Assembly (NCBI GenBank): GCA_025267735.1
Contig: CM046298.1
Location: forward strand, 30,759,866 to 30,823,865
Source of the DNA: Mactra quadrangularis
Taxonomy: Eukaryota; Mollusca; Bivalvia; Venerida; Mactridae
Direction of reading: 5' to 3'
Length of the DNA: 64,000 bases
The position numbers and the translations under genes are program-made. Below, in pieces: positions 1-64,000 of this stretch; the stretch's first letter is position 1; the number at the start of each line of letters is the position of its first letter. Under the pieces are notes generated by a model. The model was not told where the DNA came from and did not search any database. It worked only from the letters and a program-made list of their open reading frames with translations.

Positions 1-25
1 GATTGTTGCACATCGTCTGATTTTT

Positions 26-203
26 ACTGAGTTTAACGCCGTGTCAACACAATTTAGGTCATTTTACGACGTCCAGCGCACCTAACCTAGCTTTCCTGGA
101 CCCTTGTCAATAACCACTACTCACCTAGGATTCGAACCCGTACCCCTTCGATACACAAGATTCCAAAACCCGGCGTGCTACCAACGGCGCTATCGACCCG
201 GGT
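26..203 (-). mobile_element. SINE family 2
   Basis: The minus strand starts CCCGGGTCGATAGCG with a tRNA-like A box and ends with ACGGCGTTAAAC. It lies in the intron following module B10. Confidence 0.8.
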
Positions 204-329
204 AATCAAGGTTTTAAATTTGCGCTAAGTAAATTTGAAATTTATCGGACAAGATTCGGGACGGACGGACAGACGGATGAACATACAGACGAAGTGACTC
301 CTCGTAGTGGTTGGGTGTAAAAGACTTAC

Positions 330-446
330 CTTGATTACAAGACTGTCGATATACCACGTGACCAACATGTGAACTGACTAGTGAGCATTCATACAATTCA
401 CATTTACTTAAATCTCTCTCATAGTATGTCATTAAACTGGAGTTAT
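330..446 (-). CDS. Exon 23: module B10, second part
   Basis: 39 codons, phase 1-1, GGACAG acceptor and TCAAG|GTAAGT donor. It contains KCELYEC and ends VVYRQSCNQG (C8, C9, C10). Combined with exon 22 it makes an 80-residue type-B module lacking C6 and C7. The good donor shows that the gene continues left of the window, where a type-A module is expected next. Confidence 0.83.
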
Positions 447-3400
447 CTGTCCACAACAAACAAATGAAAAATAAAATATTTCATATAAACGAAGAGTAAT
501 AGTTGAGTTAAACACATCAGTTTAGACTTTTCATATAACAGTGCGGTTAGATTCGCTTTTATGTACATTTTTAGTCGAACTTATAATTTTGTAGAATATC
601 TCTGATCATTGAAATCACATTCATGCAAGTGATCCCTCAAAGTGCTAATTTGCAAATTAGTGGAATTGAACAATTGTAAAGTAATTTCTTGCACTAGGAA
701 ATTAGCATTGACCATAGTGGGATTAGAACCCGGGATCTCTCAATCCCTTAGAGCTCGTCCTACCAGTACAGAACAAAACCACTGGACCACTGCTCCTATA
801 TATAAATTAAATCATCATGTTGCATCATTACCATGACTTTCTATTGGAGGCATGTTATTTTTAAGATATTTTTATTTCAAGATATTTGTCAAATTTTATT
901 TAACTGTCTATAGCTCAAACCAGGCATTTTATATAACAGGGATTTGTAACGATAAGTAAATGTAATAGATTTTCATCAAATTTCACTGTCGTCGATATTA
1001 TTTCGGCCCGTACGAAAAACAAGTATGACAAGTTTAAATAAAGATATTCACATGAAATTTTGTACCAGTACCATTTAAATTAAAATAATTGTTAGAAAAA
1101 AATGTGTTTCTAGATGATTTTGAGGTAAATTACGCTCACAGACTGTTTCACAAAATAATGCATTTTCCCGCAGATCTGCCATTTTTAACCCCTTTTTACA
1201 TCACCTAAAGTCATATTTTCGGTCATAATTGCAACAATTTTTCGTCAAAAACTTCAGAAACATTCATAAGTTGCATGGAAGACATGTACAAAAACATAAA
1301 TCAAAATTTTAAACTCTGGAATAGTTTGTACAGCCTGCTTCAGCCAATTATAGACCGTGACGACCATGAAAATTCAAAAAGCACTTCGTTACAAATCCCT
1401 GTTATATAGAATCCCTGCTCAAATATTAACCCCGCTGATTTGAATATTAATTACAATATTCTGTACTCAAGATCGACGTATGTTTGAATCAACTAAGGTA
1501 ATGTATGTGCCACTGGTAGTTTCACAAGCACATCAGTCTGTTTATTGGTGGTAACAACAAGTACCAGTCTATTTTGTAAATTAGCGAAATAATTAGCTTG
1601 CTAATAAAAAACGATCTTCTTTAATAAATCAATTGAACACATAAGTTTACAATTTATTTTTGTTGCTTTCTTGTTTTTCTTGGTTTTTTTTGTCTATCTT
1701 TCTAATGATTCTTCGTTTTTTCAAGTAAAAGTACTGATTTAAAGATTCACATTCTGTACTCATACGCTTCTCAATGATGTATCATAATTCATATATTAAT
1801 TTATTCTTACTAAACATGCTTGTTCATATATATTCCTTATGATGTATTGTCATAACTAATAATAACATGTATGTATGTATGTATTGTTGCTGCCAATTGA
1901 CGGCAGAAAAGCACATGTGTGCATAATTGCTGAAATAAATACATTTGTATTGTATTGTATTGGTAAGTTGTCCATAATATATGTTAATAAAAAATATAAT
2001 GATATAATGATAATATAATGCAAATCAAAGCACCAGAAGCACTGAAAAATGATTTATTGATCTTGAGGAAGAGAGCTGAGGACAAACTAATGTTTGTTTG
2101 TTGTTTTGTTAACGTCGTATTCAACACATATTTAGGTTTTATATACGACGGCCAGCTCTTCCTACAATAGGTTTCTTGGACACTTTTCTATCACCAGTAC
2201 TAATTTACCCTAACACGATGCCGATAACTCGTGTATAGGGTATGACCTACCGCGACCGGGCTCAAACCCTCGATCTCCAGATTCGAAGTCAGACATGCTA
2301 ACCACTACGTCACGGCCGCGGCTACTAACTAATGTACAGGAACGATAGGGTAGATTTTCCAACTAGTAAAATTGAACTCTTAAAATCGTTCAAAAACGAA
2401 AAGAGCTTAAATGATATTACATAAAGGTTCGAAAATGCCCAAAAGATTAACCTGCGTTAAAAATGTCCAAACATTCGTGTTCAAAGAAAACACCATTTGA
2501 TCCATTGAACGGCTTCATGCAGTTACGACCCATTTTACAATTGATACACGTCTGGGTTACATTTGATGTACAACCTAAAAAACAAAAACAACAAAAATTT
2601 AAGTTGCATTGTGCTCACAGACATGCCAATACGATACTACCCTAAGCATTATGGGTAAAAAATCCATTTATCTGAAACCGCGTGTGTTGAGTTTAACTCC
2701 GTAGCAACGCATTGTTTAGGTCATATAACGGAAGTCAGTCAACCTACTCACTCCTCCTGGAAAGGCTAAATCTATGGATTTAGCTGTAAACCAACTACTG
2801 TGCGCATACTTTCGTCAAGGACTAACAACTGCCATCCATTATTAAAAATCATTGGTAGGAGGGAGAATGGCCGTAGAAATAATTTCATGACCAAGCTCCA
2901 CGAAAGTATGCCCGCCCGGGAATCGAACCCACGACCTCTCGATCAGTAGACTTGCGTGCTACCAACTGAGCTAGCCGGGCGGTTTTATGTAAACAGTACA
3001 ATGAACTAATCCACGACTGGGGATGCTCAGAATGACAGTAAAATAATCTACAGTATTAATTTGATATGTGTTAATGAGTGTCTTGTTGGTTTAATAGTAA
3101 AGTATTCTACCAATACAAACATGATTGACTTAGGTGATTGTGGTTTATCCGCCTTACTGATAATAACCTTTGAAGCTTTTGCTGTAAAACCTTTAATTTC
3201 AGTAATGCCCTACCATCGGAACGGATTAGTTTATTTTGATGTTTACACAAACACATACTATTATTTTGTACGAACTATAACACATTGAGTTTTTGTGGCT
3301 AATCAATATAACATTACCATCAAATACAGTATGCAAGTCAAATAATGGTAATTTTACATCCATGCTAACGTGTCAACATTTGTCAATGTTCACGCAGAAA

Positions 3401-6400
3401 TTTGAAAACGAAAGTAGAATGCACATTAAGGCTATATATAGAAACTTGGTATATTTACATGTTTTGATATTTACTGTAATGTCTATCTCAACATCTCTAT
3501 ACATAGACGCTCACTCATCGCAAAATTCGGCGATTTTGGCTCCGCGGAAGAAAAAGTGCGGCGTATGAACACAAATTCTTTTTATTTTTCTGTTTTTATA
3601 TGGGATTTCCTCATGTTTAGTAGTGGATTGTGGTAAATACTCATTAAAATTTGTCGCGGACGATTGCATTCGATAGTGCGTGTGCAATTAAAGGGATAAT
3701 TATCACTGCAATTAATGTAGTCCTCATTACGCGTTATCAAGCAGACGATAAGAATTACATTCTACATGTATATCTAATCTGGCCTATGTAAGATAAAGGT
3801 ACCTTGTATCGCTTCCGTTTGTTGTATAAGCCATATACTCCATAAAAACCCATGTCTGACAGCGCTATTAGCGCTTTGATTAATATATTTATTGATGGCT
3901 TATAATTACAGGAATATCAAACCATAAATACAAAATGCTTAAAAACATCAATGGCTCTGCGAGTTGTGACAATTTATTTACGGTTATTTGCGATTGATTA
4001 TGAGCAAGCAATCCGTAAGGACTCGTTAGAAAAATCCATGAATGCAAGGGTGGTATTAAGTAAATTTTAGGCCTACTGTTAGTGTTTCCTTCGTATGTAA
4101 GTTGCATAAGTTAAAATTGACGTCATCTTTTAATGGGTCATTTAATCTTTAACTCCGTAGCAACACATTGTATAGGTCATATAGCAGTGGTCAGTCAACC
4201 TACTCACCGTTCCTGGAAAGACTAAATATCTGGATTTAGCTGTTAACCAGTTACAAGGCATATACCTCCGTCAGTCACTGACAACTGTACTACATAACAA
4301 GGATCGGTTGTAGGAGGAAAAACGGCCGTAGAAATCATTTACCCAAGCTTCACATAAGTATGCTCTGCCCGGGAATCGAACCCGCGACCTCTCGAGCAAT
4401 AGACTTGCGTACTACCAACTAAGTTAGCCAGGCGACTAGTATAAAAATGAAAAAAATAACAAGAAATATAAAATACATACTTTCTGATGAGTCAATGCAT
4501 CGTCTTTTAAGAAACACATTTCCAATTCCTGCATACGTGTAGTTATTGCAGTCATGGAAATCACAACTGAAAAAACCATTACCAAATGTTGAATGGCAAC
4601 CATAACTGAGTTTTTCTCAGGTATATATGTATAGAGAAGTCAATAGGAGGTCCCAGGCAAATGTTGGTAACTATTAAAGTCATAAAAGTGACGAGAAATA
4701 AGAACCATCATGATATCAAATAAAGCAAAAAAATTGCATAATAGTGATCTTTGGTCATTAAAATTACTAACTATGAATTAAAAATGCCGCGATAACCATC
4801 CATCACACAGATGACGACGGATGAAATAACCCATTTTTCCTTTCAGAGGCCATTTCACGGAAATGGCCGATAAGACTCGTACGTCATCGGAAAATTACGA
4901 CAGTTGCTAATTTGTATATTAAACGGTGTTCCGGTAAAAAAAACGTAATCATGATAAATGTCAAAGCTTGAAATATGAGCACATACTTTGGTTTACCTCA
5001 TTAAAGACACAACTTATCGCAAATTTTGACATCTGTGTTGCACGCTTTTTTCGGGCTAGATATAACGGTAGTATTTCAGTATGTTACGATTAATGAACAT
5101 ACTTTCTGAGGCCCTGCAATGACTACATGAACCTAGTTCAAATGCAGTGTTGATAATGATCGTTTCATCACACACTTGAAAAATATTCATAATTGGCAAT
5201 GATATTTGCTGTTTTGGGTTTGAGTTAAAATCTTTGATGCAACTGAAGTGATTTAAATCTGTCAATACAAACGGCGAGCAATCGGGTACAGCCGCCCGAT
5301 TAGCTAAGTTGGTAGCTCGCAAGTCTACTGATTGAGGGGTCGTAGGTTTCATTTAAGAGCGGGGCATACTCTCGTGGAGCTTGGTTATAAAATTATTTCT
5401 ACGGCCATTCTCCCTACTACCAATTATTTTTAATAATGTAGCGCAGTTGTCAGTCCCTGACGAAAGTATGCGCTTAGTAGGTGGTTAAAAGCTAAATCTA
5501 GAGATTTAGCCTTTCCTGGAGTAGTGAGCCGGTTGACTGACCACCGTGATATAACTTATATAATGTGAGCAACGGCGTTAAACCCAAAAAAAACCCCCAA
5601 GCAATCGAGTGCTGATACCACAGTGGATAAACAATTATGTTTTCCCGACTTGTTTTATCGCCATTTGTGACCCATATATGGCCGGTTTAGAGGGTTTGGT
5701 AGCTAAGTTTTGCACTGTGCAAGTACGCACTCAGGTATCAGCTCACGCTGATGAAATCCGGGGTTGCCTCGTGCCAGTCTCGCAAATGCCCTCCTGTCTA
5801 TGTATCTTGGATCCCTCCAAACTCCCCGATTGCATAACATAGCCAAGAAACACACTTAGAGGCATTTTTTTTATCTTGAATACAAGATATGTCTATCTTT
5901 ATTCCCTTTAGGCCACCAGTCCTAAGTGCTCATTTGTTATACATAGTGAACAGAATCATTCAGGACAATCAATAAACCCCTGAAAATGCTGTGTTCTAGG
6001 TGGTGGAGGAAGTTTTACAACTTCAATAACAACATCCCAATTTCTGTCACGAATGAAAGACCTTAGTACTTCATGTTGATCATTTGAGACAAACATAACT
6101 ATATCCTTCTTCTAGCCATTTTACTTGACTGTACATTGTATTTTGTTTTATAGTAGGATAAAATGAGTTTATACAAGAGCAATGATTATTTCATAAAAAA
6201 TGTATAGTTTGCATAAACATGTATAATTTATATTTACCAAACAACCAAATTCAAAATTTACCTATGAACGGGCCTCAATTTATTTCACCTGTCAGCAAAC
6301 ATGAGAAAGTCATGAAACATGTAATACTTGAAATTTTCACGACTATTATGATATGACCACCATACTACAATTTTCATTTGATATCAAGGATTTATAAGTT

Positions 6401-9400
6401 GTGTCTTTAAATATGCGAGTCACGTGACTTACGGAAACGATCGGTAATTTTCGGCGCGGATTTTAAATCTTTTAGGACATGGCATGTCTTAAAATATTTA
6501 TGAAATTTCATAATTGAATTAAATCAAGAGGCGGATACTTTTTAAATTTTTTTAACATGTCAAAAACTATTTAAATATAAATACAATATGTCAATAATGT
6601 TTTTTTTGCAAAATTAATTTTCTTTAATTTCGTCACTTATATATCTTTAAGGCTGTTATAGTAAAGGTTTGTTTGTCTGTGTTTGTCAACCGGTCAAACA
6701 AGTTAGGTCAGTAAGTCTGAGCAGTTTTAACCCTTAAGTAGGACGTGGCTGTGTTCATTTAACAGTTTATATAATTGAAACAAAAACTTGTTATAGACAC
6801 GTGAGGATTGCCTTATTACCTTCTTGCGCGCACTATGAAAACAATGTGGCAGCCTCCATGATAACACGTTTCATCTATTCAGGTAATAAAAGATAAATAC
6901 AATGCAACCCCTCTAATCCGGAAACTCTTGAAACCGGAATTCTCTCCAAACCGGAATTTTCTTCAGGTCCCGAAAATTTCTCCTCTTTATTTATATAACA
7001 AAAACACCATCTATTCCCGGAAACCCCTGCATTCCGGAAACCGGACGAATTTTAGCTTAAACTTTATATTTCGTCACGTAAAATGACCGCTGTATAACCT
7101 GCATGTATTAAACCATAATAAAATCTGGACTAGGTTGTCACAGGGGCGGATCCGAACTTTTCTAGGGGGGAGGGGGTCCGAACCTCGAACCACAACCACA
7201 TTATACACATTTTGCAGAAAAATGCAACATATTGATAATAAAAACTACATAACCATTAAATCTATGTTAAGCACTGAGAAAAATTACTTTATGCTACTTA
7301 AAAATGACTTACAGGCAAGAAATACACTAATGGACAGGTACATTTTCCAAATTCTAGGGGATCCGAACCCCCCTGACCCCCCGCTGGATACACCTATGGT
7401 TGACCAAATGAGTAAACCCACAAACTAATAAAGCCGCACCAATTAAATATACAGTGAATATATATACAATTTTGCAATGTGGATGCATGACCAATATATA
7501 ATTATACGTTTTGAAATTTATGTCATTTATCGGTGAGTTACAGACATATACCCTTCAAAATAGACTATATCCGGAGTTCAAATACTTGAGTTTTCCCCTC
7601 CGGTACAAACAAACTTTCACCGTTACAATGAAAACACATGTACAAAGAACAATAGGATTTAAGGGTCTATCAGTTTTTGAAATTGAAAAAATCTATCAAG
7701 TGGGTGGGGTAACTAAACATATTAAAATTATTAAAAATATTATTTTGGAAATACTTTTTGTGTAATTCACCCTAAGACATTGTAAAATGTTATATGGACG
7801 TCCTATATCAACATTTGGATTTATGAAAAAAGTACTTAAATTATGTGTTTTGACTGACGTTCGGAAGGCTATCTCAAGGTTAGGATAAATGTTTTCATAT
7901 CTTTCTAAATGTCTTATTTGTTGAGTTTTTTACATATCCACTGTCACGTCAATACACTTGATGCATCACTTACAAAATATATCAAAATTATTTGGAATGT
8001 ATGGATATTTAAATATATTTAGTTACCTCGCCCACTTGATAGATTTTTTTTTCATTTTCAAAAACTGATAGACCCTTAACCCATAGTTCGTGCTATTTAG
8101 CAAAAATTTGTAGAAAAATTGTTTGTACGGGCTGTGCACGGACGGAAAACCCCATAAATTTGATTTCCGGATTAGGTCTATTAAAATATACATGAAAACA
8201 AGATGACCTGTAAGATGCTTTGTTGTACGAGGCTCCCATACATCCCTGCGTGTCGAGACATTTTTCCAGACAGTAATTTACTGATATGCCACCAATTATC
8301 GTCTGCGTTATATTACAAATACCTCTAGCAGATGGTACAGCGAATATTTCATATACTAAACAATCTGTAATATAGTTAATCGAAGTATTGGAATACAAAA
8401 AAGACGTTCGTGCACATTGAAACCTTACAAATCCATACTAATGATTACTGCTTACATATAAGATTCAAGTACGAATCGAGCAGAGCAAAATAATGTGGGC
8501 GAACTGTTATTCTACCCTGTATTACTGGCAAATATTAAAAAGATTTTATTTTCCTCCGATCACTATATTTACTGCTTAGTGTTTTAACGAGATTTTACGA
8601 CGCCTCTTCCACACGCTTATCAATATAAGGTAACACCAGTAGCCTGTTCAATTACCCCGAACATTCCCAAATAGTCCGTAACGTTAGGGTTGGAACAACT
8701 CAACCAAAAGGCAACTCAACCCGAGACAACTCAATCCCTTACTAACGGATTGAGTTGTTCTAATTTTGGGTTGAGTTATCCTCGTGTTGAGTTGCCTTCG
8801 GGTTGTGTTGTCTCGTATCCGTAACGTTCGCTAACAGTCGTTACTGAACACGCTGCTGTCACTGATTATTGAAACAATGACGAGTCAGATGACGGAACTA
8901 CTTTATCGCCTAGAAATTGACTGCGTAGTAAATCAGAGACATATGTGTGGCGCCGCATGTTAAAACTGGTCAGCGCATTTTCGTCGATAGTTTTCGATTT
9001 GTGGTATAACTTAAGCCTTTCGTCGAAATCGCCGAAAGTATAAAAATTAAAGTGTGAGTTAAAGTCTGGTACTATATACATGATCAGCAGACTTTACAAT
9101 ATTGTACGATAACTTCTAATCATTGAAATCTCCTTCAAGCAGATGATCCCTCACAGTACCCATTTACACCTAGTTGGAGCGGAACAATTGTAGGTAATGA
9201 GCAGTGCCCTAGTGGGCGGCAATAAACTTGGTTTAAATCAGATGAACTTGTTGTAGGATTAATTGTTGTATGACAATGATGTTCATGATTAATTGTTGTA
9301 AGATACTGGTGTTCATGATAAATTGTTGTATGACAATGGTGTTCATGATTAATTGCTGTAAGACAATGGTGTTCATGATTAATTGTTGTAAGACACAGGT

Positions 9401-12400
9401 GTTCATGATTAATTGCTGTAAGACAATGATGTTCATGATTAATTGTTGTATGACACTGGTGTTCATGATTAATTGTTGTAAGACAATAGTGTTCATGATT
9501 AATTGTTGTATGACATTGGTGTTAATGATTAATTGTTGTAAGACAATGGTGTTCATGATTAATTGTTGTATGACAATGGTGTTCATGATTAATAGTTGTA
9601 TGACAATGGTGTTCATGATTAATAGTTGTATGACAATGGTGTTCATGATTAATTGCTGTATGACAATGGTGCTCATGATAAATTGTTGTTAGGCAATGGT
9701 GTTCATGATTAATTGCTGTATGACAATGGTGTTCAGGATTAATTGTTGTATGACATTGGTGTTAATGATTAATTGCTGTATTACAATGGTGTTTGTGATT
9801 TATTGTTGTATGACAATGATGTTCATGATTAATTGTTGTATGACAATGATGTTCATGAATAAATGTTATATGAAAATAGTATTCATATTTACCTGAGGAA
9901 CAAGAAGTTCTGTACAAAGTACGACCAAGTGCCATGTTAATCCAGTTACAATCATAATAAAGTATCCTAGAATCATAGGATGGTTCATAAGTTATACTTT
10001 GTATAGAACCATTGGCTACTAAAATAGATGGATCCATGAGACTTGGTCTTGCTGTTGAAAAACTACTTAATGGACCTTGACAGTGTTCCGATGCTTTGCA
10101 GTCAATACATAACTGGGTATTGTTTCTAACACAATGAGCTGAAAATAATGGAAATATTTTCACCTTTACTATACATGTACTTAAATAATGAAACTAATAT
10201 ATAATGTATGGTAGTTGTCAGTAACTGACGAGAGTATGCGCTTAGTAGTTGGTTAACAGCTAAATCCAGAGCTTTAGCCTTACCAGGAACAGTGCGTAGG
10301 TTGACTGACCGCCGTTATATGACCTGTATAATGTGTTGCTACGGCATTAAACCCAACAAAACAAACAAACAAACATATTTTAAGTTGTACTCGAGTATAA
10401 GACACTTGTAATCTAATATCAAACACTAGAGATTATTCCTCGACTTTGTTGTAAGATCGATATTTACATGTATGAGATCAGAAAACATAATTTCAAATGT
10501 GGCTTATCAACAAGAGAAAATGTCATTTTTCTGAGCTCACGAGTTGAATAAAAATATGTTATTCCAAAATTAAGGGAAATTCTATTTCTTTCATGTTTTT
10601 CCTCATTCTTTTTGTAAATATATTTTTCACAAATGTATCATGTTTAATGATCTGAGGAAAAGTTTTCTCGATTTTAGAAGATGACAGTAATAATTCTTTA
10701 AAAGTATTTTTGAAGTTTAATTTGTTTAGTTGAAAACCCGGGTCGATAGCGCAGTTGGTAGCGCGCCGGGATTTGGAACCTCGTGCCCGAGGGGGTGCGG
10801 GTTCGAATCCCATCCGGGGAGGTTATACCCTTCCATGAAAATTTGACAATAATGTCGATTTTCCTCCATTGATTAGATAATATGGAGGAGTTTCCGGCCT
10901 TGTGGAAGGGTAGGTGAGTACTGATTATAGACAATGGTCCAGGAAAGCTAGGTTAGGCGCGCTGGACGCCGTAAAATGACCTAACTTGTGTTGACACGGC
11001 GTTAACTCCAATAAATGAAATAAATAAATGTTTATTTGAATCAAAGTATAGTCCTATGGTGTATTCACACTCTAAACAAACACTCTATTTATAGTTTGTA
11101 AACCAGATATAGAGTAAGTACATACCATGAAATTATAATCATGTGTGACAGGTTAATAAAAATAGGACAATAGTAATAGACAAACAGAAATAAAAAAAAC
11201 AAACATCAACAAAAACCAACAGAACCTACCTGGGTAGCATATTTTCTCCACAAAAACTGTAGTATTTACCGTCATCACCATTGTGTTACAAGTATGAAGA
11301 CTACAATCTTCCAATAGCGAATCAAATGTTATACCTATAAAAAAGAGAATCACAAGAACAAATCAAATCTCCGAATCGATAAATTCTAATTATTAGCATA
11401 ATTGTGACATAACATTACATAATATAACTACCCGGCTGGCTCAGATGGTACATGTAGCAGGTAAACATACTAATCGAGGAGTCTTGGGTTCGATTCACAG
11501 ACGAGACATTCATTCGTAACGAAAGAATTTCTACGGTTATTCTCTCTTCTACCACTAATTCTTAATCATGTAGGACAGCTGTCAGTCACTGATGAATGAG
11601 TTGAGTATGATGTGCCTAGAATATGGTTAACGGCTATATCCAGAGATTTAGCATTTATAGGAACAGTAAGTAGGTTGACTAATTACAGAAGATGAAATTC
11701 ACAAAATGAGTAATTGTTTGGGCAAAGATTCACAATCTGATAAGTTGGCTTCCGCTCTTCCAGACGAAGAAACCCAATTTATTGAAAATGTTGCCTATGA
11801 TGATAGTGAAATATGTGCAAGTGCGATGGAGTGTTTTCTTGAGTTAAAACAATTGAAAGACAAATTAGAATATTCAAAGCATACTAAGTTGAGTGAGCAT
11901 GCGATGTTTCGACAAGATGTGTTAGCAATGCTGGAAGAAATGCGCAAAATCGCCTCAATACAGATGAAACAACAAAGTGAGATTTTTGATCACCAAGAAA
12001 AAAGAGATAAATTGTCCGTGTCTAGTACTTCAGTTAAGTTACCAAAACTAGAATTACGTTCCTTTGGTGGAGATAAACTAAATTGGGTGGAGTTTTGGGG
12101 ATGCATTTGAAAGTACAGTACATCGAAACAAATCTTTATCTAACATTGAGAGATTCAATTATTTGAAGAGCAAGTTGTTCGGATCCGCAATGAGCGCTAT
12201 ATCTGGTTTATCACTTTCTAATGACAATTATGAATTAGCTATTGAAATTCTCCAAAATCGTTTTGGAAATACCCAACAAGTCATTGATCTTCATTATCAT
12301 AAGTTAATAAATCTGCAAGCTCCATCTAATAGCACGACTAGTTTAAGGATATTCATGGATTTGGTTGAACGACACTTGAGAAGTCTGGAAGTTCTAAAGC

Positions 12401-15400
12401 AAGATACCAACCAAGATGGTTTTATAACTATCATTTGTTCAAAGCTACCCGAAGATGTTTTGCTACAACTCGAAATGTTGAATGGAGCTAACAATAAGTG
12501 AATATAAATACGCTTCGTGAAAAACATAATAATTATGTTGTGGCCAAGGAAAAGGCTGATACGGTACGAACCAAGAACCAAATGATGAACAAAATCATTC
12601 TGACAACCGCAAAAGTGACTCACAAAACAAGAATGTCCAGCTAAACAATAAACCCCTTTAATCTACCTAGTCTCTTGTGGTGAATACATCGTGTAATTCA
12701 AGAAATATGGTTTATTCTATGCTTTTTAGATTCTGTGAAAAAAACACTTTGGAGTGACGAATGCCCCGTGTATTGCACTATTAAAAAACGTAAACAGAAA
12801 CTTAGAGACAGTTGTTTCAATTGTTTAAAAACCGGACATAATTCACACCAGTGTAAAAGAGATAAGCTGTGTGTTTATTATGGTGAAAGAGATCGATATC
12901 ATCGTAGTTTGTGTCCGAAGAGATTCAGTGATTCTTCAACTAGTGTTCATTTCATGGAAATGGTGTTTATGCAGACAGCTAAAACCTTAGTCAAAAATCC
13001 TTATAATACTTTCAACCAGGAAGTACGATTGTTCCTGGACTCGGGATCACAAAGGTCGTATGTGTCAGAAACATTAGCTAATAAATTGGGACTTAAATGT
13101 GAGAAAGAAGAACAATTGAATATTATGACCTTTGGAAGTGATAAGTCAAAGATGGTGAAACCAAAGTGTCATCGATACAGCTTAAACTTAAAAATTGTGA
13201 ATTAATTAACATCTCTGTCAATATTGTACCTGTAATAAGTGGTGTCATAAAAAGAACGCCTTTGACAAATTTGACCTCGGATATGAAGCAAATTCTCACC
13301 TCAGTTGACCTAGCGGACTCTTTAGTAACTGCAAATGAATTTAGTTCTGTTGACCTCTTGCTTGGCAATGACTACTATTTGGATGTAATTTTATGCATGA
13401 GGATCGAACTGCAGAGTGGTCTCTATATTCTTAGTTCAAAACTGGGTTGGGTCATCACTGGTAGAACCAATATAAAGGCTGACGATGATAATAACATAAA
13501 TATGCTAACATTTACTTATGAGAATGATATCACTGAAAACAACTTACGTGCAAAGAATGACAAATTGTTACAGACAAAACCAAATTGGTCAGATTTTGAA
13601 GAATTGGAAGATGTTGAGTCAATAGGAAATCCTAACAAAACAAATAATATAAAGGCCAGGGATATATTTCAAGATTCGTTAAAATTTTGTGATGATAGAT
13701 TTAAAGTGAAACAGCCTTGGGAAGAAACTGTGACCGATTTACCTATGAATAAAGATTTGTCTCTGGGTCATCTAAAATCTGTTGCGTCAGGAAAGGAGAA
13801 TAAACCAGATACTTGGAAGAAATAATGACTTTATTGAAGACCAATACAATTAGGGAATTATAGAAAAGGTGCCAATGATAAACACGGACAATCTGATCCA
13901 TTATAAACCTAACCATGCCGTGATAACACCTACGAACTCAACAACCAAATTACGTATCGTTGACGACGCTTCCTTTAATGTTACATTAGTGTAGTATTCT
14001 TTTAAAATTTAAAATGCATAAGAAGACAATAGTCGCTGATATTGAAAAGGCATTTCTACATATTATTAGACTGCAACCGAACGAACGTGAGGTAACAAAA
14101 TTCGCATGGCCTAAGGGTTTCAATAAATCATTTAGTGATACAACTTATTTGGTTGAATATAGATTCTGTAGATTTCCATTTTACTTGGTGCCACAACTGA
14201 GTCATTTGGACTCCTTTGGTTCAAAATAAGTTGTAAAATTTAAAACTGTAAATACATACTGTTAAAGTTAGATGGACAATACATTAATAATTGTTATTTT
14301 TTTATCCCGGTGGGGAGTGTCGTGGATTCACGATGAACACTAACTTTGCTTCGGTAGAGCTTTGTGTTATTTCTATGACGGAGCTCATATTAATAAATAA
14401 ACATACATATTATGAATGCTCCGGCGGAGTCTTGTTGATTTTGCTCCGGCGGAGCCTACTTTAATTCATGCTCCGGCGGAGCTCATAATACTATAAAAAC
14501 TCCAGTTTTTGTGTAAACTTGGGTCATATTTCTTTAGTTTATTTTGTTAACATATACGTTGTGATATTCATAAAGAATGAAATTAAAACTAGATAAAAGA
14601 AAACGTTTGTGTTGTCTTCAATAAAGTTCCGGTGTGGTGGATTTGTTTAGATTTTTATAATGTAAAGAAGTTCGCCACATCTTAACCTATGTCAAAAGAA
14701 CGAACTATACCTCCGCATCCTGGCGTGTCCAGACATCTTGAAAAACAATATGACGCAGACGACTCTTTGGTTAAATCTCCCATAGTTGAGCAACCTCCAT
14801 AATAACCTTCATAAAATCGTATTTCATACTCCAAACAGTCTGAATAACGAAGTAACAAACGTTGTTCAGTTTATTTTACTAGCATACCAATACATAGTAC
14901 TTATGACCAAACCTCTCGCGGGCTTAGCGCAAAACGGTCATAAAATCATTTAAAACATTAAGTTACGACCGTTTTGCGCTAGGCCCGCGATAATACATAT
15001 AACAAAAGAAACATACTACGTATATATACAAAGTGGAAAGCACACATATTTTATAGTTCGAGTACTTAATCTAACACCAGAAAGATGTTCAAGCAGCAGA
15101 ATTAGAGTTCACATTTGCTTCTAATACATGCACAAACTTCTCACAGTGCTTGCGTCATGCTTTGCTATTTAACCACCGACAACACGTAAATCACGTGACG
15201 CTAGTAATACCATGTGACAAAAAATGGCGATCGCCATGAAAACACCGCGGTAATTTCGTTATTTTTACAAATCATTACTTAAAACTATCATTTTTATCTT
15301 CATGTACTTTGAACATCATAATTTACTACAAGAAGGCTCAATGTATAGAAAATATTAAAATGTAAAAGAAAAGATGAAAAAATATGCGAAGCTCTAAGGG

Positions 15401-18400
15401 ACGAACTTACTATTGGTCGCAGTGGTTACTGATTTAATAAAGAGAAATAACTGCTGTGGGAGCACATGCACATGCATCAATAGACCATTCTCGTACCCAG
15501 AGTCTAGTTGGATTCTCAATACTACTAGACTCTGGGTACGAGAATGGGCAGCTGCCATCTTGGATTTCTTCTCGGCCTGTTCGATTAACAAGCCTATTCC
15601 AAAAAATAGAAGAAGAACACTACCTTAAGTAGAAGATGGCAAATCAATACCTCTAATTGTTTGATTCGGAACCGTGCCGGACGCCTGTACTTTAACCTAA
15701 TCTCACCTGATGTGTTGGTCTTTCTGTAAGTAACCATGCCATACGTTCTAACAGTTAATAAGCATTGATACATAAAACATGCAACCGATGGTTCCCCATC
15801 ATGTACTGTGGTTAGACAATCAGTGTTGTTGTCACATCTTTCTGCGCATGTGTCGTGTGACTTATACGTTACACCATAAGTAAAGTTACTGTTGCACTCG
15901 GCATGATCAATGTCACAATGGTAACATATCTGAGTATTAAGCCTTAGAGGTTCTGAAATAATAACAAGAGCAGTCCAAGGAAAGCGCGTTCAACCTGTCG
16001 GGCAAGGCTTAACCGTTTTCAAATCAGGACTAAGGTTTCCCACGTAAATAAATGAATCAAACAATAATTACAAATTCTAATTAGTAAAATATGAAAAGGG
16101 GCATTAAATATCTTGGATAAGTGTTGTAAATACATGAATTTATGATTTTTTTAACCTCACAAGCAAAGCCGACGCCGACGCTAAAAGATAGCAAATGTTC
16201 TCATTTTCTTCAAAAGGTCGAGCTAAAACGCTGATATTCAATAAGATGGGACAAGTCAGATTTGAAAAATGCAAAAAATAAAGTTTTGTTTATTTTTGTT
16301 TTGATTGATTTTGCAAGTTGCTGTATGTATGAGGCTTGATATTGTGCAAGGGTTTGAACAATCTCAGACTGAATAAAATTTTACACATATTTGAATACAA
16401 GCACCTATTTTCTATAGTAACGTATGTTTCTTTACGGACCACACTAATAAAACTTATATTCTTGGTCTGTATTTGTATGTTTGTCTATGATTTAAGCAAT
16501 TTTTAGAAGGCAATGGGTTGGTACTGGAAATACATACTACAAAATGAAAATTTCAGAACACAAAATCGCTCAAATATGACTTAAATTTTAGATCAACGAA
16601 TGCAAAATTACAGAAATACATTAATAACCCTTGATACAATGACTTTCCAACTTGGAACAAAGTTCAAAGAGAACTAAAGTATAATAGCCGTGAACAGTCA
16701 ACATTACTGAATACGTTTTAATAGTTTGTATACTTTACTCACTGAAAAATTCATAATCATGAACGTCTAAAGAAAAAAACTAGTTAGTAACGTATGTTAC
16801 AACAACACTGTTTAAACTATCATATCCCAGTGTTATCAGTCACACCAAGTTCAACAGTTTAAAACATGAAATGGTAGCATTATCTATTTTCTATGTACTA
16901 TGTCATATCTATATAATGTTAATAGAATTGCCTTCAAAATTAAGTGAAAACAAATTTAAAATTAAGAGGTAAAAAGGTTACGAATTAGTCTCAAAAATCA
17001 AAACAGTTTAATCGTATTCAACGTTCACATAGTAGTTCACTTAAATACACAACTGAAGTTAGAATTGTAACATTCTCCCAGACATTCCATGAGGTACTGG
17101 CACACGTATTTCATAAAACAAATCATTTGTCACCCAAATTACATCCTCATGGGTTTGCCATTGGATAAGAGATTAGCGCTGTTTCATGAACGATGTGTTT
17201 GCGTCATTAACATGATCGATTTGTAGTTCCATGCTAATGTACCATGTTCCCTTAAATAGTTCTGCAACAAAATCTTCCGCGACGTATTCTGGTTCATTGT
17301 CGACAAAAATGAATTCAGATATATGTTGATTGTGTCGTCAGGAATAGCAACAACCTGTGGTAACGTATGTTTATAAAAGTCGAACTAAATTTTTTCGCTG
17401 CTGTTAAATTTAACAGACGTGCAGTACAGGATATAAAAGAAGCATTCAGGACTTGAACGTTTGGAGTTTCAAAAAATAAGTGAAACATTGTGAAACAAGC
17501 ACGCAAACAAGCATCAACTAAGATCCATTTCATATGAAACATACGTTACCAAACGTAACGTATGTTTCAATTCATAAAACCATGGCCCGGTTTCACGAAC
17601 GCATTCCTATCTTAAATTTCTAGATTAACCTTAAATTTGCTATTTTTAGCATTTTAAAGTTTAAGTGCGTTTCACAAACATTTTACAATTTAATCCGTTC
17701 TTAAATAATCTAAGTTATGAGTGAATGGGTAGATTAAATCGAATGTAAACATTACTTAAATATAAACAAATGGTTAACGTGCTTTTAGATGTATGTTTGA
17801 GTGGTTCTAGAGACCCTAAACGACCCGAATTCCGACGAAGGGACCCTTAGTGTGATTTAGAAAATATGTCGGAAGATAGAATATATCAGAGTTACAGATT
17901 TTCACCTGCTACAATTTATTTCATCGTTGAACTTATTCGTTCCCTCACGTATAAGACGGAGTATGTCAGTTTTTGCACTACTTCAAGACTCAAGTGTTGG
18001 CGGAGTTGAGTTTCTGTAGTATTACTAGCAGATTAAAACGAATAAATACTTTAATATCTAGATCGATCGTCATTCTGCTAAGATTTTAGAGATGACAATC
18101 ATTCCAACAGAAAATTGATTAATTAGTTTTATCAATTTCATTAATTCTAGTTTTAATACACATTCGTCACCAAATCGCATCGTAATTTTTTGTTTACGAG
18201 GCATGACTTATTAGGTATGCTAAATTCATTCGTTGTGTCTTTATTTAAGAATCATAGCTTGCAGATTTTAACAAAAATTGTATTACAAACAGTTCAATGT
18301 TTTCAAAAGCAAGTAATGAAAGTCGAACCATTTTAAACATAGATAATGCAAACGTTTCTAACCACCATATTCGTGCAAGACATGCAATACATTTTAAACA

Positions 18401-21400
18401 CACTGTCTGGGCAAGCATTGAATGCAAAACCTATTGTAAGACAGCAATAACATGTTAAGCATATAGTTAGGCGGACATCAATCGTCTAAAGCCATTTTAA
18501 GCAATTTTTGTAGTATATGTTGTCACTCGACCAAACGGAAATTAACGGACTGATCCGTGCACTACAATTCAAATAATGTTTTTGTAACTGTCTGGAACAT
18601 TTACACACATTCAAAAAGTGTAAACCAAATATTTAACAAAAGGTTCTTTTATCACCCACTAGTAATAAACTTGACATACCACTTTATTTCTAAGTTAGCC
18701 AAGACGGGAATCATATATAGTATGCGATGTATTTTGCAGTTTTTGTTATTCAAATTAGCTCGTCTCTAAACTTAGATAATGGCCCAAAAGATATGAGATT
18801 TCGTATGAATCTTATAACTATACCTTGATATCCTCCACTAATTACCTACTTATCACTTATTATTCAATCTTCGCTGATGCACAATATTGTAATTTCGAAA
18901 AATACTATACTCCACAAGTACGGCAATGAAGTAAAGGTAAGATAATTGTGCATAATGGGAAAACACAATTGATTGACAAAATAAAAAAATGAACCAAAAG
19001 TGAAAGAAAATAAACATTCAGGGTTCGAACCTATGCCAGACAAAAACAATGTTTCTAGGTCAATAGTCTAACCGTTTACGCTATAGAGTCTATCAATAGA
19101 ACGCGTTGGACATTTAGTACTCTAAGGTAATTTTGTTGGTTTAAGTTTGGGTCGCTTATACCAACCCTAAATTTATACTTATGTAAGAAAGGCTTCGTGA
19201 AATCCACTTATAATATTTTATAAGATACTCATAGTTACGGCCAAAATATTTAATACAATCTTAAATTTATTTAAGTTATGAGAGCTTTCGTGAAACCGGG
19301 CCCATGTCTTATTAAATCAGAAGCGAAAAAGGACGAATAAATCAGATTTGTTAACATCTAGTAAGTATTGAAGTAGCAAATGAATTGCAAAAAACATCCA
19401 TTTGAGTATTGCTATGTAGGATTTTATGCTTACATTGCATGCAATGGTTAAAAAACCTTCAGACTTGTTAATTCGTCAATGCCATTGAGAGGCACGCAAA
19501 TTCAAGTTTTTTCAGCCTGGTTGATGATGTCGTACATTTTGCAATGAGATAATGTCATCGTTTAACCCTTTGCCGCATTGTAAGATAGGTATATCATTTT
19601 AACGGTAACGTATGTTACATCACGTATGTTACATTTGATACTTTAGACAGCAGTATCTCTAGACGATTCTGAGGAATGGCAAAAGTAGTTATCATAAAAT
19701 GAAGAGTTCATTAGAGTGATTAATTAGAAAACATTAATTCAACTAAGATATTTACCATTAGTTGAAAAACCATGGTCACGTATGTTTCATTCTTAAAAGT
19801 CTACCAGAAAATTTTGGTTAAAAGTGATGATTAATGAAATGCCTGTGAATACTTAATTAAAATCGTTTCTATTTCATGTATATTCATATCTGATCTTACG
19901 TTTTAAAATATTTTACAATTATAATATCGTTTCGAACTTTAAAAAAAATGGATCTTTTTCACGGTCACGTATGTTTCCACACTCTTGGCGACAAAGTTTA
20001 AGAGCTGTGTGTAAGTTCATATTTCTGTGGAGCAAGATAAAAATCTTATTTTTACATACAGGAACATTGCGCTCAAAGACAGAAAATTGAGATGGCGACA
20101 GTAACGTATGTTACATTTTGGGGTATTTTTGAGATCAGTATGAACACATATTTGTGTATATTTCAAAAATCTTTTTTGTCCCAAATGCCCACACGCAGCA
20201 TACAACTTTTGCATACTAATTCAATTCACAGCCTATTTGTATTTTTTCAGTAACTCGTGGAACATTAAATGTTCCATCTTATTGAATATGAGCGAAAAAT
20301 AGATTTTATTGGGTTTTTTAATTTAGGTTTAACGCCGTGTCAACACAGTTTAGAATATTTTATAGCGGCGAGTGCACCTAAACTAGACCATTGTCTTTAA
20401 CCAGTACTCACCTACCCTTTCATGAGGCAGACATCTTCTCAATATACCTTATAAATGGCGGAAAATTAACACTAATCTAATTTTTTATGGGAGGGTTTAA
20501 CCGCCACGGATGGAGTTAGAACTCGTAGAGTTTATTCACAATGATGAACATAGAATGTGTTTTTTTTATTCAACAACATTTTTTACAGAATACCAAGGCA
20601 AAACAATGCATATCAGAGAAATCGGTCCAATAAGCACTCGGCGATAAACTAGGTCATTCTGTTTCTCCTAGGTAGCGCTGTAAGGCGTTTTTACAACCCC
20701 CTCCCCCGAAATACCGCGACACACAAACTAAAATTAAGCAACGAGTATATGTTGTACCTGAGATGCATGTTATTTCTATGTAATTGTCTCCTATTGATGC
20801 CAAAGTGCTGGAACAATTCGTATAAAAGATACAGTAACTGCCTGTAGCATAGTAAGTTGTCGCTCTACAGTTGACTATATCTAGACATCGACTCAAACAT
20901 TGCTGGTAATCTAAGATGACATCAAAGCCACTATCAGTTAGTAGATCACATGTACCACCTCTCGTATCCTCGTGAACTTTGAATTCAAACTCAGGACAAT
21001 CTTTAAAAGAATTATACTAACTATATACATCAATATCAGATCAAAGCGCTGAACGCACGGAATTTGTTTTGGTTTCATTTATAATAATAATAATTTTATT
21101 TCGGTATCAATGACATGACACATAGCATACAAAAAATGAGTAACACAGAATGTATAATGCCATATACCATGCACATCAATACCGGGGATGACACAAAAAG
21201 AGATATATCTTTAAGGATCGAAATCATATAAACTGACTTGCATCGACAAATAAATGTCATTGTGCTGATCAATATCTAATTTGCATAAGCACCCAATGCG
21301 TTAATGCTGATTTAAATATCAGCAAAATGACTTTTAATTAGGGACTTTAGTCAGTTATCTTTCCCTGATAAAATCTGAAGCTATCCAATTGGTAAGTAGG

Positions 21401-24400
21401 TCCTTACAGTTGGAATCCTCGGGTTTTATCATTGAATTCCTATGTAAGGATAACACAATATTTCATCTAATAGTTTTCTTGTTAATGAAGATATTAACAG
21501 AAGTGATGAAATTTAGATAGTTCTTTACCTTATAAAAATACTCAGCTTGAAATTCAAACAAATTAAATGATGTACAAAAAAGTTATTTAAGATTAATTTT
21601 GGCAAAATGATATTGAAAAGTAAGGGTAAAATCCGAGTAATCCAACTAAAAGGACCTACCTATTTGAAGAGTATACAAGGGGAAATAACTGACTAAAGTC
21701 CCTAATTTTCAATGAAAGTCAGTTTCTATCATTTTAATCCTCATAAATACAACCTTTCTGTTCACTGATTCACAAAAAATGCGTTAATATCATTATCTAT
21801 TTTTTATGCGGATCTTGCGGAATAATATTGTTTGTTAACGTTTTTAATGCAAGACTTTGGCCATTGTTGCTTCCACATCGATACAGTTTATCAGTGTTTT
21901 AAGAACATTACAGAATAAGTAATGCGTAGATATGTAAGGTAGTGAATTTTAATTTGTATCATTTAAAAAACTTTACTTGTAAACAAGTTGAATGTTAAAA
22001 TATGTAACCAGTAATGTATGTATTTTGTAATACATTGTTTTTTTTGTAATTTGAGGAGAGAGATAACATAATTAGCTTTTTAAGCTATCTACTCAATCAT
22101 CGATACTGTAACATTCTACTATTACTGTATTTACAGGTATGCATAAATGTTTGTATTTATATTTACTTCAATAAATATTGTTTAAACCAACTTGAAAGTT
22201 TTACGCTATGCACGTGCGTTTATTACGTTCTATGTCAACTAATTATAGATAAAAAAATGTAACTAAAACTAATTAGCTCATTTGCTCATATAGACAAAGC
22301 ACAGCCATGCATAAACAAAATTAGCACTTTTTCCCCGGGAGTTATTCGCCAGGCATGATCACTTTTTGTGTTCCTACACTTCTTATATCCGAGGTTTATC
22401 TGCGTAGAAGATCGCCGAATTTGATCCGAATGAACAATCGAGTCATAAATCTAAGTTGTAAGAAATAGTACACCATCGAAATAATTTGATGTGAATTAAA
22501 CCGTGGTAAATATCACGGTAACTTGGATATGCCATGGAAATCTTAACTAGCAGATCTCCATTTTTTATTAATAAAACAAACACCGTACCGTCATTGCAAC
22601 TTTCTCTGTATACTTTGTAGTTGCCTTTATCATATTTGTCTATAAGTGTACAGTCGAACATAGAACACCTGTTTTGAAGACAAGGAAAAACTATTAACCA
22701 AGGTTTATTACATTATATATCTTAGGCTGTTAAGCTTAAAAGAAAGCAAGTTATATACATATTTACATGTTACAAACAAACATTAAAGACGTACAATATG
22801 AAAAATACATTAGAAAGGTACATATATTGTATATTTACAAGTGTATATTACAATACATTCCCAAATTTTTCTAATCGATCACCCCATTAAATCCCCACTT
22901 CTAAACATCTGAAACAAACTAAGAAACATTATGGCAACACTTACTAAAGGAAAACCCATCTGGCACATTCCAGACAAAATTATACCATCATACTCTCAAC
23001 AATTGTGAACCTATACGAGAATCTCCAACACAGGTACTCATGCAAAAAGTCACTGAGTAAATTCAGAGCAGCCACTCAACAATGTGTATGACATCCGTTG
23101 GCAGCCACCACGGCACGACAACGAGATCTCATAGATACAATGAATTATAATGAATTATACTCTTTAGGAGATTGTTCACAATATATATATGACCTAAATA
23201 TTACGTGCTAGGGTTTTTTGTTAGGGTTAAAAGTCGTGCCAACACAATTAATGGTCATTTGACGGAGACCAGTTCACCAAACCTAGCATTCTTGAACCTT
23301 CGTCTATAACCAGTTTTCACCTTCTCTTCCAAATAAAGAAAACTTCTTCAAATACCTTTTAAAAAGAGTTTTCAGGGTATATATAGTCTAGTAACAGGCA
23401 ACAATTAGGACAGATTCGAGTAGTGCATAAAAATTAACTGCAGTATTTCTTGTCCTCAATTGCCCATGTAGGCTTGTATATCGCGTTATATATATATTTT
23501 TTAATGTTTTGCATAAAACATGTTTGCAAATAATGTAGTTTACGCTCGATTACATTTTTGTGTAAAGGGATAAATTATGAATTTTCTGGAAAAGAAAGGT
23601 AGTAATTTTATGCTCTATATAAATGACATTCAATTATTTGTCTAGAAAGAGAATTCGGCTAACAACATGTCCTTGTTTACCTTGTACGTTGTTGTTGTAG
23701 ATCACGTGACTAAAGACTCTGATTTGGAATAACGTGTACATCTAGTCAGTGTTGGTGAGAAGCATTGGTGGTAGCACAAGTTAAGAGTAAAACTTGCTCA
23801 GTTAACAGTGGTTGCCGTAAAAATAGCAAAACAAACGTAAGCACAGATACAATGGCAACAAAAACTACCAATATTCTATCAGAAAACATTTTTGTTGCCA
23901 TGGAAATGACAGTACTTACGATAGCACAGGTACAATGGCAACAAGTTCAACCGATATTCGCTCAGAGAACAGTGGTTGCCGTAAAAATAGCAAAACTAAC
24001 GAAAGCACAGATACAATGGCAACAAAACCTACCAATAGATCTATTTGCTTAGAAAATATCGATTGTCGTAGGATGACAATACTACAATACTTACGATAGC
24101 ACAGGTATATTGGCAACAAAAACTAAAAATATTCTCTCAGAAAACATTGGTTGCCATAGAAATGACAATACTTACGATTGCACAGGTACAATGGCAACGA
24201 AAACTACCAATATTCTCTCAGAAAACATTGGTTGCCATAGAAATGACAATACTTACGATAGCACAGGTACAATGACAACAAAAACTACAAATATTCTCTA
24301 AGAAATCATTGGTTGCCGTTAAAGTGACAATACTTACGATAGCACAGGTACAATGACAACAAAAACTACAAATATTCTCTCAGAAAACATTGGTTGCCGT

Positions 24401-27400
24401 AAAAATAGCAAAACGTACGATATCACAGGTTCAATGGCAACAAAAACTTCAAATATTCTCTCAGAAAACATTGGTTGCCGTAAAAATAGCAAAACTAACG
24501 ATAGCACAGGAAAAATGACAACAAAAACTACCAAAATTCGCTCTGAAAACATTGGTTGCCTCTAGAATGACAAAACTTACGATAGCACAGGTACAGTGGC
24601 AACCAAAACTACAAATATTCTCTCAGAAAACATTGGTTGCCATTGGAATGACAATACTTACGATAGCAAAGATACAGTTGCAACAAAAACTACGCATATT
24701 CTTTCAGAAAACATTGGTTGCCATTGGAATGACAATACTTACGATAGCACAGGTACAATGGCAACAAAAACTACCAATATGCACTCAGAAAACATTTGTT
24801 GCCTTAGGAATGACAATACTTACGATAGCACAGATACAGTTGCAACAAAAACTACAAATATTCTCTCAGAAAACATTGGTTGCCATAATGACAATACTTA
24901 CGATAGCACAGGTACAATGGCAACAAATACAACCAATATTCACTCAGAAAACATTGGTTGCCGTAAAAATAGCAAAACTAACGATAGCACAGGTACAATG
25001 GCAACAAAAACTACCAAAATTCCCTCAGAGAACATCGGTTGCCGTAGGGATTGCAATGCTTATGAATGGCAACAAATAAAACTAATATTCGTAGGATGAC
25101 AATATATGACTGATAGTATAAATAATGAAACAAGTACTTTGGTTCGATAGCATTTTCTTTAGTTAGATAAATTGAAACATCGCATTGAAACAGTAAAAAA
25201 TCACTCCGCTCAACTTTACTAAAAAAGTATCAATCATCTATCTAATAAAATTTTTAAAAGTATTTTGACTCTCCCTAATAACCAAAAAGCCATGTGATAT
25301 AGAAACTGTGAACAAATATTTGATAATCGGTGTAAACAAGAAATACAATATGGAAACCACATTAAAGCCGGATTTTTACCAAGATCTGACCATAAACTCG
25401 TAGATATCCAACATCACATGGTATGTTATCATTGAATTAAGTTTCATAAAGATCTGACAATAAATGGCAGAAATATAATTTTATTTTAATGTAATTGTTA
25501 ATGACAGCGCCCACCCGACCGCCAGGGTTTTGCCGAACTATAAGCCGAATTTTATCGCAGAAAAATCCGGCAAAAAATAAGAAAAACTGTACCTATCACT
25601 TTGTCTTTTATATTCTGTAGTGGTACAGTTAGTCATATTTCTACACATATCATTACAGGTATAGTCTAGTACCACATCCCTAACAATTAGTACGTTCTGA
25701 CCACACAAACTACTTTTTTTACAACGAATACAAGACTTTGTGAAGTTTCTATCACAACCTGTTAAATACAAACAAATCATGACTGTGAGCACGTTCCGCA
25801 AAGCTAGCGCTTCGTATCGCTAAGTAGCGATTTCGCATGTAGCGGTCCGCTTCTAAGTACATGTAGCAAGTTGAATCGCTCGACACCGATAGGTAGAGAG
25901 GTTTTTTTTTTGTCTGCCGAAAATATTCGGAACATCAAGTGCTTTTTAAAATGACTGCCCAGTATAGTGAACGAGGTCTCTTTTTTCAATAAAACTGACT
26001 TTTCTTTTTTAATGCACATATTTTGTAGGTGCAGTTAAAGTTAATACGCCTGGTGATGGCTGTTTAGTGTAGTTTTCATTTGTTACAATTCTTAACCTTT
26101 TTTTAAGTGAGACGCCATCTTGGATTTGCTAGCTTGAAGCTACGAGGTGTAACGGTTCACCGATATACCGGTTAATATTGCAATACGAATTCTGGAGGGT
26201 TTTAACCGGTTCGTTTTTACCTGAACCGTTTTTTTGTTTTTCTGTGCCATATTGATTGTTTATATCAGAATCAGAAATTTTATTGATTGAATAAATGTTA
26301 AAACATGTTGAAAACTTGTAATAATCTTATTATGCTATTGTAGGTGAAGCATTTAGTCAAATTAGAGAATAGTTCTTCTCGAAAATCCGTTTCAAATATG
26401 TATATGTATATAACATACAGTACATTTTACACAAATTATTCAAACATTTGTATAAGAGATTATTTGAAAATACATACACAGTATGTGCGTAATGTTGACG
26501 ATATATATACATATACATTAATTCCTGCTTCGGATGTAAATGCAAAAAGCAATACACATTGCAATGCTGTTATCACCGTGTCGTTACAGTCCTTCTTGAA
26601 GCAAAACCGCATTTAACATAAAGTCCGTCTTACAAGAATATTTTGCTCATGGTAAAGGCACAGTCAATATTATACTTATGAGTCGTTAGCGCACACGTCT
26701 GCATTGAAAAGTTTTTTTTGCCGGACGGGATATACTTTTGTGGAGCTTGATCATGAAATCATTTCTACGGCCATATTCTATCCTACCCCAATGATTCTGA
26801 ATCACATAGGGCCGTTGTAAGTCACTGACGAAAGTATGTGCCTAGTAACTGGTAAACAGTGAAATCCAGAGATTTAGCTGTTCCAGGAACATTGGATAGG
26901 TTATAACTAATCGCCGTAACAATACCTATGTGTTGCTACGGTGTTAAACCCAATAAAAATACCTTTGAAGTCACAATAACGTTGTATGAATGTCTGATCT
27001 GGTGAGCCAACTTGGTATGTTTCACAGGAATGGTACGTGCAAGAATTGTCTGCAGACGAGAACGTAGCTCCACGGCAACCATCTATCTCAAGACATCGCT
27101 GTTGACAATCTTTATATGAACTAAACGTTTCAGAATTTATAACACTGCAGTTCCCTCTGTGCCCTGGAATCACTGTAAGTTTGTAACTCAGGCAGTCTGA
27201 AGAATAAAATACAAGTTTTATTGTGTAGTTATTTTTGACCTGTCAAAAATTTCAATTTTTTTCACGGTTGGTCGCTCAATAAATAGGTAAGCGAAGTTGC
27301 GCGACTACTAATTCAATGTGCGACCAACCATGAAATAATGTAGACTTTTTGACAGGTCAAATGAGTGTCTAGTAGGAGAAGTGGTTATGCGTTCTACTAT

Positions 27401-30400
27401 TACAAGTATGATTGACCAAGGGGCAGTGGTTTATCCGCAACACTAATTTTGTTCAAATGAACTACATGTATTGTGTGTAAAGTTTGACCCCGATCTGACC
27501 TTTCACATTTGTATCTAATTATTATCTACACCTATCCCAACGAAAATCAGTCGGCCTACCACACCTATTCTACACTTTGGGAAATAATGTATTTAGAATT
27601 AGCAATCGATTTACAGCGATTGTAAATAGAAGAATGTTTATGTGTTAAATTTCACCACATAAATGTGTAATAATTACATTTGAGCTTTGACCATATACTC
27701 CGATATCGACAACGAGCATTAATTAAATACTACATTTGTAATCAACGTAATGAATATTCTTTCATAAAGGTCAGATCAGGGTCAAACTTAAGGCACTATA
27801 CAACTTTTATTTTCAATACTGCTTACCACTGGAATGGATTGGTTCATTTTTAATGTTTACATAAACACGTTTTGTTATTTATACGCACTATAAAATGCTT
27901 TACCTGAAGAGCATGTTTTACGTAAGGTCACGTGGCCCTCTGCAGGTTCAATGTTGTTACAGTCCAAGTAGGCAGAACATTGGCCTCCTGTCGGTCCAAA
28001 TGTACACATACTAGTTGTTAGTATTTCCTGACATGCCGATTCACAATGTGCCACTAATGACGTCCCATGAAAGTCATCAGTGTATGCAACGCATGAGTTT
28101 GCTGGCCTACAGTTTATACATGTCTGAATGTATGTCTGGTTGGTGCAGTTTGGCGTGGCTGAAGAAAACAGAAAGATTAAACAGCTGTGTCATTTTGACC
28201 TTTAAAATAAACATGTACAGCCGACTTTACAATTTAGTACGATAACCCCTGAGCTACATGCTGGAAATGGACCAACATTTGTGTAGACACGGAGTTGAAC
28301 CCAATAAGAATAATGTATAGTGTTCGGTGTATATGAATACACTTTTAACATTGTATTAAATAAATACAGTCAATCTTAATTATAAACAAAAGATATCTTT
28401 GTTTTGTTTGTTTTGTTTTTGTTGGGTTTAACGCCGTAGCAACACATTTTATAGGTCATATAACGGCGGTCAGTCAACCTACTCACTCCTCCTGGAAAGG
28501 CTAAATCTCTGGATTTAGCTGTTAACCAATTACTAAGCGCATACTTTCGTCAGTGACTGACAACTGTCCTACATAATTATCATTGGTAGGAGGGAGAATG
28601 GCCGTAGAAATACTTTCATGACCAAGCTACACGAAAGTATGCCCCGCCCGGGAATCGAACCCACAACCCTTCGATCAGCAGACTTGCGTGCTACCTACTG
28701 AGCTAGCCGGGCAGCTAAAAGATAGCTTTAAAAAAGATTCTGCACTATGCAAGGTTCATTTTGTTTGTAGTATAAACCAGTCACCAATAATACACATAAT
28801 AAATAGTCAGCAACTACTGTCCGTGCTAAGCACCTGTTTATCATAAACAACTAATGCTACCATACCATTTATCCATTTCTCTATACCGGAGGAGTATTTC
28901 ATTGGACAAACAGGAATGGTAGAGCAAATTGTATTGGTCAAATATACATGTATAGGTTAAAAGTTGGCTTAGACTGCTGCACCGAAAAATAGAAAATTTA
29001 CTTACGTTGAAAATTACATTCTCTTTTGTAAAATGTAACCGATAAGTCGCCTGTGTCAGTTGATGAAGAACAATTGTGATAATAACATCCAGCCTCCATA
29101 GTATTGTATGTTACACCCCGACAGCCTTCCATGTCAAGACATCTATTTATGCAATAATTAGTTGACGTAACGTTCCACTGAGCGGTTAGGATATTGCAAT
29201 TCCCTTCATGTCCTTGAAGTTCTTGTAAATGATAGTATGGGCAATCTGAAACAAAAAAGATGAATAGATACATTTATTGTCTTCATCTTTCTCTGTCATT
29301 ATCACTTTTACAGATCCATAGCCGACCAAGTAACTACAAAATGTATTTTTACAGTGAGATGACGTCCTGGATACAAACTAGCAAAACCGTAAGCAGGTTG
29401 TATTGGGCAATACAAATATCATACACAAACATTCCTAACTTTTCATGCCATGGACCATGAAAAGTAAGCCAAAAATAAGCCAAAACAAACCTAGGTTTAA
29501 TCAGTCAATAGTTTTCTAAAAGATCAGTTGGCGGTAGGATAAAAGATTTTAATATAGCCATCCTATATTTTTATACAATTATAACAGATTTCACCGTAGA
29601 TTAATGCCCGCCTGGCCAGTTCAGTTGGTAGTACGCAAGTCTACTGATCGAGGGGTCGTGGTTTCGATTCCAAAGCGGAGCATAATTTCTTGGAGCACAC
29701 TATCTACGGTCATTCTCCTCCTATCACTAATTCTAAATCATGTAGGGCAGTAGTCAGTCACTGGCCAAAATATGCGCCTAGTAATTGGTAAACATCTAAA
29801 TCCAGAGATTTAGCCTTTCCATGAACAATGAGTAGGTTGACTGACCGCCCTGATAAACCTATACAATGTGTTGCTACGGCGTTAAACCCAGCGAAACAAA
29901 CAAACACACAAACACCATAGATTATGGAATAAAAAAATGTTTTAACCAGTAGTGCATGTTTTTCTAAACGTTGTACGTCCGTCAAATATTTCTATCTTTG
30001 AGCATTCGTGAACTCTGCATTGTTGGTAGTAAGGGTTATAGACGCATGACTTGTTTGTTTTACTCGTACACAGATATTCACAATCCAGTTTATCAACGTC
30101 TACATATTGTTGTTTCGGCAAACATTCGTCGTCGTCTATTTTACAATTAATGCAGGTCTGATGTTCCGTTGGGAAGCACTCTGAAAGGAAGAGAATACAA
30201 TTTTAATTTTACCCCTATGTGTAGTAGACATAAAGCGTTTAATAAGGATTTTACAGAACAGAACAGAACATAATCGCCTTGGTCGTTTAATAGAACCATG
30301 TTCCATTTGGACTAAACATATTCCCGGTGACAATACCACGTGACTATGACGTCACAAATGCTACGGTTTCAAGAAGAAAACAGTGAAAAATCAGCTTGGG

Positions 30401-33400
30401 CTCTAAATTTTAAAGAGCTGTTACCCAGTATTTAAACTATCGACTTTGATTGTCATAACAGTGACATCATTTATTAAACAACGACGTTAATATTACGTTG
30501 CGCTGACGTTGTGATTTTTGGTTATGTATGTAATTTTCTAGTAAATTCAATTTTGTAGTTTCTTTCCAGTTCTTAATTAATTTCTTGTGACACTCAGCAT
30601 CTGATCTGTTCAAAATTAATTTAACATAGGTCAATCAAAATCCGCTTCTACTTATTTTTACAACAAATGCTTTAATCACAACGTCAGCGTAACGTTATAT
30701 TAACGTCGTTGTAATGAAGGTAATTTTACTTTGAACGCGATATTGTGAAAATCTGAGAACGTTCACTTTCCTTTTTTATTTCATTAAAATGACACAAAAA
30801 GTGCGTAGATTTCAAAAATCGCGATAAGAATTTGACCACCGTTCTGCTTTAATTTGAAAATAACCATTATAACTCGGCAATTGGGGAAATCTTTTAGACG
30901 TGAAAACCCTAAATTCAGTGATGAAATGTACAATCTTTACGACTGACGTGATATTTGGATAATCGGAACAAAATGATTGTATGCAACAACATTTCAGAAA
31001 CATTTCGGTATAATAATCATTGACCTTGGCCATTTAATATCTCAAATACGTGGGTTTAATGTACTTGCATGCCTATTTTTAGCGCGAACCATTGTGACGT
31101 CCATGACGTCGTGAAGAAAACGACAACGTCGCTAAGGTTACAATAAAAACAAACAAGAAACATGAAGGTATCTGCCTGCCAACTTTTATTATAATCGGTG
31201 AACAAAATATTTTTTTCGTTTTTTCCTCCGAGTAAGGTACCGACCCACCTTAAGTTGACGTAATTCATACATAAAGATGACGTCTTTTTAACTTTTTATT
31301 TTAACCTCATTTTAAAAAATACAAAAAATATAAGAAATATAATTTCATCGTACATTATCATCGAATGACATCAGATTTTACTGTAAAGCAAGGAAGAAAA
31401 AATGGGTCACCTGTGTAGCCACATAACCTCGTAATAAATGTGACGTCATAAGCTGTATTGGCGTATACCCATTCACTGGTATTATAGTATGTACAAGACA
31501 ATGATGTGGAGTTGTAGAGAGCTCCTCGGCAGTCATCCATATCCAAACACAGCTCTATACAGCTGTACAATGACGTAACATTGTAGTCTGTAGATACGTT
31601 GTTTCCCAATGGTAAATGACGCCATAATACTTCTAGTTTGTAGTTCAGGCAACCTGTAATAACAAAACTCAGAAATGTAAAATCTTTAACAAACATATTA
31701 TGTGTTACTCTAATATTAGCATCATTTAATTCGTTGTATGAAGATACATTCATTATTACAGTCTTACAACCGTGAAGTTACCTAAATATTACATGTACTA
31801 GTTAGAGACACGATAAACAATTCAAGCCATTTTACTTTCTAAATTTACGTTCATTTGTGACATCTATAAGAAAGTAAGAAACGTGGTTTTGTCATCGTAT
31901 ATTCTATCAAACTCAATTAATATTTTATGTCCTGTCTCTGAACTATACAACGTCGTCGTACATTCGTTTGTTTGTTTTGATCTTATTTCGATTTTTATGC
32001 CGTTTATGAAAATCGCCCTTTTTAGGCTATGTACGCAGCCAATTGAACTAACAAACTTTACTTGGTAATGTAATCCCATTGCTGGTTTACCCTTCAACAA
32101 GAAGAATACATTTTCTTTCTTTACATCGATAATCGTCATAAAGTAGTAGGTGAACCTCGTTATTTCCTCTCTGCTTAAACGCGCGTTCCTATCGATCGAC
32201 GCGATGAACTCTAGTTGCAGCAACTTGAGGTCGTCGACAAACATAATTATGTAAGTCCCAAACGCTTCGATTGAAAAAATATGGCCCATGTATTAAGACC
32301 TTTCCGCTATAAGGATCATCGATTTTGATGGCCACAACAGTGGCACTTTACTGTAAGAATAAAAAAAGTACTACTCACCTGTTGAACATGTTTTCCTGAA
32401 CGCCACAGACCCCTCCCTAGCATCAAGTGCCGAGCAATCGTACGTTGAGCATAGTTGAGTGTCAATGTCGTACGTCGAGCTGATATATCCCGGTGATTCA
32501 AAGGTCACTATTCTACAGTCATAACTTGATTCTGGGTAGGAGATATCAGGTAGCTGTACACAACTTGAACTATGTTTACAATCAGTACATTTCTGAATGA
32601 ATGTATCATTACAGTCTGAAACTAGATTATTATATACAATATAGTGAGGATTTCATACTAGTACGATGTAGCGGTGTAACAATACGATAAAAATTGTATT
32701 GCATTATATTACAAAACACAAAAACCTTTGATGTAATATAATTGCAATACGTGTTGGTTTTTGCGTTGACATGCAAAGGATGAATTTATGCACATACGTA
32801 CCTTTACATAATTTAGTCAAAATTACGAATATATGTGTATTTTCAAATGATCTTTTCCACAAATGTTTGAATGTTTTAGAAAAATGCATTTTTGAAAATG
32901 GACTTGCAAATAGAATTATTCTCTTATTTGAAAAAAAATGTTTAACCCTTTTAAGCACATTTTTTAAAGTCCCTCTCTTTCATTCATTCAAATATTCAAA
33001 TTTTAGAGTCTGAACAAAACAGGACGGCACATAAAGACAAACGCCTGTCCAGGAAAAAACTAACCGGTTAATAACAGTCAGAATTCGTATTGCATATTAA
33101 CCAGTATATATGTTAGCCGTTACACCATAGTACTTAGAACCGGAACTGGCATCGGTATTTCCTTCAAAATGTACCGGTAAAAATAGACATCGATACTTAT
33201 ATTGGTATTTTGAACCGATCCAAAATGACGAAAAAATCAAAGTTTGTGTCATGAGACATTTCTTTGGCATTCGAGCGTTCATTCGGGAATTGTCTGGACA
33301 TAGTTGAAAATCCTTCATGCTAGGAAAAGGTTTGCCAAACTTAAGAAACATTGTCCCTATGGTTAAGGAAGAGGTGTTGTCGAAGTCAACATTTTGACGC

Positions 33401-36400
33401 AAGCCGCGCGTCAGACATGGACCAATTACAATAGCTTACATTGGGCACATATTGCTCAGATGAGTCAAACTACTGGTCTCACAAAATACAAAAATATTCA
33501 TAAGAATGACCATGAAATGCAAAAGGGATCTGAAAAGAAAATCAAATATGACTAGTAAAATTATTAAGATCTCACTCTGGTTGTCACAATTTAATCCAAC
33601 AAATGTAGAGGTTGTAGAACCAGTGTCCGTACTGTTGATACAATCATGAAACAAACAATATTGTGAGAACGACTCATAGGTTACCCCGACACATCCATCA
33701 ACATCTAAACAATTAGACACACACTCGTCTAATGTTGGAATATTAAACGTAAATTGTATGATATCACATCGTCCCGAGTGGCCTGGCATCTCGAATAAAG
33801 TAAACTGTGTACAAGCTGAAAAACAAACGAATGAACTACATAAAACTTATACAATACAATGCAATGCAATGCAATAGAACGCAATATATTAAAGTTTTAT
33901 ATATATTCCCTAATAGCCCTAAAAATCATACGATGTCATACAACACGTTAACAATAGATACAGAGCAATCTGAACTGTTCGGTCCGTTACGAGTTAATTA
34001 AACAAAAACTATGATAAAACCTGCATACATTTGATAAATATGGAAAGCCATTCTGCCATGCCAATTGCAATTTGCTAAATGACATTTGCTAATGATAAAT
34101 ACGAAATGCAATCTAGTAAATCTAACAATTGCAAAAGAAAACTACTTTGCTTCGTCGAGTATTTACGCATAGAATGACAATACTATAATATGGAATATCA
34201 CTTCACGGAACCGAGTACTCTATCGAACGTTTGAGTATCGGTTACCAAAATTGATACTCGAGTACTTGTTAAAATTTAAGAAAAAAATTCCATTTCGCTT
34301 CCCGAAAATTTTCTTTTGCAAAACGAACACTTCAGGCGATTAAATGTAATCAAAACTATAAGTACAATGGTCAATATAACATATTTCGAATAATAAACAC
34401 ATGCAGCAACTTAGCCAACTCCCATGCAAAAAGTCTGTGTACCAAACAGTTTCTACCCAGCCACCATGATCTTCTGGAATCGCCTACCCAAACAAGTTGT
34501 GAGCAACCGACGTTGGAGAGTTTCGCGTCGGCTCTGATGACACACTCAACAACCAACTAAAGACATTACCAGTTTTTACTATATTTTTAAAAAAGAATTA
34601 AATAGAAAACTTTTATTTGTAAAAAGATACCCGATTGCTGCGCATGTACATAAGTTTTTCATCGAGATAATTCTCTATGAAAAGTGACGCGATTACTGAA
34701 GATGGTGATGACAGTCACTCGAATGAAATGAAATCAATAACATTTCATCTATATCCATTTAAATAGATGCTTACCAATGCCTGTAAACATCTATTTAAAC
34801 ATAAAGAGATACGGAATTTTAGCTTTGAGTTCCAACATTTGGAGGGCACTGTTTGACAAACGTTGAATCCGACTGTAGACACAACACAAAAAACATTATA
34901 GCGCTACATGTACCTGATGGGCATGAAGGCCTAAAGAAGTATCGCCCATCAAAGCGGTGCATTGTTTTACAGTTGTACATATACCAACATGTGTAGTTAT
35001 GAGGACTGTAGGCTGTAGACATATTTGCCATGATATTATTACTGTAACTTTCACAGTTCGACATTCTTGTTATTCCTTGGCTCACAGTGGTACAATCAGG
35101 TGATGGTCCGCAATTCAAACATGTCCTTATCTGTGTTGAAGCACAACCTATAAATCAAGATAAGCAATGTATCAGTTTTCTTTACTAGAGAAACATACAA
35201 TTCATTATCAATAATTTACAAAACGTGTAAGTTTCCAGTGTTAGAAGACGGAAAATTCAAGATAATTAATTTATCGTTATCTTTGTTATTTGACAGACAA
35301 TTTAAGATAATTAATTTACCATTTAACTGTGTCAGGGTACAGACAATTCAAGATAATTAATTTACCATTTATCTGTGTTATAGGACAGACAATTAAAGAT
35401 AATTAATTTACTAGTAATCTGTGTTATAGGACAGACAATTCAAAATAATTAATTTACCAGTTATCTGAGTGATAGGACAGACAATTCAAAATAATTAATT
35501 TACCAGTTATCTGTGTCATAGGACAGACAATTCAAAATAATTAATTTACCAGTTATCTGTGTCATAGGACAGACAATTCAAAATAATTAATTTACCAGTT
35601 ATCTGTGTTATAAGACAGACAATTCAAAATAATTAATTTACCAGTTATCTGTGTTATAGGACAGACAATTCAAGATAATTAATTTACCAGTTATATGTGT
35701 TATAGGACAGACAATTCAAAATAATTAATTTACCAGTTATATGTGTTATAGTACAGACAATTTAAAATAATTTGACAGACAATTCAAGATAATTAGTTCT
35801 TCGGTTATCTTCAAGATAATTAATTCTTCGGTTATCTGTGTTAGAGCACAAACAATTCAAATTAATAATAAAAATTCGGTTATCTATGTTAGAAACAGAC
35901 AGTTCAAGATAATGTATCAGTAATTTATGCAAGAGGACAGTCAATTTTTCCTTTTATAAGAACTAGCTGTTATTCAAGATAATACATGTATCAGTGAGGA
36001 TGTTAAGCTAATTATTCAGGATAATTAATTTTAGTTATTTGTAAAAGGGCGTTATTTTAAGGTAATTTATTAATCAAGTAGTATCAATTATTGTACATGG
36101 ATAAATATACAAATACAAGTCGATAGTAGAAACACATGTCAAATATAAAAAACTTGCGTTATGTAATTTTCATTATAAAACAGCGCGCCTTCGTGCATTT
36201 GTACGTGTACCACCCATCTTCTAAAATGGCAAACTAAGGATCTTGATGTCCTGTTTTAACTAGACTTATTGGATCTGTTTTTAGGAAATGTGACATACTA
36301 ACATATGGATAATTGATAGGGAAACTGATTACATATCTGCAATATCCGTTCTGTCAGCTCATGTGATTGTCTGACCACAAACTTAGGGGTCGCGGTTTCG

Positions 36401-39400
36401 ATTACCGTGTAGGTTCTACAAACATTTGTGAAGTTAGGTCATTAAATATTTCCATATTTTACTTATCTCTGTATCCAGAAAGACAGTTGTCAGTGACCTC
36501 ACTGATCTGGGTATGAGCTTAGGTTGAAGGTTTATGTCAACAGATCTAAGCTAATAGAACAATGATGTAACTACTTTTCAATAAAATGTTATAGAAAATT
36601 TATTTGTGGATAGAAAGTTAAAATATTTTGCCTGTGAATCTAGACTGTAATTCTTATGATAAAAATAGTAACACAAAGCTAACTCCTTAATGTGTATTAT
36701 GGGAAGTCTACCTTAATTAGAGACTTTAGTCAGTTATCTTTGCCTGATCAAATCTGAAGCCATCCAATTGGTAAGTAGGTCCTTACAGTTGGAATCCTCG
36801 GATTTTATCATTGAATTCCTGTGTAAGGATAACAAAATATTTTATCTAATATATTTCTTGTTAATTAAGATATCAACAGAAGTGATGACATAAAGATAGT
36901 TTTTCACCCTAAAAATACTTCGCTTGAATTTCAAACAAACTAAATGATTTATAAAAAAGTTATTTAAGATTACTTTTGGCTAGTTGACATTGCAAAGTAA
37001 GAGTAAAATCCGAGTAATCCAACTAATTGGACCGACCTATTTGAAGAGTATACAAGGGAAAATAACTGACTAAAGTCCCTTATTACATACCTGTAATTGT
37101 ATTTTTACATGTTCTGGAGAAGAACGCAATGTCAACGGCACCAGCAATTATTGTGGAATCTGTACAATTGTGATATTCACAAACAGCCGCAGTGTAATTA
37201 TATGTAAAACCTCGGCAACCAATCATATCCAAACATTCTCTGACGCAATCATTGTATGACGTAACACCTGTGTTATTTGCTATGACGTCACACATTCCAC
37301 GAGACGAAATGATGTATGCTATTTCGAAGTTAGGGCAATCTAAAACAAAGAAATTTGTGATAATTATAGCTCCATATAGAGCAGTACTTTAGGCACACTG
37401 GCACCAGAGTCCTCACACTCGTTAAATACGCACACATACATGTATAATATTTTGTCATCAAACACATTTAAAAATCGGTCTCGTATACATCACCGTGTAC
37501 GAGTTAAACTATACTTCCATTATATATATATTTCTAGATGGGAGCCCGTGCAAGCACGGGCTTTAGGTAATGACAATAAAGGGAAATAACCGCTGCGGGG
37601 AGTTTGGTCTATTTTTAGTTTTACCTAGAACTATTTTTAGACACAAAAAACCCACTATTTTTGTTGATTTTTGTCAGTTTTTGCAAATATAAAGAGGCTT
37701 TGTCAAAAAAGAATTGTCAACTTGATATGCCGGTATATAGGTGCTCCAGCGACAAACAAAAGATTTATTCAAAGCTGCGCAGTTTCTTCCACAAAACAGG
37801 AAACTCGCAAATTTAATAGTATAGATAATAGATAATAGATAATATAAGGTAGTACACATGTGTGTATACACAGGGAACTATGTATAAGGATGTACGCATT
37901 ATTTTATGATCATAAGATATGGACTCTGATGCCATTGTTTAGGCACTAGTATTCATTTGGGCGAAGGCGTCATCATTTTTTATGGGAGGCAACTTTGTCA
38001 CGTGGAAATAAAGCAATTTAATTTCTCAATTGATAGGATTTAGATTAAAATAATTACAATATTTTTTGTGGAAGGGGATAGGCCCTTTTTAAGTTTTAAC
38101 CCTTCTGTTCTGCTTGTAAAGACGAAACGGAACGAATTTCATCATCACGTTTGCTAATATTTCGTTTGAAAATTATACAAGTTGCCTTACAATTTTGTAC
38201 ATTTTAGTACTTTTTTAATTTTGTACTTTTGATCTGAATTATAGAAATGTTCCACTACAGGACCATAGAAATTTATACATACTAAATGATAAATGCTAGC
38301 GGAATCCCTTAAGTGACATTTTTTTATTTTTTTTTATTTTCACAATTTTTTCGTTTAATCATCATATTATTCGTTTTGACGTAAAATTATTTCGTTTTGA
38401 TTTCGTAAAACGAAATAATAATACGTTTAAATGTAATAATTGTGAAAATGAAAAGAGTATTTCAAAATTTTACTTAAGTACAGAATGGTCTTAATAAAAG
38501 GCACAATTTTTTCTTCTCAAAATTTAACAAAATTGTGGGACTTAAGTATTGTCAAAACTCGTATACATTAGCAATAACCAAAATGGTCGTTCAGTGTATT
38601 AGTCGCCCTATACGTTTTCTTTGTCAAAAGACAGACAATTCAAGGTGATTGATTTATACGTTTTCTTTGTCAGAGGACAGACAATTTAAGATAATTAATT
38701 TATACGTTTTCTTTGTCAAAAGACAGACAATTCAAGATAATTAATTTATACGTTTTCTTTGTCAGAGGACAGACAATTCAAGATAATTAATTTATACGTT
38801 TTCTTTGTCAGAGGACAGACAATTCAAGATAATTAATTTATACGTTTTCTTTGTCAGAGGACAGACATATTAAGATGATTAATTTATACGTTTTCTTTGT
38901 CAAAAGACAGACAATTCAAGATACTTAATTTGTACGTTTTCTTTGTCAGAGGACAGACAATTCAAGATAATTAATTTATACGTTTTCTTTGTCAGAGGAC
39001 AGACAATTCAAGATAATTAATTTATCCTTTTTCTTTGTCAGAGGACAGACAATTCAAGATAATTAATTTATTCTTTTTCTTTGTCAGAGGACAGGCAATT
39101 CAAGATACTGTAATTGATTCATACGGGTTTTTTTGTCAGAGGACAGAGAATTTAAGATACTGTAATTGATTACGTTTTCTTTGTCAGAAGACAGGCAATT
39201 TCAACTTTATCATTTATCAGAACACGCTTTTATTTATGATAATTAACGTATCTGTTGCGAGGTTATGCCAATATTTCATGATAATTAATTAATCATAAAA
39301 AGTTGCCAATTTTTGTACATAGACAAGTCTACTCGTCAAATATAATAAGTGCACAATCATTTAATTAATCAATTTAATATCCAACGTTCGAAAAGAATAA

Positions 39401-42400
39401 TCTTGGTTGTGCATTACTTCTTTTATAACACATACAAAAACACCACAGATTGTTTTTAATTTCCAAAATCTGACGAACACGGTGAACCACTCTTTTCAGT
39501 TCTTGGCCTTTATTTTGCTATTTTAACCGATACATGAGGATTTTTTTCTTGGGTTGCCATGCAATATTTTGCATTTTTCCAATAGAATGATATTTATAAA
39601 TAGATTTGGGTATTACCAAAGCCAGCTTATACTGCTATGCCGAAAAGGGTAGAAACGGGCGATACAAAAATTAACTGCCTTGAAAACGTGCGATGTACCT
39701 GTGACACAAATCTATAAATAGCTGGGATTATCCGTTGGTATCCTACTTTCGGTTTCAATACTCTGTAAAGAACGTTGTTCAGTTCAGTTCAGTGCAGTAA
39801 GTGACCAGAACTACTTGATAAATGATTGATTTTATACTTAGCATGATTTTAATGCCTAGGGACGGATCCAGATTTTTTTTCTGGGGGGGGGGGTGGTCCG
39901 AATTTTTCTACGGTGGGTCCAAACCTAGAACCACAATCACATTATACACATTTTGCAGAAAAAATGCAACATATTGATAATAAAAACTACATAACCATTA
40001 AATTTTTGTTAAGCACTGACAGAAAAATGCTTCATGCTACTTAAAAACGACTTACAGGCAAGAAATACACTAATGGACAGGTACATTTTCCAAATTCTAG
40101 GGGGGTCCGGACTCCCCTGGCCCCCGCTGGATCCGCCTATGAATGCGTAAACAAACCTGCAGAACTGGACTTCCTGTGTAACGTGCTTCCATTAGCTGGA
40201 ACAATATTGTTACAACTTAAATGTATACATGTATCAAGTGTGTTGTTGAGGACACATATTTGGTTTATGGTGATTCCGTCGCACATTTGTATGCATGGCA
40301 ATATACCCGTAGATGAGTCTATCGGTGTAAGACAGCTTGTCGTTTCTTGAGCACAGTTGTCACATGTTTGCATTGTCAAAGAGCTAACTGAAATAAAAAG
40401 GAATAAAATAGAGCAGTAAATCAAAGTACTGAAAGTACTGTCAAATAGAACAGTAAATCAAAGTACTGAAAGTACTGTCAAATAGAACAGTAAATCAAAG
40501 TACTGAAAGTACTGTCAAATTGAACAGTAAATCAAAGTACTGAAAGTACTGTCAAATAGAACAGTAAATCAAACTACTGATAGAACGGTCAAATAGAACA
40601 GTAAATCAAAGTACTGAAAGTACTGTCAAATAGAACAGTAAATCAAAGTACTGAAAGTACTGTCAAATAGAACAGTAAATCAAAGTACTGAAAGTACTGT
40701 CAAATAGAACAGTAAATCAAAGTACTGAAAGTACTGTCAAATTGAACAGTAAATCAAAGTACTGAAAGTACTGTCAAATAGAACAGTAAATCAAAGTACT
40801 GATAGTACTGTCAAATAGAACAGTAAATCAAATTACTGATGGTAGACATTTTTCTTACTCTAAAATGGTAGCCCATTTAAATATGATTTGATTTGCAATA
40901 ATTTTCACGTAAACTTTGGTTTGCTTAGTCATAAATAGACTGCAAACAAGAGATAAGTAAAAGATGAAGACTCGTTTACAGTTAAATGGTTTCAATTTTT
41001 TAAGAAATACCTTTACTGGAGTCGTACTCATTGTATAATACGCACCGAACAAATTATAATGTTTGCATAAACCATATCTGAACAACAACCGCGTCCAGCG
41101 CGACTAGCCTAGCTTTCCTGGACCCGTGTCTATAACCAGTACTCAATTACTCTTCCATAAGACCGGAAACTTCTCAATATACCTTATAAAGGTATAAAAG
41201 GAGGAAAAGTGACATAATGGTCAAATTTTCATGGAAGAGTGTATGTATAACCGGTTCGGGTTGGATTCGATACCGTAACCCATTGGGGACAGTAGATTCG
41301 AAATCCCCGCGCGCTATACCAACTGTCCTTCAGCCGCAGGTTTTATACATGTACTTATTACAACGAGATACCATCATTCAAAAATATTGTCTTTATTCTA
41401 ATATATTAGCGAACATTCACTTTCTATATTTTCAATAAACAAGCAGTTATATAAAAATTGGGCTGACCCATTTATATTGATTAGGCCAAACTGTATTGCT
41501 CTAACACTGCGATATAAGACACTTTTGTTTGATAATATATCTAATATTTGTCTAATGAAATATTAAAAAGAAATGCCAATATTAAGTACTTTTCTATTGA
41601 AGGACATTGTCAATTAAAACTAATAAACGATCCGATACACAGCTAGAGTTGATATAAGTAATATGTAATTCCTATAGCGCAATTTAACGCAGGCAGTAGA
41701 AACCATACTAGGTTTGTTTAATATATGTACTTGAAATTAGACGTAAAAACTTTGGCTGTATTTTTTCACAGACAACTTAACAATAGTGCTAGTAACATAA
41801 GATGATACATTACAAAGTTGAAAGCTATAATTGAAATAATATTATGATAAATAGAAATAAACATAGTTTTATCGCACAAAATTCATTTGTCCATATACAA
41901 TACAAGCTTAAGGTTTACAGCGTGTCCATGTCTACGCTAAAGACACTTCTTTAATAAAAGTCCACCAACAATCAGATATACTTCTGTCACCATAAAGTGA
42001 GAAAGTAGTTCTGACTGGCATGGATTCCGTAGAAAACGTGAAGTTCATGGAATTCGGTTTTTGTGGAAAAAAAGTCTGAAACTACACAGAACTACGACGT
42101 GTGAGACATTGCATTAATTAATGAAATATTTTAATAAAGCTTGTAACAATTTAAATAATTACCTGATTGCTTATACAATAAGCGTAATTCGATATTTTTA
42201 GCTGTTTATTGAGTAAACTGTTGACCGGGCAATAGTTTTGACTGTTTCCCGCGCGTGCTCTGACGTCACGCAATGTTATTCGAACTGTTACTGAACTGAA
42301 ATAAGGGGAAGTAACTGCTACGGGATTTAAGGCTTTACCAGACGCTTTGGAATGTATCAAGCGTTCATCAATCTTGATTTAGCATGCGTACCCATGTCAA

Positions 42401-45400
42401 GTACTGTTAAAATAGTTATTGATAGGTAATAAAACAGTTATTTTATGTGTGGTTTGGGAACAGCCAAACTGTTGGCCCGAAGTGGAGAGTCACCTGTTTC
42501 CCTCGGACTACGGCCTCGGGAAACACTTCAAAACACTATTTCCTCCACCTCGGGCCAACAGTTTGACTGTTCCCAAATCACATATGAAATAACTGTATAC
42601 TTTTATGAATTATCTTAAAATAGTGGCCGTTTTTCAATGTATAATTATCCATGGCTACTTGCAGAGTGGAAGGCTTTATAAATTTGTTTTGTAGCAAATA
42701 AGTATAATAGCAGGCAAATTGTTAGATAACATTGACTTTACACGTCCATGTATAAACACTAATGGAACTACTTTCCAGCGAGTTATTCGTCGTGACTTAT
42801 AACTTATTGTATTACTACATCTTCTCATATCCGTAGACGATGGCCGAATTGTTCCGAATGCAGCAATCGTACCCTTCTTATCTTGTCACTGTGTGATTAC
42901 ATGTAAAGCTACAGCCTCATAAACATAAAAATAGCCGTAAGGGCACCGTACGGGCGCCGTGCGATCAAGCTCCACAAGGACCCGTACGAACTCTTGCGTA
43001 CCCGTACGTACTGTTACGTTTTTACCAGGGTCTGTGAGATGAGCCCAGAATACACGTATCAGTTTCAAAGTCAAATCGTGAACACAATCGTGGCCGAGTA
43101 TGAATTAAACTTGCAAATCTTCCAGCTACGGCTCCATAAGGGTGTGTTGTTTTGTGTCATGTGCGTACCGTCACCTTAGCACGCAAGGCTTCCCACGGCC
43201 TACGGCTATCTGCACGTACGGGTCAGCAACAAGCCACGATTTTATGGGACTGAAGCATAACAAACCCGTAAAAGTACTATTGACTAAGAACAAAATATTG
43301 ACCACAGTAGAAGTCAATACTTGTTTAAGAGTGTATGTTTAGTTTTGTTAACTTTACCATTCAATCTCCGTGAACAATTATCCTATATATAGATTGCTGA
43401 AAACATAGGTTCTCACGACATTGTACAATAGGTCATGTTTAGATGACCTTTGTGTCGACCAATCGATGTGTAGCTTTCATCTATTGTTCTAATCGAAGCA
43501 CTATCAGTAACATCGTGATTTCTTTTTAGACCAAGTTATGCGAATTAATTTGACCGTGCGTGCTATTTACAGACTGTGATTGCACAGTTCTTTGCGGAAT
43601 GCCTTACAAAGACGATTTAATCAAGTCACTAAGCACAAAGATTGCTGGAAATTATCCGTATTTGGAAGTTGATAAAAATAAGCAAATGTGCGAACGGAGG
43701 ATTTTAGTTGGGTTTTTATCGGATCATTGACCACACAGTGACCGTGAGAGGTCAGTATGAGTATTTACTGTGATCTACTATGATCCTGTATTCTTAGATT
43801 AGTTGCCCGTCGAATCAAATAATGTTATTCCGTGGAAAGTATGTTTTATATATCTGGATACGATAGAATTATAACATTAGTATCGATTTTTATTCCACGA
43901 ATATCTAGTGTCCCGGGGGGGGGGTACGGGTTCGAATCCCGCGCAGGAAGGTTATACCCTTTTCGCAGTAATGCCAATTTCCTTCCATTAACACGGTATA
44001 TGGAGAACTTTTCGACGTTGTGGATGGGTATATTAGCACTGGTTATTGAAAGTACTAGTTATAGAAAGCTAAATTCGATGCGCTGAACACCGAAATTTGC
44101 ATTGTAGGAAACTCACGCAATTTTGGTGAGATTTAACTAGCCAAATGTCGTAAGATCTCGCGGCAGCATCTCGTAAATGTGTGACGAGGGTATAATTGAC
44201 GTATTCTGTCTCTTGTGGAGAAGCTTTCGACGATTTTCGTTTTCTCAGTTACTGTAAGTTACAATACAAAAATGACATACGTCTTATACTTAAAAAATAA
44301 GTGAATTTAGGGCATTCCTTATAAATATTGATACCGTATTGCTCTGCGTGCTTGATTCTTAACACCAAACACGTACTAATATGGAAACGTTGTTTTTGAA
44401 CAATTAAAAAACATTATCAAATATAGAAATAAACCCTGAATAAAAGAACTGATAATTGGTTGACTGACGATTCCTTTGAACCAACGTTAAATAAAACACT
44501 TTCTTGTTGGGGTCTCGCCTTTACAAAATACTCTCTATATTACATGTGCATTGTACTAAAATATAAAGGTTTAAGGTGGTATGATACTTCTGAGTTTTTT
44601 TAGATTTGCATATAATTTTTGGTACCGTTGTAAACTTGAAGATATTTACGATTCGGATCTACACTTTATTTGGCGTCATTAATTTTTTTTTGCTAACATC
44701 GTTACTATGACGTCGTAAACACGTCGACGACCGCGTGCACTTTTTAGGTTAGTCGACAATGGTAAAAAACGTCTATAATGTTTTGCTAAATTTTTTGCCT
44801 AAAAATATAAAAAATATGACTAAGTACTTGTGTTTTGGACAAACGAAACAATCCTGTATATTGACGTCAGAAGAACGTTTTTGACGTCATACCGATAAAA
44901 CTTAAACTGATAAAGCCGAAAATCGTACAGACAACTTTTCTCAAATTCCGCTGTATAAAAGTCTAAACAATGCTTTAAATCATATCAAAATTTAGCAAAA
45001 TTTTATCGGGCAGATTTTTCATAAAACCGGATGGAAGTGAATTTTACTGGATTTTTTCTGATGTTGTCAAATCGGAAATTTTTGTCTCTTTCAAAAGTTT
45101 TAAGAGAAAACGTATATTTACACTGTTCAGATGGTAGATAATAATTTTAGCTTTAAAATGATATTATAATTTTGTTGTTGTGGCGCGGAAAATAAAGATT
45201 TAGCAACACATTATAGACGTTTTCTTACCATTGCCGACGCACGTAAAAAGTGCACGCGGTCGTCATCTTTACGACGTCATGGTAACGTTATTAGCAATAA
45301 TGACGTCAAATAAAGTGTAGATCCGAATCGAAAATATTTTCAAGTTTACAACGGTACCAAAAATTATACAATGTACATGTATGCAAATCTAAAAAACTTT

Positions 45401-45610
45401 CAGATATACCATTCCACCTTAAATAAATTATAACTTTATAACAGATTGAGTTTTCCGGACAATCCTCGTATATAAGACACACCTATGCGAACCTGTATGT
45501 GACTAAATATCGTTGATTCTTTAAAGAATTACCTGGTAGTAGATCATATTGAATGAAACACCATAAAATGACAAAAGCAAGTCTTTTCCAGCGAACCATT
45601 TTAAATGTTC
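330..45610 (-). CDS. Secreted protein of alternating PAN/apple-like modules (whole gene span; 3' end outside window)
   Basis: I read 23 coding exons on the minus strand between these positions; each is listed separately. The first encodes a signal peptide. The rest encode 19 cysteine-rich modules in strict order B-A-B-A to B10. All module borders are phase-1 introns with AG/GT ends, and nearly all exon lengths are multiples of three, as expected for tandem exon duplication. Type A resembles PAN/apple domains: C-x3-C-L-D-x3-C-x11-C-x4-5-C and a terminal F/Y-x4-C. Type B shares that scaffold and adds a CxxC near its start. PAN/apple domains generally bind proteins or glycans outside the cell. 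Many N-x-S/T sequons fit secretion. At least 1478 residues are encoded. No transmembrane segment, stop codon or poly(A) end is seen, so the protein may be secreted or membrane-anchored. Family identity is by pattern only; function is unknown. Confidence 0.85.
598..801 (-). mobile_element. tRNA-derived SINE, family 4
   Basis: On the minus strand the head reads GCAGTGGTCCAGTGG and has a B-box-like GGGTTCTAATCCC. The body shares ATCATTGAAATC and GATCCCTCA with the fragment at 9110. Confidence 0.65.
810..1860. other. Intron sequence, nothing recognised
   Basis: AT-rich intron between the two exons of module B10. No ORF of note, no clear repeat structure. GGGATTTGTAACGATAAG near 938 and TTCGTTACAAATCCCT near 1385 are inverted and may bound an unrecognised element of about 460 bp. 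Confidence 0.4.
1869..1965 (+). repeat. LINE-like 3' end with (TTGTA)n tail
   Basis: After (GTAT)n, GCCAATTGACGGCAGAAAAG and GAAATAAATACATT precede repeated TTGTATTGTATTG. The simple tail and AATAAA suggest the 3' end of a non-LTR element. The 5' part is not visible. Confidence 0.35.
2107..2325 (-). mobile_element. SINE family 3
   Basis: The head on the minus strand reads GTAGTGGTTAGCATG and has a degenerate B box. The 3' part resembles the shared SINE tail (GTTGAATACGACGTTAAC). Confidence 0.65.
2452..2574 (-). CDS. Exon 22: module B10, first part
   Basis: 41 codons, phase 1-1, strong GTTTTTTAG acceptor and GCAG|GTTAAT donor. It begins GCTSNVTQTCINCKMGRNC and runs through EHECLDIFNA, giving C1 to C5. 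It is completed by exon 330-446. Confidence 0.82.
2686..2982 (-). mobile_element. SINE family 1, full length
   Basis: tRNA-like head GCTAGCTCAGTTGGTAGC and B box GGTTCGATTCCC on the minus strand, followed by the family body (TGACGAAAGTATGCGC, CTAAATCCATAGATTTAG) and a tail like ACGGCGTTAAACCC. In the intron between A9 and B10. Confidence 0.88.
3070..3285. repeat. Dispersed repeat related to 27362-27892
   Basis: It shares GAGTGTCT, ACATGATTGACTTAG-like, GTGGTTTATCCGC and AATGTTTACA(T/C)AAACAC blocks in the same order and strand. Family unknown. Confidence 0.5.
4144..4437 (-). mobile_element. SINE family 1, full length
   Basis: Same structure as the copy at 2686. Its head ends about 42 bp from the donor of exon A9. 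Confidence 0.86.
4481..4615 (-). CDS. Exon 21: possible partial module A9
   Basis: 45 codons, phase 1-1 if the acceptor CCTGAG is used, with GAAA|GTATGT donor like the preceding exon. It carries SYGCHSTFGNGFFSCDFHDC and VFLKRRC, matching C5 to C8 of type A. I did not find the first half (C1-C4) between here and exon 20. It is either deleted or the exon is a relic. The acceptor is weak. Confidence 0.45.
5103..5258 (-). CDS. Exon 20: possible short, divergent module B9
   Basis: 52 codons, phase 1-1, GACAG acceptor and GAAA|GTATGT donor. It starts DLNHFSCIKDF, resembling the first type-B CxxC region with the second Cys lost. It ends near FELGSCSHCRASE. It is about 30 residues shorter than other B modules. 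Its position between A8 and A9 keeps the alternation. Support is length, phase and partial similarity only. A SINE starts about 30 bp upstream. Confidence 0.4.
5290..5587 (+). mobile_element. SINE family 1, full length
   Basis: Head GATTAGCTAAGTTGGTAGC, family body, and tail ACGGCGTTAAACCC followed by A-rich sequence. It begins about 30 bp upstream of the acceptor of exon B9. Confidence 0.86.
5956..6111 (-). pseudogene. Exon-like fragment of unknown origin
   Basis: After an AG, 51 codons read KKDIVMFVSNDQHEVLRSF to FQGFIDCPE and a stop. The even amino-acid composition and CpG content look coding. It lies in the intron between A8 and B9. It may be a stray 3' exon or transposon fragment. No family recognised. 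Confidence 0.3.
6897..7060. repeat. pogo/Tigger-like MITE fragment
   Basis: Repeated CCCTCTAATCCGGAAACTC, AAACCGGAATT and CATTCCGGAAACCGGA motifs resemble the ends of pogo-like elements. Boundaries are unclear. Confidence 0.4.
7141..7398. mobile_element. hAT-like MITE, TIR CAGGGGCGGATCC
   Basis: Ends CAGGGGCGGATCC and inverted CATAGGTGTATCC, flanked by similar 8-bp sequences (GGTTGTCA and GTTGACCA). The interior is nearly identical to the copy at 39856. Confidence 0.75.
7663..8075. mobile_element. MITE with ~60-bp TIRs and TTAA flanks
   Basis: Ends GGGTCTATCAGTTTTTGAAA and its inverted copy, continuing about 60 bp to TGGG(T/C)G(G/A)GGTAACTAAA. TTAA lies on both sides. About 65 bp from the donor of exon A8. 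Confidence 0.8.
8140..8364 (-). CDS. Exon 19: module A8, degenerate PAN/apple-like
   Basis: 75 codons if the C|GTGCAC donor is used, phase 1-1, TTACAG acceptor. It begins DCLVYEIFAVPSARGIC and has CLEKCLDTQGCMGASY. C7 and C8 are missing (FHVYF in place of YHNC; no terminal Cys). The donor is weak, so the 3' border is uncertain. It may be a decaying module. Confidence 0.6.
8675..8828. repeat. Complex inverted repeat of CAACTCAA(C/T)C motifs
   Basis: Left arm units such as ACAACTCAATCC face GGATTGAGTTGT on the right around a short loop (CTTACTAAC). AGGCAACTCAACCC-type units pair further out. Flanked by CCGTAACGTT on both sides. Confidence 0.7.
8866..9081 (-). pseudogene. Coding-like ORF fragment of unknown origin in intron
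   Basis: 71 codons from ATG to TAA, including DFNSHFNFYTFGDFDERLKL and RRHTYVSDLLRSQFLGDK. The composition is CpG-richer than its flanks. It is not a PAN-like module. It may be a fragment of a captured gene or transposon. Weak evidence only. Confidence 0.25.
9110..9226 (-). mobile_element. SINE family 4, body fragment
   Basis: It matches the non-tRNA part of the copy at 598-801 (AATCATTGAAATC, GATCCCTCA, GGAACAATTGTA). The tRNA head is missing. The 30-bp minisatellite follows. Confidence 0.6.
9238..9888. repeat. 30-bp minisatellite, about 21 copies
   Basis: The unit is close to GTTCATGATTAATTGTTGTA plus AGACAATGGT. The period is divisible by three, so both strands stay open across the array; those ORFs are repeat artefacts. 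The array reaches the splice donor of module B8. Confidence 0.95.
9893..10138 (-). CDS. Exon 18: module B8
   Basis: 82 codons, phase 1-1, TTTTCAG acceptor and CTCAG|GTAAAT donor. It begins HCVRNNTQLCIDC and ends LYRTSCSSG. C5, C6, C7 and C8 are all missing while C1-C4, C9 and C10 remain: two nested pairs lost together. A 30-bp minisatellite begins almost at the donor. Unspliced read-through would add about 43 in-frame codons. Confidence 0.85.
10203..10370 (+). mobile_element. SINE family 1, 5'-truncated
   Basis: Body and tail only (TGACGAGAGTATGCGC to ACGGCATTAAACCC), followed by an (ACAA)n-like tail. Lies upstream of module B8. Confidence 0.8.
10739..11012 (+). mobile_element. SINE family 2, full length
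   Basis: Head CGATAGCGCAGTTGGTAGC, B box GGGTTCGAATCCC, body with GGTTATACCCTTCC, and tail TTGACACGGCGTTAAC. The best family-2 reference here. Confidence 0.88.
11230..11334 (-). CDS. Exon 17: module A7, second part
   Basis: 35 codons, phase 1-1, TTTATAG acceptor and CCCAG|GTAGGT donor. It reads GITFDSLLEDCSLHTC and ends EKICYPG, supplying C6, C7 and C8. Joined to the previous exon it makes a complete 78-residue, eight-cysteine type-A module. Confidence 0.82.
11431..11697 (+). mobile_element. SINE family 1, 3'-truncated at BEL/Pao junction
   Basis: Head GGCTGGCTCAGATGG and body up to TAGGTTGACTAATTACAG, where retroelement sequence begins. The SINE tail is missing. Confidence 0.75.
11706..12501 (+). 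pseudogene. BEL/Pao gag region, frameshifted
   Basis: The first frame (11706-12110) has a coiled, acidic N-terminus and then KLPKLELRSFGGDKLNWVEF, the start of the DUF1759-type gag domain of BEL/Pao elements. After a shift near 12100 a second frame continues to 12501 with SLSNIERFNYLKSKL and NRFGNTQQVIDLHYHKL, also typical. One frameshift interrupts the domain. Confidence 0.8.
12735..13825 (+). pseudogene. BEL/Pao zinc knuckle and aspartic protease region
   Basis: CFNCLKTGHNSHQC is an intact C-x2-C-x4-H-x4-C knuckle. A second knuckle has lost a Cys (CVYYGE). LFLDSGSQRSYVSETLA is the retroviral-type aspartic protease active-site region with DSG. After a frame change at about 13166-13205 the second frame holds DLLLGNDYYLDVI and KLGWVITGRT, as in the DUF1758 protease region. 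Confidence 0.8.
13840..14229 (+). pseudogene. BEL/Pao reverse-transcriptase start, truncated
   Basis: The frame HYKPNHAVITPTNSTTKLRI followed by VDDAS matches the conserved entry to BEL/Pao RT. After a break, 14014-14229 reads IVADIEKAFLHIIRL and YRFCRFPFYLVP, the next RT motifs. The YxDD catalytic block and everything downstream are deleted. Confidence 0.75.
14318..14679 (+). repeat. BEL/Pao 3' LTR
   Basis: A purine-rich tract (GGTGGGGAG) is followed by TGTCGTGGATTC, a typical LTR start, and the unit ends at GCCACA. It holds repeats of the palindromic motif GCTCCGGCGGAGC and an AATAAA signal near 14620. Ends are by eye; the partner LTR is absent. Confidence 0.6.
14711..14839 (-). CDS. Exon 16: module A7, first part
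   Basis: 43 codons, phase 1-1, TTATTCAG acceptor and CGGAG|GTATAG donor. It begins DCLEYEIRFYEGYYGGC and ends CFSRCLDTPGCGG, giving C1 to C5. The rest of the module is the exon at 11230-11334. The intron between them contains the BEL/Pao remnant; its LTR ends about 30 bp from this donor. Confidence 0.82.
14918..14994. repeat. Hairpin with ~27-bp arms
   Basis: CGCGGGC(TT)AGCGCAAAACGG faces CCGTTTTGCGCT(AGG)CCCGCG around about 25 bp. A tiny palindromic MITE is likely. It lies about 80 bp upstream of the exon A7 acceptor. Confidence 0.75.
15484..15549. repeat. Perfect inverted repeat
   Basis: CCATTCTCGTACCCAGAGTC followed by TAGT is exactly mirrored after a 14-bp loop. The symmetrical arms explain the overlapping opposite-strand ORFs here. 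Confidence 0.85.
15707..15952 (-). CDS. Exon 15: module B7
   Basis: 82 codons, phase 1-1, ATTTCAG acceptor and ATCAG|GTGAGA donor. It contains QICYHCDIDHAEC, CAERCDNNTDC and CFMYQC. C1 is absent and the usual KTC near the end reads KTN, so C1 and C10 are lost together, as in B1. Confidence 0.86.
15953..16416. other. Intron between A6 and B7, right of B7
   Basis: No gene, no clear repeat. The motif cluster begins at the right end of this stretch. Confidence 0.4.
16417..20114. repeat. Cluster of ten GT(A/C)ACGTATGTT motifs
   Basis: Copies start near 16417, 16787, 17360, 17536 (inverted), 17555, 19605, 19620, 19775, 19964 and 20101. Most are in direct orientation. The gap between about 17570 and 19600 is largely the Harbinger-like insertion. 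Such clusters are typical of subterminal transposase-binding repeats of a larger element, which I infer here. Confidence 0.55.
17584..19302. mobile_element. Terminal-inverted-repeat DNA transposon, Harbinger-like remnant
   Basis: Perfect 16-bp inverted ends, GGCCCGGTTTCACGAA, are flanked by CAT on both sides. A frame from 17866 reads MSEDRIYQSYRFSPATIYFI, similar in style to the N-terminal region of PIF/Harbinger transposases, but is soon broken. A tRNA-like segment (about 19015-19090) lies within. Superfamily is inferred from this weak similarity; the CAT flanks are not the usual TWA. Confidence 0.6.
20331..20530 (-). mobile_element. SINE family 2
   Basis: Tail AACGCCGTGTCAACAC (as its complement) and body are clear; the tRNA head is degenerate. 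Confidence 0.72.
20758..21000 (-). CDS. Exon 14: module A6 (PAN/apple-like)
   Basis: 81 codons, phase 1-1, TTTTAAAG acceptor and CTCAG|GTACAA donor. It begins DCPEFEFKVHEDTRGGTC, followed by CLSRCLDIVNCRATTY and CIFYTNC. All eight cysteines are present, with one extra residue between C6 and C7. Confidence 0.86.
21341..21703. mobile_element. MITE, TIR GGGACTTTAGTCAGTTAT
   Basis: Inverted ends GGGACTTTAGTCAGTTAT with TA on both sides, about 363 bp, no ORF. Two further copies are at 36720 and 55424. The TA flank suggests a mariner-type target. Confidence 0.85.
21704..22588. other. Intron between B6 and A6
   Basis: AT-rich; no coding exon or structured repeat seen. A block near 22346-22440 (GAGTTATTCGCC, GATCGCCGAATTTGATCCGA) resembles 42780-42870, so a dispersed repeat of unknown type is present. 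Confidence 0.4.
22589..22668 (-). CDS. Exon 13: module B6, second part
   Basis: 80 nt, phase 2-1, AAAACAG acceptor and GACG|GTACGG donor. It encodes CSMFDC and ends VYRESCNDG, supplying C8, C9 and C10 missing from the preceding exon. Phase and combined length agree with a single type-B module of 82 residues. Confidence 0.82.
23222..23370 (-). mobile_element. SINE family 2, 3' fragment
   Basis: Degenerate tail and body match family 2 (GTCGTGCCAACAC, CCTAGCATTCTTGAACC). The head is missing. Confidence 0.6.
23780..25095. repeat. 81-bp minisatellite, about 16 copies
   Basis: The unit contains ACAATGGCAACAAAAACTAC, TCAGAAAACATTGGTTGCC and ACTTACGATAGCACAGG. Because 81 is 27 codons, several frames on both strands stay open. 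It lies in the phase-2 intron that splits module B6. Confidence 0.93.
25593..25758 (-). CDS. Exon 12: module B6, first part
   Basis: Phase 1 start (TAACAG acceptor) and phase 2 end (GATAG|GTACAG). It begins GCDRNFTKSCIRCKKSSLC and carries C1 to C7. The module is completed by the exon at 22589-22668: the split codon AG+G gives Arg just before C8. Together the two exons make 246 nt, the length of modules B7 and B8. The separating intron holds the 81-bp minisatellite. Confidence 0.82.
26150..26620 (+). mobile_element. DNA-transposon copy, GGTGTAAC end
   Basis: It starts GGTGTAACGGTTCACCG with TACCGGTTAATATTGCAATA. The interior (ATTCAAACATTTGT, ATTTGAAAATACA) matches the inverted copy at 32670-33125. 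Right end not located. Confidence 0.55.
26690..26960 (+). mobile_element. SINE family 1 abutting splice donor of exon A5
   Basis: A degenerate head, then the family body and CTACGGTGTTAAACCC followed by AATAAAAAT. The next bases are AC, the complement of the A5 donor GT, so the tail runs into the splice site. Confidence 0.8.
26963..27196 (-). CDS. Exon 11: module A5 (PAN/apple-like)
   Basis: 78 codons, phase 1-1, TTCTTCAG acceptor and AAAG|GTATTT donor. It begins DCLSYKLTVIPGHRGNC, followed by CQQRCLEIDGCRGATF and TYHSC. All eight cysteines are present. The donor GT is followed directly by the tail of a SINE, so downstream donor bases are SINE-derived. A short inverted-repeat element lies 36 bp upstream of the acceptor. 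Confidence 0.86.
27234..27361. mobile_element. Short MITE, TIR TTTGACCTGTC
   Basis: Inverted ends TTTGACCTGTCAAAAA and inner GGTTGGTCGC / GCGACCAACC. 36 bp upstream of the acceptor of exon A5. Confidence 0.75.
27362..27892. repeat. Dispersed repeat related to 3070-3285, with extra interior
   Basis: Outer blocks match the 3070 copy. About 300 bp of interior is absent from that copy, implying an insertion here or a deletion there. Confidence 0.45.
27904..28158 (-). CDS. Exon 10: module B5
   Basis: 85 codons, phase 1-1, TTCTTCAG acceptor and TTCAG|GTAAAG donor. It has NCTNQTYIQTCINC near the start and LRKTCSSG at the end. All ten cysteines are present. It is the longest module in the window. 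Confidence 0.87.
28410..28714 (-). mobile_element. SINE family 1, full length
   Basis: Complete head (GCTAGCTCAGTAGGTAGC on the minus strand), body and tail. In the intron upstream of module B5. Confidence 0.87.
29006..29245 (-). CDS. Exon 9: module A4 (PAN/apple-like)
   Basis: 80 codons, phase 1-1, GTTTCAG acceptor and CAAC|GTAAGT donor. It begins DCPYYHLQELQGHEGNC, followed by CINRCLDMEGCRGVTY and CYYHNC. All eight cysteines are present; a good type-A reference. Confidence 0.88.
29605..29905 (+). mobile_element. SINE family 1, full length
   Basis: Head CAGTTCAGTTGGTAG, body, and tail CTACGGCGTTAAACCC followed by an A-rich repeat. It ends about 40 bp from the donor of exon B4. Confidence 0.86.
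29947..30180 (-). CDS. Exon 8: module B4
   Basis: 78 codons, phase 1-1, TTTCAG acceptor and ACTG|GTTAAA donor. It begins ECFPTEHQTCINCK, includes QCRVHEC and ends FRKTCTTG. All ten type-B cysteines are present, so it is a good reference for the module. The donor lacks the usual A at +4/+5 but the length and phase fit. Confidence 0.82.
30478..30712. mobile_element. MITE with ~38-bp TIR
   Basis: Ends ACAACGACGTTAATATTACG and a near-perfect inverted partner running to GCTGACGTTGTGATT. Located upstream of module B4. Confidence 0.8.
31411..31653 (-). CDS. Exon 7: module A3 (PAN/apple-like)
   Basis: 81 codons, phase 1-1, ATTACAG acceptor and ACAG|GTGACC donor. It carries CIELCLDMDDCRGALY. C2 (expected in GNC, here GNN) and C7 (expected in HNC, here YNT) are both absent, which suggests they normally pair. 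The other six cysteines remain. Confidence 0.87.
31864..32289 (-). CDS. Intact 141-codon ORF of unknown identity inside an intron
   Basis: A single open frame from ATG (32289) to TAG, on the same strand as the host gene, in the intron between modules B3 and A3. It begins MGHIFSIEAFGTYIIMFVDD. The DNA is richer in CpG than the surrounding intron (runs such as CGATCGACGCG and CGTCGTCG), as coding sequence often is. It has few cysteines, no signal peptide and no similarity to the A or B modules. It could be a retrocopy, a captured exon or part of a mobile element. No poly(A) tract or target duplication is evident. Confidence 0.4.
   Translation of the reverse strand: MGHIFSIEAFGTYIIMFVDDLKLLQLEFIASIDRNARLSREEITRFTYYFMTIIDVKKENVFFLLKGKPAMGLHYQVKFVSSIGCVHSLKRAIFINGIKIEIRSKQTNECTTTLYSSETGHKILIEFDRIYDDKTTFLTFL
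32379..32615 (-). CDS. Exon 6: module B3
   Basis: 79 codons, phase 1-1, TTTCAG acceptor and ACAG|GTGAGT donor. It begins DCNDTFIQKCTDC and ends AFRKTCSTG. C6 and C7 are both missing and the other eight cysteines are present. The following intron holds the unexplained ORF at 31864-32289. Confidence 0.87.
32670..33125 (-). mobile_element. Inverted copy of the 26150 element
   Basis: Flanked by GGTGTAAC and GTTACACC, with CCGGTTA and GCAATACGAATTC near the right end. It lies in the intron between A2 and B3. Confidence 0.55.
33576..33815 (-). CDS. Exon 5: module A2 (PAN/apple-like)
   Basis: 80 codons, phase 1-1, TTTTTCAG acceptor and CAGA|GTGAGA donor. It begins ACTQFTLFEMPGHSGRC, followed by CVSNCLDVDGCVGVTY and LFHDC. 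All eight cysteines are present. Confidence 0.88.
34404..34541 (+). pseudogene. LINE ORF2 C-terminal fragment
   Basis: The frame PNSFYPATMIFWNRLPKQVV then SNRRWRVSRRL and a stop matches the conserved end of LINE reverse transcriptases (SFFPRTI..WN.LP..VV). In the intron between B2 and A2, antisense to the gene. Confidence 0.7.
34914..35147 (-). CDS. Exon 4: module B2
   Basis: 78 codons, phase 1-1, TATAG acceptor and TCAG|GTACAT donor. It begins GCASTQIRTCLNCGPSPDC and ends FFRPSCPSG. Eight of the ten type-B cysteines are present. C6 and C7, the inner pair, are both missing. Confidence 0.87.
35225..35945. repeat. 46-bp satellite array 1, about 15 copies
   Basis: Units share GACAGACAATTCAAAATAAT and then TAATTTACCAGTTATCTGTG. 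The copies decay toward the right. It lies in the intron downstream (3') of module A1. The core is shared with the array at 38618. Confidence 0.92.
36365..36560 (+). mobile_element. Old tRNA-derived SINE-like repeat
   Basis: A B-box-like GGTTTCGATTACC is followed by a body with GACAGTTGTCAGTGACC and GATCTAAGCTAAT, distantly like family 1. The head is eroded. Confidence 0.4.
36720..37079. mobile_element. MITE, same family as 21341
   Basis: Same ends and interior as the copy at 21341. Its right end lies about 10 bp inside the intron after the donor of exon A1. Confidence 0.85.
37091..37339 (-). CDS. Exon 3: module A1 (PAN/apple-like)
   Basis: 83 codons, phase 1-1, TTTTAG acceptor and ACAG|GTATGT donor. 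It starts DCPNFEIAY and carries all eight type-A cysteines, including CVRECLDMIGCRGFTY and EYHNC. Two arrays of a related 46-bp satellite flank it in both neighbouring introns. A MITE starts about 10 bp inside the downstream intron. Confidence 0.88.
38618..39205. repeat. 46-bp satellite array 2, about 13 copies
   Basis: Units share GACAGACAATTCAAGATAAT with array 1 but the variable part reads TACGTTTTCTTTGTCAGAG. It lies in the intron upstream (5') of module A1. Confidence 0.92.
39856..40141. mobile_element. hAT-like MITE, second copy
   Basis: Same interior as 7141-7398 (ACATTATACACATTTTGCAG and so on), with AATGC at both flanks. It ends 13 bp from the donor of module B1. Confidence 0.78.
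40157..40387 (-). CDS. Exon 2: module B1
   Basis: 77 codons, phase 1-1, CAG acceptor and CAG|GTTTGT donor. It begins SSLTMQTCDNCAQ and shows eight of the ten type-B cysteines. C1 and C10 are both absent; the usual KTCSSG ending reads KSSSAG. A hAT-like MITE begins 13 bp after the donor, and a 37-bp minisatellite begins just upstream of the acceptor. Confidence 0.85.
40405..40850. repeat. 37-bp minisatellite, about 12 copies
   Basis: The unit is ACTGTCAAATAGAACAGTAA plus ATCAAAGTACTGAAAGT. It contains the short inverted motif AGTACTGAAAGTACT. The array begins about 20 bp upstream of the acceptor of module B1. Confidence 0.93.
41086..41336 (-). mobile_element. SINE family 2
   Basis: Body (CTAGCTTTCCTGGACC, complement strand) and a degenerate tRNA head near 41330. 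It creates a spurious plus-strand ORF at 41217. Confidence 0.72.
42435..42595. mobile_element. Palindromic MITE
   Basis: Arms of about 50 bp (CAGTTATTTTATGTGTGGTT to GCCAACAGTTTGGCTG-like sequence) around a GC-richer loop. In intron 1. Confidence 0.78.
43912..44101 (+). mobile_element. SINE family 2, 5'-truncated
   Basis: It starts at a G-run before the B box GGGTTCGAATCCC, followed by GGTTATACCCTT and body. The tail is degenerate. Confidence 0.7.
44570..45423. mobile_element. Long-TIR fold-back element
   Basis: Arms of about 230 bp starting TTTAAGGTGG, including CGGATCTACACTTTATTTG and GACCGCGTGCACTTTTTA in both orientations. The spacer is about 400 bp without an ORF. It lies in intron 1, about 110 bp from the exon 1 donor. 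Confidence 0.82.
45533..45610 (-). CDS. Exon 1: 5'UTR end, start codon and signal peptide
   Basis: After an acceptor (TTTTCAG) come 11 nt of leader and ATG at 45599. The 22 codons start MVRWKRLAFVILWCF, a basic n-region followed by a hydrophobic core, then one extra base before GTAATT. This leaves phase 1, exactly what every downstream module exon needs. The acceptor implies an untranslated first exon further right that I cannot locate. A long inverted-repeat element lies about 110 bp into the following intron. Confidence 0.8.
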
Positions 45611-47159
45611 CTGAAAAAAAAATTTGATTATAGATACGGTTGGGTTAATGTCTCATTATAGTCATTTCCTGTAAACACATTCACATTCGTCAGGGTCTAT
45701 AGTCACGTGATCTACAACAACAACTAATCAGGTAAACTTTATTTAAGAATTTCTCCCACCACACAAATAGTTACATTGTAACTGACATCAAATATCGTAT
45801 AAAAAACTTATATCTTTCTACCAAAATTCCACATGTTTCTGTGAGTTTGATTGTTAGCTCAAACTCATTCGCACAAACATTGCATCGTAAATCATGCATA
45901 TGATTATGTTACAAATTGCAACTCACGGACTAATTTAATTCGCTGTATTATGGAACAAATAAATGTAATAGCTAATTACATTCAGTGATACATAATCAGG
46001 GTAGGTATACAGTCGCGCGATCTTTAGATTGTCAACAAAAACCTGCTTTTCCTCAATTTTTGCTTCAGCCATTTGACAAATTTCATTAGAGTACGCGTAT
46101 AAACCCACTAGTTACGAGATATAATGCCGCAGTATTTGTTTTCTCTGAAAATTCAGCCGTTGTAGCGTAATTTGATAAACATGTTTTATATCAGATTAAT
46201 CCTGGCATTTTATTTGATCCAAAATGATGCCAAATGATAAGTTCGAATAAGCAAAAATCCTTCCTAGTCAAGCTGTGCGACCGACTTTCCATTTAATATG
46301 GTAAAAGATGCTCGGGTAAGGCACATGGGTTTCCGCCGTGTATAATTAAATCATTAGAAAATAGCAATTACTTCTTAATAAAAAATCTTTAACTCTTCAA
46401 TACCTGTTGAGCTCTGTGGTCAACTCCTGTAGAAAGACATCCAAAACTTACGGAACCATTAATTCCTACGGTGAATTTCTTTTAAAATAATAAACAAATT
46501 TTTACTAAAGTCGACAAACAAGCACTGTATACTTAACTTGGTCGTAAAATGCACATAACACTTTGAATGGGTACAGTGATAATGGCCGCTTTGATCGTCC
46601 AGTGAAGCTACGTATACTTACGTCAATATGACTTCATATTCGGCTGACTATTGATGTCTTATAATATATAATTAATAAGAAATCGATTTATTGTCTATAT
46701 TATTTTTATTTGTAACAGTTCTTTGCATGAATTCTATTTGAAAAAAATATTTGTATCAATTTTCAATACGTGTCTCGCGATTCCATTATTTAAATAGTTA
46801 GCATTAAGTAAATAAGTAATTACACAATAATAATAGTCCTATTTATTTACTTTATTATAGTACTAATATATTAAACAATGTAGACAACTCAACTGGGAAT
46901 TTCTAAAGACACCGACGGTGGAATGTATTTAAACACTGACGTTGGAAACATGTCGATCTTATAATTATGTATTTCAGTCTATATAATTATACCGTTTTTA
47001 CCTACTTCAATCCGCGTGTTTGATAAATAAAAGTACAAAAAATAAATGTTAATGAATTTCTCAAACTACGAAACCCTGAATGTGAAATTTGTATTTTTTT
47101 TTCAAATATTTTTTATATGTATTATATATAATTTTTTTTTGAAATATATTATGAAAATG
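45611..47159. other. Region upstream of the PAN-repeat coding start
   Basis: It should hold the untranslated first exon and promoter of the large gene, since exon 1 starts at an acceptor. I cannot identify a convincing TATA box, initiator or donor. Confidence 0.35.
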
Positions 47160-47395
47160 TAGAGCTCAATTAGTAGCAAGCAGGTCTACTGATAGAGGTG
47201 TCGTGAGTTCGATTGCAGGGCGGGCATACTTTCGTGGAATTTGGTCATAAATAATTTTTATATATAATTCTCACTCCTAACACTGATTCTTAATTATGTA
47301 CTCAGTTGTCAGACACTTACGGAAATATGTGCCTAGTAACAGGTAACAGCTTTTCCAGGAACGATGAGTAGGAAGGCTGACCGCAGTAATATTAC
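47160..47395 (+). mobile_element. SINE family 1, 3'-truncated
   Basis: Head GAGCTCAATTAGTAGC and B box GAGTTCGATTGC, with body as far as GACCGCAGTAATATT. Intergenic. Confidence 0.75.
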
Positions 47396-47890
47396 TTACA
47401 CTTAACAACTTTTTTAAGTATACACATTTTCGCTGCAGATAATATCAACGGTTCAACCGTTTTTACGGCTAAAATATTTAAACGAAATTTTGTGAGTCAA
47501 CTATGGGATACTACATCTTTCATGTGACACTAAAAACGTCAATATCCACCGTGTAGTAACCGACTTCCAAGATGCACGTGCATTTCGTACGTTTTACTTA
47601 TATGAGCCAAACGGTTAACATTTTCACGGAAATTTTGTACATGTTGATATCTCTAGCGATTTACACTTAGAAAGAACACCTAAACTTTCACAGGTCGTAA
47701 GTATGAAACGAATTAGCTTGAAATGAAGAGGCCAGACTATCGAAATGATACAAGCTGGATCATCAGTACCAGAGGTAAATTGAATTAAATTGCTATCGCA
47801 TGTCTTGCTCGCACCATATTCATCACTGAGACATTCTAAGCATAGCTGCAATGCAGAAACCTTCAACAATCGTGACAAAGTAGACCAATA

Positions 47891-48034
47891 TTTCAGTTTG
47901 CCCATACTTTTAAGCGAAACCCGTTGACTGTGAAGAAACTTTTAAGAAAGATTGAACAAACCGGAAGTGTAAAAGACCTGCCAAAGCAGAGAAGACGTCG
48001 TATGACGATAAGACGACAAGAATGGACTATGAAA
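47891..48034 (+). pseudogene. Possible transposase helix-turn-helix fragment
   Basis: The frame RNPLTVKKLLRKIEQTGSVK then DLPKQRRRR resembles the HTH of Tc1/mariner or related transposases (…KFEETGSV.D.PRSGRPR). Only the fragment remains. Intergenic. Confidence 0.45.
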
Positions 48035-49439
48035 CCCCCCCCCCCCGGAATATCATTTAGAACTACATAATCTCATTGCGAGCAAGGTGTCTTGCAGTTA
48101 TACGAGCTTAAGGTGGGCACACTCGTTTGTGATGTGAATTTGTACTTTGTTGGTGCCAATCTTGTTACTGCTTGTAACAAGTCAGTTATTTTTCAATTTA
48201 TTCTTCGTTTTGCTAATAAATGAAATACAATTTAATAAACATTTTCTACAAATTTTATATCAATAGCTTACGTATCAACCCAGTTATGACCAAATATATA
48301 TGTGTATACTTAGAAAAGTTGTTAGGTGTATTCCATTATTTTACTACAAGGTTAACCTCCCCCCCCAAAAAAAAACAACAACATAAAAATGTTATATATT
48401 TTACAATATAGTAATTCGTAATAGCGATTTTTTTTCGAAACGAAAATACAAAAAAAAAAACAATAAACTTAACAGTCCCAGTTCTCCGTTTTATTTTGAA
48501 GTTATATTTTTCATTGCAAAATCGCCATTACGAAATATCTGAATTGTTCTCTTTTGCATTTAAAATGAAACTACATATAGATTGAAACTGAAAGTAGAAT
48601 TGGATTGTCAATAGAGACATATTGTATTTGTGCTGCACCCTATTGTTTGTGTTTTAGTAAGTTTTTAATGAGGGTCCGTCCGCTCCATATGGATGCATTA
48701 TGTGCAGACCACGGAGTGTGACCTTTCACCCCTTAAAAGATTGTTTTTGAGGCCTGAAAATAAATCAAATTTATAAAGGTTTACCCAATATAATTCGTAT
48801 CAGGGTTTGTATTTAAGTTGGTATTTTTTTTTTATTTTGTGTTTTGCAAAAGATAGGTTGTCTTATTTTTTTCTAATTTAGCACTTAAATTTGGAGATTC
48901 CCCTAATTAGCTTATATAATTTACCCTAGGCTGTTTATTTGATGATGTGAATCATGTGCCTAGGTATGTTTGTGTGTTTTTTTGTTGAATTCTACTCCAT
49001 ATACACTGCTGGACCCTATAAACCTTTATAACAGTATCATATAACATGGAATTCACTAAATACTCACTGTACAGTTCATTTTGTTCAACAAAATAGACTG
49101 TATGTAGCCTATTCGTATTGAAGTTATCAAATTTTGTTCATGCCGAGCATGAACAAAATTTATATTTTAGTTTATTATACTATTTATTGGTCAATAGAGA
49201 CTGTATAGAGGGATTTAGTCCATGCGGCCCATGAACTAAATTTGGACTGGATTTCAGTGTTTAATCCTTAGTGAAGATGTCCCACCACAAGTGATACATT
49301 TAGTCTTATATTTGTAAAGGGGCTACATGAAGTCTCATATTTTTAAGGGTATAGTGAATTCCATGATTCCACATTCAAATAAGACAGTGTTTTATGATCT
49401 ATATAACAACGATATCGATATAATGCTAGTGTATCTGAG
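48035..49439. other. Intergenic, little recognised
   Basis: AT-rich with homopolymers. A small perfect hairpin (AAATTTTGTTCATG / CATGAACAAAATTT) lies at about 49128-49160. GTCAATAGAGAC occurs near 48609 and 49191, hinting at an unrecognised element. Confidence 0.35.
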
Positions 49440-49810
49440 CCGAACTTCAAGTTGACTACCCAACTACTAGCTAGTAATTCAAATATTTTGTATGGTGATG
49501 TATCTGGGCCGAACTACAAGTTGAATACCCAACTATACTAGCTAGTAAATCAAATATCATGTATGGTGATGTATCTATGCCGAACTACAAGATGAATACC
49601 CAACGTCTAGCTAGTAAATCAAATATCATGTATGGTGATGTATCTATGCCGAACTACAAGATGAATACCCAACGTCTAGCTAGTAAATCAAATATCATGT
49701 ACGGTGATGTATCTATGCCGAACTACAAGATGAATACCCAACGTCTAGCTAGTAATTCAAATATCATGTACGGTGATGTATCTGGGCCGAACTACAAGTT
49801 GAATTACAAT
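49440..49810. repeat. 69-bp minisatellite, about 5 copies
   Basis: Units contain GGTGATGTATCTATGCCGAA and ACCCAACGTCTAGCTAGTAA. The period is 23 codons, which creates a spurious plus-strand ORF. Intergenic. Confidence 0.9.
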
Positions 49811-50427
49811 GTACAATGTACAAGCCAACTTCACACACCTATACAATTTTATAGCCTTTTATTGCTAAAGAAATGCCCTTTCTTGTGATATATATTTTAA
49901 GTATGTGCAGTAAAATTTGTTGCCGCTGAATCAGCAGTCCGGTTATTTCTGGATCATCCCTCATATAACCAGTAAATACTACGTTGAAATTAAAAAAAGT
50001 TCCCGAGTAAATGTGCATGGCACGGTGGACGTATTAGCATCTTTTGGAATAACGTAGTGTACTATAATACCGTAAAATATGTCCCGATGCAGACCGTCAA
50101 ATGTGTATTTAAGCTTCAAAACCATGAGCTCACTGGATTTTGTATAAATAATGTAGGTATGACAATGTTTAATATGTATGTTACTATGTTCTATGTACAC
50201 GTTTACCTAATAAAATTCTGTTGTTTTCTTATGATCAGAAAAGCTGAATATCCCTTCCGCCGGAATTTTGATAAAAATTGCAAATATTTTGCATTACACC
50301 TAATGAAAAGTTTTTTTTAAAATTTATTTTTTTAAAAAAAGAAGGGCAAGCTTGCAAAAGACTGTGTGCAATAAAGATGTCGTCGATTAATAAATAATCA
50401 CGGTTTAAAAGATTCCAGCCCTGCGTT

Positions 50428-50702
50428 ACAAAACGTTCCGTAACGATACATTCGGAACTCCTCGGCCATTCGCTGCGAATAATCTCGGACATATTAACAC
50501 GCTATTTTGAAACTACCGGTGTTAAAGTAAACAAATATATGATCGTTTAGGCATTGAGTGATGTTTCGTTTTTAGTCCGTAAATTTTGAAACATCACTCA
50601 TTTCCTTAACGATCGCATATTTGTGTATTAGATTAGATTATCCGCAGCGAATGGCCGAGGAGTTCCGAATGTATCGTTATGTAACGTTATGTAACGTTTT
50701 GT
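50428..50702. mobile_element. Fold-back element
   Basis: Outer arms contain CATTCGGAACTCCTCGGCCA, inner arms AAACATCACTCA. Nested inverted repeats over 275 bp. Intergenic. Confidence 0.78.
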
Positions 50703-51990
50703 GTAATTGAACACGCTACAGGTTCAACGCAAACTACCCTATCCTGCTAAATACATTATGCCATTCCATACCGGAATTTTGTTAATCGTCCGCGTGCGGG
50801 TAGGTTTTAGAGTCCTTAATCCAGAAAAATTGTTGGTGAAATTTTCTTAAATAATTTTGTTGTTCCGGGATTCGATAACTGCTTTTTCTCATGAAATACT
50901 GATAGTTCCTTGTTTCTGTGTGTTTGATTATTGAAAATGTACACGTGTATGTTGTATATACTTTTTTTTATAGAATTACTTTATTTTCACATTAAAATTT
51001 TATTAACATTCATGTACTACCAATACTTATTTGTGTGAATACTAGCTAGAATGGACATGTGTTTTTTTGTGAATAGGTACCTAGGTTTTTCAAACTTGAG
51101 TTGACGCTTAACAAATTCCAATTTGACATGGCCTTATACTAGTTCTAGAACGCGGACGACTTCTTTATTGTAAGCAGAATAAATTGGAAATTTTGGACCG
51201 ACCAAACTAAAGATATTCCGAATCTACAGGATTTCCCGAGTGTTTGGATCTCTAGGGTTAAACCATTATAACTTTATCAACTGTTTCATCAACTATAACT
51301 TTATCAGTTCATGGTGAAAGTTCGATGTTTCACCATGTTTTTTTCAAAATGGCGACCGGAAGCTCACGTCCTGGTTGGCTGAGCCAATAGTACGTTTAAC
51401 TAAGGTCCAAGTTATACTTACACTATACAATATTTTTATTTATGCTATTGCAAAATGATAATTGAACGGATTGTTGGGTCAATGTAGATAATAACTCATT
51501 TGCATAACTAATTCAATGTTTGTTATTGTGCTTCACTACATGTATATACATGTACATGATTGTATGTTTTAAAAAGGTTAAAAAAATGAGAAATTTAGAA
51601 GGGCCGGGGTAATTTCTCTGTTTCTTCTTAACACTCTCCCATACCCACAAACAGTCTTACGTCTCACTTTGTTCTGTAGTTGACACTTTTTTGTTTTCAA
51701 TTTCAACTGAAAGTAAACACTAAACGAATGATGGAAGTGTGCATGCTTAAGGGTATCTTTTTAAAAAAATGACATTACGACGAATCCCCCACAAATCCGT
51801 TCACCAATGAAAGGATTAGCGTTTACTTAGACATACATAATCACATGTTTTGGGACACTATGGGTTATTTTAACACATTAGCCACTTTCCTTATGGAGTG
51901 GTATAAACTATTGAGTGACAATGTAACACTCAATCATTTAAGGACCCAGATAAAAATCAAAAGAACAGTTAATATGGAAATTACGCTTTA

Positions 51991-52197
51991 GGCCACAACA
52001 AGTTGATCATGTGTTCTACGGATGTTTCTGAAAAAAAGGGGCGAGCGAGCGAAGAATTTTATTCATGCACTTGCTTTATATAGCGGTTTGACCAAATTTT
52101 TATGGGCGAGCGAGGAAATAATATTTTTTTTTGGTAAAAACCGTCAAAATTAAGGTGCGAGCGAATCCATAGAACATATGATCAATTTGTTGTGGCC
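51991..52197. mobile_element. MITE, TIR GGCCACAACAA, TTA flanks
   Basis: Inverted ends GGCCACAACAAGTTGATCAT and a near-identical partner, with TTA on both sides, a Harbinger-type target. The interior has GCGAGCGAGCGAA. Confidence 0.75.
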
Positions 52198-52423
52198 TTA
52201 TAATAATTAAGTAGTCGTATCAAGATGATATCATGTACAATACATTTCCTACAAAAAAACCGGACACTTTACCGGTTGACAAAGAAATGTTTGGATATTA
52301 AAACTGTATGTTGACGCAAGCCTCTGAATTTCGTCGGTCCAGCGTTGTTGATCAGTATGTGAGAATAGTACTGATTCCAAGAAACGTTTAGCACGAACTA
52401 GAAACTATATATAGACCTTTTTA

Positions 52424-52702
52424 TACCCCCGCTTCGAAGAAGAGGGTGGTATACTGTTTTACCCTTGTCCGTGCGTGCGTGCGTGTGTGCGTCCGTCCGT
52501 CCGTCCGTTACAAAATTTCCGTCACAGTTTTCTCAGCAACTATACCATGCAGCAGCCTGAAACTTTGCATATTGCTTCATCCTATAGTCCCATGTGGTGT
52601 AAAGCGATTTCATGCTCCTTGCTCATCTACTTCCTGTTTGTCGCATATTTTTAGATTTTGGCGGGGGTATCACTAGTGAGCATTAGCTCACAGATTTACT
52701 TG
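52424..52702 (+). repeat. Dispersed TATACCCCCGCTTCGAAG element
   Basis: It starts TATACCCCCGCTTCGAAG, has a (CCGT)n stretch and ends GGCGGGGGTATCACTAGTGA. From general knowledge this looks like a repeat common in bivalve genomes. The plus-strand ORF inside (52446-52676) is a by-product. Confidence 0.55.
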
Positions 52703-53136
52703 TTTGTCTTACAAAACTCTTGATCTAATTTTTTCAGAAATTGAAGAAAAACAAAAATCTTATTATTGATTTTTTTATTACAACCGTACTTATTTTTGCA
52801 CACAAAAAAAAGAAAAAAAACCCGAACCAATCCAGGTATGAATAAGCTCAACCTGTAAATTATCACACAGTTTGAGAAAATGTATGCGAATTTCTAAGAT
52901 AATAACAATTGCACTCAGAACTTGCACAAAAATGGGTTTGACAGTCGATTGTAATTGACATATTATATCCCTTTTTATTTCGACCTATCGTATTCATTTT
53001 TTTCAAGAAATTCTCGTACGACTAAAACTATAAAACTTGTGGCCTAAAGTGAATATGAATTTAACTTTACAAATCAAATTAAACAATAGAAGCAATTATG
53101 CGATGACATAATCAGAGCGGATTTAAATTAGCAAAA

Positions 53137-53430
53137 GCCGTCTGGCTAGCTCAGTTGGTAACACGCAAGTCTACTGATCGAGGGGTCACGGGCGGGGCAT
53201 CCTTTCGTGGAGCTTGGTCATGAAATCATTTCTACGACCATTCTCCCTCCTACCAATGATATTTAATCATGTAGGGCAGTTGTCAGTCACTGACGAAAGT
53301 ATGCGCTTAGTAGTTGGTTTACAGCTAAATTTAGAGATTTAGCAATTTAGGTTATCTGACCGCCGTTATACCGACCTATACTATGTGTTGCTACGGCGTT
53401 AAACCCAACAAAACAAACAAACAATAAATT
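53137..53430 (+). mobile_element. SINE family 1
   Basis: Head GCTAGCTCAGTTGGTAAC; the B box is partly deleted (GGGGTCACGGGCGGGG). The tail is CTACGGCGTTAAACCC then (CAAA)n-like sequence. Intergenic. Confidence 0.85.
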
Positions 53431-54774
53431 AGCAACAGTTGAAATCCCCGAGCTTAATCTGTCTCTAATGGACGGCTCAATGTTTGGTTTCTCCGTAAAT
53501 GGTTGCAATGAAACATAAAAAAGTTTTCCAAACCAATTTTGAAATGGAATTCAAATGCTCTGGAATTAAGAAGGTTTTTTTACATTGACAACTGCATGAA
53601 AACATGTCTGGACTAAAACCAATTGATTTCTCAAGGCTCAAGTTCGCCCGGTTTTACGGTATCAATGTAAATATGTTGTTATCTCTTGTCCAACAGGATA
53701 TTTACAATTATCAAATCATTTCACGTTTAGCACGTCACGTGATGTAAGAAGCAATAACTAGACACCGCCTGCGGAAGCTTAAAAGTACATTCAATGTAAT
53801 TGGATTTGTCATGCGGGTTTTTGCACTTTCAAAATAATTTCGTCTTGAAGGGGGGTAATGGTGTATACCAACAAGATTGTTATGTTGTACATATATATCG
53901 ATTTCATATCCGCTTTCTTCCATTATCGATGAAATGTGCATAGATTTGATAATGTACAAAAACGATTGAATTGCTTTGTGTATCACTGCACAAACAGAAA
54001 CATGATATCGGATAGGTTTCGCATGTACAATGTCCTTAGTTGAAACTTTAGGGAGATTGAATTCCGTTCAAAATGACATTCCGGGAAACCGGCTTATTTC
54101 ATATATATACATATATTCGGCGACTCTATGATATTTATGCTCATTGTTTTACTTTTCAAAAGGTGAACGTATATACAGTACCAATTTTATTCTGTATCAA
54201 TTTATATTAGTACAAGTGTGTTTAAACATATTACCAAATCTTATCAAAGATGAAGCAGATTCAATGTATACGTAAGTAATAAAATTTCTTTTCGTCATTT
54301 ACGGTGAAAATATGGTTTTATTCTTTGAATATATATGGTAAAAAAATAAAATCTTACATTTTCATCGTAGTAAAACTATGGTTTCATATTTTCATCTTAC
54401 TAATAGACGATAAATTACGTCCTCTTGGAGAGAAAAATGACGCCAAGTTATATTTGTAAAAAATTTCTTACAAAATTCAGAATATTCGTCAATCTTGGAA
54501 CACGACTTTTTATCTCATCTTGTGAGCATAGAAAGTAAAATTTACACAGTTAGCTATGTCACTTGCGATTTTTTTTTCACTAAGCTCACTGGTAACGAAA
54601 TATAAATGTAAACCTTACACCAAAGACGGCTAATTTCTTATACATGTAAATCAAGTGAAAACTTTCTACTTATGTACTTTACAGATCAACTCCTAAAATA
54701 ATATTATCTCATAATGATTTTTTCGTTGCAAATGTACTTACATGTATGTATACTTTTATTTCTTTTACTTATTT
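53431..54774. other. Intergenic, little recognised
   Basis: A minus-strand ORF of 83 codons at 53735-53986 has no recognisable features. No splice-supported exon seen. Confidence 0.35.
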
Positions 54775-54890
54775 ATTCATTTACTCACCATGTTGTATTA
54801 TTTTGACCATGGAGAGGATGTGTATAGGCATTATATGCCTGTTATCCAATCCAATCCATTGAATAAAATATGTATTAAATTAAATTAAAG
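54775..54890 (+). repeat. LINE-like 3' end with (AAATT)n tail
   Basis: CCATGGAGAGGATGTGTATA and GAATAAAATATGTATT precede ATTAAATTAAATTAAAG. Same reasoning as for 1869. Confidence 0.3.
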
Positions 54891-54901
54891 ACGGCTAATA
54901 A

Positions 54902-55358
54902 TAGGGCTGTGGATCGTTGAGCTAGTGACGATCCGATTCGAACCACGATTCATGCGTAGCGATTCAAGAATCGAACCACGAATCACTTGTTAATGGAGAA
55001 GCATACAGGAATTCATGTTATAACAAACGTATGTGAAGAATTATCAAAGCTTTTACCATCTTGAAACTCCAAACATTTCTATTACCAGGCGTTTTATGGG
55101 CATTTTCAGTAATAACATTTTTTGTTAAAATGTGTATCAATCGAAATTTGGACACAAGGTATAATTCAGTCCCTACATGAATTAAAATTTCCATAAGAAA
55201 TGCGACTCGTTTTCAGTGTTAATCAAACTAAAATATTCTTTCATTTTTTTCCAAAAATAGATCGCAATCCGATGATTTCGGACGTGACGAATATTCGTAC
55301 TCGATTTTCTAGTCGAGATTGCGAAAATCCGAGCACTCGGATACTCGAAGCAGCCCTA
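54902..55358. mobile_element. hAT-like MITE with 8-bp target duplication
   Basis: Ends TAGGGCTG and CAGCCCTA. Flanks are GCTAATAA (left) and GCTAATAT (right), an 8-bp duplication with one mismatch, as for hAT elements. No ORF. Confidence 0.75.
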
Positions 55359-55423
55359 GCTAATATCCTCTATATATATATATTTAGCTAATAAATATCA
55401 ACAATACTAACATGGTCCGAATT

Positions 55424-57165
55424 TGGAACTTCAGTCAGTTATCTTACCCTGAAAAAATCTGAAGCAATCCAATTGTTAAGTAGGTCCATACAGTTGAAAT
55501 CCTCGGAATTTATCTTTGTATTCCTATGTAAGGATAACAAAATATTTCATCTAATATCTTTCTTGTTAATAAAGATATTAATAAAAGTGATAAAATTAAG
55601 ATAGTTCCTCATCCTAAAAATAGTAAGCTTAAGGTTTTGGACCTGTAACTAACATCGGTAAACTTCGGCACTCGGTACAATCCGGTTTTTCCGAATACCT
55701 ACCTTCGTCAAGTTTCGTAATTGCTATTTTTAGTAATTTTTACCACGTGACCTGGGTATTTCCAGAAGTCATAGGGTAACACATTTTACGAAAATGACGA
55801 AACCAGACGCTCTACAGCGTCAACGGTTTTCATCTTGTTATTGCGATGTAAATTGGGTATGACTAAATCACGCAATGGAGATTTTGAGGCGAAATGGACG
55901 AAATGGAGAATTGGGGCGAAATGGAGTTTTAATTGTTTAATAACTCTTTTTCTCCAATGATAATATCTATTTTGTTTACTGAAAATTAGCATAGGTGTAA
56001 TATACTACACAAATATTGATAAACATTAAAAAAAATGCTTAACTTAGATTGATTTATTTCCGAATTCCTACAAATTATCGTACCAAAGTCAGCATATGAA
56101 GACAAAATCGTTGTACATTTTCTGTTTTTAATATCAACTTTACCTAATTATAAAATAAACAATACAATAATCAACATTGTTTGAAAGCTAAAGCACATAA
56201 TATGCCAACATTACTGACTCTGGTGTTAAACTGTTAGTGCAAAAAACGACAACAGCAGAAAACATAGCTGGTACAGGTTTAATGCCCAAATAGTTCCCAC
56301 AAGCTAGCCAAAATCAATGAAGAGAAGGTTTTTATATGATAATGCAGAGCCTAACATACATTTTTCCATCTCCAATACCAATTTTAGATGATATATTTGT
56401 ATAAAGTAGTATTATCTGTAATTGACCATTTTGACGTTATTTTTCTCTATAAAATCTCTTGCAGTTTCAGTATAGTAATCTTATACAAATTCTTATAAAA
56501 AAATTAAGAAACGGTAAAATTTCTTAAATATTTCATATTGTGGGCAGTTAATACTGCAGAAAATTTTAAAACTAGTTGCATGAGTCTAACTAACTTTAAA
56601 CTTGAGATATTTGCTTTTAAAGATAGAGTAAAATTTTTAACACTCTCAAAAACTCGGATTTTTGCTTGGGGGTACATGTATACAAAGCTCTGTATTTTTA
56701 TAAGTATTTGTCCGAAGTGTAATCTGATTGTTCTGATTTATCATGACATGATTGTGTAACAGGAAAAATGATTACAATTTGGAAATAAAACTGCAGAATT
56801 TGAAAAAAATGTTTTTTCACTTTTTGTCTCAGCACAATTATATTGTCTTTTTTGAAAACCAAGGGTCACGTTTTTAAAATGCACAAAACTTAAGTTACAA
56901 ACGGTAAATTTCTTTAAAAATTCACCATTCAATGTTTTTACTAGTATAGATTCAAGAAACAATATCATTATAAGAATTGTGGAAGGTCACCATTACAGTT
57001 CCAGAACCTTAACTTTCAAATAAAATAAATGATGAACAAAAAAGTTATTTGAGGTTAATTTTGGCAAATTGACATTGAAAAGTAAGGGTAAAATCCGAGT
57101 AATCCAACTAATAGGACCTACCTATTTGAAGAGTATACAAGGGGAAATAACTGACTAAAGTTCCC
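55424..57165. mobile_element. MITE of the 21341 family, split by another element
   Basis: The left part (55424-55632) and right part (57009-57165) are collinear with the intact copies. The middle 1.38 kb is a separate insertion. Confidence 0.8.
55633..57008. mobile_element. TTAA-flanked element nested in a MITE
   Basis: Bounded on both sides by TTAA, which occurs once in the inferred empty site. Ends are imperfect inverted repeats, GGTTTTGGACCTGTAA and GGTTCTGGAACTGTAA. No transposase recognised. TTAA duplication is a hallmark of piggyBac-type insertion, so that is a possible origin. Confidence 0.65.
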
Positions 57166-57904
57166 TGTTGGGATCTTAAACTCAGGCCATAAATAGTCAA
57201 TGTTAAGAAATACATGAATTTAGTGTGCTCTCTTTAAAGGATCTCTCTATTAAGAAATGTGCATGTTCAAACTTAATGTAAAATGGTTTGAAATGTTAAT
57301 TGTGTCTAAAATGCATGCTATATTTTGATGACTTAATGGTTGTAAAACAATTTTCGTGTCTGCGATAAATAGACATATATTCATTAATAATTCCTTAATT
57401 ACAGTTAATGTGAATTGGGTTAAGAGCCACTTACACAGATCAAAATCGTAACATATATAGTAAGGGATGCCCTATTTTCATAGTAATAAATTTTCCGTGT
57501 CGTGTGACCTTAGTACAAACAGCTTGAAATTGTAAAATGAAATTACAATCATGTCATCAGGTCATTAACTAGAACACGAAGTCCCATTTCTAATATTAAT
57601 TAATAAGATTCGTAATACTATCCAATCAAAAATATGAAAATTAGTGCGCATTTAAAATTTAATTGTTCAAAACCGATTACGAATTGATTACAAATAAGAC
57701 TGAAGTCCAGTTTTCTATAAATACAATATTAGTAATGGGGCAAAATGTAAGGCTCGTGGCCTTCTTGGTGGTGTAGTTTAAACCTGCAGACGCTGCATTC
57801 TGATTGGCTAAGACTATGGCAACTGGTGATAAAATATAAAATGATAAAATGAAGACTAATATAAAAAATAATAGAAATGCAGCCAATTGGTCAATGGGGA
57901 ATCT

Positions 57905-58195
57905 GACTAGATGCCCTGAAAATCCATGATTGCAAGGTGCAAAGTTGGATTATAATTCAAGGCTCCCGCCCGAACATCCATAAGCGTCAGTGTCCGTGCA
58001 TTCCTACAACTACATGCATATATCAGTGGTCAAAAAAGTACAAGTGATAAACATAATGATTAGATTATCAATAAAGGCAGTCACTAGCCAATGAGAATCA
58101 GGCAAGATGCCTTGAAAAATCCATGATTGCAAGGTGCAAAGTCGGATTCTAATCCAAGGTTCTCTCCAGAACATCCATCAGCATCAGCGCCTGAT
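57905..58195. repeat. Imperfect ~196-bp tandem duplication
   Basis: ATCCATGATTGCAAGGTGCA and GAACATCCAT(A/C)AGC blocks occur at about 57926-58000 and again at about 58121-58195. Possibly LINE 3'UTR. Confidence 0.55.
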
Positions 58196-58561
58196 TGCTT
58201 AGATAAAGTATAAGTGATACAGACAAGATCATAAAATTACACTGACATGACAAAATTACAATGACACGGGTGAACAAGATTATACAATGACAATGACAAA
58301 CATAGAGACATAAAATCAGAGAAATGCCTGATTATACTACATTGTACATGTAAATCAAAAGACAAAAACATAATGATAGGTTTATAATGTTAATAAATAC
58401 AACATAGACAATGACAATATACACATCAAGTATTGATGTAATAGAATAGTTACAAAACAATATAATTATGTTACTTTGTAATGAATTGGGTAAATACATT
58501 ATTTTGAATTATAAAAGCTTCTTCTACATATTTCGCGAGAGAAATTAATTCTGATTTATTA

Positions 58562-59450
58562 TTACTGTTTAAAATAAATGAATTTGGACAAACTCGTTTT
58601 AATTCTATAAAATTTCTTTATGTAATTTTTTCGGATATGGTCATACATAGGACACTTAAAAATAAAATGAAACTCGTCTTCGACGTCTATTAAATTACAC
58701 ATTTGGCAAAATCGCTGATTTCGTTCGACTCTGGCTTTTGAGTAACGACCTGTCTGTATTCTTAAATTAAGACCAGAAATACTTAATTTAGTAAGATATG
58801 TTCTATATTTTCGAGATATAATTGTATCCAAGTATGGTTGTAAACAAAAAAGTCTTTAATAGAATTGTAGAGTTTTTAAGAACTACTTGATTCTTTTTTG
58901 CTGTACCATGATTGTATAAACTCGTCAAAAAGCCTCTGTTTAAATATTGGTATAAACTGTTTGATATTTATAGAAAATGGATTATGCCCGATTTCATTAG
59001 TACATAATTAATCACACTCGACCCTTTATTATTATAACAACATGTGTATGAATCAATCCCAAAATCAGAACCTACTCTACCGTTCATGATACGAAGTGAT
59101 GTAGACTTACATAGATCCAGAAATTTAGTACCCTAAGAGTTACTCCCCTTGACCATAGAAATTCGTGGTAATATAGTATCGGTTATATAACAATCATCAT
59201 CAATGTCCGGTATATATCTATCACACATAATATAATTCTGTTTACACGAAATTCTAGCATTAAAATCACCTGATACTAATACCATACCCTTGGATTCAAA
59301 ATAATTAATATCATTACGGAGACAGTCATACAAGTCTGTGTATAATACATTTGACATAGGAGAATTATCACTCCACATATACACAGCAGAAAAATATATA
59401 TCAGATTCAAATCCAAAGTAAGAGCTGTCAAATTTTAACTATAATACACC
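58562..59450 (-). pseudogene. Internally deleted LINE: endonuclease piece and RT C-terminal tail
   Basis: 59133-59445 encodes FESDIYFSAVYMWSDNSP and MVLVSGDFNARIS, an AP-endonuclease segment. 58562-58831 encodes LSISGLNLRIQTGRYSKARV and CQMCNLIDVEDEFHFIFKC, the Cys/His tail seen at the C-terminus of many LINE ORF2 proteins. The reverse transcriptase between is missing. Lower-coordinate DNA to about 57900 may be its 3'UTR. Confidence 0.75.
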
Positions 59451-60095
59451 GTAATAAGCATTACAGCCAGACCTATTAATAAACATTTTGGACCTATTTA
59501 TTGAATTGATGATTGCTTAAACATCAGTGCTCAAAGATTTTTTATGCTGAGAAAATTGCACAAACAACACTTTTAAGCAGTCTTAGATTGGTTTATTTTA
59601 CTGGTTTATTCCAAAATCCTAGGAGATTACTTTAGTGACCATAGTAATTAATAAACAAGTAGGTTAGACTGCTACAACGTTTGTCATGCTATAATCAAAT
59701 TAATGTTTGAATAATTTAACAGAATCGTTTTTCTCATGCTTGGAAAGTAATACGTTTTGATAAAGTTTGATGAAACCAAAAGTTAGTTAATTGACTAATA
59801 AAACAAAATTCCAGTTTTCTATAAATATAATATTAGTGAAGCCTTTTATTTATACATTAGTGACAAAGTCACTGTATCAGATGGTCATACATCATTATAG
59901 TTCTATGGATTTTTATAAACAGTGATTTATAGTTTAACAATGCTCATCCCAAAATATGTTAAATTACGTAGATTAGCAGCCTATTTGTGTAAGTTTTTAT
60001 TGATATCTATATAAAAAAATGTATTTTGACATGTTTTTAGAGTGTGGAGCTTGTTGAAATTGGATTTAGCCCTATTCTATTATCCACGTTTAATA
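59451..60095. other. Intergenic, nothing recognised
   Basis: AT-rich, no coding or repeat structure before the ATT microsatellite. Confidence 0.4.
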
Positions 60096-60097
60096 AA

Positions 60098-60168
<71 letters not shown>

Positions 60169-60170
60169 CA
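60096..60170. repeat. (ATT)n microsatellite
   Basis: An uninterrupted run of ATT/TTA units, giving a poly-Leu stretch in translation. Confidence 0.97.
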
Positions 60171-60348
60171 TTCAAAGATATAAACTTAAATGAATCACTT
60201 TTGATTGATATTTTTGTAAATTGTAATTATTATACAGTTTACTGTATAATACGGAAATATATTTGGACGAGTACACAGCTTGAAAAGACATATTGGACGA
60301 GCCGATAGAGGAGCATCGTTTAGTGCACATGTACCCAATCGTCCAATT

Positions 60349-60588
60349 CGAAAATGATATATTATTTTTGGATATACGGGAATAGTGGTCACGTGGTACA
60401 AATGCAGATTGTCGATTGGTTAGATTTATTAGATATATAATAATGCACAATAATCAAAACCATTATTATATGTATACTTATTATATATCTAATAAATCTA
60501 ACCAATCGACAATCTGCGTTTGTACCACGTGACCGTCCAATATATTCCCGTATTGGATCCAAAAATATAATTATATTATTTTCGTATA
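60349..60588. mobile_element. Fold-back element with ~85-bp arms
   Basis: Arms include GATTGTCGATTGGTTAGATT and CCACGTGACC and are nearly identical in inverted orientation. It lies just upstream of the exon at 60690. Confidence 0.8.
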
Positions 60589-60689
60589 TATTTCACAGAG
60601 TGTGCTTAGACTACGTATTTCAAGTGTGGCATAGCCACAGTTGTATATATATTTTATTTTCTTACATCTTTGCTATTGCATCATTTCAG

Positions 60690-60838
60690 ATGGAGTTTTA
60701 TTGTTTTATATTTCTACACTCGTTGACTTAACAAAGGGTCACCCATCAACAGGAAATGGTAGTGGTGACACAAACCTGTCAGGATTAAGAAGCCGTGTCG
60801 CTGGTCTGAAGATTGAAGCAGAAAATATCAAAAACAAA
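60690..60838 (+). CDS. Internal exon of a second gene, coiled-coil character
   Basis: ATTTCAG acceptor, phase 1 start, phase 0 end at AACAAA|GTAATT. It encodes a hydrophobic stretch (VLLFYISTLVDL), a Gly/Ser-rich linker, then LSGLRSRVAGLKIEAENIKN, whose spacing of L/V/I residues resembles a coiled coil. It joins in phase to the exon at 62316. I do not recognise the protein. Upstream exons were not found. Confidence 0.5.
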
Positions 60839-61324
60839 GTAATTGTTTTATTTGATTTTTAGTCTCAGTGGTAGTTAGTTTGTCTTTCTACATGTATATA
60901 ATTCTAAGGCATTTCATTCAATCAAATCGTCAAACAAATTGTTAAACGATACGAATCGCGATGCCATAGTCGAGATGCGATAATCAGGGAATTAGATAGC
61001 ATGTTATCTATGTCTCTGCGATAATGCATTTGTACTTTCACGAAAATAAAAAAAAAATTAATGCTTGCCCATAATAAACCATTTATTTTTATGTGAAATA
61101 TAGTTGGCACAGATAGAGTGAATTTTCAGATTATAATTTATAAATACATGTAATATAGATATATTCAAATTGGGGCCGTTTAAATTGTTATCTAAGGGAG
61201 GTAACGCTGTTATTTTTATCAGAAAATGTTCGGGTTTTAGCATGACTCATGTTTGTAAGGATTGTTTCCCTTTGCTAAATTTATATCGCGTTTTTATTCT
61301 TTTTGTCATGTTCTTTTTTAAAAG

Positions 61325-61580
61325 CGGGTTTAACGCCGTATCAACACATTTTTGGTCATTCTACTGCGCCTAGCGCATCTTACCTAGCTTTCCTGAACCC
61401 TTGTCTATAACCAGTACACACCTACTCTTCCAAAAGGCTAGAAACTACTCCATTTACCATATTAATGGAGAAAAATTGACACAATTATCAAATTTTCATG
61501 GAAAGATATAACCTCCCCAGGTGGGATTCGAACCCGTTCCCCTTCCCGGCGCGCTACCAACTGCGCTATCTTAATAGCCT
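61325..61580 (-). mobile_element. SINE family 2
   Basis: B box GGGATTCGAACCC (complement strand), body and AACGCCGTATCAACAC tail. In the intron between the two exons of the second gene. Confidence 0.82.
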
Positions 61581-61848
61581 ATGGGTATAAGAATGAATAC
61601 AAGATAGAGTATGTCTAGAAATGATTATAAAACATTGTATACAAAATCATTAAAATGACCCCATGTTTTGTTTTATTTTGTAATACATTTTAGGAAAATA
61701 TATTTTACCAATTGATAAGTTAACTGATATAGCTTTTTACCTCAAAGGTAGTTGTAATATAATCAATGATCAGACTTGGGTTATGTTATAGTAGTGACGC
61801 AACATATTCACGTGACTTTTGTCGTTCAATTAGCATTAATATTTTAAG

Positions 61849-62140
61849 CTTCTCGGGTAGCTCAGTTGGTAGCACGCAAGACTATTGATCGAGGGATCGT
61901 GGGTTCAATTCCCAGGGGGGGGGGGGCATACTTTCTTGAAGCTTGGTCATGAAATTGTATCTACGGCAATTACCCCTCCCACTTGGTGCATACTTTCGTC
62001 AGTAAATGACTACTGCCCTACATGATTAAGAACCATTGATATAAAGGCAGAACGGCCGTAGAAATAATTTAATGACCTAACTCAACTAAAGTATGCCCTG
62101 TCCGGGAATCGAACCCACGACCCCTCGATCAGTACACTTC
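61849..62140. mobile_element. Two 3'-truncated SINE-1 copies joined tail to tail
   Basis: A plus-strand head (GGTAGCTCAGTTGGTAGC) runs to about 61982. From there the complement of a second, minus-strand copy runs to its head end near 62140. Both lack the 3' half. Confidence 0.75.
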
Positions 62141-62315
62141 CAAGTTATAAACTTGAATAATACATTCATGTAGAGGCCTAAATTTAATATAAAATGGTTT
62201 TATACAGGATTTTTTGCAGTACCTAGACAATTTAGGTCTTAGTCAAATGGCTTTAATTTGCAATTCACAATAACATTCATTAGAACGATTTTGATACAGG
62301 CTTTTATTTTCGCAG

Positions 62316-62423
62316 CTTTTGGAAGAGTGTCATCTTATTCTAGATTCCGAAACCATTCACATTTTAGACAACCAACAACATTATTTGACACCTATAAGTG
62401 ATGCTGAACTCGAAGCTTCCACG
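62316..62423 (+). CDS. Next exon of the second gene
   Basis: TTTCGCAG acceptor and TCCACG|GTACGT donor, exactly 36 codons, phase 0-0. It begins LLEECHLILDSETIHILDN, which continues the helical pattern of the preceding exon, and ends ELEAST. Both introns flanking it carry SINEs. The gene continues off the right edge. Product unknown. Confidence 0.52.
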
Positions 62424-62462
62424 GTACGTACATATAGAGGATACTGGTCGAATTTGTTTGTT

Positions 62463-62766
62463 TGTTTTAATGGTTTAACGCCGTAGCAACACATTGTATA
62501 GGTCATATAACGGCGGCCAGTCAATCTACTTACTCCTCCTGGAAAGGCTAATCTCTGGATTTAGCTGTTAACCAACTACTAAGCGCATACTTTCGTCAGT
62601 GACTGACAACTGCCCTACATAATTAAAAATCGTTGGTAGGAGGGAGAATGGCCGTAGAAATAATTTCATGACCAAGCTCCACGGAAGTATGCCCCGCCCA
62701 GGAATCGAACCTACGACCCCTCGATCAGTAGACTTGCGTGCTACCAACTGAGCTAGGGGGCGGCTT
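62463..62766 (-). mobile_element. SINE family 1, full length
   Basis: Complete head, body and tail on the minus strand, 40 bp downstream of the exon at 62316-62423. Confidence 0.86.
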
Positions 62767-62784
62767 TCGTCGACATTGATCACG

Positions 62785-63293
62785 GTGTTAATACCACGTG
62801 ACTTTGACATAAAAAATGCTACAGTTTCAAGCAGAAAACTGTGAAAAATACCTTATCGACACAGATGTTTAAAGAGTTGTTAGTCTTTTATTGTTCGTTT
62901 TTTCTCAACTGTCAAAACATGAATAATTTCACGGTGACTTCGTGCTCTTTGTCTAACACTCGTGATATTGAGAAAATGTGTAATCATTCACCGTGAAATT
63001 ATTCAAACTTTTACAGTTTAGAAAAAACGAACAATAATTCTTGTCGAATTTACACGATACCTACTCGAGGTTAAGCAAAAATGTGGATAATTTTGCTGCG
63101 CATCACATCTCCAGCGCTAGTTTTATACTTTTTGCAAACATCCTGGAAAACGTACAAACATTATTCTTTTCCGTCATGCTACAGTGACCTGTCGTCGTCC
63201 TCTATTAAATAGGTTTCCTTTCTTCTTTTTAGTTTTGTTTTATTTAAACCGTAGCATTTTTGATGTCATATTTGCGTTGCGTGTTATTGCCAC
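62785..63293. mobile_element. Fold-back element with outer and inner inverted repeats
   Basis: Outer ends share AAAAATGCTAC(A/G)GTTT. Inner arms share GAATAATTTCACGGTGA and ATTGTTCGTTTTTTCT. The outer end matches 30325-30430, where a partial copy lies. Confidence 0.72.
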
Positions 63294-63432
63294 AGTGTAA
63301 GGCTGGTATTCCTTAGTTCCGTGCGCCCTCGTCCGCGTCCATGTACGGGTCCGCGTCCGTATTGTTCACGTCCGTGAGGGATATTTCATATTTTCGTTCA
63401 AGTCGTATGTATATGTTACAGGGAATGTGTGT

Positions 63433-63545
63433 AATCAAGGATTTCACGTAATCCCTAACCAATTCAGGGAATTCGTGTAAGCCCTGGTGATTTTAGGGAA
63501 TACGTGAAATCCCTGATTTCACTAGGGATTACATGAAATCCCTAA
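63433..63545. repeat. Four palindromic AGGGATTTCACGTAATCCCT-like units
   Basis: Units near 63435, 63464, 63493 and 63518 are each about 22-24 bp, near-palindromic and spaced by 5-10 bp. Each could fold alone or pair with the others. Confidence 0.75.
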
Positions 63546-64000
63546 AATAATTTTAAATTTTTATACAAATTCCCTGACTCGATTGCTGATACAGATCATG
63601 TTGATCAGCAATGAAATTCTTACATTCAATGTCTTGACAACAAAATCACTGTAATTATATACAGAAATTTTTTTATGCAAATGACATCTTTGTTTTTATA
63701 ACAATTATCATAATAACAACTTATGACTCGAATTAAAAATTCAATTATTGTCTGTACTACAATTTAATTTTGATGATTATGTTTGTAGAATCATTATTGT
63801 AATATATTTAAGTATGGTATGGGATGAAATATAAACAAATTACAGGAATCCAACACATTTATAAGATTCAGCATCTGACATCCTAAACCTGCAAAACCAT
63901 GTTTATTGTAATTATTTTCCATAACGTGGCTTTTATCTTTGTAGTCTCAGTTATAATTACAATAATGACCGAAGAAAAAAGCAAAACTAGAAAGCATTAA
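63546..64000. other. Intron of the second gene, nothing recognised
   Basis: AT-rich, no exon with good splice signals seen before the window ends. Confidence 0.4.

Follow-up and report, generated by a model that had tools for sequence, protein, structure and literature searches.

The gene on the minus strand of the window (the whole stretch of DNA analysed, 64,000 nucleotides of the plus strand of contig C6, from 30759866 to 30823865) is real and unusual, and is a new variation on multi-PAN proteins. It carries two types of module, named A for the PAN_1 type and B for a cryptic type that contains a CxxC motif, and its predicted architecture is well supported by the sequence. In the reading favoured here, at a probability of roughly 0.6, 12 B-A pairs are spliced into one receptor of about 2180 residues, likely membrane-anchored, whose PAN-type rod binds glycans or proteins outside the cell, and an adhesion or recognition function is proposed for the gene. 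The available portions of published accounts describe protein or sugar binding by PAN modules from coagulation factors, parasite adhesins and nematode matrix proteins (PMC10499198, PMC4274027, PMC4970718, PMC7588048), and one of them gives, as of 2020, four Crassostrea gigas genes and some Lottia gigantea genes with molluscan PAN/apple domains (PMC7588048).

In six-frame scans of the window, every significant module match lies on the minus strand, in frames between 40457 and 217. Splice-site scoring places acceptor and donor in the same phase for most modules, and the remainder were settled by reading the sequence. C6 positions are obtained by adding 30759865 to window positions, negative coordinates lie to the left of the window, and modules are numbered in the style of the first-pass annotation, so that B15 directly follows A12. 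The predicted exons are:

45533 to 45599, minus strand: first coding exon, with start codon, predicted signal peptide and phase-1 donor
40157 to 40387, minus strand: module B1, eight cysteines, lacking C1 and C10
37091 to 37339, minus strand: module A2, PAN_1
34914 to 35147, minus strand: module B3, lacking C6 and C7
33576 to 33815, minus strand: module A4, PAN_1 match under the gathering score
32379 to 32615, minus strand: module B5, lacking C6 and C7
31411 to 31653, minus strand: module A6, PAN_1, lacking C2 and C7
29947 to 30180, minus strand: module B7, full set of ten cysteines
29006 to 29245, minus strand: module A8, PAN_1, folded model with pLDDT 87.7
27904 to 28158, minus strand: module B9, full set of ten cysteines
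26963 to 27196, minus strand: module A10, PAN_1
25593 to 25758, minus strand: module B11, exon 1, followed by an internal phase-2 intron
22589 to 22668, minus strand: module B11, exon 2
20758 to 21000, minus strand: module A12
15707 to 15952, minus strand: module B15, directly after A12, lacking C1 and C10
14711 to 14839, minus strand: module A16, exon 1, donor at 14711, followed by an internal phase-1 intron
11230 to 11334, minus strand: module A16, exon 2
9893 to 10138, minus strand: module B17, lacking C5, C6, C7 and C8
8208 to 8364, minus strand: module A18, exon 1, followed by an internal phase-2 intron
4481 to 4566, minus strand: module A18, exon 2
2452 to 2574, minus strand: module B19, exon 1, followed by an internal phase-1 intron
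330 to 446, minus strand: module B19, exon 2, with a phase-1 donor that leads the gene past the window edge
C6:30748689-30759124, minus strand, outside the window: the exons of modules A20 through A26, of the stalk and of the membrane ending

The exon at 45599-45533 yields MVRWKRLAFVILWCFIQYDLLP and ends in a phase-1 donor; the array is headed by a predicted signal-peptide exon, as had been proposed from the window alone. The window edge interrupts the gene, which continues for about 11.5 kb leftward of the donor at 330, where A20, B21, A22, B23, A24, B25 and A26 bring it to 12 B-A pairs. A26 is followed by an exon that encodes a Thr-rich stretch and then by the last exon, which encodes a hydrophobic segment, a basic stretch and an acidic tail. 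The 22 exons of the in-window model, as joined before the A16 donor was changed, form an open frame of 1395 aa with zero stops, and the full model, of 31 coding exons, encodes 2179 aa with no internal stop. The chance of a stop-free joined frame is about 2e-64 for independent codons, a value that is overstated, the exons having been chosen as open.

Introns between modules are in phase 1 throughout the full gene, including 17 of the 17 between-unit introns in the window (signal exon to B1, plus 16 between modules), and 13 of the 17 window modules are encoded by a single exon, both in agreement with the first-pass annotation. An internal intron interrupts four window modules: in B11 and A18 it is of phase 2 and lies in the codon immediately before the equivalent cysteine, and in A16 and B19 it is of phase 1. 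Several donors are weak, including both candidates for A16; the donor at 14711 is preferred (0.3 vs -2.8 for the alternative, both weak) and drops an 8-residue insert absent from every other A module. The exon joins are predicted, as is the start of the last exon, which is uncertain, with two candidate acceptors at -10437 and -10641 that are both weak on the gene's own splice profile (3.0 and 2.6 bits).

The introns also hold repeated sequence. Retroelement pieces lie on the plus strand at 11679-14229, inside the intron that splits A16, with DUF1758 and aspartyl-protease matches in one of the four pieces scanned, and the element is presumably BEL/Pao-like. Minisatellites occur in five introns, at 9257-9873, 23804-25046, 35254-35772, 38609-39200 and 40406-40839, with units of 30, 81, 46, 46 and 37 bp, respectively; the 30-bp one starts 20 bases after the B17 donor and the 37-bp one stops 19 bases before the B1 acceptor. 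Elsewhere in the window as well as in introns, a short dispersed repeat that includes a tRNA-like stretch, and which we take to be SINE-like, is present in both orientations at 2685-2985, 4141-4438, 5292-5567, 28420-28717 and 62472-62767. ARAGORN finds no tRNA in the window, and no Rfam family is matched there at gathering scores.

With leave-one-out A and B profiles, all 24 modules are typed as their position predicts (BABABABABABABABABABABABA), and perfect alternation of 12 and 12 modules has a chance of 7.4e-7. Thus the strict B/A alternation claimed earlier stands, although not over the 19 window positions first counted, of which 17 are found. No extra module is detected in the introns of the model with either profile (lowest E 0.35, against 0.55 in the opposite-strand control). 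Two hand-picked pieces of 31-32 residues between A12 and B15, which alone score only 3.0 bits (B) and 6.0 bits (A) and in one-sequence searches reach E 0.0008 (A) and 0.008 (B), were rejected as modules, these E values being too weak for picked pieces. The paralog described below aligns gaplessly across A12-B15.

Mean identity within a type is 30% for A and 23% for B, as calculated before the A16 change, and with such low values the array looks old. Growth by duplication of an A+B unit, also put forward at first, is compatible with the alternation and with symmetric phase-1 exons, but is not shown by the co-duplication test, which correlates B with A distances (r 0.21, P 0.16; r 0.31, P 0.087); across nine lags a single one, -4, reaches P 0.026 and is taken as chance. 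Distances among A modules increase with separation along the array (P 0.017), while those among B modules do not (P 0.12).

Both by Pfam and by modelled fold, the A modules are PAN domains. PAN_1 (PF00024) is matched at E<=1 by all six single-exon A modules of the window; in one scan four of five exceed its gathering score of 21.4, with A4 at 15.4, and A20 also exceeds it (25.3). The A modules show the PAN/apple fold in structure models, and the five models of A8 disagree, with pLDDT from 87.7 to 52.2. In the case of the B modules, none of the 12 reaches the cut-off of any Pfam family, PAN or other, the only PAN matches being one to PAN_1 (E 0.043) and one to PAN_3 (E 0.75), and they are therefore called PAN-like rather than PAN members; none of the 12 matches NCBIfam. 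Their cysteine pattern may point to kinship: in 12 of the 12 B modules of the window gene, cysteines are absent in the matched pairs C1/C10, C5/C8 and C6/C7, with a joint chance of 1.8e-7 that assumes independent modules, which the B modules are not. Such paired losses fit the nested disulfides of apple domains, the pairs being predicted, and the odd cysteine counts of modules B2' and B8' in the paralog are exceptions.

Profile and fold evidence for the kinship of B with PAN is weak. Comparison of B and A profiles gives E 8.1e-5 and a probability of 61% with seven and six members, and E 5.7e-4 and 12% with 12 and 12; the score of the latter is 20.8, against 5.3 for the reversed profile and 17.9 for the best of 60 column shuffles, while circular shifts, in which the core stays intact, score 10.7-27.8. 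A model of B7 gives no clear PAN match by Foldseek and VIA, the model being too poor. The earlier description of one gene with two alternating PAN-like subtypes is thus upheld for the single gene and the alternation, with A assigned to PAN_1 and B PAN-like by its cysteine pattern and weak profile likeness.

A second gene of the same kind is found in the genome searched (979 Mb, 447 contigs). The B19 query matches contig C19, on another chromosome, at four places in one 27-kb stretch, and the piece 11145001-11181000 of its plus strand holds 21 strictly alternating modules (11 A and 10 B), then, after the last A module, a Thr-rich stalk and the same membrane ending. This paralog runs off the left of the examined piece, and its modules are profile-matched pieces. 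Counted from the membrane end, the split modules are 8, 9, 11 and 14 in the window gene and 5, 8, 9, 10, 11 and 14 in the paralog, so that all four split positions of the former recur in the latter (chance 0.0025). Moreover, modules at the same position are more alike than shuffled ones (P 2e-4), the same-position module ranks first in 7 of the 21 cases (once tied), and a register shift by one to three pairs in either direction lowers the score. As judged by eye, the two genes also share cysteine losses: both lack C1/C10 at B positions 4, 6 and 12, C5 to C8 at B position 10, and C2/C7 at A position 19; the last A module of both has an extra CDC cysteine. Evidence against collinearity comes from the part farthest from the membrane: positions 15, 19, 20 and 21 have the lowest or second-lowest rank, most of positions 15-21 do not line up, and the paralog alone has lost C1/C10 at position 20 and C2/C7 at position 15, both of which the window gene keeps. 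Odd cysteine counts occur in 3 of the 21 paralog modules (1, 2 and 8), where pairing is not strict.

The two genes are clearly collinear, at the sequence level, over the approximately 14 modules nearest the membrane, which suggests that they inherited at least about 14 modules from before their split; since both arrays alternate, an alternating array predates the gene duplication. An arrangement of several adjoining genes, or a decaying array, in place of one gene is very improbable. It could draw on the repeats and the retroelement in the introns and on a dispersed repeat elsewhere with a broken B19-like fragment, yet the 24 modules run without an in-frame stop, each donor is in phase with the next acceptor, and the paralog alternates and is partly collinear.

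In genome searches, the A8 query has 20 matches at E<=0.01, 11 in the window gene, nine in the paralog and none elsewhere at that sensitivity, while B9 has five matches, only in the window gene, missing the paralog that B19 finds. Of the 45 B19 matches, 36 lie outside both genes. Among the six B19 loci examined beyond the window, L046 is the paralog and five (L042, L043, L044, L045 and L047) are copies of one dispersed repeat of about 3.1 kb each, 90-97% identical over the main alignments; they were rejected as genes, having in-frame stops in the B19-like fragment. One copy, L042, aligns with window 2392-2593 around the first B19 exon at 79% identity over 204 bases, and the repeat resembles a mobile element that has picked up a fragment from this gene family. 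PAN_1 matches in the genome number at least 129, with 150 scored out of 448 candidates; the eight best loci (L001-L008) were taken as other PAN genes, the A profile matching seven of the eight (L002 twice) and the B profile matching only more weakly in the same frames, at best with E 6.8e-4. Neither the joined in-window protein (3549 candidates) nor the alignment of 12 B modules (20 candidates) has a homolog at E<=1 in the protein set searched, which may contain few animal proteins.

The ending of the protein is more widely distributed. The last-exon query finds 14 other loci at E<=1, nine of them at E<0.01 with the paralog among those nine, and a Thr/Ser-rich stretch lies upstream of the ending at 5 of the 11 other loci examined (L030, L034, L035, L038 and L039). 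At L036 (C18:26925622-26926158), a 431-aa open frame has a PAN_1 domain (E 8.2e-8) before the same ending. A profile built from 10 loci, excluding L035 and the window gene, scores the window gene at 60.4 bits and its reverse at -3.8, which is support rather than an independent search, the loci having been picked with the window-gene sequence. No Pfam family convincingly matches the two endings scanned. Hydropathy supports the signal peptide and the transmembrane helix, both of which are predicted, and together with the ending common to other loci makes membrane anchoring through that helix likely. The tail is basic near the membrane and has a YDVL motif, presumably of the YxxPhi type; N-glycosylation sequons number 50 after the signal peptide, with a few in the predicted tail.

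The gene had at first been described as encoding a large secreted protein; its signal peptide is retained, while simple secretion gives way to the predicted membrane ending past the window. A fully secreted adhesive or lectin-like protein, with the membrane exon belonging to another gene or to a minor isoform, is improbable: the window alone holds only signal peptide and modules, the last-exon acceptor is weak, and a multi-apple fish lectin, kalliklectin, with eight apple domains, exists according to the available text of PMC10499198, but the last A module is followed, on the same strand and in phase 1, by the stalk and membrane exons, and the paralog has the same order there. A mainly structural role in an egg coat, glycocalyx or apical extracellular matrix, for which the protein would be synthesized as a membrane-bound precursor and then shed, its PAN array cross-linking glycoproteins, is unlikely, although less so than full secretion. 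The Thr-rich stalk and the abundant sequons would suit it; on the other hand, the nematode proteins used for comparison have a ZP domain, which gives no match up to E 10 in the stalk and membrane exons and none in the single-exon modules scanned, and the presence of this ending at other loci, including a PAN gene, is more suggestive of a receptor set.

For the membrane-anchored receptor, the B-A dyad would be the structural repeat unit. Symmetric phase-1 exons may let the array grow or shrink with the frame intact, and tandem dyads could give length and many weak binding sites, and hence avidity, while the Thr-rich stalk would lift the PAN rod off the membrane and the tail with its YDVL motif may serve uptake or signalling. 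Although the gain or loss of whole modules would leave the frame unharmed, both genes retain the alternation, and selection thus seems to act on the dyad. A broader proposal, to which about even odds are given, is that B is an undescribed PAN subtype, never present without A, whose ten cysteines make up four nested apple-type pairs and a CxxC, that the dyad is the building block, and that two paralogous receptors have kept the alternation since before their duplication, within a larger lineage-specific set of surface receptors with one Thr-rich stalk and membrane ending and swapped ectodomains.

Tandem-module proteins usually repeat a single module, whereas this gene alternates two diverged modules 12 times with no break in the order, and a second gene retains that order, which is why the dyad appears to be the unit of selection; the array is consequently a clean system for testing why alternation is kept. 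Additionally, B is likely a new PAN subtype missed by Pfam profiles, and the ending points to a set of surface proteins that have it in common and differ in their ectodomains.

No described PAN protein with two alternating subtypes was found in the literature surveyed, many subscription papers being beyond reach. Factor XI and plasma kallikrein, in the descriptions available, combine four apple modules with a protease, unlike the window gene. To our knowledge, neither has a two-subtype alternation or a membrane anchor. MIC5 of Eimeria tenella is similar in its long apple-like array, with eleven regions linked to host-cell attachment, and the available text on MIC5 does not mention two alternating subtypes (PMC4274027); the related EaMIC5 is reported, in the part of its description at hand, without a transmembrane region or GPI signal, unlike the predicted window protein. 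Kalliklectin resembles the window gene as a multi-apple protein without proteolytic activity and differs in having eight modules, with no second subtype mentioned in the accessible text (PMC10499198). The nematode proteins NOAH-1, CUTL-18 and LET-653 differ in their ZP domain and, in the case of LET-653, in having two PAN domains, and the excerpts available do not mention a B subtype; like the window gene, they carry multiple PAN domains, in epithelial surface proteins, and NOAH-1 and CUTL-18 are membrane-anchored, as predicted for the window gene (PMC11398461, PMC4970718).
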